Origin: Fasciolopsis buskii
Lineage: Eukaryota > Platyhelminthes > Trematoda > Plagiorchiida > Fasciolidae
Assembly (NCBI GenBank): GCA_008360955.1
Contig: LUCM01004946.1
Span: 1-64,000, forward strand
Reading direction: 5' to 3'
Length of the DNA stretch: 64,000 nucleotides
The notes below the pieces were generated by a model, which saw only the letters and a program-made list of their open reading frames with translations, had not been told where the DNA came from and did not search any database. The position numbers and the translations under genes are program-made. Within the stretch, counting starts at the first letter, position 1. Each line of letters opens with the position of its first letter. Below are positions 1-64,000 of this stretch, piece by piece.

Positions 1-28
1 TGTGTGTGTGTGTGTGTGTGTGTGTGTG
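1..28. repeat. (TG)n dinucleotide microsatellite
   Basis: The window opens inside an uninterrupted run of TG, 14 units visible. It probably continues to the left of the window. Confidence 0.95.
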
Positions 29-509
29 GGCGTGAACCAAAGATAGACGAGTGCCTGGGTTTAGGGTGACGTGCCCATGTGATCATTTGCGGCTCGCAAA
101 CCGTGTAGCTAAGATTCCTTTTACCTGGAACAATCGAGATTGCAGGAGAGACTATTTCGAATGTCAGGAAGATCTCAGTAAAACGGATTATCGCACTGGT
201 GCAAAATACGGTTTCACAAACGCTTGTCTTTTGTTCGTATACGCATATACGAAATTTCTGCGTTCATAAGTATATGCTTATTTATGTATACATGTAATTA
301 TAATGAATTAATTATCATGTGAAGCGAAGATAACGTGGTTCCGTCGGAAGGGGCAATAAACGTCGACTGCTTATTTGAAAAGGGGCTTTAATCCCGAGTT
401 CTAATTCTAAGTTTACCGCGTTTCACATATTCAAACCTCACGCAACTGGCATGTTAGTTATCATTTGGCCAGGTAAGGATATCACGTATGGATATGCTTT
501 GCGGGTCTG
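29..509. other. Stretch without a supported gene
   Basis: AT-rich sequence downstream of the possible last exon of the minus-strand PDZ gene. I looked for a minus-strand AATAAA polyadenylation signal here and saw only near matches such as AAATAA around 270-276. A 72-codon plus-strand open frame at 51-269 has no recognisable domain or splice context. Confidence 0.5.
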
Positions 510-679
510 CTAAAATAGCTCTACAGTGTGATACGAACAGTAGATAGGAGTTGCCAAGTTCATTAGGCTTTCATCAAAGAAAACAAAAAATGCCCCGGTT
601 ATCCCGTTTCCGAATAATTGCTTTGGAGTTTTGAAATTTCTATTGATCACAAAATCTCCAGGCCTTGGTTGGAATGCGC
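510..679 (-). CDS. Possible last coding exon of the PDZ gene, with a ZM-like motif
   Basis: On the minus strand a pyrimidine-rich tract ending in CAG (680-682) is followed by an open frame running to a TAG at 510-512. It encodes 55 residues plus one codon completed across the junction. The exon begins with two bases that complete the single base left by the 2366-2766 exon, giving Ser. Near its start it reads NFKTPKQLF, resembling the ZM motif of ALP/Zasp-type PDZ proteins (consensus near QFNTPIGLYS). That family has a PDZ domain followed by a proline-rich linker and a ZM motif, the order seen here. The C-terminal half (phenylalanine-rich, ending TVELF) matches nothing I know, and I found no good donor inside the exon. 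It may be the terminal exon, or the true exon may end earlier at an unrecognised donor. An unrelated chance open frame cannot be excluded. Confidence 0.33.
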
Positions 680-2365
680 CTGGACAAAATTGCAAATAGG
701 AAATGCTTTTAAAATGGCCAAGTCCGAGCATTGTGCACAATGACTCGAGAAAATTATGTTCCGTATGATGTGTGATATGAAAGAAATACATCTACCGAAA
801 AACTCAGCATTGTCGGTGAAAGTAATAAACATCGGGCCTTTTAGGTCAGGCCCGATAGCTACCATCAGGACAATTTTCAATCAATTGAAAAGAACGGCGC
901 TGCTTTGATAAATTCATACTTTCGTGTAAAAAGTACCTGTACATCAGAACCGAAGGAGTTTCGGATTGCAGAACCAGCAACGTGCCACTTGACGTAATGG
1001 CCTAAGGAAACATAAGCGGCAGAAAAACTACCGGGTCTTATAAAATGAGGCTATTTATTGGAATAACACCATACTATTTTCGGCAGCCTGTTAATTCAAG
1101 TCGGCCGCTCATGACTTTTACATTAAAGTTTAAAATACCTTGGAGCCAGCCGAAAGCAACAACATCCTAACTGTGTTTTGCCGCTCGAAATGTAGGAAGC
1201 ACTGCAGTTTTTCATAAATTATGCAAAAATACTATCTGACAGCTGTATATCTCGTACTTTAACTGAATGCTACTTTCAAACATGTACTATTTTAACCCCC
1301 AATATGACGTCACCTTTTCATTTCCTACTGAAGCACTGTATTTCAGCAATTCCTGGTACTTTGTTTCGCCCCAGGAGCAACCAATTAGGGATTTAAGAGA
1401 AAGTTTTCGAAACTCTAGGTGTTTCGATTGATTGAGGTCGGAAAGCATTGAATAACTTCATCTGTAGGATGTCAAGCGATGAGGGAATAACTAAAGCAGA
1501 GATTCTTTTTTTGAATCGCATGTTTACAATTCAAACTAACGGCATTTTTAGGACTACCTGTGTTACGCTATGCACTAATAAATTAATAGCAGTAGACTAA
1601 ATGCAGCCATGTTGCACTAATGGTTTTCTTTTTTTAATCACAATCCAAAAGAAACAGTCGGATAGGTAGTTGAACTTATTCATCAGATGTTCAAATTATC
1701 ACTAGTTGTGTTTAACCAATAACCGACCGAATTTGAGAAAACAACGATCAAGATTGCTTCAAACTGCATTTGTCAGTTCACATTCTCGCTTTTAAATCAT
1801 TTTTGTCACCAATCAAGCTTGTATTTCAGGGTCCGTAAATTGAAAGAAACAAATTTGCATGGAAGGGTAGGGAGTTGGCGAAATTGCCAGCGGCCGATAG
1901 GAACGTACTAGTTATTTTTAAGAAATTCATCTCTGAATATACGTATGTTTCCAGGACCACGTCCAATGGGACGACTGAAAGCTTTGAAAATTCAAGTACT
2001 TGATGATGACATTTCTCCAGCCTTCGGAACATGACAGTAACAGTTAAATGAACTATGAACATCTTGCAATTTTACAAATTACCGAGACACTTCAAAAGCC
2101 TTTGGGTTATTCTTGAACCGAACGCAGTGGCATATTATCACGGAAGAATTACTGGCAAATTAATGAACGATGGAAATAACATCAACACTAAAATTTACGA
2201 AATCAAGAATGATCTGCTTAGCATTCCAACCCGCAAGTTTGCCGTGACATGGTCGCAATGAGAAATAGCACTTCATTATGGCTATATAGGAGCGGTATGT
2301 ATTAAAATAGTAAAGTTACTCACAATTAGCTGATATTATCAACATAATATTGAGCCAAAACTTAC
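680..2365 (-). other. Probable intron of the PDZ gene
   Basis: Bounded on the minus strand by a GTAAGT donor at 2365-2360 and a candidate acceptor ending at 680. A minus-strand open frame at 1826-2062 also follows a possible acceptor, but its peptide has no recognisable feature, so I left it unassigned. A short inverted repeat at 834-855 (CGGGCCT/AGGCCCG) looks like a chance hairpin. Confidence 0.4.
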
Positions 2366-2766
2366 TACGTAGTTCTGGTGCTATCGGTGGGACATCGAAC
2401 TCTTGCATTAGTCTTTTAACCGACACACTGGTAACCTCCGGGTCTTGAGGAACGATCAACTTTTCTTTTGCTGTAGGAGATGGTCTTCTCTGGGGCGGAG
2501 CCACATAGAATACCGTCGGTTGTGTAGGTGGCGCAGGTGGCGGAGGAATGTTCACTGGTAGTGTTTTGACTGTTGGTGGCTTCGGAGCGGGAACTACTAT
2601 GGGTTTGCGCTCCGGTGGTGGAACTTTGCTTCGCTGAGGTCTCAAGGGCATTTCCTTCTCCCAGAACAGTTGTAGTTCTGTAGTTGTTAATTCTTGTGGG
2701 GTCTGTCTGGACCGCAATGACTGATTGTCAAGATAAATGGTTTCCAATCTTTTTTGACGCTCGTAC
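2366..2766 (-). CDS. Proline-rich linker exon of a PDZ-domain protein
   Basis: A 401-nt internal exon on the minus strand. The acceptor is a T-rich tract ending in ACAG next to 2766, and the donor is a consensus GTAAGT starting at 2365. It adds one base to the two bases left by the PDZ exon (AG+G = Arg), then encodes 133 residues and leaves one base. The peptide starts with a charged segment (YERQKRLET). It continues with a disordered stretch rich in Pro, Lys and Arg that includes short polyproline runs (IPPPPAPP, VPPPERKP) suited to SH3, WW or profilin ligands. It ends VKRLMQEFDVPPIAPELR. Low-complexity proline-rich sequence in frame over 400 nt of AT-rich DNA, with clean splice borders and matching phase, makes this a real exon with good probability. 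Its place just after a PDZ domain fits a cytoskeletal or Z-disc-type scaffold. The exact orthologue is not identified. Confidence 0.75.
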
Positions 2767-4503
2767 CTGTTTTGGTAAAAAAAACATGGTCTATTTTGGT
2801 CTGCTTTTCGATGTTTACTAATTGTTTGAGCTTAGGGTTAGTCTACTCCGATGTCCGCATTAGACAAAATGTGTGCAACTTTGAACAAAATCATTACACA
2901 ACACATCTAGAGATGGAGATAATAAACATCCGACAGTATTTACGAACAACCTCAAATAACTCAACATGTTAGATATGATAAAAAGGTTTGTTTCTTGGTT
3001 AAACAGTTGTCAGTACTGGTGAGATTTTCTTCGGCAGGAGATTGAAACATGCGCGATGTTGACGAAGCCGTGAGATTCTGTGCGGGATTCGCTACGTATG
3101 CCCGTGAAATGTCTTCCTTCGCCCTGGGCCATTTTAGTCCTTCGTTGTGTTCCAGTTACGTGTGCTTTGACTGCTAAAAACCCAATAGCATTTATTCTGT
3201 AATTTCGGTCCAAGTATAATTTCGTAGTAAATGAAAAAGCCAATAATGTCAGATTCCTTTAACAGTGGTTTCCCGAGAACACCCTGATTAATCTTCCATT
3301 GAAGATTGATGTTTAAAGGGGAAAAATTGTCTTTGAAGTGTGTAACATGTTCCCATGGTTAAAATTTGGGACACGGAAATTGGCCACAAATTGTAGACCT
3401 TTGACATTTAAATTTGCGATTGTGGAATGTTGTGAGTTAAAAGTCGAATTACGACTTATCGATTGTTTGTTTTTATATAGCTTTAGTTGGTGCGATCCGT
3501 AAAATCAAGGAACATAACCTACATTTGGATTTAGATAGCTTTTTTGTGCACGTAGCATTGATTTCGGCAGTTCGCCAAACTTCTCTCCACCCCGTCTGCT
3601 CCTGCATCTAACCCTTTGTCACTATGGCTTGCGGGAGGCCTGCAGCAAGATTTTAGGCGACCATGACTACAGCCCACTGAATTCAGTGTGCTTGTTTTGT
3701 GAAGTCGTGCTCCCAAGCGTTACGGTAACGCGCTTCAAAGAAATCCTATGCAATATATTCTGCTCACTAGAGGGCGCTTGAAATAACAGTATGGCAGAAT
3801 GCAGACTATTCGTTTATTACCTACTGTCAAATAAATAGCAGAGCGTTATCAGGCAATAGTGACATACACAAATGCACAAAATTTGTTTTCATTAGAAGTG
3901 ACCTAGCAATTGCCCAGCACTTTCCGACTGCTTAGCGCTTTATTCGACTGGCGTTCAGTCGTTTTCAAGGCGAACAAATATCCTTTGAAGTGTATATCCC
4001 AAAAACCTTCATTTAATCACAAAAATGGGATACCTGGATGCATTTGCTTGACTGGCTAACAGCACTTGGTTGAAGCAAAAACAAAGCGGTTATTGGTTAG
4101 TCCGAGATAGATAGCGCCAGATTGCGTGCTCTATATCGTTTTTTATAACTGCGCAAAAATTTGACATTTTTTTAGATTAATTTAAGGTTAGGACTAGCCA
4201 TGGTCCTTTCGGAAATAAAACAACTTTCACGTGTGCTGCAAACCAACAGTAAAGGTTGATATCTCCTCTCTCAAATCTTTGCAATTAATTATTTGTACGG
4301 AAAGCACTGTGATTTGGTAACCACATAGTGGGTAACAATTCATTTTACCACTTTTGAAATGTTGGATGGAATAATCCATGCGGATGTTTTAGCCTACTGC
4401 TTTTGATTTCATACATTTTTATGATATTATAATTAAACCTTTATGAAGATGATCCCCAGTGTTTTATCACGCTGAAATAAGTTACAAGGAAGACAACACT
4501 GAC
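2767..4503 (-). other. Probable intron between the PDZ and proline-rich exons
   Basis: Bounded on the minus strand by a GTCAGT donor at 4503 and the acceptor at 2767. It contains the GC-richer block described separately at 3531-3790. Confidence 0.6.
3531..3790. other. GC-richer block, possibly repeat-derived
   Basis: Inside the presumed intron, this block is visibly richer in G and C than its surroundings. A minus-strand open frame of 61 codons spans 3531-3716. It ends near a CACTAGAGGGCGC motif (3765-3777), a word known from CTCF sites and from several animal transposable elements. I do not recognise a repeat family. It may be an old SINE-like or LINE-derived insertion. Confidence 0.3.
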
Positions 4504-4655
4504 CTGCCGACAACGATTTCCAAAGTGAAAGCTGCTGAATCAATAATTTGTACTGCCCTTGCATGCGACATATCGAGTGCATCGAAGCCATTTATGGCCA
4601 ACACGTGGTCGCCTTCAGCCATTCCAGCCACCTCTGCTGGGCTTTTTCGTCGAAT
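4504..4655 (-). CDS. PDZ domain exon, C-terminal two thirds of the domain
   Basis: A 152-nt minus-strand exon. The acceptor is a pyrimidine-rich stretch ending in CATCAG at 4656, and the donor is GTCAGT at 4503. It encodes 50 residues with the core of a PDZ fold: SPAEVAGM (the turn and start of helix A), EGDHVLAING (the conserved GD..L.ING strand), MSHARAVQIID (helix B, with the His often found at its start) and a final strand LEIVVGR. PDZ domains bind the C-terminal tails of membrane or cytoskeletal partners. The His at the start of helix B would suit class I ligands (S/T-x-hydrophobic). The exon ends in phase 2 and joins in frame to the proline-rich exon at 2766. The family assignment is secure from sequence. 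The subfamily (ALP/Enigma/Zasp-like) is an inference from the exons that follow. Confidence 0.85.
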
Positions 4656-5042
4656 CTGATGAAATGAAGAAAACCAGACAAATCACGCTGGTCAGAAATA
4701 CCAGTTGAAATCAACCAGAATGCGTAACAAACACTATTCTACTCGTATTTGCACTAAGTCTTTCCAGTAGAATTTTTCCTCCTCAATCGAACATACCAAA
4801 AGCATTAATCATGAATAGGTCAGATTGTACTGATTGCCCCAGATTTAAACTATCCTTCTTCTCTTACAGTGATAGCAACTGATTTATGTGTAGCAATAGG
4901 AAAACAGGTTTAAAAGTCTAGAAAACTCACATGACCAATCACTGCTCATTAACCAAACCAGGTGAGAAATGTTTGTGGTTTGTGCAAGACTGTTCCAGGT
5001 AAAATTATGACGACATTCAGGATTCAGTGATTCACTGAAAAC
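4656..5042 (-). other. Probable short intron splitting the PDZ domain
   Basis: About 387 bp between the two PDZ exons on the minus strand. The acceptor side (T-rich, CATCAG) is good. The donor implied by the phase would be GTTTTC at 5042-5037, which keeps only GT. A better-looking GTGAAT four codons on would put the domain out of frame. Confidence 0.5.
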
Positions 5043-5103
5043 AGTAATAATCAGATAAGTCTTCGTGGCCAGGGTGAATCCGATACCGTATTTCATTGCT
5101 TGC
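5043..5103 (-). CDS. PDZ domain exon, carboxylate-binding loop
   Basis: A 61-nt minus-strand exon following a good acceptor (TTGTTTATCTCAG, ending at 5104). It supplies one base to an upstream codon and then 20 residues. These include YGIGFTL, which matches the G-phi-G-phi carboxylate-binding loop of PDZ domains, followed by the strand LIIT. Joined in phase 0 to the 4504-4655 exon, the segment has the spacing expected of a PDZ domain (GFTL, then I-T-x-I before SPAE). The only weakness is the donor, GTTTTC. Upstream exons encoding the start of the protein must lie at higher coordinates, ending in phase 2. The first one is probably very short, and I could not find it. Confidence 0.6.
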
Positions 5104-8100
5104 CTGAGATAAACAAGGCTGAGTGTCGATTTACCAGTTTACTCATTCAGTCAACTTGTTGGGAAGAAATGGGATCAGTAAAATTGTTATCACAGCGCAA
5201 CGGTTTCAAATTTTGCTTCAAAATCCTGGCGAAAATTGCTAGAAGCCATTCAGTAACACAATAGAGTAGCGCTAATGAACCACTATAAAAATGACTATCC
5301 GCTGTGTTTCAGGTCTCATAAATTTCCGTTCCCGAACGGATAAACATCGCAGCGCACCAGTTACGTAATGAATTCGAGACTTATATTTTGAGGTTTTGTG
5401 TCGAATAACCGCTTCCCATGCAACTTCTAGCTGATCGCAAGACTGTGCAAAACTGTTCCCAACTACGCAAACGATTTATTGCACTGATTTCTTGTAATAT
5501 CCTCCATACCAGTTCAAAGCATCATCCATCTTTCGTTACCGCTTGTACGCCAAATTAATGTTTGGTTCAGATAACCTTCGTGTGCTAACTGGCAATTTGC
5601 GATTAACAGAATGAGTGCCAGGTGTTGTGAAACAACCGAGCATATATGTTACCTGATATCAAGTATTTTGACATATTTGTAAAGAGTTCTGATAAAACTC
5701 CAGATTAGCATAAAATGGCATAGTTACCAAGCCAACTAATTTTGAACGGGAATTCAAAATTGAAAACTATTTGGAATTTTACTTCAAATGGCATTCAGGG
5801 AATGCATTGAAGGAACATTGAAGACGTGTAAAAAAATTTGTATTTTGAGTAGAATTTGACGAAAAGGAGTCGCTCGAAATTTCAAAATCAGAGAATCGCG
5901 AAACAGGTTGAAAAATAGAGCGCACCATCGCATGCTCAAATCTTCGTAGATTGAATAGTCTGAGCATTACCGGTATGATAGGTCACTGGAGTGTTTTGCT
6001 TTTTCGCACTTACCTACTACAGCATCAAGTTAGGGAGAAACATTTCAAGGTTTATAAATAAACCTCACTACATGAAACTAGCATTTTATTCCCTTCTCTT
6101 TGGTTATTCTAGATTTGGGGAATATTCCAAAATTCGGGCAAGACTTGGAACATTTTGAAGTTCTTCGTAAACAACTATTTCAGAGTCCAAACAATTAGAG
6201 ACCACAAGGTCACAGTAGTGCCGGTTTGACACCAGATCTTTCAACTTCCAAAGGCTAACTGTCCTCTTCTCCATCATGCATGGTCTGAACCTGGCTGGGA
6301 TCGGTCCTTTTAACTTAGATGGTCTCACATCCGAATGAGTAAACTGGTGTGTTTTCCGAGAGAATGCAGCGTGGAAAAGATAATATACCAAATATTAAGT
6401 AAAGGTAATGAAGGTTTTTAACTATTCAATTTATTGGTACTGTTAGTAGTCACTGCCTTTTTATTCGATGATCCTTTTTGTCGTCGCACGGCATTCAAAA
6501 CCAACTGATTTAGCATAACATCTTTTATGCGTTACTCCCAAAGTTAAAAAACGGGTATTGCTAAACTATGAGCCCCAAACTATGTAACGGCACGGGTTGT
6601 ATCCGGCGAACTTTGTTGAAAAGTGAATGAAACAACCTGACCGTTGTGTATTTTTCTAAAATATCACCCAAATTTCACGAGTACACGATTCACATTCAAT
6701 TCAAAATGCCAGATGATAGGTTTGTATTCTGAGTGCACTTAAACAGGCTGATATCGGGCCTCCGACATTTCATCTGTAATGCCCGTTAGCAGGGAGATGG
6801 CAGCAGTGTAGCATGTTAGGAAAAGGTTTTCCGGGACTAAGCGTCTTGCAATTTAATTCACCTACCTAAGTACTCATTGCAGTCGTATTGAATAATATTC
6901 AAATATTTGTGCTTTGTATTCAACTAAACACAGTTGATAAGGTTTAATTTGTTCACTCTGCTGAACGTAACGCGACTGCACGGGACAGTTTTCTGACTGC
7001 TGTTTGGTAAACCAACAAATGCGATAACCCATAATCTTACTTTTATTCTGGTGAAATGTTTTTGCATCCTGTGTAACCTATCGGTTGAAGGACAACAAAA
7101 CGGTTGCTTTAAACACGTCAGCGTTGAGACGGTGATCAAAGTCTGACAATGGAATGCACCTTCCCTCCGTCCCTCACTCGTCAACGCTTGCTTTTGTGAT
7201 TGCGTTGAATTTTTCTTTCACACACACAGAGCCTTTCTGTGTGATTGATGGACTGAGAGAAGACGTTTGTCAGCTTCGACAAAAAGACAGATGGGAAAGA
7301 ATTCTCTCGTAAACAGACAAACCACATTCCTCCAATTGTTCATGAAGTGCTCAAACTGTTCCAGCCAAATGTGGACATACTAGCAAGCGCGAGCACAAAC
7401 ATACAAAGTTTACGTCTGACCTGTTATATCTGCCCCCTTGTTTCGGAGAACAATTCCCCAACTGGGACAACGAGGGGATCAGTGAGTACAAAGTAAAACA
7501 ATTTCCTGCCAGCGTGTTGAGTAAACGCAAACCTATGAAATTAACGCCGTGGGAAAACTTGTTTAATTAACGTACTGCTCGAAATCGGTAGAAACACTAA
7601 CTTGTGATCAAACACTTCCTAAACAAAAGCAGTCTATTGCAAAACAGTGACCCATCTGGTAAACCGATGCCATACAGACACGCACGAAACAAAATGGGGG
7701 ATGCCATGGAAATTGTGGAAGATCTATTATGCGAATGTTCCTTTTGACAAACCATTTAGTTCCACACTGCTTGTGAAAAACCCAACTAGGGTCCAACGAG
7801 AATATGAATTAATCACGAGAAGAATTTGGTAAATGAAAGATATATGAGAATGTGCAGAACACTTGGGGTAAAACAACTATGACAAGGACCATTTTTGGGA
7901 CGTTTCAGCTTGCGTTGCAACCAACATGGCAAATAAAATGTCTAGAGCGATTTATTTAATTTTCCACGGCTTTTTGACATCATCATTAGTTTTTCTGTCT
8001 TGTTGAACATCCTTTTCAGAGTAAATTGCTTTTAATCTATAATAATGTTACCCCTTAGCAAATACTAAAAACGGATTATTGAAACTACGGTTTACCAATT

Positions 8101-11100
8101 CCCAGCTACAGTAAAAGGCACACCCAAAAGCCTAGGCAAAACTAAAACGTGGCTAACGATTTGGTTGTTTTCCAGTTGATCTATGGGCTCTAATAAACGA
8201 GATATTATGGACACTTTTGGGTATGATATCATCCGGCCACATGAATCCTGAATTAATCGATTATATTTGATGGCATCCACTTAAATTGCTCTTGCACAAG
8301 CGACATGACTGTGCTACGTAATATATGAAGTATAAAAAATTTCCGGAATCCCTTTTTGTTGCAATAAAAAGAAAGAGGGTTACGCTCTTTTTTCTTAGAA
8401 ATCCGCGGATTTTGTGGCGTAATATACCTGCAATTATCGATAAGTGCTTTTCTGCGTTACATCCTCGATCGAATTTTCACACTGCTGGATGTCTAACTGA
8501 AATCAATTGTCAAACTTTAAACATACCCGGTGTTCTCACTCACGAGTGAATATAGCTGTCATTTATCGATGGAAAATCGTCAAGGCACGGCTGTGGCAAC
8601 ATAAATTGAAAGGATATGTTGTTACTGAGCACCAAAATGAGAGTTCAGTGTAAGTATTTTCACAACTTCTACTGCATGCTATTTTGCCCGGTCACTTCGT
8701 TCTGACTAACCTCTAGGTCTTCTCAAGCTTCAACCGCATATTAATGCACAGCGCCGTTCACTAAAATGACCAACGATGCATCTACTCCGGGTGATAAATC
8801 GCTGTCCAAGAACAGACATGCAAAAACGCTGCGTCTAAAAACATTTAGTGGCAATTTAGGCGGCGAACTAAATAACTCCAGCCGCATAATCTGTAGACGT
8901 CAGCAAAGAAATGGCATTTCATGAAAACTCTGAAACTTTCGGAAAACCATTTAAAACCTACTGGATTTAAAGAAGGAAATTAGAGAAGTCGAATATGATT
9001 GCACCAGCAAAAGCCGTAACAATTAAATGTGGACTCGAACATTTTTGGAGTTCGAATCAATTGAAAAATAGTTGCTAAATGAAGGCGTTCCAGGTTCTTT
9101 TACACCAAAAACACAATTTAAGATGCTGATTCCAATCATCTGTCATCTTCAAATTGAAATGCCACTATTCTGAAAAAATACGTCCTGTGCGCTTTCATTT
9201 ACATGCTGGTAGCCAAATTCCACTCAATCTGGGAGGAATGACGCGGACTTGATCTCGATGCTTTGATCTTTGGAAATTCAATCAACCGCTCTTATTCCGT
9301 TATACTAAGTTAACAATGTCTCTAATTGGTAAAACGCAATACTGTTTCTTTTGTAGTGGTTTATCCATTTACCTACCACTGATTTTTTACCTCTCTAATA
9401 TTCCTTTCCAAAAATGCGTGAGAAAATAAATATGAATTTTGTTCAATGTTTTCTAAACTCTCAAACCGTTTTTGTTTTGTAAATCTACATTCACTTCTGT
9501 GTAAAAAGGAATCGTAGCTACCTCCAGATTCTGATGAGAGATGACTAACTTTATTCAAAAGACATCTGCGAATAATTTAGCAACCAAAATGTTTGGGCCA
9601 TTTCTGGTGAACTCGGGAATACTTTAGGCTGGTGGTACTCAATGATTTATTTCCGTTTGTCATCAGGTTCTCTGGTAACAGTGAACCTCGACACACTAAT
9701 TCACCGGTTAAGATCCATTTATCTTTGTTTTAAATTTGTGCAAATTAGCACTGGATATAGTCAAAATATGTAGTGGAGGTCAATTCGAGTCTGTTTTGGT
9801 ATTGCTGGCGTTTTGGATATTGTGCTTATTTCTTAGTCTAATTCTTTCCATGAACACTCTGTTCAACGATATTCAACTTACGATAAATGTATCGTGCGGC
9901 AGACAACAGCAACCAGCTTTGTCACACAAGTTTGAACAAGTCTATTGTGGTGACTTAAAGCCTTTGCCTGCATTACTGCACTAGTAGAGTAAAAACTGTT
10001 TGCGAAATCAAACCACCAATCCTTTGTTGTTTATAAAATTTCACGTATCACACAGATTGAGGAAACCAACAAAGTTTTGGTCGTTATTCACCGCGAGTCA
10101 GATGAAGGACCACAATCGGTCATTCGGTCTCAGTTAAAAAATCAGAATGTGGAACAATAGATCGGATATCAGAGAACAAGCTTCGATTGTTTTCGTCTAA
10201 AAAATGTTTCCCGTAGGAGTCCATCTGCTTCACCTCTTTGTGATTCGCGTGAAAAGTGCAACAGTATTTCAATGGAACACAATGTAGACTAAAACCTTCT
10301 TTTTTAAGATAAGGCCCGGTAGCAAGCGGTTTTTCTTTTCATCTTTGAATGTCGTTTTTAGTACTCACGCAATTCGCTTCAAAGTGTTCCGAGCGGCTTT
10401 TATCTGACCTCATAATTTTAACTTAAAATTAGTCGCGTTCCTATCCTCTGGATTACCAGGCTAAAACTGACGTTGAATCTGTTAGGGCTTGAATGCAACG
10501 ACAATCACATAAATTAAGCTGAACCGTAAATTAGGCAAATAAGGTAGATAATGAAAACAATCAAGAACACAAAACCTAAGGAAACCAGTTAGACTACCAG
10601 CTTCATGTGAATTAACCCAGGTTAAACATCTTGGTGACCGGAAAGTTGTAAGAATTAGGATTGAGTTTGCTTTTACCCCAACTCTGTCGAATTCTGCACA
10701 TACGGATGGCAAGTCCACGCAAAATGAATGAACTGTTTGTGTCACAACTAATACCAGAAGTGCGTTAAAAATTGCGTCGAAGTACTGCCGGTAATACGAT
10801 ATCTAATTTATTCATGCGACTTGCGTGAGCTGAGGTTTACTTTCTGGTACACAAAAAAATTCGCATTTTTCAGCAAGGTGCCCCAGTTTCATAACAAGTA
10901 TTAGTTGTTCCAAAGACCTTTCTGGGTCACATGAGGGCCGCAATAAAGTTATGGGTCATCATTGGGGCATTAAGGGAGGATTTCCACCAGAAATGGGTTT
11001 CGCATAAACAAAAGTCAACCGGATTTCATTAGGGTAAAATAAATTTGTGTGGGCAGAACTCATTAAGAAAGTGAAATGCTTTTACACTGTGATTTGTTCA

Positions 11101-14100
11101 ACAGGGAAATTCTACGTTAACACTAGAGAAGAGGACAAACAGAGACTATACCGAAATTCGCAACTAGCAAATATGCAAATGAATTGCGAATTTAAAAATT
11201 ACTTTTACCGTTCTGTTTCAAAAAAGAAAATTGGGGAACGTAGAAAAAACCGTCATTTCTATCACCCTATCTAGTCTGTTTGCACATTAGAAAGATTCTA
11301 CTGACACCGTGGTCATTGATTGTGATGGAGGTATGCGAAAAATTTAGTCCTTCTGTAGAAATGAAAAAGCTTTTAAGACCAACTATCGAGACAAACCCAG
11401 TAAGCGCAAAACAATGTGACAGGTAACTTAGATGGGAGAAAGAATCTATGCAAAATAAAGGGTCAAGATTCGAACCTGTGTTAAGTATCAGTGATCATGC
11501 ACATTCACTAGTGTTTAATAAACATTTTTTGGGTATGAATTATATCACACCCTTTTCATCCAGTCAACACCAAATCCCAGTGAATGTACTGGTTAAAATC
11601 TGCGTAAGTGTTCTGCAATTTAGTCAAAGAGACAGGCAAAAAGGACGGTAGATAAAGAAGACGAAAGACATAGTTGCGGGATGCTGACGGATTGAAGAAG
11701 TGTGCAACGGATATCAAAACTTATGGTCATATTGATATCATAAGACAACCGACAGTTATCCAAACCGTGACGTCGGGTCATTGGTACAGATAGACTTGAT
11801 TGCAAACAAGGATACAGTAGGTACGTGTTTTAAACTTCTGTTGCGCGCTGATTACCGGAAAAGGTTAGCTTTCAGCAAAACAAAGCAAGTACGGTAACAT
11901 AGCGCAGTCTTTTTTACACAAAACACTGCCGATACAGGCTACTCTTGACATGAAGATAACATCAATTGGCTTCTTTGCACAATTTAACCCATTTGCCGGT
12001 TCGCTGCAGTCCATAATCGAATTTTTTATTGCTTATTTCTCACATGGCTTTAAGTAAGAGGTTGAAAGGAATAATACGTAATGTTAACATCCCGCTTTGC
12101 TACTGTTTGACTGGATAAAGAGGACTCCGTGCTGCAGAAAATGGAAGAGGTGTAACTGGAATTACTATTGGTTCGACAAATAGCAAAAGTTAACTAGACT
12201 AGTCCGTATCGAATCACAGAGATCCGAATGCCAGATATCTGGTCAAAGCAGACTGCAAGACAAATGTTCAGCCGAACAAACTAATGTTTACGTAAAACAG
12301 GGTTTTAAATTCCCGCAATAATTATGCATCCAGTCGTTATTGCTTTTCTGCTGATCGATTTTCTCGGTTAGAGCACGGTTAAATAAAATAATTGACTTCA
12401 ATGTTACCATTTGTGATACGTGCAGTCTGATCGGAATATACGTGTATTATAACGCTTCAGTGATTCTTTAACATGAGAACGGAAGTGCGAACGCTGATGC
12501 TTTTGATATGCCTGCTGTTTACTAACAATCAGAAAGAAACATCTAACAAGCACTGATGAAAGACATCTAATAAAAATTTCCTCGGAAAATTGACGCACAC
12601 ATGCCGTTTGACTGTGACGTCTGTGTCTGAAAGATCGCGCATTTGCTGCACATAACCTGTCAATTTTGATGTTACCAACTTCAGCTTCAGAAAAGCTCTC
12701 ATGAATCAGATTTGTCTTGAGGACTATCCTGATATCAGCCGGACACATCTAATTACGGCGTCATTTTCTTTCTACTGCCTAGCGAAAATTGAAATTAAAA
12801 TTTGTTCGTGTTTATGCCAATCGCCAACTACTTTTATTTATTAATAACCGATTAAATGATTCTTTTAACTCCTGATCAAAGACACTAAAACTGATTGTCA
12901 TGGCGCTGTAGGACCCTAAATGTTACGTTTAGTTTAATAAATGCAACTTGATACCTGTGGTGCAGTTGAGGATAACTTGTTGTTTGAATGTATCCTGATG
13001 CTGAGTGGTCTCGCTTAAGAATAATGTTTGACACTTTTAGTGTTCCTATTTTCAATCCACTCAAACGCAATTTATAATTCTATAAAGTAGTTCTTCTACA
13101 TAAGGAACTTCTGTAAATATATACAAAAAGCCTCTTTACCGCCCTTGGTCAAAATAATCTACTTTTTTAATTGGCCATACACTTATGAACACATTAACTG
13201 TGGGTTATTGTTAAGTGCAAAACCTCATGGTCAAGCTCTCGAATATGCAAAATTTAATTTCGGTTATCGCCGTCGTTCATCTTTTTGAGGAGCAAATTTC
13301 TTTTTCGGTCATCACGAACAGCTTCGTTTATCTATTCGCAAACACTCATAGTTGCAACGTAAAGCCCTAAGGTTTTCTGGGTTACCTTACGAACCTTTTC
13401 TTTTGGAAATTTTTGTTATGGTATCTTTAGTTTTGTGTTGTTTTCCTACATCTGCCGATGACCTGATTTACCAAAGTTGCTTCGGTATCTGTCTTTCGTT
13501 GCATAATTGCATTTAGTCCCTAGATTTATTTTGTTAAGTGCGCGTAAATACTATGTACACTTGAGTATATCTCGTTGGCAAAAGAACACTGGATCTGGTA
13601 TAAGCTACGCTATCAATTTTCAACACTTGCCACCTGCGATGTGGCAGACAGAAGAGCATATGATTGATTGCTTGAGATACCCTCCGTTTGCAAAGTTTTG
13701 AGTTTGTTTTATTTGCACCTTGAGGAGCAGATCTGATTGAAATTGGGTTCCTTTTAGGCCTGGAAAAGGTTGTCCATCGTAAGTCTGAATTAAACTAAGG
13801 TTTTACAGTAGAGGTTTAGTCTATTTTCATCTTCTTTGTCGCCGATACGAATTGACTAATCAAATGTTTTCCGAAACTCTAGGAAGATTGATAGATAGAT
13901 ACTACTTTCGAAAGTACAAATTCGATGCACCGAATCCTAGAATCATTTTCTGGACATAAGATAGCAGATGTAGGTGGTCTATTTGGCGAAATTCTTACTC
14001 AGACTGTGTATTTCTAGGATTTTGTTGGTTGCAGCTAATGAAGTTTAACTCTAGATTTTCTTTCATTATGGGTCATTCCGAATCGGTAGACTTGCGATTC

Positions 14101-15623
14101 CCATGAAGAAGCGCTGCTTTTGTTTATTTCATCATGGGTACTCCCTAAATTGCTATGGATCTGTCAGTGACTACACAAAGAGAGAGTTTGTCCATCAGAT
14201 CGAAATAATTACCAGCAGGATATCAGTAGTCTTTTAGATCTCTATGCTAAACGAAAGGTAGTGGCAATTTTGTAATTTGGATTTGGTAGGTTGAATTTGT
14301 TGTTCATCAGTCAGCGTGTATTTAGTCATTTGATTTCAGGACAGACTGCGACAATTTTATTGAAACCACTATCAATCACACCATATTTTATTCTGGACAA
14401 ATTTATTTATATTTTTGATTGACTTTTGATTCTACAACAGCAAAACTTCAATTACTGGATGTCAATGCCTCAATAGTTATCAAAAATCATACTTCAATTT
14501 CATGACTTTTAGTTTACCGTCGACTCCTTCTGAGAGTGGCTTACATTGCTTTGTAGTCTAGAAAACGAAAACTTGCACTACAAGTACTGTCATTAGAAAG
14601 TCCGTAGCACTGACCTTCAACGATCAGAATTATGAAAAAAGTGAAAATGATTGCAAAAATTCGTCACAAATATTAGTCAATGGAACACGAAGACAAATCT
14701 CGATTTAGGAAATCTGTCGTTGCACCGCCTGCTTATCAAATACTTGTGGTCGAGTAGGAGTATGACAAGAAATTTGAAATGTAGTCTTATTAGATCATTT
14801 CGAGTCATGATTGAGTAAAATATCTTTCCCAATAAGTTGACGAATGAAACGCAGAAGACATTTTAATCAAACTGTTAAACAGTTGCAGCAATTAAGACTT
14901 CTGTTTCATTTTTGAATGTTTCCCTTGAGAAAAGAACCGCATAATCTGAATATTGTTCCTTCACTTTCACTGCAGCAAAACAGGATCATAGCTTTTCAAC
15001 CTGTCTGAGCTTGCGCAAATGGTTATTTTGAATTGACCAAGCGATAAAAATCTGGACAGCATTAACTCACTTTTGATACGATAAGTCCTTCCATGAAGTC
15101 CTCAGTCAGACGAAAACCCCACGGAGGACCGTTGCGAAGATGTAGATTGCGCTCGACGTATGTCATGATTGAAGTTGGATGTCACTCTTCGAACTACCGG
15201 TAATGACTTTGGTAGTATTCTTTAGATAATCAGGCAGAAATAACTTCACTTGGTCCGGCTTGTAAATTCAAAAGCTGTTTCCTTTGGTTGATCGATTAGG
15301 AAAATGTTCCTGACAGAAAATAATTTGGTTTTCGCTTTAGCTTTATGGCAGAAACAATCAGATATCCATACGTTGATTCGAAACAACTACTCCAACGAAA
15401 ATTTCCATTTACTTTGCCCATTCACCGGGCTTTAAAGTTGCATCCGATCTGAACAACGTTCATACCAACCGGTCAAGAACTTCGGGTCGAAACCGGTCAG
15501 TAGATATTTAGAGCCCAACCTTCAAATCGATCAAGCTGGAAATATCAATGAATCCAAAAATCCGTTTTAATCAAGCTTCCTCTTGTACCAAACACCCACA
15601 CACGCAAACTTTTACTGGAAAGC
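5104..15623. other. Long stretch without a supported gene
   Basis: AT-rich sequence that may include upstream introns of the minus-strand PDZ gene. Open frames are short and in conflicting phases. The longest is a 114-codon minus-strand frame at 12404-12748 with no domain. A minus-strand frame at 6104-6391 has fairly balanced amino-acid use but no convincing splice sites. I see no RNA gene and no intact mobile element. Confidence 0.45.
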
Positions 15624-16031
15624 ATGGGCAAACGTACTAACGGTGCATGTCCACCCATTTCATCTCCCAATCCCCTGTTGGCCCTGTTGAAGGTCAGCAC
15701 ATCGACTTCGAAACCAATCCCGAGTTTTTTCGCGAGTTACTGTTCTGTTCTATATGGCCCCTGCACTAAGTATCCTTTGGGTGCAAGGACACATGTGTGC
15801 ACAGCATTACATTGGAATAGCCCCAGAACACGTGCTTATGGGATGAATACTGACAGAAACGCCCAGCCAATCACAATGTTGTGTGCCTACACAACCGCTG
15901 GAATAACTGCTGACCTGACCGGATTGCGAGAGTGTGTAGCAAAGGTGATCGACTTAAAATCCCAATCCCACCGTCCATTTTTCAAACTTTTAAGGGGGAT
16001 ATTTTGCGACCCTGTCTTTTTATGCAACTGA
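15624..16031 (+). other. Unclassified GC-richer open frame of 135 codons
   Basis: The longest ATG-initiated plus-strand frame in the left flank that does not belong to a repeat I can name. The peptide has no signal peptide, membrane segment or known motif. It contains runs such as THVCTALHWNSPRT that look like real protein or an antisense reading of a repeat. The DNA is richer in G and C than its neighbours, which could mark an exon, a decayed repeat or a CpG-rich patch. No splice sites around it convinced me, and the opposite strand is also partly open (15887-16156). Confidence 0.25.
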
Positions 16032-19000
16032 AAAGGAAAGACTTGAAGAAATATGATCAAGAGCCTTAATAAATGGAAGCTGACGGTAAATAAATGGTTC
16101 AAATTAAGTGGAACACGTACCACTGTTTCTTCAATGGCCTGCAGAACTTTTCGCATGCAACTTCACTGTCTTAGTTAAGAGGTGAATTACCAGACATGCA
16201 TATTTGGTTATTCCTGGGAAGTGATCAAACAACCTAGTTGTATTGTAGAAGAAACTGTTTTCTGGTACTCATATTGTGCATACGAAATTGTGATTTCGCA
16301 CTTCATGACCTTTTACTTATGTTATGACACTGTCTTGATGTAAGTATTTAGAACTTCTTACAATCTGTCGGGATATATATAGGATTTTATACAGTGATAA
16401 GTGTATCGTCCATATTTCGACCAGGCTCATGTACGCAAGAAAACAAGGCAAATCGGTCAAATAAAGTGATTGAAACGGCCAATTTTACCGCTACCTATTA
16501 TAGAAGATCAATAAAGTTAACTGCCCAGAGTGTTCGTCTATTTCGCACCAAATCAAGTAAATCTCCAGTAGAGAAGTTTGCATAGAAAGGTTTTACAGAA
16601 ATCATTACAAACAAACTGAAAACAATGCAGCAAACACCCTTCAATAGTGATAACTTATGCCTTCATCAACGGTACCCTAAAAACTAGCTGTGAATTTTTT
16701 CTTGACTACAAGATGTTCATTTCTATCCAGCGCGACTGAAATATAAGTGAATTCAGACGGCATCGCTGCTAAATAAACGTAGATGTTCTTGGTGTTGGTG
16801 CACCTGGCTATAAGCATTTCAGAGCATACACCGTGTAAAAATAAAAAGGGGCTGGAGATTTACTAGTCAGATCCATTAATCATCATAAAATGTGGTTATA
16901 ATGCAAAAAATTGTATTTTTACTGTGAAACGATTAAGTAGTGCTTTTGAGAGTGAGGAAAGTTGTGCTCATTTATTTGTGGGAGTGCTTTTTGAAATCCG
17001 ATGCAAAGAACTGTATATGAATTGGTCTGACAGCCAGTTTGGTCAGAATGTGATTGCTTAAGACAAGAGGAACCAAAATGGCACGAATGATTAGTTTGCA
17101 CGTTGGCGCATTTTTTAAATCGTCTGACTACTAGATCGAAATTCGATGAGAAACAAATTGGAATTGATTTTCTAACCCGATATCAAATGGCTACCGTCAA
17201 CAGCTTCCCAAGTTCAACATGAAAGTAGTCAAAAAGTTGTTCAGATTATGGCTATTCCGAATCGTTTGCTAGACCAACCAATTTTATCTGGTAGTGGTTT
17301 TGTCGATTTAGCAGGTCAAACTTGAGCCAATCCGAACATAGCTTGTTCGAATTCAGCAACAATCCAGACAACTACCACACGCTACCTAGTGGTTCTATTC
17401 ATGTTCCATTTTCTTGGACCGCTTAGAATAATGATGCAATAATTAGCTATAGATTTGTGCATAGTATTTCTGAATGAAAATTTTCAGTTTCATTTACTGT
17501 TCTCAATAGTGATAGTGCTTTTGCATCCAATAGGCTTAGCCGCAGCTGCCGTATTTGAACAATTTTCCGATAGTTTTATGCGTACTCTCTTTCAGTAAAA
17601 TTGATCAGGCCTACTGAACCTATCGAGCTGTTTTCTAACAATTATTAGAAATTGCCTTTAGTTTTACTTGATTTATTCAGGGGTTCGCTTTGCGAACACA
17701 CTTATTACTGCACATTTTCATGTCAACTGGGTCGCTGTGTCGGGGCAGGAATTCTGTAATCTGCCGCCCGGTGCCGAAGTCGAACATGTGTTTAAATATG
17801 TGATTAAACCAACCTATAATCAATGACCACTTTTGAAAAATGCGAATTTTAAAAGGACAGAAAATCTAACGTCCATACAAGGATCACCATATAACGGACA
17901 AGTAACAACTGAGCTTTCAGGTTAAATCTTTTACACCGAGGTTAGAACGCACTTGACAAACAGGACAATTTGTCGTAATTCGTTTCCTTTACTGACCTAG
18001 AAAAGCGGAAGTGGTGAAATTGTTGTCAGAAAATGTTTGCTAAGTTAACTTGGTCACTTACTTCAACTTGCATCGATTTTTTCGGATATCCTGATGCACA
18101 CTCTTTCGCAGTTTTTTAATTCTTCTTGATTCCCGAGTGGTCCTACCACAGTGGTAATCTTAAATAGAAAAATACATTCTCATGACAAAATAATGGATCA
18201 CGAGAATGACAACGTCATATTTTCCCAATTCATCCATTAAAACTCTTAAGGTGAGTTGACAGCAAAGTGCAGATACGAAAGATTATTATCCAGTACTAAT
18301 TTGTTTGGTCTTTGTCATGTCTTGATACACCGACTTTAGGTAGCTTGGTCCAAACGATTTAGCTAATATTTTTCAAGTTCTTGTAATTTCGCGATTTTAT
18401 TGCGGCACAGGAAATGTACATCAGTATCGTTTGCCGTCCAAACGATTCACTGGACCGGTTTGTAATTCCCTCTTAAATTGCCCACGTTTGATTATCGCTG
18501 ATTTGTTGCACAGTCAAACAAGAACAGTTTAAATCTAAAAAGATCTTTCATCTGGCATTAAAATCATACCGCGGCCTATGCAATACCGGTTGACCGTCTA
18601 AAACTATTTTATTCACATCTGATGGGACAACATAAACTATCATTATTTGCATCCGAAACTCGGGTGTGACAATGAGTTTTCGGGGATACTTTCCTCTTAC
18701 GGAGTGGGTGCTCTACAAAAATGACACATCGAGAAATAAGCACGTACAAGACTGGACAACATTCGACTGTATCATTTATCCAGCTATGTAGTTAACAATA
18801 AGGCTGACTGACTGATCAAGCAATATTTAATATCGATGTCCCCAGAACAGTCGTTCCAAAAGATCGAATTTTTGCATTCCTAAAGTGTGTCCCGCCGCAT
18901 TATTCACACAGACCACCGGATAAATTCAACCGTGTCTCAAACGAAAGGTCGTAAGTTGGAAATGAAACGGTTAAAGTATTGCAAGAATCATAAATTTACA

Positions 19001-22000
19001 TCCGGCTCCCAATGAGCCTGTCATTGTGATAAGGAACTAACTCTTAGTTTCAGAACTACCATTGACTAGTGACTCTGGCTGAGTAACATATTTTATTCAC
19101 TTGGTATATTGGCCCATGCAGACGGAGAGGCAGGCACAGACAAGTAAACTGCAAGTAAACTGCAAACATTTGTTCCCCTTGGTTGAGCGACACATTTTCT
19201 GCGCTAAATGGTAAAGGACAGCATAATGGTTCTAAGAAAATGTTGATACTAGCGAAAAAAGGTAAAAAAAATCTGCCGAAGATTTATTTCCATGCCTCTC
19301 TTCCGATAGACTCAAACCCAAAACTGTCAGCCGTCGGATTTCGTATAGCAAATTAATTACAAAGGTCTTTTGTTATTTCAGTGCTTCGAAATAAAAATCC
19401 CACCTGGTGGGTTACCACAAAGTCCATTGAAGACATTTATGACAATTAATTTAGTAATTTGTTCTTAAATGATTCTGATGATTGTGCCTAATGGTACCTT
19501 GGATGGCAACCTAGTGAAAGTTTATACAAATAAGGTTGTTATTCAAAAATAAACAAAATATCCGGTGACAAGCATCAAGAACGCTATTCTTTGGCTGTGC
19601 ATTGCCATCTTCGTAATGTCCCCACGACTCGAACCGGATAGTCAGTATAACACGAAAGTTGTTTAAATAGTCGTGTGGAATAATGTCAGACAGTTGACTG
19701 ATTTTCTCCGCTACATGACTGAGCTCTCCTGATAGCATTAACTAAATTTTCACAAAATATCGCACTATCGTAAAAGGAATGGTATGCAAACATAACAAAC
19801 CACCTAGCATTGTTACCCAAATTATGTGGCCAGTTTTTCATACTTTTGGTTTCATGTCAAACAATAAGTCCGTCGAATCAGAATCCGTGAGGACTTAATC
19901 ATCAATTATTGCAGCCTGATTGTATCAGATATACGAGGACTGGGAGCAGCACTGGAAATTGTGCATTCAAACTATAATGACCTGAAGGTCCGTAGACACA
20001 CTATCTATCGGACGGTGCATAATAAATCATCCCCAAACCGTCTGAACAAAGTAACGTCATGACGTCAATGCATACGCAAACCGTTTTATGAAGAAAAAAG
20101 AGCCACCAACATGAATTTCCATTTCGGAAATCAAACGAATTATTGATCTATCTTAGACGAAAAATATTCGAAGAATATTGTTGTTTCTTCTGCAAAAGCG
20201 CACAACGAAATTCCCATCTTTATTTTTGATTATCACACCCTCAGGTCACCTTTTTGAAACGTTATTAGATTTTCTTCTGCGGTGGTTGTTTATTGTTTTC
20301 GTCTAACAAGCCCAAAGTTGGCAAAAGCAAACCGCTACGTGCAGAAATTTAAAAGTCAGCAACACCTATATATACCGACTGGCACATTTCACGTGTTTGA
20401 TTCAAGCCGACGAACAAACTCCAGTTCGCAGTAGCTGTGTTTTGTTAGGAATTTCGCACAATGCTGTACAGTTGTGTGCACAAAAATACGATCTAATTTG
20501 TCTAATAAATGGATTAAATAAGACATGCACAATTGTTTCCGTTATTTCTGTTTTATCACTCCATTGTGCAGTGACTGAACGCGAGGTGCTTACTTGATAC
20601 CAGTTACCACGAGCGTGAGGTGGCAATGGCCACGGAGCCGGAAACTGATAATAAGAAATATGGTACGATTTATTTGAATTACTCTGTGTTGGTCACTACT
20701 AGACAAATAAAGACATTGAGTGTTTCCTTTTGAATTGGATTAAACCAGAATGTTTTGTTAATCGAGGGTAGCTTAAATGATGTAGTATCTTGTAATGTAA
20801 ATAACGACGGATTCTCGAACTCGATAAACACAATGATACAACCAGTGTTGGAACGGTATAAGCAATAAGTAGGGCCGCATTAAGTGAAGCCTCGAAATTT
20901 GAATATATCTCTGATTGGCGATTAAACTGCAACCTATTTTCTGCTGCTAGATAAAATCCCTCGCATTTGCCGCTGGACTATTCTTTCTATGTTTATTCTG
21001 AGCTTCCACTTTAGTCGCGGTGCGTCGCTATGATTTCTTTACCAGCCGCACAACTATATAACACACCGCTGAAGAACGTGTGATAACAAGCAATGACAAT
21101 GATACAGAACTCAAACAGCTCTTCAAATCTCCTTAGAAAATTAATCTATTCGCTGGTTGTTCAGGAGGCGCAAGATGAATCCAGTTCAACAATGTCTTTC
21201 TCAGCAAACATGATTGTTAATACTGACAACGTGAATCATCGTATTTTGGATGGCGTCGAATGAGTTAAGCTCATAAATAAAGTTGATGGAATTGTCTTCA
21301 TTTAGGAGATGTGAATAAGGACATTATTTTTCTTTCGTCCTCCCTTTGGACGACTGTTAAAACCTTTTGCTTGATGTTTGTACTGATTATCTACAGGATG
21401 CCTGAAGCAACCGGATGTTCTCGTATTTGACAATAAAGTCTAGAAGGACAGACGAAACTGAAATCTGAAGACAACCTGATTTACGTCTTTTCGCCTGAAG
21501 TTGAGTAACAAGGTGTATTGCACTGCAATGCCCAACAACTTTAAAACGGTGCACCGGATAAGCAAGACAACTATCCCTGCAAAAAAGTACGAAGAGGATT
21601 TTGCGTAACCAGGGTATGTAGATTATTATTCAGATGATATTACAACATAACTGTACTTTTATAAACAATATTTCTTCACCAAAATTGCGTCAAATTTGTG
21701 GGTTGCGAATAGGCCATCTAATCCTGCCACGTAAATTAGTAGATCCGCTTTAACAACAAAACTAAACACAAGTAGACAAGTGAAAAGCCTGAATGCATTG
21801 CTTTACGGTTGTGGCCGGGAACTGAGAGTCGCCATCAGTTTACTCATTAAGTTGTACACATTGGAGCTGGTTGCATTTTGCTGTTCTTGACAATGACAGC
21901 AAGTGTTCTGGCGTGATTCATCAAAATGCCCGATCAATAATAATTATCGCTTATCAAGCTGTCACTGAATATTTCAATGAGAGCCTTGATTCAATGTTCA

Positions 22001-24645
22001 GATTCTTTCCATTTGAGTGAATTCATCTAATTATTCATCGGCAATTGATTTCAAAAGCTAAAATAGTCAGTTTAAAAGCAACTGATGTGAATGTCCGAAA
22101 ATTACGTGACTGTGTGATGATAGAATACGGAGTTGCTCGCCAAAACAGGTTTACCCACAACATTAATATTACTAGCTTAGACACACCACGAACAAATCGA
22201 AAAATATCACTTGAGACTGTTTATATACCTAAGACAGATGGATGTCAACGGCATTTGACTCATGGATCCCCGAGAAGGACACGCCAAACAAAAGAACCGA
22301 GGTTTAATCTGCACCAAGGTTTTGAATATGGCAGTGTCGGATACCTCAAGTTTGAGCTGTTCAAATTATGCTTGTTTGAAGAATAAACAAACCCCTCAAG
22401 CAGGACATACTGAATGTTAACGGTCCGAAGAAATCCCACGAAAAGAAACAGAATGATGAACTAAAATGAATTGGGCATGCAAGTGACCAGATATGATTGT
22501 CCTTTTTCAATGCTGAAATTAGATGACAAACAAAGTCAACTTATCATCAGCTATCATTATACCCCAAACTCATGCAACAAATGTCATATAAACAGTTCCC
22601 GGTCCATATGGTCACAGCACGAATAAACTGGAAATCGGATTTGTAATACCTTAGTTCTGCGAGAAATGGCTAAACTTTTCAATAATGACTAGCGAGCAAG
22701 CACTGGAAATTTAGTCGATTTCCGATTTTAGCCAGCATGACGCATAACGAGAGTGCAAGGAGAAACAAATAGAGATGAAATCATAGGATTTTAACGCTGC
22801 ATTTTTAGAAATCCAACACCAATAAATAATGAAAGCCGATGGGCCCGCCACCATCGGTAATTTTTTGGTCATCTTGTTGTGGCACCCAACAACTGCAGTA
22901 TAACATTGCATTTATCTCATACTCCAAGAAGTGTTAGAATTTCTGCGTTAATGTGCACTGGTTAGGTAGCTGATTGAATTATCAGATCAGGATATAGAAT
23001 AGACCTTGGATAGGATCAGTATTCAGAGCGCGCCATGGTTTTATATGAAGCATACCTTGCACGCGTTTGTGATTACACCCCATTTACTTCAGACCGAAAG
23101 AAAAACACAACACAATGATATCAGGTTAATTAAATTCTAGTAAGATGAACCACGGTGTTTCTTCTGAATGCTCTGCCGTTTCATCAGAGGTGTACTTTTT
23201 TGGAATCCGAGGAATATTTCTGTCGTCACAATGAGACGATTGCTCCAAAAGTGCAGAATTCTGTTTGGCCCGTACGATAGGCTCTTCGTATTTTATCTAT
23301 GTAAAAGTGAATAAGTTTTTGGGTCAGCGCTTTCAAACAATTTATTTCAGTAATATCCATTTTGTAAGTGTTCTGCAGGTCATACGTCATGAATCACGAT
23401 GAAAATTAACGGGTTCTGCAATCAAAGCTCTCCACCCCATTTACCAAAGTGCAGTATAATCATAATCCCTATTTTCCGCGGTGATTAATCCATACCGCAT
23501 ATCCGCAGACTGTTTGAACTTTCAATATTATTCAATTGTATATGAACACTCGTATTTGTAATGTCGGTAGCAATCTGCATCCGGATTACACAAACGGAAT
23601 TTTGTCGGTAAATACAGATATTTGCAGCGAATTTTGGATGTGACATGCTCCATCCATGAAATACGTCCTCATGGCATAGTTTACTTTTTAATATGTTGTA
23701 GACAGTGGCCTAGTTTAGTTTAAATTCCTGGAAAACCTTGAATGCACAAATTTAAATTAATTACCTTCTTTAATTAAATCATTATTCTCTATATAGCATT
23801 ACCAGATAGTTTCAGTGTTTCGTGTTTATTACTTCACAGTCACGATAACGAAGTAAACGAGTAGCTCTGTGCATCTATGTTACCTTGACGCAATGTCATT
23901 TCGGATATAGATCAAGAACCCCTTTTAACAATACCTATCGTTGTCAAGCATGATTACTCATCCGACCTTCCGAAACATCCAGTTTTGTCACTTTCGCTAA
24001 TATTATCATCGTTTGCTGGTACCTCTCAGAGTAATATTAGTTTAATTCGCCGGAGACGGTCACTGTTTTACTGACCCTGAGACTAGAACACCGTATACGG
24101 TGACCAAATCCCTACTCGGACTAAGTGATTTGACAATCTGTAGCCTCTGGCTTTCTTTCACTGTCGTTATCTGCAAACAGAACGTCTTACGAACCAAGAC
24201 GATGAGCTATTAAAGCGATTATTTCCGCTCCCATGTTATCGCCAAATAGTTTTGTAATTTGTTCATTCTGAGCCTCTGGCTGATTTTGGTTGCAGCAATG
24301 CATTTACTCCTTTTCAATGGAAACTTGCCCTCCACACAGATTGCACAGTATTTTATTCATCACAAATAGGTTCTCATTTCTGACTGTTGATTCTGCATGA
24401 ATTATTTTATCATCACCTCAGAAAAAGAAAATCACTTTTAAGAAATCTCCCAACGACAACCATTGTCTCCATTGTAATCCTCGTGCGTGCCACGCATTTT
24501 CTTCAAAGCTCCCCAAAGCCACACTCATTCATTCTCACTTCAATATTCAACCTTCGTAGCATGAAACTTTCAGTGCTCTAGTGGTTCAAAACTCGACCTG
24601 TCTATATTGTCTTTTGCTGTGCTTGTTATTTCACATTCGTCTCAG
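16032..24645. other. Long stretch without a supported gene
   Basis: AT-rich, with short scattered open frames in all phases. A small tandem duplication of an 11-bp unit (AAGTAAACTGC twice) lies near 19142-19165. A 113-codon plus-strand frame at 22045-22386 lacks an ATG start and any motif. Nothing else is supported. Confidence 0.45.
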
Positions 24646-24858
24646 ATTGTCAGTGCATTTCAAACGAACTTTTCAAGTGTTGCAGCTTTTGCCCCTGCGA
24701 ATCATGAGTGTAACTCCAGCGGGTACCATATGGTTGCAGAATTCCTCAAAACAGAACTGCAACCTACGTGTAACGGGACCATACCAAACATTACATTTTG
24801 GTTAGATTTCAAAATCTTGTATGGGGAAAAATATCAAGTAGAATTTCATTGTACACCT
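24646..24858 (+). CDS. Candidate exon of a secreted or ectodomain glycoprotein
   Basis: A possible 213-nt exon. A long pyrimidine-rich tract ending in TCTCAG (24640-24645) precedes it, and a GTAAGA donor follows at 24859. It encodes 71 residues in phase 0 with three cysteines and four N-glycosylation sequons (NFS, NSS, NGT, NIT), an unusually high density that suggests an extracellular protein. Read through the acceptor, the same frame also encodes a hydrophobic run (LSFAVLVISHSS) that could be a signal or membrane segment if the site is not spliced. I do not recognise the family. The next open frame (24972-25334) is in a different phase and also carries sequons. The two may be parts of one gene, or pieces of a decayed gene with a frameshift near 24860. 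Confidence 0.35.
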
Positions 24859-24971
24859 GTAAGACAAGCATTATCACCGCTGAGAATTTAATTGTGCAAT
24901 ACTTTAATAAAATTTCTGGCAGTTTTATCATCCCAGTGAGTTCCATTAAAGTAATACTTACCGACAACTGA

Positions 24972-25334
24972 CCAGGTAGAATCGGAAATAGCACAAACGA
25001 CACCAGTTCAATAACTGAGACTGCAGGTGAGATAACAGACATGCGAAATCCAAGCCTTGGCTGGAAAGCAACCATTGTGGTTTGTTTGGATTCCCGCACA
25101 CCGCTCGACAAAATTTCTGATGAATTTGCCGGTTCAGAGAGGCACTACGCTGAGATCCTTGTGTTTGGACGGCAAACTATGTATCATAACAGCTGCGGTC
25201 ATCAGCTTAGCGGAAGCACCACAACTGTTTATCCAGTGAATAATGGTTACCTCCTTGTGTCACTCGGAGAAATGTTCCAAAGAATTTGTTGGGAACGGAG
25301 ATGTCTGTGCGGAAAAATACCTATTGTTGTATAG
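24972..25334 (+). pseudogene. Open frame following the glycoprotein-like exon, possibly broken
   Basis: This frame is open from a TGA at 24969-24971 to a TAG at 25333. Upstream of that TGA the same phase stays open to about 24830, and it reopens after the TAG to about 25468. Roughly 210 codons with only two stops is longer than AT-rich random sequence should give. It begins GNSTNDTSS, with two sequons and Ser/Thr-rich sequence, and has several cysteines near its end (QRICWERRCLCGK). The phase differs from the 24646-24858 exon, and no clean splice pair reconciles them. Either a real exon starts at the AG before 24976, or this is a pseudogene with one frameshift and stops. The family is unknown. 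Confidence 0.3.
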
Positions 25335-25849
25335 ACACAAACAAGGCAAAAAATTGCTCTCGTAACTTTTGGACGTGCCTTTGCAATTTATAAGGGATGT
25401 AGCTGGAAAATAGTGAATAATTACAACGAAGTCACTGGTATGTGTCCGCAGTTGTGTGTATTTGTGTGACTAACGTGGGGTCCGCCGTAATACCCCAACA
25501 GTGGCAAATGATGTACAGTGATTAGGTCAATAATATCGCCCGATATGTGTCAAGACAGTCGATGTTAATGTGTTGTGTAGATGCATGTATGTTTTGAAAT
25601 GAGCCACGGCTGGTGGATAGCATAAACCGGACATTTTCTGTGCACCAAGGTTGGGGATAAAATGTTTGACCCCCAAATCGTCAGTATTCTTGAGTGCTGT
25701 CAGTCGGATGTACTTAGATCAAAACGTGGTGCTTGGCAGATTACTCTACATACTTATTCGGGGTCCATAATGGAATCAGAGTCTACCAGGAATGTTATAT
25801 TGGTGCTAAATATCGACTGCAGTCAGCCAGGGTTACGCTAGCGTGGTTC
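25335..25849 (-). other. Probable 3' part or flank of the Penelope-like relic
   Basis: Downstream of the minus-strand PLE coding remnant. No conserved frame can be followed. Its base composition resembles the element more than the AT-rich surroundings, so it may be the element's 3' untranslated part, but I cannot place an end. Confidence 0.3.
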
Positions 25850-26420
25850 TTTCTTGCCAATAGATAACTGCTGAGGCGTTCGACAGAGAATGGACCGCAG
25901 AGGCACTGGAAGGAATAAATTATCACAGAAACTATCAGCAGAGGAAATTTATCCGTAATCCGTACGCATATCGAGGGTTCATCAATGAGTCAACAGCACA
26001 ATTTTCCTATGTTTTTAAGGTGGACTTCATAACGGCGTCGAAAAGTATAGCAAGTATTTCTGACAAACAATTCTCCTTGTAAGGAGACTACTAAACAGTC
26101 TTCTCCTTTCGGGCTTGAGCATCTCATGTTTGCCAGGTTTCCCATCGTTCATGCTGTCATTGGCAAACCCTTTTGAGTTGCCGCCGCTTCGGAGGACATT
26201 AGTGGTGATACTAAGCATATTTTGCAATACCTCCTGTGAACAGCTATTCAGGACTCCTTGAACTAGGCATTTATCAGATTCCTTTTTCATCTTGCAAGTA
26301 CGAAGCTGTAGAAGTTCATGTACTGACCGGTCCAAGTATTCTTTCTGCATTTAGAACTGTGGATACAGCCATCCTCTATTCTGGCCAGTAACACATCAAG
26401 GAAAGAAACTGGATTATTAA
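25850..26420 (-). mobile_element. Decayed Penelope-like retroelement, RT end and endonuclease start
   Basis: In the three minus-strand frames, the pieces follow the order known for Penelope-like elements. FLDVLLARIEDG (26368-26403) is the conserved end of the RT palm. TWTGQYMNFYSF (26302-26337) is the hallmark segment after it. A thumb region with LRSGGNSKGFANDSM follows, then a basic linker with VSLQGELF. Near 25,900-25,960 a Cys-containing stretch (YSFQCLCG) stands where the GIY-YIG-type endonuclease of these elements begins. The frame changes several times and stops interrupt it, so the element is dead. The upstream RT, with the catalytic YxDD, is missing from this copy, so it is truncated at its 5' end. 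It differs in extent from the PLE in the arms and looks like a separate insertion. Confidence 0.72.
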
Positions 26421-29400
26421 TTCCCCCCTAGGCTGTGAACGTACGAACCTGTATGCAGTACTGCACTGCTGTGCTGTCTCTGCAACATCGTTTTAAGTCA
26501 GTGACCCAGTGTCATGACTGATTTCACTTCACACTATACATCAATACATAACTACACAACCACATAGATGCGCGCATGCACACTAATGAAATCCTTGCAA
26601 TTAGTCTCTATTCTCGGTACGGCTTATAAACCGTAATGATAAGTTTAAAAATTTCGATAAAAATGTTTTCTTGATTTATGTTTCTTGAACGCGATTGTTT
26701 GCTTACTTTTCATGCGGCCTCTGTAAATGGTCGGTAGGCTTTTCAAGCGCGAATCAGCATCTATAAAGGCAACCAGAAAATACATAGATCTTAGTGCAGA
26801 ATATGGTCTTTTGTGGATTGACAGCCTGGGTGGCCAGAAACGATCATGTCTCGCGTCATGCGCTGCGCTCCTAAAGCTTACATGCTCAAACAGCAATTCT
26901 TTATCATGGCTTCATGATGCCGGGAAAAGTTCATGAATTCCCTTTTTTCAAGTCGCTGAATTTGACTTAGGCAAAAGTGGCCCATAATTGAACGTAGTCA
27001 GTGGCTTTCAACTGCTGATATATGTATAGACAAAAAACCGCTATTCGTCACATTAATCCATCTCACGAACTTCTCGATACTTCGGACATACACGCCAATT
27101 TCATCAAATCACACAAAATATATTTCTTTGATTTCATAACACTAGTTGGCGCAAATAGTTTTCATCACTGGGTTTTTCAACCATTGATACTGAACCCCTC
27201 TCCTTTGTTTTATTTCGTCCGAAAGACAGATTACCCAATCAATAAGATTCCTTTTGCGTTCATTAATTCGCCTGTTTTTGTGGGAAGGAAATTAGTCGAA
27301 GGCACTATTAGTCCATCCGTAATCGACACGTCTAGATCTGCTTAGGAACAATTAGTTGGTTCAATGCAACAATGGTTTCCCGCACGACAAGCAACAAACG
27401 AAACGAATGATTCCGTGCACTGAGAAGTTTCCAGGTCTTGTGCACAAAGCAGTTCTTCGCAATCCGTCTCCATAAAATTCTGGCTACGTTAAAATCTATT
27501 TTTCTTTGATGTCCAGTTCTCTGGCACATCGTGCAATGCAGAACAGACCGTAACTGACGTAACACGCCCAATTGGTTGCGCAGAGAAACAAAAGAATCAT
27601 TATTAACTGCTTCACTATCCATATGTTGCTAGACAAGTTCAGAATCTTAAATCTTTTCGAGAGCATCTTGACAGAATGATGTGAATGGAAGCCACCAAAT
27701 GCGAATCATTCCGTCAAACTGTCTCCACTCTTTGTATTTAATAGGAAGATTTTGGACAATCCTCCGGGACCTTGCAAGCGACTTTTGCCACAGTGAAATA
27801 AGCTACCTAGGTGAGATTTACCTTGTCATTTCGGTTCTGAAATTCCCGTAAGAATTTTGACGGATTTTGCAAGATACCATCCTTGGCCATGGCATTCTTC
27901 ACCCCAGAGTGTAATAGGACGCCTAAGTATATCGCATCTCACAATTGCTATTGACTCGGTGTCGCTTGCAGATATTCAGCTTGAGACAGGCTTGGCCAAA
28001 AAGTTCAGGACGGAATTTTCAACCGTCAGTTGACTTTTGCTCGACGAGGCATTTACAGTTCGTTAAGAATGAGATACTATCTTTCGATCAGCAGCAAATT
28101 CAGTTCTATGGAGTCTACCATCGACGAAAAGCTACTAAGACAGAATTGACTTATTCTGGTCAAGTTTGTCTAAAGAAAGGTGATCAAATGAGAAACGGCG
28201 ATCGGAGATGCTGATCAGTAATATCTGAGCAACTCACGTTGTAGCATGAGAATGTGAATAAATAGTCGGTGCCAGCAAAGAGCCGACTAAGAGATCAAAC
28301 AACATCATTGTCCAATTGAGGCCACACGTTTGATATTAACATTTAGGATGGCCAATCCTATTGACATTCACGGAAGAACTACGCTAGATTTCAGCCATAA
28401 TATTTCCCCAAAACAGTTAGAACGAAACTGCAAGAATGGGGACAAACAGTTGATCCGAACTTTTAATTCTCCGTTTCAGACAACACATTCCTCAGATACC
28501 GAGATTTCCCTTCCACATTCTGAAGTTTATGCAAGAGAGGGTAAAAGGCTTAATGAAGTCAACTGGTAAATGATTGTTAGATATTTTGCACTGAAGTACA
28601 ATCGACAAGGATAATGAACAACGAGCAACAGTGAGATGTTTTATGACTCTCCCTTTTGAAAAAAAACAGTAGAAGGGAGCACGAACAGAACCCTGGAAGG
28701 ATTATTTAATTGACGGAAAATTTTCGAAATGAAACAGCCCAGTAAAAGGCATGAGCACATTAAACCTTACATAGTATCTCAGGATTCGAAAACATTATCC
28801 TTTCCATCATGTAACCAGAACTAGCTGTATTCTCTAAGAGGATATAAGTTTTACCATGAATTGTTCAGCCTTGACGATCTTGCTTTTTTCTAATCTTTTA
28901 TTATATTACTGTTCATATATCTTCAGTTTTTACCCAGGAGTAAGCTAAGCCGGCGATCTATTGTGAAACTCTGCAGTTAATCATACGGAAGTTTTGCAAA
29001 CGGTATTCTTAACCAGAATTTGTAAACAGAGTTTGAACATAAGTGCAACCCTTTGTTCAGTTATATCCGGATGTTCATGAATACTTATTTACAAAAGGCC
29101 TCATTAAATTTCCATTTCTCTACTGGTTCCCTGTTCAATTTAACTAACAAGTTTATATCGATCTCTTATTGTTCAAACTTTACACGTTTCCAAAAAAATT
29201 AAAATCTTATTTTCTATTTCTAATCCCTTATAATTAGCTCGGTATTTGGAAATGACAGTTTGAAAATTAACGAAGCAGCCTGGATTGTCAGCACTACAAT
29301 ATCACCGGATATTTTCGGACTGAAAAGAGTACAAATATATTAGCTGGAAATATTTCTAGCTCGAGTTGCTTTTTTGTGCCGGTCCTTGATGCATCGATGC

Positions 29401-32400
29401 GCACGCATGATGTTCTGTGTGACATGTCCATTTTAAAATGAAACTAATCGATCAAATGCAAGCAATCTTCCATTATTCTATCATCTTCCCAAACATAAGT
29501 TGTGGGGAACTTGTTTCCATGTCTTATGAATGCACACGTGATGCGACCTTGTGCGTATATTGTCATCATTTAGTGTCTGAAGCTGAGGTGAAAGGAAATA
29601 ATGAAAAATATTTCCATATTTAAGATAAATGTGGACATATGTCGTATTCCGCTTGTGCTTTAGCAGATGTGCTGAATGGATAGGTTTTATATTTTGACCT
29701 CAGGATGGCTACAAATGCATTTTGGGTTTTCTTTCCAAATCTGTCTTTTCGTCTATCTTCAATTTAATTCCCAACTATAACAGTTTATTTTCTTTTTCAC
29801 TTTTGTTGTTATCATTTTAGCTCGTCGTCGAGTCTTCCGAAAATATTCTGATTGGCACCGTGGACCATATGCAAAGTTGAACAATTTGGGGATATAAACA
29901 GAAACGCTGCAGCACACCTAACTATCCCGGTCTGATCTTATCTCTTGTACGGGCTGTTGTCTACAAAATTTCCGGTCTGTATTCGAAAAGCCTACCATGG
30001 AATAGAAGGAATCCAGATAGTTTTCATAGCCAGTTGCAACAGACTAAGAATAATCATCAAAAATGAATTAAAAGATTTTTTGGCAAAAAATGAGTCAATA
30101 TCCTGTGAAAAAATGATTGACAATGATAGTTTCTTCAGAAGAGCATAACTAACCTTAGGATTGTCGAGAGTATGATTTGTTACATGGGAAAAATATTGCA
30201 TTTGCCAGTTATCAAAATTTAATCGTCTCATTTTCGCACCCCGCGAAAATTCCCTCCCATGAGTAACCTTTACGCATCAACTGTGGTGCGCTGTACCGTT
30301 CACCATTCCAATGAAATCACATCATCCGTCCGGGAATCAGCAAGTGTTCACCTCGACCTCGGATCACGATGCCAAATTTGAAACGTGAAAAACACATGCT
30401 GACTTTAAGCTACATGCAATGCCTGACATGTCTTGCAACTCCTCACTTCCACAAAGTGAATTCATTGTTATCAGGCTTCATTATTTCAGAATCTGCCTTA
30501 CACAGTTGTCTAGACTATCGGTGAAATATATATTTTGAAATAGATTATTGACACATTTGTGCACTCTATGATATTGATTCAGAAATTGATCTCTTGGAGG
30601 ACTACAGTCAGAATCGATTTGCGGAAGGAACGTTCAAGTGAGGGAAAGTTTCTCAAATGAATGATTCCATTATTCCGTTGAATATTAAGGTGGTTGCAGT
30701 TTGATTGTAAATGGAAGATCCCAACTGTTTTTGGTTGTTTTAAACTTAGTGCCTGCACTTAAGTTGTAAAGAATGCGTTTAATCCATATATCAGAAAAAC
30801 AATAGGACACGATTCATGTAATTACATGTTTCTCTTCATCTACACGGAAAACACATTAGACGGCAGCTGACGTCACATTTCGTACACGATAGGGCTAACA
30901 GCTGGATCCTAAAATAGGAAAGACTCAGGTCACGTAACGGGGGTTTTGGTGACGTTTTTCTTCACTTAATCGTCTACAGACATGAAGCAAAATAAAACTG
31001 GGACGTAATTCTTGCTGCATTGTGAATGGCCTTGCTTTTTTATGTGACACTAATATTTTTTGTGACCAGTGAGTCAGGCTGATTAAGGATACTTATTTTC
31101 AGAACTCTGACACCAACAATGGAAATGTCGGCAGTTGTTTGTTCAGTTCAAAGAGTTTGCCGAAGCAATATTTTATTCCAAAAGGATTTCGCTGTATATA
31201 AAACCATTCGTGGTGTACAAATGATGTACCTGAAATAGCCGGCTTCTGTTGGCAGTGAAAATACAATTTTTATTTTTGAATGGAATGCAACTGTGCCCAG
31301 GAAACGTCGATATTAAGTGATTCTTTGTCTCACTAATCATAAAAGCGATAAAGCTTCCGTTGATTCCCAGGCTGGTGTGGGGAACTTCAATAATTCAACG
31401 GCAGAAAAAGATCGATGCCACGATGAATGATGCCAGAAGTTTAAGTAATTCAATCTCACTTTGTATTTGCTCGTACATGACGAAGTATTTTTTTTCCAGC
31501 GCATTTGGAACTTTCATACAAAGAATGAATTCAAGGTCAGAATAACTAACTTATCCTCTACTACATACTTTATTCTTCAACTACTAAGAGTCATTTGGGC
31601 TTTATAAATTTTTTCAAGAGTGGGATACCCATAGGCGACTATTTTGAACACAGACCACTGTGTTCATATACAAGCGCTGAGGCGTACAAAAAGATTCCGC
31701 AACTACTTGTCAATGCTGAAATCGCGAATTTCTAGAATTCTCATCAGACTACGTTTCACAAAAAACTGAAAAGGTTACCTACATTCCGGTTGACAACCGT
31801 CCACCGTAATTGTTTTCAAGTGCAAGAAGACTTCATTGTTAATAGATTAAGCTAAAGAGCGTTCCACTCTCAGCAACGTTTGTGTCCAACGCAGTTGGAA
31901 GGACATTTGAGAGGTAGGCGTTTCGTTTTTTATTACACGAATCGAATCTGAATTGAATTAGTGCTTGCTAGAAAAATGAATGATTAGGAAGCAAACAAGT
32001 AAGCAGTTTCTACTGGTTCTCCTTTTCGGAATGTTTCAGCAACAAACCGCTCTGTTGTTTTGAAACCGTTTGTGTGATCACCTTTAAATAAATAATGTTT
32101 CCTCTTGGACCGCTTCGTTCAAAGCACATACACTTTGATGTAGTTTAGTCACAGAGTAATTGATCGATTAGCCAAACATTTGTTCGCTTGAGTTATGGTC
32201 TCTAATGCTATTCACAACCAATATTTATTTGACTTTTAAGCGGAACTGTAATAATTCGAGGAAAATGCATTATGGGTCAATCTAACATCTAAGTTCTGCC
32301 TGCAGAGTCAATCACAATACAGACAGACTTGTAAAATATCCGCATGCAACGAACACAATTTTAGAGTATTCCGGCTTAAATAAAGTGCATCCACTATGTG

Positions 32401-33840
32401 GACGGCAGTATAGTTTAAGCAAAATTATTTCCTGCCAAGAATGTCCAATAAATTTCAATTATTTTGATTTGGTTAAGATTCGAGGATCCTGACAAGAGCT
32501 GCTGGAATGAATCGGAATGAAAAAAATCACTTCGAAAACATTCTTGACCCGCTGCACTGCAATCCTGACCTGTCGAAGATTTTGAGTTACATTAATCACT
32601 TGTGACTGCTTGCTCCCACCTTAATTTAGGTTATTAATTAAATGGTATTTGACCAAATCACACGATAGAATGTGGTCCCTCACTAAACTCCATTTTTGAA
32701 GCTGATCTTAACGTCGCTCCATCCGAACGGTCTCGACATGCAATATCCTTAGGAATATTGAAACGTTCCATTGTTTAACAATATCTGATTATTCCAATAG
32801 TGTAACAAGGCCAGTGGGGTTCCCTATTTAGGATCATACTTAACGCTGACGCTAACTAAGTGAGTTTATTTGGGCAAATATAAGCAGTTACGTCTAATAA
32901 CATTGGTAGTTCCACGGCTTCACTGGACTTTATCATCACCAGCTGCATAAAGATAGACGAGCTGCGATTATTTAAAGGTATGTTTTGCAATTTAGAGTAC
33001 CATTAAGATGAATAATTCCTAACTATTTCCATGATTAAACAAATCCGCTCACACACATCGTCGAAGGCACATTTGACATGCCCCATAAATTGGTCAAGAA
33101 GAGTACATTGTCGACCCTGTGTATATGAAATACCGACAATGGAATCAGGAGAAAGTGTTTTCTTAATATTTGAATCCTAATCCAATGTGTGTACAATATT
33201 GATCTTGAGGGTACTTTGAAGTAGAAACCAAGCAAGCTAGTAGCTGATAACCCCTGAGAATTTACAGTTGCTTTTGTATTTATCATAATGTGGTAACGAA
33301 GAAGAAAATATGTAAATCCCAATGTCTAATATTTTTAGTTCACTAAAGTTCACTGAATTCGAAACCTCTGGTTTGCAGGGCAGATTTGCACCGCTGTCTC
33401 ATTGTTCCCTGTTTTGTTCGCCTAAAAACATGTATTTTATGCCCGAAACTCACATAGATGTTCTTCCAAAAGTATTTTGACAGCTTTAGGCAGCAAACAC
33501 TGCAAAGACTGAAACAAAGACAACAAAAGACAGAAAACAGAACCACCTCCAGAGGTCAATTATGGATTTCACCAGCTTGTCCTTAAATTCTAACGGTTGA
33601 CAATTGTGAAACGAGACGATATTTTTCTTTGAATCTGAGGAAGCATTCATCAGGTAATTTGAATGGAAATTTTCATGCTATCGTTTTACGATGCCCATGA
33701 ATTTCATTGCTCCATTCTTCTGTACCTTAACAATGCAACCCGAATGAAAATAACCTAGTCTGCTAAAGTTTAGTGTCCTTTCCAAAAACAGTATGCACTT
33801 TTTTAGGCAACGGTCGACGTATCATCTATAGAAAAGCGTA
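26421..33840. other. Stretch without a supported gene
   Basis: AT-rich with short open frames (for example 27022-27345 plus, 27332-27622 minus) lacking recognisable domains. It may belong to the left arm of the inverted repeat, since the partner region lies beyond the window. I see no tRNA, rRNA or intact repeat. Confidence 0.45.
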
Positions 33841-36537
33841 AATTGTCATTAGTCTAATTGACAAAGACACGTAAATTGTTCAGACTATGGGAAAACAATT
33901 TTTTAACTGTCTTAATTGCTTACACAGAAATATTTGTACCAGCCGAACTATGATCAAGGCTCAGATTTACTCGTTTTTCATGTTAACGAATATTTTGACG
34001 AAACAGCCGGACTGAATTATAAGGAACATTGCGAGAAAGCTTGCCGAAACATTTTGACAGGGAATCGAAGCATGATCCGTTCCAATCCAAACGGTAAATA
34101 GAGTAGACAAACAAAAACTGTCGGGGAATGTTCAAAAAAAGAAGAAATAACAGAATAAAAAGGCTTTCCACAGGGAGACTTCGTTTCCTCCAGAATTGTT
34201 TAGATTAATCTAGGGTAAAGAATTGAAAATTGGGATAAATCGTAGTGGTCATTAATTTACATCTGATAATCACAGAATGATCAATTAACAGCAGCAAAAG
34301 TAGTTATAGCGTGACACAAGGAAACTGGGGAACATTGAGTTAGTGCGTTAGCCAGAAATCGCAAACTTTAGATGAAATGTGAATCTATAAAGTACTAGCA
34401 AATATATGGTTATGCTTTTCACAACCAAATTTATATATATTGTTGTGTTACATAAATACCGGTTGCTCCCTGATTAACGTGGTTTTACTTTTTCTTGGCA
34501 AAACTTGTGCTGCTGGGTTACAATTTACCATAATTGGTGTTTTGTGGGTCGAACATATCAGCACACTGGTTTACATCAGCATGACCGCTTATCTGAGTTA
34601 AAATTTTGAACCGGCAATCGTTTTTGCGTATGGTTGTCAAACAAATAATTTTCGTAGTGAACCTGTTCAATTGCGCTAATTCACGACCGAATTACTTGTG
34701 GATTATTGATTGCCTCGCTCTCAGAAGTTGCGAATTCGCATATTCATATATATATATTCTCTACTTGCATCTTTTTATTGCGATTTCTAATTTGTTGTAT
34801 ATATGAGTCATTTCTCATCATGATGACTGGTACGGTGCAGTCAAGTGGACACAGAACGGAATCCGAAAGTCATATGAAAACCAATATCCTCTCAACAATT
34901 TCATTTTCATACTACCTTAAACATTTCTGTAGCGCAGCAACATAAAATTCCCTTAGGCGACTATTCAGATTGTCAGTGGGTTAGTGAAACGTTCAACCAA
35001 TCAGTCGGTAAACAGGCGAGCAGAAGTTAACGGAGTGGAATAACTTGTGACAGTCACGGATCTGATTCGCTTGAAGCTGAATTGGTTGTCTTTTGTTAGT
35101 GCTTTTTTACCGACATTCTTTTTTGAGGAACCTTCAGAACGTTTCAAGAGGATAGCTATCGCTTCAGCTGTCGACGATTACTGCTTCACAATAAATTGAC
35201 CAAGCATAACTGGATAGATTTATTAGAGAATCAAACTTGTGGTCAGGCTTTTAAAGATTGTAGAGAAGTGGAGTTGTTTCGCCCCCTTATTTTTTAAATT
35301 AAAGCCAAATTAATGGGTGACTTTCACTACGTTTGGATAGTTGCCTCATAGTTCGACCTACACACTTAAGAGGTCGGCAACAGACCTTTATTCATGGAAT
35401 GCAGAATAATCTTGCATGCGGCTGTATCTGGTATCGGGGGAAAGCTGTTAAAGTTTTTCATTCCCGATTAGATATTTTTCATACGGTCCATGGTGTCTTG
35501 TGAAACAGGGTAAATTTATTTACTGATTATGATCGGGTGGAGGTCTTGGGGTTTTTTCATTTCAGTCAAACAGAGACGAACAACTTAATTGGTCAGTGTG
35601 AAATTTTCCCCTAAGAATAAAGAATCCAGTGGTTGGAAAATGATTCGCAAAATCCGTTGCTATCAGCAATGATGTCGGAAACAATCGCAGACTATCAAGT
35701 AAAATTGTGATCAGCCTTAAGAAGAGTTGATGCTGGCACCATCGGTTTGGGATGTCGTTTTGCTAACCATTTAACAACCGAGATTCTTTAATCCAATGTA
35801 TAAGACAGCATTTTTATGAATGTATTTATGCTCAATTTTGTATGCCGAGACAAACCAACTGTTTGGATGCAAAATTATCTAATAAATAATGTGGGCTTGT
35901 CTGCGGTTGGGTATTAGAATTTTATTTGAAATGAGGGATCAATACAGCTTTTCTTGGCTTAACGTATATGCAAAAAATAAACTTGTCATACTTCAAATTG
36001 GTTTTAGGCTTGTCTGTTTTGAAAAGCAAAGACAATCCCTGAAAAGCGTTTTTGTTTCCGCTGATAACTAAGTAATGCTGCAGTAAATGCATCCCCTGAA
36101 TGATTTTCTGAGGAACATATGCATTTTTTTCTCCCCATGTTAGGTCACGCTGCACAGGATATTGTGACCGATTTTTCATCCCTTCGCATTGCGTGAGATA
36201 ACAAACATGTGTAGCACACCAACTGTAAACTGACCTAAGCCATCCCAGATATCGTGTCAACAAATCGATACACAACGGTATGTCTGTTCGACAAGCAGAA
36301 GCAATTTCGCCTAACCAACACTAGTAACTGGAATAGGGATGCAAAAATTGAAGTAAACAAACTGTTATTCACGGTTTCGGAATACCATCATAAAGAACAT
36401 CATAAACGACCTTTGTGCAATTGGAATGCTCATTTTCATACCCTTAGTGCCAGTCGATAACATTTTCAGTTGGACAGTGCAAACAAAGATCTTTTGTTTA
36501 ATAATGATAAATTAGTTGTGGAAATTTAATGGTCAAC

Positions 36538-36656
36538 CTGAACAGCATGCTTGTTTGCCCAGTTCACTGTTACGGTTTATGCACATCGGCGATGGGCCGA
36601 GTTTTAGGTGACACAAATTCGAAGGGCAGTAGTTGTGGCCGAGAACTGCGATGTAT
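36538..36656 (-). CDS. Weak candidate Cys-rich exon (left-arm copy)
   Basis: On the minus strand a tract ending in TTTAACAG (acceptor, ending at 36657) precedes a 119-nt open segment followed by CAG|GTTGAC (donor at 36537). It encodes about 39 residues with spacing C-x4-C-x9-C-x11-CC and a locally higher G+C content. This resembles a disulfide-rich extracellular module but matches no family I can name. No neighbouring exon of compatible phase was found. The identical copy at 61185-61303 adds no evidence, because the arms are nearly identical everywhere. Confidence 0.25.
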
Positions 36657-39600
36657 CTGTTAAATATTGGGATGTGATTATCAAAAGTTTCACCATCAGA
36701 AAGAACGATTATCAACGGATTCGGAGGATTAAATCAATGCACCTTAGAAAGTCAGCCAATAAAACTTTTATTTGTTTGAATTCCGCGTCAATGCTTGGGT
36801 ATTCTATTTGGACGATATTGATCTTTTCACATTTTGCGCTTGCAGTCAAAGTCGTTGCTAATTCATCGTTAGGGATAATCAAGTTTTCATAACAATGCTT
36901 TTATAAGTTACCTCGAGAATCAATAACGGAGTCAGGAAAATTTTCCTAACAACAGTTTTCAAAATGCGCGAAAGGTAATATGGTGCAAATCGTATCTCAC
37001 TCTCATAGATTTAACAATTGGAATTTAGACGCACTTTCTATCTGGATTGCCGAAATGACAATTGCGGAAAAAACTGTTTGCATAGTTACCCTCGATTGAC
37101 TGACGTGATGGTCATGCAGGCTGCACCTTACTTTTTCTCTGTTAGGAATGCCACAATTCACACGATCGCTGGCCTAACGAATCAACTGTTTGCCCCATAC
37201 CGATTCAAAGGCTAAGGTGAACAAAAATGAGCAAGTCACATCTTCCAAGGTTTGAGGAAAAAACTGTGTAGGTAAGTTTGTACGGTTAGAGAATAGATTC
37301 TACGGACAGGTCAACATTCATTCGGCAATTTTACTTCGCGTTTTGTGGTGAACGCCCATGTAGGAGAAATTTAAAACACTCTCGATTTTCCTCCACGTTA
37401 GATTAAGGTCAAACGCACTTTCCACTGCAAAACCGTGATGAAATCCAATGCCTCAAAACATGAAAAAGTGAATGGGTCTAACGGCAATCTCTGAGTATAT
37501 GAAAATCCAAGTGGTTCAACTGAAACACATTTAGCTGTAGAATGATACTTTGTGGGGTATTCCTTAAACGTCCTCGCCATGTTGGTCGTTTGAAGGTTAA
37601 CATTTTGCCGAGACTGGGAGATGAATTTTACAAAATGCATCATTGTTTATTACAACTATTTTGAATTTTCAGGGGTCTGCTTACGCGAATGTTACACAAA
37701 TTCTGATAGTTACCTTGAAGATTTGGGCGTATTACATCTGTATGCAATCAATCGGATGAACAAGAATTGAAACGATAACAGTCTGACAATTACGGATTAG
37801 AATGATTGGTTTAATCTACTCCTTCTTCTTTGGTATCAGTTGGGTATCCTGGACCTATAACCCGTGTACTCACTGCCCAAAATTGCGCTTCTCAAAGTCG
37901 ATTGTATTCCTTGTAACCCGTAATCAGTTACTTTCCAACTGTTTGATCACACAATAACGGTATGATTTAATTGATTTGCCCGTGCAATAGAATGTGCATG
38001 GTTTATTTAGGCAGAAAGTAAGCTACTACAGTGGCTGATTACGAAACTGTTTTCTGTTGCTTTCTAGCATTGGACAAGAAAATAACTGGGATGGAAAATG
38101 GATGATTTAAAGAAATAACTTTATGCTCTGGAATCACGTTTCTCCGGTCGGCCCGTTGAATAGCATAACACATCACATGTCCGTGGATTTCTAACGTTCA
38201 TTCGGCGACGGATATCTTTTTGACTAGCAAATAATTTACAAAAAATATGCAGAAATGTTTCTAATTTGATTACATGTATCCCAAAAATTGTTGAATTTCA
38301 CTAAGTTTACCTGTTGCTGCTTCACGGGTAAGCATACGTAACGTAGTGCCCATGATTATTTCACACATATTAATACTGATGAGTAATACTAATAACTTTT
38401 ATTGAATACAAACCAAATGATGTTCGGACTGTATCCAAAAATTATCATTGCAGTAGCTTAGCTGTCACCATCTGATACCTCCTCGAAGCGCTGCATGGAG
38501 GGTAAAATTTTCTAGCAATTTATACTGATAAAATCTGAAGTCAGCTTGTTAGCAAAAACAGTGTTTATTACCTCAGCACACGGGATTTAAAACTGAAGAT
38601 CGGAAGGGGCATATAAGAAAAACCCAGTATCTTCCAGGCTGATTAAAACTCATGAGTGTAGTCAGTAAAATGCGTTTGTTTGGTTATAATAACGGAATTC
38701 ACCTGGGAAACGACAAGGTTTGCTTCGAAACGCGCAAAAGAAATTCCTCTATCGGAATCTGTTTAGGACATGTACATGTTCGTTTAACAGTATTAACTGT
38801 GCGACTGTATATGTGCCCTAAGTTTTCACAGCTGACATTTAGCTTCAAACTCTAGGTCCGTCCCTAAATTGGCGTTATTATAGCACCTCCAAATTGGTTA
38901 AAAGTTTAAAGCAACGGACGGTTCATCTCTCTTGGTTGTGAGAAATTTCCGGTTAGGTTTAATATTGACTGGCAACTGGACGTAGACTTGAAAGCATTAT
39001 TGCTTTTCTACAAAGACGGTTTAAGACCCGAGATTCATTAACGGTGTTTCTGAAGTGAAATTATGATGAACAACTCAAGGCTTTCTCTCTAATAATAGTG
39101 AAGGAGATAAAATATGCAGATTTAGTTGTTTCTCGATCGCGATTCATACAAATGGATAGTGAAATGTTACTGTTTTGCCGGAAAGCTAAGCATTCGGTTG
39201 TATTTTCTGAGTAAAAACATCTGCCGATAGTTACAACGATATACGTTAAATTACGTGAATCTAAGATCCAACAGATCGATAGGATCTAATCTCGTTAATT
39301 TCGAATGAACGAACAATATTATCTCGAAACAAAACCCTCGGTAATGCAAAAGCATAACTAAAATATTACATTCATGCAGTGTTAATTGGCAACAACTGTT
39401 TTTCTCAACAATTTCGTCTAAACTATTTAGAATTTCGGACAAAAACAGAAACAATGTTTTTCTAATTATTCTTCCTTTCTGGACTGACTTTCACGCTGAG
39501 TATTTTGAAACCACTGCTTGCTTGCAAAACAAACTTATGTTTCAAATCGGTACATATTTTTGCAATTCCGCAGTGGGTATTATCTGTTTTAATTACCTGT

Positions 39601-41534
39601 TCAGTTGCTTTGCTGATGCGCAAGAGAGAAAACATCGTGAGTTTTTCCGAAGCCCCTTAACAAGTGAGACTAAGGAAGTCACGAAAATACTACAGGGGCA
39701 CAGATGCAGTTTGCATTTCATTGTTCCCCACTGACCGTTGATCTGTTGAACGAGATCGAAAAAGCAGAATGTTCAACAGCAAAAAGGTGATCACCGCAAG
39801 CCAATCAGATAACACTGCGTGAAGTCGGGCGTCTGAAAATTGTGATCAGCAACTTTCTCAGTCATCGGCAGCCATGACGTGAAGTACAAAATTCTGCGGC
39901 ATACTCGATAACCCCTGTCTGATGTGGTTCTACTCATAGGACTGATTAATGTAATTAACCTAATGGGAATTCATTTGCCCACTGAAGGACGGGACATTCT
40001 TTCGTGATATGCTTCAAGGTTCGCAATACCGAATACAATCTCCTTACTTAGAGGTTAATCAATAATCGATCATCGGAAGCCGTCATCCGTTTGCCATTGC
40101 TCGACGTACTAATGATGAGCGAGGCCGAAATTTACTCTGAGTCTGATTTTACAATCAAATCTAATAACGATGTTTTCTTTGCATTTTGCTAGTAAAATTT
40201 CATTGTTCGAAATTTCGGGATCTCAATGCTTGCATGTGCAGTTATTGGCGCATGATCACCAACTGAGGTTTGCGTTTATCCTTCACGACCTTTATGGTCT
40301 CTTATTGATAAAAAGGCATTAGTCCTTGGCTGCGGAAAGCTGAACACAACAACGATGTTATTTATATTCTTTTCGGTTGGAAATTATGCTAACTATCACA
40401 CAGACAGTCTATGCTTCCATCACCTTAGAGTTAAAGGTTTTTGACCGTTATCCTTACTGAGTTCAATAAATTACACTGCTGATTGTTTATTTGTCCTGTG
40501 AAATTTAAGCAAATTATATATTCCCTCATTTTATTGTTTTTGCATTACCTAGATAGACGGTACTATGTATCCTTCGTTTACAGCAAATCCAATGATCTTT
40601 TACCTACCAGTTGTATTTAGCATGAAACAAAGTACTAAATCAAAAATCAAAACTTCTGACTCTTTAGACGACCTTTTTCAAGTTCATTTTGAGGTTTCCC
40701 ATAATATGTGGTAGTTTCCCTACTATTGGCTGGAAAGAAATTGAACTCAATCGCAAATTAGTTCAAGTTTTGTAGAGGTTATCATTTTATGGCAGGCTTA
40801 GAATGGAAAGTGCTCTTTTATTATGACGGTCTGGCACACGGTCATTCTCAACATGATTTGATTTTGCATACACTTCAGTTAATTTCTCTATGTAATACAA
40901 CAAACAACAAGCCGCAGACACTGCGATTGCAATTATTTTCTAAACTGCGTACGAACTGTTTCTGGTGATCGTTGCAAAACGTCCATCGAATTTAATGTTA
41001 TACATTTCTCTGAACTCATCGCCTATACGAGCGAATGCTAGGTGAGATTCAAAAAAAGCAAAATGGTTATTTCATTTCTGTTCTTGACCATATTTTGGCA
41101 AACCGGAAACCGTCTGATCAGTCGTCTGAGCCATCAAATACTCTTTTTCATAACCGTATTAAAACATGACATCCCAGGGATGTTTGTGTTTTTCTATATT
41201 TCATGAATAGGCTTACCATCTAAGTCCTTTTATGTATTTCACACGGAAAAATTGGAATTCAAGATCACAGTGTCATAATTACGATAACCTTCTTTTATGA
41301 CTGTTGAGGTGAATGCGAGCAAATGATCGGAATCCAATTTTGGACCAGGAACATGTAGTTATAAAGATCAGAACTGGTAACAATTTGGACAATTATTCAT
41401 GAAAGAAAGATTTTTGTATATCTGCAGCCAGTAAGATATAGATTTGCAAAACACCATGCAATATTTGTAATCGTATTTGTCCAAGGAGTCCATTTTACCG
41501 AAGATTTCGGGAATCCAAACTGAGAACATCGTAA

Positions 41535-42600
41535 ATGATCTCCTTGGATGCACGTTCACTAATGATCAATGCACATTCAACTGAAACAGTAAACTTCATC
41601 CGTGAAATTGTGTTGACGGGAGAAGAAAAAATCAAGTATCCTAAAAGACAGTTTGAGATAACTTGTTCTACTGCCTTTATTTGCGACACAGAGATGAAAT
41701 TGCCACGGGTTTTCACTAAAGATCTATTCTTGCTATTATTTCTCTAGGAAAGATAGAGCAAAATCGTTACGCAAAATCATTAGCCATGTCAACCGCTTCT
41801 ACGTGTATGCTGATGACATTCTTGTCTCCGATAAAACCACTTGGTTTTTATTGCACATCAGCTCAATGAAGTTGATCTTTCTACTAATTTCACCGGGAGA
41901 GCTTAGCAAATAAAACTGTTTTTCCTTTCAGAATGTTTAATTAACAAGCCGTTTTGTCCACTCCCTTCAAATAAAAGTGTAAGTATCAGTAGAGAGATGC
42001 TCACAGTTTGTATTCTTTTGGCAAAGTCATAATGTAATTTGTTGCTTTTAAGACAGGGACTGGGTGAATCTGGTCATCAGACACCCAAGGCGATCTCGCA
42101 CATCGAAATGACCCTGGTTACTAGGCACCCAGAGAGGAATATCAATCAGAACTCGGACAGACAAAAAATCCAGACATTTTGGGAAAAGAAAATTTTAATC
42201 AGAGACCAAATAAAAATAGAAGTCACGATCAAAGGCACCGGAAGAAGGGGCCTTAGCAGGATGTTCTGGATATCATCTGTAATTTAGTACCAGACCAAGG
42301 ACAAGCTCACCATTCTGAATTTACATTTGGTCACTTATCAATTCAAATGCGTCTGTGATGATGTATATCTGGATCTCACTACTAAGATGGTCTCAAAACG
42401 CCCCAGAAGCATCATTCACGCTGGTATCTGAAAAGAAGTGGTGAAGCCATGGTGAGTTTCATTGCAGAAACCGGTCACTCGGTTGGCATTCAGTCAGCCT
42501 TCGCAGCAATTTATCATCTTCCACAACGCACACGAAAAGGGGTTAGGCTTCGGCTCTCGAAAGCTTTGTGAGATGTCATCATTCGTCTTTGGTAAACCGA
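41535..42600 (+). mobile_element. Decayed Penelope-like retroelement with RT and GIY-YIG-type endonuclease (left arm)
   Basis: Several frames together follow a Penelope-like polymerase. The RT begins with MISLDARSL (family pattern MVSLDVxSLFT), followed by ETVNFIREIV. The central AMGSPLGP block is missing. The catalytic YADD is intact at 41806-41817 (YADDILV), followed by HQLNEVDLSTNFT. After a divergent linker come the endonuclease signatures: YQFKCVCDD at about 42334-42360, then ETGHSVGIQSAFAAIYHLP near 42464-42523 and a basic RTRKGVRLRL stretch. This is the expected order in PLEs that carry a C-terminal GIY-YIG nuclease, which makes the nick that primes insertion. Stops, frame changes and the lost block make it inactive. 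Minus-strand open frames here are antisense shadows. Confidence 0.78.
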
Positions 42601-44478
42601 ATTCCGTGGCCTAACCACGGTGAAACTACGCGTGAGGGTGACGATGACTCCACCTGTTCACCATCATGTGGTGAAGTTTAACTCAGTTACCTAATCAGTA
42701 AGCCAAAAATGAAACAGATTGATCGTCTTCTCTGTTCGTTACCGCAAGCTCTACCAAAGATAAAAAGAATGGACTGGCATGAGAGTAAAATTACCAGCAA
42801 GCATTTTTGCTTAAAACGTAATCTAAGATATAGGTTATTGGTGTCGTGGACCATCAAACTGATGAAATACTGTGTTTGTGAGAAGACATCCATGGTAGCG
42901 AATCAGTAGAAACCGCTTTTCGGAAGGAAAATGACTTCGCAGTTGCTATGCAACATCCCTGATCACTCAAAAGTTTGAAGTAACCAAAAATGTAACTTTT
43001 GGTTCGGAATTTATTACTGGCTAAATCTTACCAACCCACCTCTCCTTTTCAATCAGCTAATCGTCCCAGTGACTGAATCGCCTAATTTGACCTTAAACAT
43101 TGGGATATAACGGTATGCTTATTTATCTTTAATCCCAAAATTGTTTATTTGCAGTCGTTCGTTTCTGACAAATAGCATAAGCAATCCTGTGTTACATTAA
43201 CAGAACGCATACGAAATTGTGTTACCTGGACTTTTTCACGTGAGAATTTATTGATATGCGTGTCAAGTGAAAGTGGAAAAAGTATTTCTTCTCATTTCAT
43301 CATAGTTTTCACGTTCATCATTTCTAATATAATAGAAAGGTAAAAAAACTATCAAAATCATTTTATAAGAATAGAAAGATGCACAATCTACATTGGTGCA
43401 AACTTTAAATTTTGCAAGCTGATTCCCATTTCAAAAAACGATTGCAAAGTATTTTGACATCACTATGCTTGTAATACAATGGAGACCAAATGAGACAAAT
43501 AGCAGTGTTTGGACAATCGGAATTAAGTTGAAAATACCTGAGTAAATAAGGCGGAAGCAAAAGGCGATTTTCTGGCAATAAATGACGCTTTTCTTTCCAA
43601 TTCTCAATCATCATGGACGGATTAAAAATTAAACATTTAGAGCAGCATTCACGATCCTGTCTGGGCCAGTATTATTGGCTGATTTTCGTTGACAGACATT
43701 AGAGGCTAATGGATACAATGCGGATGAGGAGAAGCCGTTTTGTTCTGTCCACTGAGTAGCCTGACTCAGTCGGCCAGCAACACTTTTCCCCAGAAATCGA
43801 ACTACATTCGTCAGGCAAAAATGGTCTGATCACAGTCCGTTCGGGTAAATTAACAAAATTGGAGAGTAGCCCACTTGAGTTGTGATGCCAGCTATTTTGA
43901 TGCAATGTGTAACGCCGACGAAAAACGCAGCTAACCAAATGACATATCTTTTGACATATTATTGCCGTTGATTTACACATATTCAATCAAAATAGATTTA
44001 TTCGGCCTCCTTTTTGTTCTTATCTAAGTTGTGGTACTGAAATGTTTGCCAGAACTAGACGTTTATTGGTTTGAAACTAAGTCACATTGTTTTCTTTGGT
44101 AAATCACAATTCGGGTGTCCAAAACATGGGACCATTTATACTGATGCACGGATATCAACGCCAGAAACCAGAGAATAATTTAGGCCGCTGGGGTAAGTTT
44201 CATTGAAATGGGCACCCGCCAAATTAACTTTCAAGAAACAGTCCACAATGTACTCGTTGTTCCTTGTGAAATTGTTTTCGGAAGCTTCGATCTGTTACAC
44301 GTTATTTGCAGAAGTTCCTTCGTTCGGCCACTCACGCTTTCAAAGGTATTTATATCTGAACAATGTGAACACTAAAAACTTGTCAGAATCGGGAAAGTTA
44401 TCCGTGCCGTCTGATCAATTTTTCCTCCGGGGTGCTCTTTAGTGAAGTAATGCAGTAACAAAAACAATAGCAATAAAA

Positions 44479-44512
44479 ATAATAGTAATAATAATAATTA
44501 TAATAATAATAA
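44479..44512. repeat. (AAT)n microsatellite (left arm)
   Basis: Imperfect AAT/TAA tract inside an A-rich stretch. The mirrored tract at 53329-53362 has exactly the same length and the same interruptions. Confidence 0.9.
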
Positions 44513-45080
44513 CACTGAGCAGCAAGATTCATTCAAGCTGTTATAGCTGTGCGGGAAATGTTACTTCTTTGGATAAGCTGATTTAGCCCCCAGTGGCCTC
44601 AGAGGAAAAAAAAGATGGATTTGTGTAGGCAAAACCGTTTAAAACAGTTTTAAAAGAGAGTATATGAAAATCTTGTTTAATTTACATTACCGAAAGTCCG
44701 CAATCACCGTAGACTGTTATTCAGTTGGAGGGGGAACAACCATGCATTGCACGTTGTTCGTTTTTATTTAACCAGCTATCCAATCGATATACTACCTAAA
44801 TTTTGCATCATATTTAATAGAAACATGGTGACACGCTGCTGCCGAATACAAATACAACAGAGAAGACAAAAACAACAAGAAAACCAACTTTTTGCTTCAA
44901 CAGTAAATAGTTCGTGAGTCTTTGCTTTTGATGTTTGCAATGGGGCATGGTTTTAACGGACGATTCATTTCTTTCGATTCTGAGCAGTGCTTTTCAACGT
45001 CTCCAACAAACCTCATTTCTTCGGATCAAACCAATAGGGTGGAAACACTAACCAGTAAAACAGCCGAAGCTAACTGCACC

Positions 45081-45501
45081 ATTTCCCGCAGTATAGAGTG
45101 TCCGACCTACCAAAGGAGATGTAGAGTTGTTACCTCATTTTGGAGACAGCAGCCTGCACCCCAAAATAAGACGTTGCATCTCGAAATTGATCAGCACTAA
45201 CCGACTCGAGCAAGGCTTTTGATACTTCGGTGGTTGAATGGCGATAGTTACCGGACATGTTCTAACGGAGGAGGCCAGGCATCATAACCGTAAAGTGGAA
45301 CGTTGGGCGTTGTGCACTCATGGGGTGGCCGGATGTCACGATGGCTCCACAGGTGTTCCTGGCTGACGAGAGTTACTCTAGCTTTCCCAGTTCGTGAAGT
45401 GATCTCGCCAACATCTCGAACAGCAGTAATAACACTGTCGAGATACTCACAGCTATTGACTATCTTTCGCGAACCACCAAAGTGGGTGAGTGCCGGCACA
45501 T
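45081..45501 (-). mobile_element. RTE-like LINE remnant, C-terminal end of reverse transcriptase (left arm)
   Basis: On the minus strand the frame 45248-45499 and its continuation follow the end of trematode-type RTE polymerases: a tyrosine-leucine segment (CEYLDSV), then EITSRTGKARV (family EISxRIGKARxxFxxLxxLW), an HLWSHRDI block, GYDAWPPPLEHVR (family GxETWPLRxEDxRR), LSPFNHRS (family LxxFDHRCLRxI), ARVG and EVTTLHLLW.VGH (family LRWLGH). An in-frame stop follows EHVR and frames shift, so it is a fossil. The plus-strand frame 45303-45512 is antisense. It lies tail to head beside the CR1-like fragment, so the arm's inner end is a nest of old retroelements. Confidence 0.68.
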
Positions 45502-45974
45502 ACTATTTCTAGCCTTAAATAAGTGAGTTGTGATTTGGAGATCCAAAGCACAGTGAAACTGGATACTTTAACTGTCAAGCGGTACAAAAATTTCTGACTC
45601 GCATATACACTATCGCCTAGGAAAGCGGTAGTATAGTGTAATCCTAGACATATTATCTGTTCATGACAGGAGCTCAACTCCTTCGTCCAGCCGATCAGGA
45701 AAACGTGCTGCACAATATCATCTATGAAAAATGGGAAAAATGGCTATACAGGGCAGATATTCAGCACTCAACTAGCGATGCTGACGACAATATCTGGTCA
45801 TACACTCTAGCCTGACCTTGATTGTGATAGCATCATCCTCCGAGGACGACACTTCAGTCTCACGTATACAGTTCCCTGGCTAAAGATGTCATACAACAAA
45901 CAGATCGACAGAGGTAAAGGTTACTCGAACTTCCGAGGACATGAAGGCCACTTACCACCGGAGAGTGAGGAATG

Positions 45975-46365
45975 AATAGCCGCAACCCATGGTCTTTTCT
46001 ACTTCACAAACTGGAAACATTTGGTTGTCCGAAGTCCGTATTAACATGGCTGTCTGATTAATTTACAAATCCAACCCAGTGCACACGAATGGACGGTAAA
46101 ACTTCAAAACCGCTGATTAACAACTCAGGCTTGCTACAGAGTGCTAATCTTTCACCGTTTCTTTTCTCTACTCACATCAGCGACTTATCAACTAGCTCCC
46201 AATTGTCATCTGTTTAAGCATGTTGTTGATGTTACCTTCTCTCAAGCCGTTCCGAACAACGATAATTTTCAAAGGTTCTCCAACAACCTATCTTCTATTT
46301 ACGATTTATCTGCACCAGCTGGTTTAAATCTTAACATGTCTAAACGTTCCAAATGTCTGTTATCT
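45975..46365 (+). mobile_element. CR1/jockey-like LINE reverse transcriptase fragment, cut off at the arm edge (left arm)
   Basis: Plus-strand translation gives the middle of a non-LTR RT. LLHKLETFGCP is followed by a WLSD..TNPTQCT segment and SGLLQSANLSPFLF (family GVPQGSxLSPxLF). After a one-base frameshift comes HVVDVT in place of the catalytic YADD, then a region of the palm ending LNLNMSKRSKC. Loss of the Asp pair, stops and the frameshift make it dead. The homology ends exactly at the edge of the inverted repeat (46365). Past that point the sequence is unrelated to the rest of the RT, whereas the mirrored copy continues (50985-51866). This asymmetry marks the left arm as the truncated copy. 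Confidence 0.75.
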
Positions 46366-47100
46366 AGCTCTCGGGATGCTTAGACCTGGGAAAGAAAAGT
46401 GAAATTCTCTGACAAGTTCTATTCCACTTTCTTTAGAAGGAGTTGTTCAAAGACTACTGGACCAGTTTGTGCCCCCATGACATTCTCAGGCATGGCCCTC
46501 TCTGCGGCCGTGCCCGTCAGAAGGTTGATCTGTTGAAACAGGACTCAGGACGTGCTGGGATGTCTGTGTTTGGTGCTGACGTCGGAAGCCAACAAAAACG
46601 TACCCCAAAGTCCTTCTCCCTGAGTACAAGAGGTTACTGGTGGTTTTGAGTAGAACAGTCGTCAGCTAAACAGGTTTTCGCTGTCAAACGCAATGTTCTC
46701 TTGCCTGTGGTTTAGTCGAGGTTAGACAGCTTAAGGAAGTTTCCCATGGCGCCTCCATGTTCCATCTCTAATATACAATGAAAGTACTTGGTCTTGCAAC
46801 GTCTAAGTGGGTTTGTGTTTAGTTCACATCCCGTTACAAGCGTTGCTTCAATATACTCGCTACCATCCATGTGTCAAAATGCAACTACCCAGCAGAAATC
46901 CTCGGTGTGGCAACATTAGGGCCCAAGCCACAACTCACTAACTCAACAGAACACAAGGAATTCTTGATAAGAAACCAATGCTCATTTATTTAGTATTCGG
47001 GGTAATTCTAGCTTTTTAGCCAATGGGATTCAGAAGAGTGAATACTCAGTAGTGTCGCAAAGCTTATCACATTCGAAGTGATGCTTCATTGTGCTGTTTG

Positions 47101-47211
47101 TGTGAGGCTTGGATGCTAGCTGAAGAAGGACATGAGAAACAGGAACATGACTTGCTTCGGAGGTACTGCTATCGTACCGTTCAAAGAATGAGTTCAGAAA
47201 AAATCAGCTAG
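47101..47211 (+). mobile_element. Possible RTE/L1-like LINE C-terminal fragment
   Basis: A short plus-strand frame reads CEAWMLAEEG, then LLRRYCYRTVQRM and EKIS before a stop. This resembles the C/S-E-A/T-W-x-L ... RCYRxLxRI ... IS pattern near the end of RTE and L1-type polymerases. It is too short for a firm assignment. Confidence 0.35.
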
Positions 47212-50200
47212 AATCTGGCGTGTTTGATATGACAGTGGTCTTAGTTTCTTGGCAGGTAGTACTAGCCACATTGCAGTAACGAAATCTAACGGTTGTGGTA
47301 TATTTTAGGGAAACCTCTAGTAGGCCGAAAACCCACCACCCCAGCAAGACTGTCACTGCTTGTTCCCTGCCTCTTATTCAATTGGCCCCTTGCCACCTTA
47401 GTTACGGCTGAACATCAAAACGTTGGTCGTCCCGTTGCCTGCATTGATTCCCGGCTCATCCACACTCCGATCCATTGAAACCCCTACCTTGCTTTGGTAT
47501 ACGGCAGCATATAACCACCATCAGACCTCAATAAGAAAACGTTCGTTTACCTTCTCCATGATTTTAGTATAATTCATGTTTGCGTTTGGTTTCTAACTGG
47601 ATGTGACATTTCAGAATGCTGCAGGATGGAATGAGGCTACCAGTGCTTACAAATCTTTAGTTCCGTTCGGGGAATAAGGTACTGCTAAAACTGAACTCCT
47701 AACAAAGTTTGTTTCCTATTCATCACCTTTTGTGTTCTATTTTAGGCTTGCACTATGTTCAGTGCTTATAAACTTTGAGACAATTATTGTAGTTACTGCT
47801 GCTTCCGTTCCTGTTTTTTATAACGCATTGATTTCTATGCAAACCAGCAAAATTAAATACTATCATCTTGTTGGAGTTGAAACAAGGCAGTATTTGCCTT
47901 ATATATCAGAACGGGTAGATTTTCAGCCCTTAAAATCACATTTTTGGGTTAAGGACTAATGTTACCTTTGCAAAATCCTAATAAGAAAGTAAACATGGAA
48001 GCATGCTGACGTCCAACCTCCAAGCAAACTCGTGGTCCCGAAATTACCATTCTCATGATGAACAAAACTACTACTCCGCAAGATAAGAGAATTACACCAT
48101 TCCGGTTTGTGGGAAAACAGGTATTTGGACATTTAGTGTGTAAACGATTTTGGTACAGCCTTCTTGCACTGCGTAAAAGGCAGGGGTTTGAAAAAGAGAA
48201 GTTTCGAAGTGAAACTGTCCGGAGTAGCAACGCCTTTTTACCCAGGTGTCAAAAAGCGCAGAATTGCGCATGCTGATACATCTAGAAACGTGTTTTTATA
48301 TATCTAGATAACAGATGAATGTCCGGTTTCCTTAAGCTATGAAAACCTACCGGGTGACTGCAAAACCGGTGGCAGTTGATGCAATTGCTCACAAACTCTA
48401 AGATGCATTCATGAGGTACGGAGGGATCAGACAGCTTAAGGGAGGAAAAAGGTTTTTAACTCCGCAAATTACTTTATTGACTTTTAGAAATCAAGTAAGG
48501 CTGTGGGAAAATAAAGCGCTAATTTATTTCAGCGCCGAAGAAGACAGAATTTATATGTTGTTCACGGAAAAGAGAACGGAAGCTACTAGAAATATTTTGG
48601 TTCGGCATTGATGTGTCATGACAGCCGGTTGCATTGAAATTCGGAGAACTATGCAAACACTATTTTCCAATGTCGTCTAATCTTTGAATAATAGAAGTGA
48701 CCTCAGGACTATAAAGCTCACATCAAAGGATAACACCCGCATATTTACGAACAGCAAGCGATTGCTGAATAGGTAATTGATTTTGGTATAAGAAAAATAA
48801 GTTGGGCGAATGGATAGCACCCTGCAAAACAAATAGTCCAGAGCATACAATTCCAATGAATGACGTCAAATGACCGCTTATGGAGGTGTCATTAAGAATG
48901 AGTCTGCCTAAGTTTCGGTCAACTTTTAGTTTGAATAAAAGGATAACCGTGCACACTGTTGTATCCCGAAAATAATTCCCTAAACACTATACATATTTTG
49001 TCTAAAATAGATGTAATTTAATGCACAGAGTATGCTGCAACGTCAAACTGAGGTCTGTACGGTCAGTATATGTAGAGTGATAGATACCTTATGCATCGTT
49101 CTTAAGGATCACATGTAACAATAAGATCTCCCACATCTTTAACAGCACAAATGTGTGAAGTCGAGCTGTACGTACCAGGCGCATTTGAAATAGGAGCTGC
49201 CTTTCCGAGTCTTCATGTCGGGCATCTTCCAGCTTTATAGATAACTATTAAAATATTTACTGCTGAACCGGACAAGGCACCCGGGCATACATTTAGCCCA
49301 ACCAAACTAAAGCATCGGAGCCTGAGGCTTTACAGTTCTTGTCCCTGGCCGCTTCCGAACAAAGATGACTTCGATCTGAAGTGGCTCAGCAGTGCATCTG
49401 CTAACCGGAAAACGTATCCCGAAACACGAAAAGAAAATTGTTGCGGAGTTCTTCGAATTCAGATTAACGGCTAATCAGCTAGGAATTGTTGCCACAGGGC
49501 ATTTCGATGGCATGCCATGCATCTTGACACCCAGACTTCCCCAAGATGGCATCCACTTGTAGCTTGTTCTGGTGTTCGATTTAACATTGTATTAGCTTAG
49601 TTGTCAGATTTCCCTACAGTATCCGTCTTTTCTTGCAAGTTTGTTCTTTCTTGCATCATAATTGCTCAAGCAAGAAGAGTAGAATTTAGTTGAAAAATAC
49701 GACGAAAATAATTGATTTTACAACAGTTTGGAATACTGCTGGATTTTTAGCGAAGTAGTTTGTCTGTTTGACACTTCACAATGCAGTGATTCTTTTTGTT
49801 TACATTTGACTGAGCAAATTTTCAGAATGCAGTGAACTGAACTGCTCAGCGATGCATGCTTTTGGACTACAAATAGTTCTGTTGTGTCCATGAAAACAAA
49901 AACTAAACAGCCATCATTCCTGATGGGAATGTAGAAAACCTTTTCAAGCGGATTGTTTTAAGAACAACTGTGACAAATATGTTGGGATTATTACCAAACA
50001 CACGGAAGGTATCGTTAACATTTGATATTACTGAAGTTGAGTCCTTGATGTTCTATGAGCTTGGTAACCGTATTTTTCTGAATTTCCGCATGTTGTATCG
50101 AAGATCATTGATCGAAGTTCACTCAAGATATATGATTCGCATTTGATAACACGACGGCTTTAGTTTTCAGTCGAAGATTCGTAAGCCAAATGGGCCATTT

Positions 50201-50608
50201 AGCTCCAGCGTGCTTTTACGTAATGATTACTCCGCCAAAACAATCTAAAAGCCTTTTGGTGCGACCGAATGCATGCACATAGTCTTTCAATATGTTCACT
50301 TCCATTTGCTTCATCCTCTTAAAGCTAAGACCCATACGATTTGACAATTCCAGCGATTTTATATTTTCTGTGCTGATTGCAGCATGATCGTTGATTTGAT
50401 TCCAGCAATTAAAACACATTATTTGAAAACATTACAAGCACTTGGGATTTTTCAGCAAGGCAGCCTTTAATAGCAAACCGGAATCACGTGACTGATTTGA
50501 ATGTAGGCATGTGGCAAACCATGTTTATCAAGTCATTTTATGTCCACAACCGTTTCGTTTGTGTTCTTGTACCTTAAAGAACGGACACCGAATTTTAGTT
50601 GCGTTAAT

Positions 50609-50760
50609 TTACGCTAACAAAATCAGAGACTCATGGAAGGGAAAGACATCTGCTACCTCCAGATGGAGTTCAGGCAGCATAAAATCACCAGTTATTATGA
50701 AAAATAGAAAAAACACCAAACGACTATGTCTGCAAAGTAACGGGTTCTGTACTGACCAAA
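50609..50760 (-). mobile_element. Possible LINE AP-endonuclease fragment
   Basis: In a minus-strand open frame (50609-50872) the run FIITGDFMLPELHLE resembles the GDFNLPxIxW motif of the apurinic endonuclease domain of CR1/jockey-type LINEs, followed by a plausible FHESLILLA helix. It lies downstream of the CR1-like RT end on the same strand. That is the wrong order for one element, so it would be a separate insertion. Confidence 0.35.
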
Positions 50761-50984
50761 GGAGGTCCAACAACGCAGTTTGTCTAGTGTTGTATAGAGT
50801 TTTGCGTAAAAATATTGTCACATTTAATTCAAAATACGCGGTGGAAAATAAGTAACAGTTAACACTCAGCACCTTGCAAAAATGTAATAAAAACTCATTA
50901 AAGAATGATCTGAGTACATTATGGTAGGTTGCTCAGGAAGTCAGCTGAAACATGGTCATGAATTGGCAAAATACAAGCTAATTG

Positions 50985-51866
50985 TTACAGTGTGGATTCT
51001 ATAGATATTGATTCTAGAGGGCATGGGACGAAAAGCGGATGGCGTCGAAATATGAGAGCGGCACTTTGAAAGATCGTTATGCAGAGGATGCGTAGGGTCG
51101 GAGAGAATTTTGTGAGCAGATTTCTCACATGTTGGTAAGTGATGTTCGCATAGATTGAAGTCAGCTCACTTAGTGGTATGAAAGACAAATGGTCAATAAT
51201 TGATATCCCTGGTGAACACTTTTGGAGTATTTTCTAAGTAAACCTGAAACAGTAACAGGAGCACAGTAAAGAAGAATTGGAAAAACGTTGGTAAGCAAAT
51301 CGAAAGATAGTGCTTAGTTTCAACTTGGGGTGCCAAAGCCTCCTGGTTTGAAATGACTACTGTCGGGGATTCTTTGCACAGGTGGAAATGTGAGGAGTGC
51401 AGTTCCGAATTTTATCAATAGTTATTACTAGATATCTCACAGAATCAACCCTGGTAAGAGTTTCGAGTTGACAAGAGATAACATACATTTGGAACGTTTA
51501 GACATGTTAAGATTTAAACCAGCTGGTGCAGATAAATCGTAAATAGAAGATAGGTTGTTGGAGAACCTTTGAAAATTATCGTTGTTCGGAACGGCTTGAG
51601 AGAAGGTAACATCAACAACATGCTTAAACAGATGACAATTGGGAGCTAGTTGATAAGTCGCTGATGTGAGTAGAGAAAAGAAACGGTGAAAGATTAGCAC
51701 TCTGTAGCACGCCTGAGTTGTTAATCAGCGGTTTTGAAGTTTTACCGTCCATTCGTGTGCACTGGGTTGGATTTGTAAATTAATCAGACAGCCATGTTAA
51801 TACGGACTTCGGACAACCAAATGTTTCCAGTTTGTGAACTAGAAAAGACCATGGGTTGCGGCTATT
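50985..51866 (-). mobile_element. CR1/jockey-like LINE reverse transcriptase crossing the right arm edge into the spacer
   Basis: The right-arm copy of the RT described at 45975-46365, on the minus strand. It reads SGVLQSANLSPFLF, the same decayed HVVDVT in place of YADD, and SKRSKC. Unlike the left copy it then continues past the arm edge at 51476 into the spacer. There the frames give a thumb-region motif FPILLYCAPV (51254-51286; family ILPILLYCSPV), SGLLRKYSKS (family GLLxKD), and a C-terminal basic stretch RRHPLFVPCPLES ending in a stop near 50985. Frames shift and stops occur, so it is not active. Continuity of one RT homology across 51475/51476 shows that arm and spacer were joined here before the duplication. 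Confidence 0.72.
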
Positions 51867-52339
51867 CATTCCTCACTCTCCGGTGGTAAGTGGCCTTCAT
51901 GTCCTCGGAAGTTCGAGTAACCTTTACCTCTGTCGATCTGTTTGTTGTATGACATCTTTAGCCAGGGAACTGTATACGTGAGACTGAAGTGTCGTCCTCG
52001 GAGGATGATGCTATCACAATCAAGGTCAGGCTAGAGTGTATGACCAGATATTGTCGTCAGCATCGCTAGTTGAGTGCTGAATATCTGCCCTGTATAGCCA
52101 TTTTTCCCATTTTTCATAGATGATATTGTGCAGCACGTTTTCCTGATCGGCTGGACGAAGGAGTTGAGCTCCTGTCATGAACAGACAATATGTCTAGGAT
52201 TACACTATACTACCGCTTTCCTAGGCGATAGTGTATATGCGAGTCAGAAATTTTTGTACCGCTTGACAGTTAAAGTATCCAGTTTCACTGTGCTTTGGAT
52301 CTCCAAATCACAACTCACTTATTTAAGGCTAGAAATAGT

Positions 52340-52760
52340 ATGTGCCGGCACTCACCCACTTTGGTGGTTCGCGAAAGATAGTCAATAGCTGTGAGTATCT
52401 CGACAGTGTTATTACTGCTGTTCGAGATGTTGGCGAGATCACTTCACGAACTGGGAAAGCTAGAGTAACTCTCGTCAGCCAGGAACACCTGTGGAGCCAT
52501 CGTGACATCCGGCCACCCCATGAGTGCACAACGCCCAACGTTCCACTTTACGGTTATGATGCCTGGCCTCCTCCGTTAGAACATGTCCGGTAACTATCGC
52601 CATTCAACCACCGAAGTATCAAAAGCCTTGCTCGAGTCGGTTAGTGCTGATCAATTTCGAGATGCAACGTCTTATTTTGGGGTGCAGGCTGCTGTCTCCA
52701 AAATGAGGTAACAACTCTACATCTCCTTTGGTAGGTCGGACACTCTATACTGCGGGAAAT
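52340..52760 (+). mobile_element. RTE-like LINE remnant, C-terminal end of reverse transcriptase (right arm)
   Basis: Mirror copy of 45081-45501, here on the plus strand and identical in sequence. It shows the same segments (CEYLDSV, EITSRTGKARV at 52435-52467, HLWSHRDI, GYDAWP, LSPFNHRS, EVTTLHLLW) and the same stops. Confidence 0.68.
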
Positions 52761-53328
52761 GGTGCAGTTAGCTTCGGCTGTTTTACTGGTTAGTGTTTCC
52801 ACCCTATTGGTTTGATCCGAAGAAATGAGGTTTGTTGGAGACGTTGAAAAGCACTGCTCAGAATCGAAAGAAATGAATCGTCCGTTAAAACCATGCCCCA
52901 TTGCAAACATCAAAAGCAAAGACTCACGAACTATTTACTGTTGAAGCAAAAAGTTGGTTTTCTTGTTGTTTTTGTCTTCTCTGTTGTATTTGTATTCGGC
53001 AGCAGCGTGTCACCATGTTTCTATTAAATATGATGCAAAATTTAGGTAGTATATCGATTGGATAGCTGGTTAAATAAAAACGAACAACGTGCAATGCATG
53101 GTTGTTCCCCCTCCAACTGAATAACAGTCTACGGTGATTGCGGACTTTCGGTAATGTAAATTAAACAAGATTTTCATATACTCTCTTTTAAAACTGTTTT
53201 AAACGGTTTTGCCTACACAAATCCATCTTTTTTTTCCTCTGAGGCCACTGGGGGCTAAATCAGCTTATCCAAAGAAGTAACATTTCCCGCACAGCTATAA
53301 CAGCTTGAATGAATCTTGCTGCTCAGTG

Positions 53329-53362
53329 TTATTATTATTATAATTATTATTATTACTATTAT
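53329..53362. repeat. (AAT)n microsatellite (right arm)
   Basis: Reverse complement of 44479-44512, with identical length and interruptions. Confidence 0.9.
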
Positions 53363-55240
53363 TTTTATTGCTATTGTTTTTGTTACTGCATTACTTCACT
53401 AAAGAGCACCCCGGAGGAAAAATTGATCAGACGGCACGGATAACTTTCCCGATTCTGACAAGTTTTTAGTGTTCACATTGTTCAGATATAAATACCTTTG
53501 AAAGCGTGAGTGGCCGAACGAAGGAACTTCTGCAAATAACGTGTAACAGATCGAAGCTTCCGAAAACAATTTCACAAGGAACAACGAGTACATTGTGGAC
53601 TGTTTCTTGAAAGTTAATTTGGCGGGTGCCCATTTCAATGAAACTTACCCCAGCGGCCTAAATTATTCTCTGGTTTCTGGCGTTGATATCCGTGCATCAG
53701 TATAAATGGTCCCATGTTTTGGACACCCGAATTGTGATTTACCAAAGAAAACAATGTGACTTAGTTTCAAACCAATAAACGTCTAGTTCTGGCAAACATT
53801 TCAGTACCACAACTTAGATAAGAACAAAAAGGAGGCCGAATAAATCTATTTTGATTGAATATGTGTAAATCAACGGCAATAATATGTCAAAAGATATGTC
53901 ATTTGGTTAGCTGCGTTTTTCGTCGGCGTTACACATTGCATCAAAATAGCTGGCATCACAACTCAAGTGGGCTACTCTCCAATTTTGTTAATTTACCCGA
54001 ACGGACTGTGATCAGACCATTTTTGCCTGACGAATGTAGTTCGATTTCTGGGGAAAAGTGTTGCTGGCCGACTGAGTCAGGCTACTCAGTGGACAGAACA
54101 AAACGGCTTCTCCTCATCCGCATTGTATCCATTAGCCTCTAATGTCTGTCAACGAAAATCAGCCAATAATACTGGCCCAGACAGGATCGTGAATGCTGCT
54201 CTAAATGTTTAATTTTTAATCCGTCCATGATGATTGAGAATTGGAAAGAAAAGCGTCATTTATTGCCAGAAAATCGCCTTTTGCTTCCGCCTTATTTACT
54301 CAGGTATTTTCAACTTAATTCCGATTGTCCAAACACTGCTATTTGTCTCATTTGGTCTCCATTGTATTACAAGCATAGTGATGTCAAAATACTTTGCAAT
54401 CGTTTTTTGAAATGGGAATCAGCTTGCAAAATTTAAAGTTTGCACCAATGTAGATTGTGCATCTTTCTATTCTTATAAAATGATTTTGATAGTTTTTTTA
54501 CCTTTCTATTATATTAGAAATGATGAACGTGAAAACTATGATGAAATGAGAAGAAATACTTTTTCCACTTTCACTTGACACGCATATCAATAAATTCTCA
54601 CGTGAAAAAGTCCAGGTAACACAATTTCGTATGCGTTCTGTTAATGTAACACAGGATTGCTTATGCTATTTGTCAGAAACGAACGACTGCAAATAAACAA
54701 TTTTGGGATTAAAGATAAATAAGCATACCGTTATATCCCAATGTTTAAGGTCAAATTAGGCGATTCAGTCACTGGGACGATTAGCTGATTGAAAAGGAGA
54801 GGTGGGTTGGTAAGATTTAGCCAGTAATAAATTCCGAACCAAAAGTTACATTTTTGGTTACTTCAAACTTTTGAGTGATCAGGGATGTTGCATAGCAACT
54901 GCGAAGTCATTTTCCTTCCGAAAAGCGGTTTCTACTGATTCGCTACCATGGATGTCTTCTCACAAACACAGTATTTCATCAGTTTGATGGTCCACGACAC
55001 CAATAACCTATATCTTAGATTACGTTTTAAGCAAAAATGCTTGCTGGTAATTTTACTCTCATGCCAGTCCATTCTTTTTATCTTTGGTAGAGCTTGCGGT
55101 AACGAACAGAGAAGACGATCAATCTGTTTCATTTTTGGCTTACTGATTAGGTAACTGAGTTAAACTTCACCACATGATGGTGAACAGGTGGAGTCATCGT
55201 CACCCTCACGCGTAGTTTCACCGTGGTTAGGCCACGGAAT

Positions 55241-56306
55241 TCGGTTTACCAAAGACGAATGATGACATCTCACAAAGCTTTCGAGAGCCGAAGCCTAACC
55301 CCTTTTCGTGTGCGTTGTGGAAGATGATAAATTGCTGCGAAGGCTGACTGAATGCCAACCGAGTGACCGGTTTCTGCAATGAAACTCACCATGGCTTCAC
55401 CACTTCTTTTCAGATACCAGCGTGAATGATGCTTCTGGGGCGTTTTGAGACCATCTTAGTAGTGAGATCCAGATATACATCATCACAGACGCATTTGAAT
55501 TGATAAGTGACCAAATGTAAATTCAGAATGGTGAGCTTGTCCTTGGTCTGGTACTAAATTACAGATGATATCCAGAACATCCTGCTAAGGCCCCTTCTTC
55601 CGGTGCCTTTGATCGTGACTTCTATTTTTATTTGGTCTCTGATTAAAATTTTCTTTTCCCAAAATGTCTGGATTTTTTGTCTGTCCGAGTTCTGATTGAT
55701 ATTCCTCTCTGGGTGCCTAGTAACCAGGGTCATTTCGATGTGCGAGATCGCCTTGGGTGTCTGATGACCAGATTCACCCAGTCCCTGTCTTAAAAGCAAC
55801 AAATTACATTATGACTTTGCCAAAAGAATACAAACTGTGAGCATCTCTCTACTGATACTTACACTTTTATTTGAAGGGAGTGGACAAAACGGCTTGTTAA
55901 TTAAACATTCTGAAAGGAAAAACAGTTTTATTTGCTAAGCTCTCCCGGTGAAATTAGTAGAAAGATCAACTTCATTGAGCTGATGTGCAATAAAAACCAA
56001 GTGGTTTTATCGGAGACAAGAATGTCATCAGCATACACGTAGAAGCGGTTGACATGGCTAATGATTTTGCGTAACGATTTTGCTCTATCTTTCCTAGAGA
56101 AATAATAGCAAGAATAGATCTTTAGTGAAAACCCGTGGCAATTTCATCTCTGTGTCGCAAATAAAGGCAGTAGAACAAGTTATCTCAAACTGTCTTTTAG
56201 GATACTTGATTTTTTCTTCTCCCGTCAACACAATTTCACGGATGAAGTTTACTGTTTCAGTTGAATGTGCATTGATCATTAGTGAACGTGCATCCAAGGA
56301 GATCAT
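55241..56306 (-). mobile_element. Decayed Penelope-like retroelement with RT and GIY-YIG-type endonuclease (right arm)
   Basis: Mirror copy of 41535-42600, here on the minus strand. No base differs. The disabling lesions (missing central RT block, stops between RT and endonuclease) are the same, so the element was already dead when the inverted repeat formed. Confidence 0.78.
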
Positions 56307-59300
56307 TTACGATGTTCTCAGTTTGGATTCCCGAAATCTTCGGTAAAATGGACTCCTTGGACAAATACGATTACAAATATTGCATGGTGTTTTGCAAATC
56401 TATATCTTACTGGCTGCAGATATACAAAAATCTTTCTTTCATGAATAATTGTCCAAATTGTTACCAGTTCTGATCTTTATAACTACATGTTCCTGGTCCA
56501 AAATTGGATTCCGATCATTTGCTCGCATTCACCTCAACAGTCATAAAAGAAGGTTATCGTAATTATGACACTGTGATCTTGAATTCCAATTTTTCCGTGT
56601 GAAATACATAAAAGGACTTAGATGGTAAGCCTATTCATGAAATATAGAAAAACACAAACATCCCTGGGATGTCATGTTTTAATACGGTTATGAAAAAGAG
56701 TATTTGATGGCTCAGACGACTGATCAGACGGTTTCCGGTTTGCCAAAATATGGTCAAGAACAGAAATGAAATAACCATTTTGCTTTTTTTGAATCTCACC
56801 TAGCATTCGCTCGTATAGGCGATGAGTTCAGAGAAATGTATAACATTAAATTCGATGGACGTTTTGCAACGATCACCAGAAACAGTTCGTACGCAGTTTA
56901 GAAAATAATTGCAATCGCAGTGTCTGCGGCTTGTTGTTTGTTGTATTACATAGAGAAATTAACTGAAGTGTATGCAAAATCAAATCATGTTGAGAATGAC
57001 CATGTGCCAGACCGTCATAATAAAAGAGCACTTTCCATTCTAAGCCTGCCATAAAATGATAACCTCTACAAAACTTGAACTAATTTGCGATTGAGTTCAA
57101 TTTCTTTCCAGCCAATAGTAGGGAAACTACCACATATTATGGGAAACCTCAAAATGAACTTGAAAAAGGTCGTCTAAAGAGTCAGAAGTTTTGATTTTTG
57201 ATTTAGTACTTTGTTTCATGCTAAATACAACTGGTAGGTAAAAGATCATTGGATTTGCTGTAAACGAAGGATACATAGTACCGTCTATCTAGGTAATGCA
57301 AAAACAATAAAATGAGGGAATATATAATTTGCTTAAATTTCACAGGACAAATAAACAATCAGCAGTGTAATTTATTGAACTCAGTAAGGATAACGGTCAA
57401 AAACCTTTAACTCTAAGGTGATGGAAGCATAGACTGTCTGTGTGATAGTTAGCATAATTTCCAACCGAAAAGAATATAAATAACATCGTTGTTGTGTTCA
57501 GCTTTCCGCAGCCAAGGACTAATGCCTTTTTATCAATAAGAGACCATAAAGGTCGTGAAGGATAAACGCAAACCTCAGTTGGTGATCATGCGCCAATAAC
57601 TGCACATGCAAGCATTGAGATCCCGAAATTTCGAACAATGAAATTTTACTAGCAAAATGCAAAGAAAACATCGTTATTAGATTTGATTGTAAAATCAGAC
57701 TCAGAGTAAATTTCGGCCTCGCTCATCATTAGTACGTCGAGCAATGGCAAACGGATGACGGCTTCCGATGATCGATTATTGATTAACCTCTAAGTAAGGA
57801 GATTGTATTCGGTATTGCGAACCTTGAAGCATATCACGAAAGAATGTCCCGTCCTTCAGTGGGCAAATGAATTCCCATTAGGTTAATTACATTAATCAGT
57901 CCTATGAGTAGAACCACATCAGACAGGGGTTATCGAGTATGCCGCAGAATTTTGTACTTCACGTCATGGCTGCCGATGACTGAGAAAGTTGCTGATCACA
58001 ATTTTCAGACGCCCGACTTCACGCAGTGTTATCTGATTGGCTTGCGGTGATCACCTTTTTGCTGTTGAACATTCTGCTTTTTCGATCTCGTTCAACAGAT
58101 CAACGGTCAGTGGGGAACAATGAAATGCAAACTGCATCTGTGCCCCTGTAGTATTTTCGTGACTTCCTTAGTCTCACTTGTTAAGGGGCTTCGGAAAAAC
58201 TCACGATGTTTTCTCTCTTGCGCATCAGCAAAGCAACTGAACAGGTAATTAAAACAGATAATACCCACTGCGGAATTGCAAAAATATGTACCGATTTGAA
58301 ACATAAGTTTGTTTTGCAAGCAAGCAGTGGTTTCAAAATACTCAGCGTGAAAGTCAGTCCAGAAAGGAAGAATAATTAGAAAAACATTGTTTCTGTTTTT
58401 GTCCGAAATTCTAAATAGTTTAGACGAAATTGTTGAGAAAAACAGTTGTTGCCAATTAACACTGCATGAATGTAATATTTTAGTTATGCTTTTGCATTAC
58501 CGAGGGTTTTGTTTCGAGATAATATTGTTCGTTCATTCGAAATTAACGAGATTAGATCCTATCGATCTGTTGGATCTTAGATTCACGTAATTTAACGTAT
58601 ATCGTTGTAACTATCGGCAGATGTTTTTACTCAGAAAATACAACCGAATGCTTAGCTTTCCGGCAAAACAGTAACATTTCACTATCCATTTGTATGAATC
58701 GCGATCGAGAAACAACTAAATCTGCATATTTTATCTCCTTCACTATTATTAGAGAGAAAGCCTTGAGTTGTTCATCATAATTTCACTTCAGAAACACCGT
58801 TAATGAATCTCGGGTCTTAAACCGTCTTTGTAGAAAAGCAATAATGCTTTCAAGTCTACGTCCAGTTGCCAGTCAATATTAAACCTAACCGGAAATTTCT
58901 CACAACCAAGAGAGATGAACCGTCCGTTGCTTTAAACTTTTAACCAATTTGGAGGTGCTATAATAACGCCAATTTAGGGACGGACCTAGAGTTTGAAGCT
59001 AAATGTCAGCTGTGAAAACTTAGGGCACATATACAGTCGCACAGTTAATACTGTTAAACGAACATGTACATGTCCTAAACAGATTCCGATAGAGGAATTT
59101 CTTTTGCGCGTTTCGAAGCAAACCTTGTCGTTTCCCAGGTGAATTCCGTTATTATAACCAAACAAACGCATTTTACTGACTACACTCATGAGTTTTAATC
59201 AGCCTGGAAGATACTGGGTTTTTCTTATATGCCCCTTCCGATCTTCAGTTTTAAATCCCGTGTGCTGAGGTAATAAACACTGTTTTTGCTAACAAGCTGA

Positions 59301-61184
59301 CTTCAGATTTTATCAGTATAAATTGCTAGAAAATTTTACCCTCCATGCAGCGCTTCGAGGAGGTATCAGATGGTGACAGCTAAGCTACTGCAATGATAAT
59401 TTTTGGATACAGTCCGAACATCATTTGGTTTGTATTCAATAAAAGTTATTAGTATTACTCATCAGTATTAATATGTGTGAAATAATCATGGGCACTACGT
59501 TACGTATGCTTACCCGTGAAGCAGCAACAGGTAAACTTAGTGAAATTCAACAATTTTTGGGATACATGTAATCAAATTAGAAACATTTCTGCATATTTTT
59601 TGTAAATTATTTGCTAGTCAAAAAGATATCCGTCGCCGAATGAACGTTAGAAATCCACGGACATGTGATGTGTTATGCTATTCAACGGGCCGACCGGAGA
59701 AACGTGATTCCAGAGCATAAAGTTATTTCTTTAAATCATCCATTTTCCATCCCAGTTATTTTCTTGTCCAATGCTAGAAAGCAACAGAAAACAGTTTCGT
59801 AATCAGCCACTGTAGTAGCTTACTTTCTGCCTAAATAAACCATGCACATTCTATTGCACGGGCAAATCAATTAAATCATACCGTTATTGTGTGATCAAAC
59901 AGTTGGAAAGTAACTGATTACGGGTTACAAGGAATACAATCGACTTTGAGAAGCGCAATTTTGGGCAGTGAGTACACGGGTTATAGGTCCAGGATACCCA
60001 ACTGATACCAAAGAAGAAGGAGTAGATTAAACCAATCATTCTAATCCGTAATTGTCAGACTGTTATCGTTTCAATTCTTGTTCATCCGATTGATTGCATA
60101 CAGATGTAATACGCCCAAATCTTCAAGGTAACTATCAGAATTTGTGTAACATTCGCGTAAGCAGACCCCTGAAAATTCAAAATAGTTGTAATAAACAATG
60201 ATGCATTTTGTAAAATTCATCTCCCAGTCTCGGCAAAATGTTAACCTTCAAACGACCAACATGGCGAGGACGTTTAAGGAATACCCCACAAAGTATCATT
60301 CTACAGCTAAATGTGTTTCAGTTGAACCACTTGGATTTTCATATACTCAGAGATTGCCGTTAGACCCATTCACTTTTTCATGTTTTGAGGCATTGGATTT
60401 CATCACGGTTTTGCAGTGGAAAGTGCGTTTGACCTTAATCTAACGTGGAGGAAAATCGAGAGTGTTTTAAATTTCTCCTACATGGGCGTTCACCACAAAA
60501 CGCGAAGTAAAATTGCCGAATGAATGTTGACCTGTCCGTAGAATCTATTCTCTAACCGTACAAACTTACCTACACAGTTTTTTCCTCAAACCTTGGAAGA
60601 TGTGACTTGCTCATTTTTGTTCACCTTAGCCTTTGAATCGGTATGGGGCAAACAGTTGATTCGTTAGGCCAGCGATCGTGTGAATTGTGGCATTCCTAAC
60701 AGAGAAAAAGTAAGGTGCAGCCTGCATGACCATCACGTCAGTCAATCGAGGGTAACTATGCAAACAGTTTTTTCCGCAATTGTCATTTCGGCAATCCAGA
60801 TAGAAAGTGCGTCTAAATTCCAATTGTTAAATCTATGAGAGTGAGATACGATTTGCACCATATTACCTTTCGCGCATTTTGAAAACTGTTGTTAGGAAAA
60901 TTTTCCTGACTCCGTTATTGATTCTCGAGGTAACTTATAAAAGCATTGTTATGAAAACTTGATTATCCCTAACGATGAATTAGCAACGACTTTGACTGCA
61001 AGCGCAAAATGTGAAAAGATCAATATCGTCCAAATAGAATACCCAAGCATTGACGCGGAATTCAAACAAATAAAAGTTTTATTGGCTGACTTTCTAAGGT
61101 GCATTGATTTAATCCTCCGAATCCGTTGATAATCGTTCTTTCTGATGGTGAAACTTTTGATAATCACATCCCAATATTTAACAG

Positions 61185-61303
61185 ATACATCGCAGTTCTC
61201 GGCCACAACTACTGCCCTTCGAATTTGTGTCACCTAAAACTCGGCCCATCGCCGATGTGCATAAACCGTAACAGTGAACTGGGCAAACAAGCATGCTGTT
61301 CAG
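61185..61303 (+). CDS. Weak candidate Cys-rich exon (right-arm copy)
   Basis: Mirror copy of 36538-36656, identical. A second Cys-containing plus-strand open frame (61566-61919, with WCATHVCYLTQC after a CAG) lies 260 bp downstream, but its phase does not match a direct splice from this exon. Both may be chance frames. Confidence 0.25.
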
Positions 61304-64000
61304 GTTGACCATTAAATTTCCACAACTAATTTATCATTATTAAACAAAAGATCTTTGTTTGCACTGTCCAACTGAAAATGTTATCGACTGGCACTAAGGG
61401 TATGAAAATGAGCATTCCAATTGCACAAAGGTCGTTTATGATGTTCTTTATGATGGTATTCCGAAACCGTGAATAACAGTTTGTTTACTTCAATTTTTGC
61501 ATCCCTATTCCAGTTACTAGTGTTGGTTAGGCGAAATTGCTTCTGCTTGTCGAACAGACATACCGTTGTGTATCGATTTGTTGACACGATATCTGGGATG
61601 GCTTAGGTCAGTTTACAGTTGGTGTGCTACACATGTTTGTTATCTCACGCAATGCGAAGGGATGAAAAATCGGTCACAATATCCTGTGCAGCGTGACCTA
61701 ACATGGGGAGAAAAAAATGCATATGTTCCTCAGAAAATCATTCAGGGGATGCATTTACTGCAGCATTACTTAGTTATCAGCGGAAACAAAAACGCTTTTC
61801 AGGGATTGTCTTTGCTTTTCAAAACAGACAAGCCTAAAACCAATTTGAAGTATGACAAGTTTATTTTTTGCATATACGTTAAGCCAAGAAAAGCTGTATT
61901 GATCCCTCATTTCAAATAAAATTCTAATACCCAACCGCAGACAAGCCCACATTATTTATTAGATAATTTTGCATCCAAACAGTTGGTTTGTCTCGGCATA
62001 CAAAATTGAGCATAAATACATTCATAAAAATGCTGTCTTATACATTGGATTAAAGAATCTCGGTTGTTAAATGGTTAGCAAAACGACATCCCAAACCGAT
62101 GGTGCCAGCATCAACTCTTCTTAAGGCTGATCACAATTTTACTTGATAGTCTGCGATTGTTTCCGACATCATTGCTGATAGCAACGGATTTTGCGAATCA
62201 TTTTCCAACCACTGGATTCTTTATTCTTAGGGGAAAATTTCACACTGACCAATTAAGTTGTTCGTCTCTGTTTGACTGAAATGAAAAAACCCCAAGACCT
62301 CCACCCGATCATAATCAGTAAATAAATTTACCCTGTTTCACAAGACACCATGGACCGTATGAAAAATATCTAATCGGGAATGAAAAACTTTAACAGCTTT
62401 CCCCCGATACCAGATACAGCCGCATGCAAGATTATTCTGCATTCCATGAATAAAGGTCTGTTGCCGACCTCTTAAGTGTGTAGGTCGAACTATGAGGCAA
62501 CTATCCAAACGTAGTGAAAGTCACCCATTAATTTGGCTTTAATTTAAAAAATAAGGGGGCGAAACAACTCCACTTCTCTACAATCTTTAAAAGCCTGACC
62601 ACAAGTTTGATTCTCTAATAAATCTATCCAGTTATGCTTGGTCAATTTATTGTGAAGCAGTAATCGTCGACAGCTGAAGCGATAGCTATCCTCTTGAAAC
62701 GTTCTGAAGGTTCCTCAAAAAAGAATGTCGGTAAAAAAGCACTAACAAAAGACAACCAATTCAGCTTCAAGCGAATCAGATCCGTGACTGTCACAAGTTA
62801 TTCCACTCCGTTAACTTCTGCTCGCCTGTTTACCGACTGATTGGTTGAACGTTTCACTAACCCACTGACAATCTGAATAGTCGCCTAAGGGAATTTTATG
62901 TTGCTGCGCTACAGAAATGTTTAAGGTAGTATGAAAATGAAATTGTTGAGAGGATATTGGTTTTCATATGACTTTCGGATTCCGTTCTGTGTCCACTTGA
63001 CTGCACCGTACCAGTCATCATGATGAGAAATGACTCATATATACAACAAATTAGAAATCGCAATAAAAAGATGCAAGTAGAGAATATATATATATGAATA
63101 TGCGAATTCGCAACTTCTGAGAGCGAGGCAATCAATAATCCACAAGTAATTCGGTCGTGAATTAGCGCAATTGAACAGGTTCACTACGAAAATTATTTGT
63201 TTGACAACCATACGCAAAAACGATTGCCGGTTCAAAATTTTAACTCAGATAAGCGGTCATGCTGATGTAAACCAGTGTGCTGATATGTTCGACCCACAAA
63301 ACACCAATTATGGTAAATTGTAACCCAGCAGCACAAGTTTTGCCAAGAAAAAGTAAAACCACGTTAATCAGGGAGCAACCGGTATTTATGTAACACAACA
63401 ATATATATAAATTTGGTTGTGAAAAGCATAACCATATATTTGCTAGTACTTTATAGATTCACATTTCATCTAAAGTTTGCGATTTCTGGCTAACGCACTA
63501 ACTCAATGTTCCCCAGTTTCCTTGTGTCACGCTATAACTACTTTTGCTGCTGTTAATTGATCATTCTGTGATTATCAGATGTAAATTAATGACCACTACG
63601 ATTTATCCCAATTTTCAATTCTTTACCCTAGATTAATCTAAACAATTCTGGAGGAAACGAAGTCTCCCTGTGGAAAGCCTTTTTATTCTGTTATTTCTTC
63701 TTTTTTTGAACATTCCCCGACAGTTTTTGTTTGTCTACTCTATTTACCGTTTGGATTGGAACGGATCATGCTTCGATTCCCTGTCAAAATGTTTCGGCAA
63801 GCTTTCTCGCAATGTTCCTTATAATTCAGTCCGGCTGTTTCGTCAAAATATTCGTTAACATGAAAAACGAGTAAATCTGAGCCTTGATCATAGTTCGGCT
63901 GGTACAAATATTTCTGTGTAAGCAATTAAGACAGTTAAAAAATTGTTTTCCCATAGTCTGAACAATTTACGTGTCTTTGTCAATTAGACTAATGACAATT

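Follow-up and report, generated by a model that had tools for sequence, protein, structure and literature searches.

A near-identical inverted repeat with arms of at least 12.5 kb around a 5.1-kb spacer, its few arm differences clustered beside the spacer

Do two long inverted arms that differ at only five positions represent a genuine duplication carried by a chromosome, or one locus that an assembly has presented twice? This question is raised by the second half of the window, by which we mean the whole stretch of 64,000 nucleotides analyzed here. BLASTN self-comparison, together with a base-by-base walk in which each position x was compared with position 97841-x, revealed one inverted repeat made of the following parts.

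33841..46365, plus strand: left arm, 12,525 bp, matching 64000-51476 at 99.960% identity with 5 mismatches and 0 gaps
46366..51475, no strand: spacer, 5,110 bp, present once in the window
51476..64000, minus strand: right arm, from the self-comparison, reaching the last base of the window

Both approaches support the preliminary description of this DNA with respect to the inverted repeat, its coordinates, its arms of at least 12.5 kb and its 5.1-kb spacer, and the base-by-base walk gave the same count of five substitutions and no indel in 12,525 bp. This length is a minimum for the arms, the outer ends at 33841 and 64000 being set by the last base of the window; the next outward pair would be 33840 with 64001, the latter outside the window, and the arms may extend past both ends. 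On the inner side, complementarity ends abruptly at 46365/51476, with 0 bp of further inverted identity between the two ends of the spacer. The spacer has a GC content of 0.406, compared to 0.385 for the arm and 0.387 for the left flank. Since the second-best self-match in the window, obtained with permissive BLASTN, is merely 143 bp long at 65% identity, the inverted repeat lies far beyond chance. Two long and nearly identical reverse-complement arms on either side of a spacer found once in the window correspond to the organization of a palindrome with a spacer, and the arm identity of 99.96% is above the 99.9% expected of a gene-converting palindrome.

We then considered how the differences between the arms are distributed. 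All five are substitutions, located at left-arm positions 40839, 45655, 46002, 46131 and 46357, that is 5,527, 711, 364, 235 and 9 bp from the inner junction, respectively, and all except the outermost form a cluster.

45655..46357, no strand: clustered arm differences, four out of five (45655, 46002, 46131 and 46357, with mates at 52186, 51839, 51710 and 51484)

The probability that at least four of five differences fall inside the last 711 bp of the inner end is 4.96e-5, or 9e-5 when both ends of the arm are considered. Under a less strict criterion, which accepts four of five differences in a stretch of this size at any place along the arm, the P value is 0.003. The inner 711 bp have a difference rate of 5.6e-3 per bp, versus 8.5e-5 in the remaining arm, where the inner rate would predict 66 differences and 1 is observed. 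Because of this clustering at the inner end, the divergence between the arms is not uniform, which argues against a plain young duplication whose copies diverge evenly. Either the outer arms have been homogenized, by gene conversion or by the mixing of reads during polishing, or mutations accompanied the formation of a breakpoint. The preliminary description had left three options side by side, namely a recent duplication, a converted palindrome and an artefact. The distribution of the differences speaks against the evenly diverging form of the first, and conversion and assembly or polishing stay undivided, as the window alone cannot separate them as the source of the cluster. Residual divergence beside the spacer is what conversion would be expected to leave, and read mixing and breakpoint mutation predict the same.

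The sequence crossed by the inner ends of the arms provides an opportunity to ask which of the two junctions is new. Four features bear on this point.

51476..51854, minus strand: arm-side part of a putative decayed LINE-type reverse transcriptase, matching protein P0001 (mirror at 45987-46365, plus strand)
51221..51475, minus strand: proposed spacer-side continuation of the LINE copy, recognized by eye, reading ...VDSVRYLVITIDKIRNCTPHIS... and ...LLYCAPVTVSGL...
46365..46366, no strand: left inner junction, which breaks the LINE copy in a six-frame reading by eye; proposed to be derived
51475..51476, no strand: right inner junction, across which the LINE reading appears continuous by eye; proposed to be ancestral

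On the strength of protein similarity, both arms are predicted to terminate within a decayed LINE reverse transcriptase. The composite LINE reading matches one protein, P0001 (E value of 9.8e-20, 52% identity over 109 amino acids, on the arm side alone), which is itself a reverse transcriptase fragment with an RVT_1 E value of 1.4e-4, under the Pfam cut-off of 29.6 bits. Conversely, a tblastn search with P0001 returned 51854-51627 and 45987-46214, each with an E value of 1.2e-20, and the similarity of the arm end to reverse transcriptases is seen through this protein. Other searches were negative within their respective scopes. Pfam recognized 0 families in the reverse transcriptase reading of the window (single frames at E≤10, composite at E≤1, stitched pieces at E≤10), the PDB search gave no match for the composite LINE query and none for P0001, the spacer-side piece alone had no protein match at E≤10, and a longer LINE query matched 0 of 351 candidate proteins. 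For a CR1-type piece used as a yardstick, the best matches in the 64 kb lie elsewhere and have chance-like scores. Separately, the virus-like contig L001, which was the sole locus retrieved by scans of viral contigs, was rejected as a chance match, the best tblastn E value of the composite being 5.

Read by eye, the minus-strand reverse transcriptase-like sequence seems to run on out of the right arm, through 51475, to about 51221 in the spacer, and at the left junction the reading switches to unrelated sequence. As the LINE appears continuous at the right junction and broken at the left one, the left junction looks new and the right one ancestral, and we propose this assignment from a reading made by eye, the spacer half having gained no statistical support in the searches above. 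Inverted microhomology at the junction amounts to 0 bp beyond the arm ends, a value that follows by construction, since any identity that predated the rearrangement would have been assigned to the arms. Two of the clustered differences fall within the stretch aligned with P0001 and give an indication of their polarity. At 46131/51710, the right arm encodes the V of P0001 (within SGV) and the left arm an L; at 46002/51839, the left arm encodes the L of P0001 (within LLHKL) and the right arm a V. Judged against P0001, one site seems to have changed in each arm, a polarity based on two sites and on one outgroup at 52% identity. On this thin evidence, the mixed polarity would fit two evolved copies or alleles, and would fit less well errors or breakpoint mutations confined to the new copy. 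The lack of indels among the differences and their mixed polarity speak for real copies, or equally for alleles, rather than for one chimeric read.

The gene content of the window was surveyed as well. Neither a tRNA search nor Rfam at gathering thresholds returned a match in the window, which contains no start-to-stop open reading frame of at least 150 amino acids, and ten chosen open reading frames had no Pfam match at E≤0.01. Six-frame Pfam scans, in which stops were treated as X, found nothing at E≤0.01 in 33841-48840 (left arm onward) or in 46420-51400 (spacer). Three-frame scans of the minus strand over 1-15000 and 18000-32999 gave a PDZ exon as their sole match. On the plus strand, 1-33840 was covered through the chosen open reading frames, and the right arm is for the most part represented by the left arm, its near-copy. 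Located at around 4.6 kb, the PDZ-like exon scores 21.3 bits in Pfam (E value of 3.5e-4), slightly under the cut-off of 23.2, and its best PDB match is 5wou_A, the PDZ domain of Drosophila lap4/Scribble (E value of 4.8e-4), a weak indication that the DNA carrying the inverted repeat is probably of animal origin. The CpG ratio is 0.89, and we take the DNA to come, presumably, from the nuclear genome of an invertebrate. The window opens with (TG)14 at positions 1-28, its sole perfect di-, tri- or tetranucleotide repeat of at least 14 bp. A random cut being unlikely to land on this repeat, a contig may start at base 1, which suggests, as a hint, a fragmented draft.

We prefer to interpret the inverted repeat as a genuine segmental duplication in inverted orientation, carried by a chromosome and formed through one new junction, and assign this reading a probability of about 0.5; an assembly product, of whatever kind, falls just short of even odds. 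Under the preferred interpretation, a single new junction, proposed to be the left one at 46365/46366, would have joined the opposite end of the 5.1-kb single-copy stretch to an inverted copy of the sequence rightward of 51476, in the manner of a broken end that is repaired by fold-back or asymmetrically between sister chromatids, and we infer that the right junction is the old, intact one. At distances of more than about 0.7 kb from the spacer, the arms would have stayed nearly identical, most simply by arm-to-arm gene conversion, and the innermost 0.7 kb, next to the non-homologous spacer, would have retained its differences. Residual errors of long reads are mostly indels, and five substitutions without any indel look more like real variants than like such errors. 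On the other hand, the cluster is equally well explained by polishing with reads whose anchoring is limited to the vicinity of the unique spacer, (TG)14 at base 1 suggests a fragmented draft, and the arm contains no recognizable gene as a reason for its conservation. A more specific proposal, in which an invertebrate palindrome from a sex-linked or asexual lineage is homogenized by frequent conversion between its arms and its innermost 0.7 kb escapes, appears rather unlikely.

Conversion is dispensable if the repeat is a plain young inverted duplication whose differences were introduced by error-prone repair of the breakpoint at its formation. Replication-based rearrangements are error-prone near breakpoints, and the cluster does sit at the junction, with one difference only 9 bp away. 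This scenario nevertheless places all changes in the new, left copy, whereas one of the two polarized sites points to the right arm, and we regard it as highly improbable. A possible, though doubtful, alternative is that the assembly represents one locus by both of its haplotypes, joined head to head across the spacer. A likely route would be a heterozygous inversion of the 5.1-kb segment, whose two ends would each adjoin one and the same sequence, depending on the haplotype, so that the assembler walked in and out again; SNPs would survive polishing only near the junctions, where reads anchor, and the deeper arms would be merged into one consensus. This explanation predicts exactly the observed cluster near the junction and the near-identity beyond it, and the start of the window at its only perfect simple sequence repeat hints at a fragmented draft. 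The preliminary description objected that more SNPs, and some indels, would normally separate joined haplotypes; this fails as a general rule, given that the SNP density of 0.148 per kb reported for the Folsomia candida genome (PMC5490193) corresponds to about 2 SNPs per 12.5 kb. Joined haplotypes do require, however, a real heterozygous inversion, or some other shared join, in addition to a wrong walk, and suspicion toward palindromes is not always borne out, since those described in Botryllus were judged real by depth checks (PMC12448946).

An assembly product could also originate from a fold-back artefact, in which a chimeric long read composed of an arm, the spacer and the complementary arm entered the contig and polishing evened out the arms. 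Such reads are reported to represent about 0.55-0.6% of ONT genomic reads, with an example in which about 2 kb separate the two segments (PMC12870357); a spacer of 5.1 kb is in itself no reason to dismiss this artefact, which also expects one derived junction, like the preferred duplication. Yet arms derived from one molecule should carry no real substitutions, and errors that include indels, which is opposite to the five substitutions and 0 indels seen here. Moreover, at 46002/51839, it is the right arm, and not the supposed artefact copy, that looks changed relative to P0001, and PacBio HiFi reads are virtually devoid of fold-backs in the data of PMC12870357. We therefore consider a fold-back read to be an unlikely origin.

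The significance of the locus depends on which of these explanations holds. If the genuine duplication that we prefer is real, the window contains a large and very similar palindrome without a recognized gene, which would help to decide whether conversion is a mere physical consequence of having inverted arms or reflects selection that protects genes, and the abrupt shift in divergence about 0.7 kb from the spacer would measure how far conversion reaches toward it. If the repeat is an assembly product, it illustrates that arm identity and the lack of indels are no proof of a real palindrome, and that differences clustered beside a unique spacer can serve as a cheap warning sign in draft assemblies.

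The organization described here resembles several known systems. One of them is the fold-back inverted duplications of human patients, in which inverted copies surround a single-copy spacer of a few kilobases; this was the case for 21 of the 21 sequenced inverted duplications reported in PMC3907307, with spacers of 766-70,466 bp (median of 3,428), a range that includes our 5,110 bp. These human cases have one new junction, and one derived junction is proposed here from the LINE reading by eye; 13 of the 21 show inverted microhomology of 2-8 bp. Unlike the present repeat, whose outer ends lie beyond the window, they are described as terminal, megabase-sized and accompanied by an adjacent deletion (PMC3907307). 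Reads produced by the fold-back artefact share the succession of an arm, an optional spacer and an inverted arm (PMC12870357), whereas the repeat analyzed here is assembled, free of indels and has clustered substitutions. The human Y palindrome P6, whose arms differ by about 0.02% through gene conversion (PMC3723533), likewise has a non-duplicated spacer between long inverted arms that are over 99.9% identical, the difference being 0.04% here; in contrast with P6, our palindrome is described from its sequence alone and has no recognizable gene, and conversion between its arms is putative. Inverted duplications are also found in invertebrate assemblies, with 11 palindromes in Folsomia candida and 17 in Adineta vaga, both parthenogenetic, although dependence on the assembly method has been questioned for some of them (PMC5490193, PMC7953838, PMC5916493). 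As reported in these sources, they are defined by blocks of collinear genes, the synonymous divergence of which varies widely, compared to the 0.04% difference and the absence of a recognized gene in our arms.

In the parts scanned with Pfam (the left arm of the inverted repeat and the spacer in six frames, and the minus strand of positions 1-15000 and 18000-32999), the only recognised coding sequence was a PDZ-like exon. It is listed here with a proline-rich open stretch found on the same strand.

about 4530-4655, minus strand, PDZ-like exon (sub-threshold Pfam match, E 3.5e-4; also matched in PDB)
2316-2831, minus strand, proline-rich open stretch of 171 aa (stop-to-stop frame)

The top PDB match of the PDZ-like exon was lap4/Scribble (E 4.8e-4). 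The proline-rich stretch is the longest among the stop-to-stop frames listed and returned no match in a Pfam search; it and the PDZ-like exon are possibly exons of one gene.

Positions 1-28 consist of (TG)14. No other perfect repeat with a unit of two, three or four nucleotides reaches 14 bp in the window, and the start of this one at the very first base suggests a contig end at base 1. A second inverted pair (25326-25467 versus 26690-26554; 143 bp, 65% identity) was also observed, perhaps an old repeat or a foldback element.

Within the right arm, a short reverse transcriptase-like string, SSKAFDT (52640-52580, minus strand), which has a mirror copy in the left arm, lies approximately 0.8 kb upstream of the decayed LINE-type reverse-transcriptase copy at the arm's inner end, and may belong to the same element or to another decayed one.
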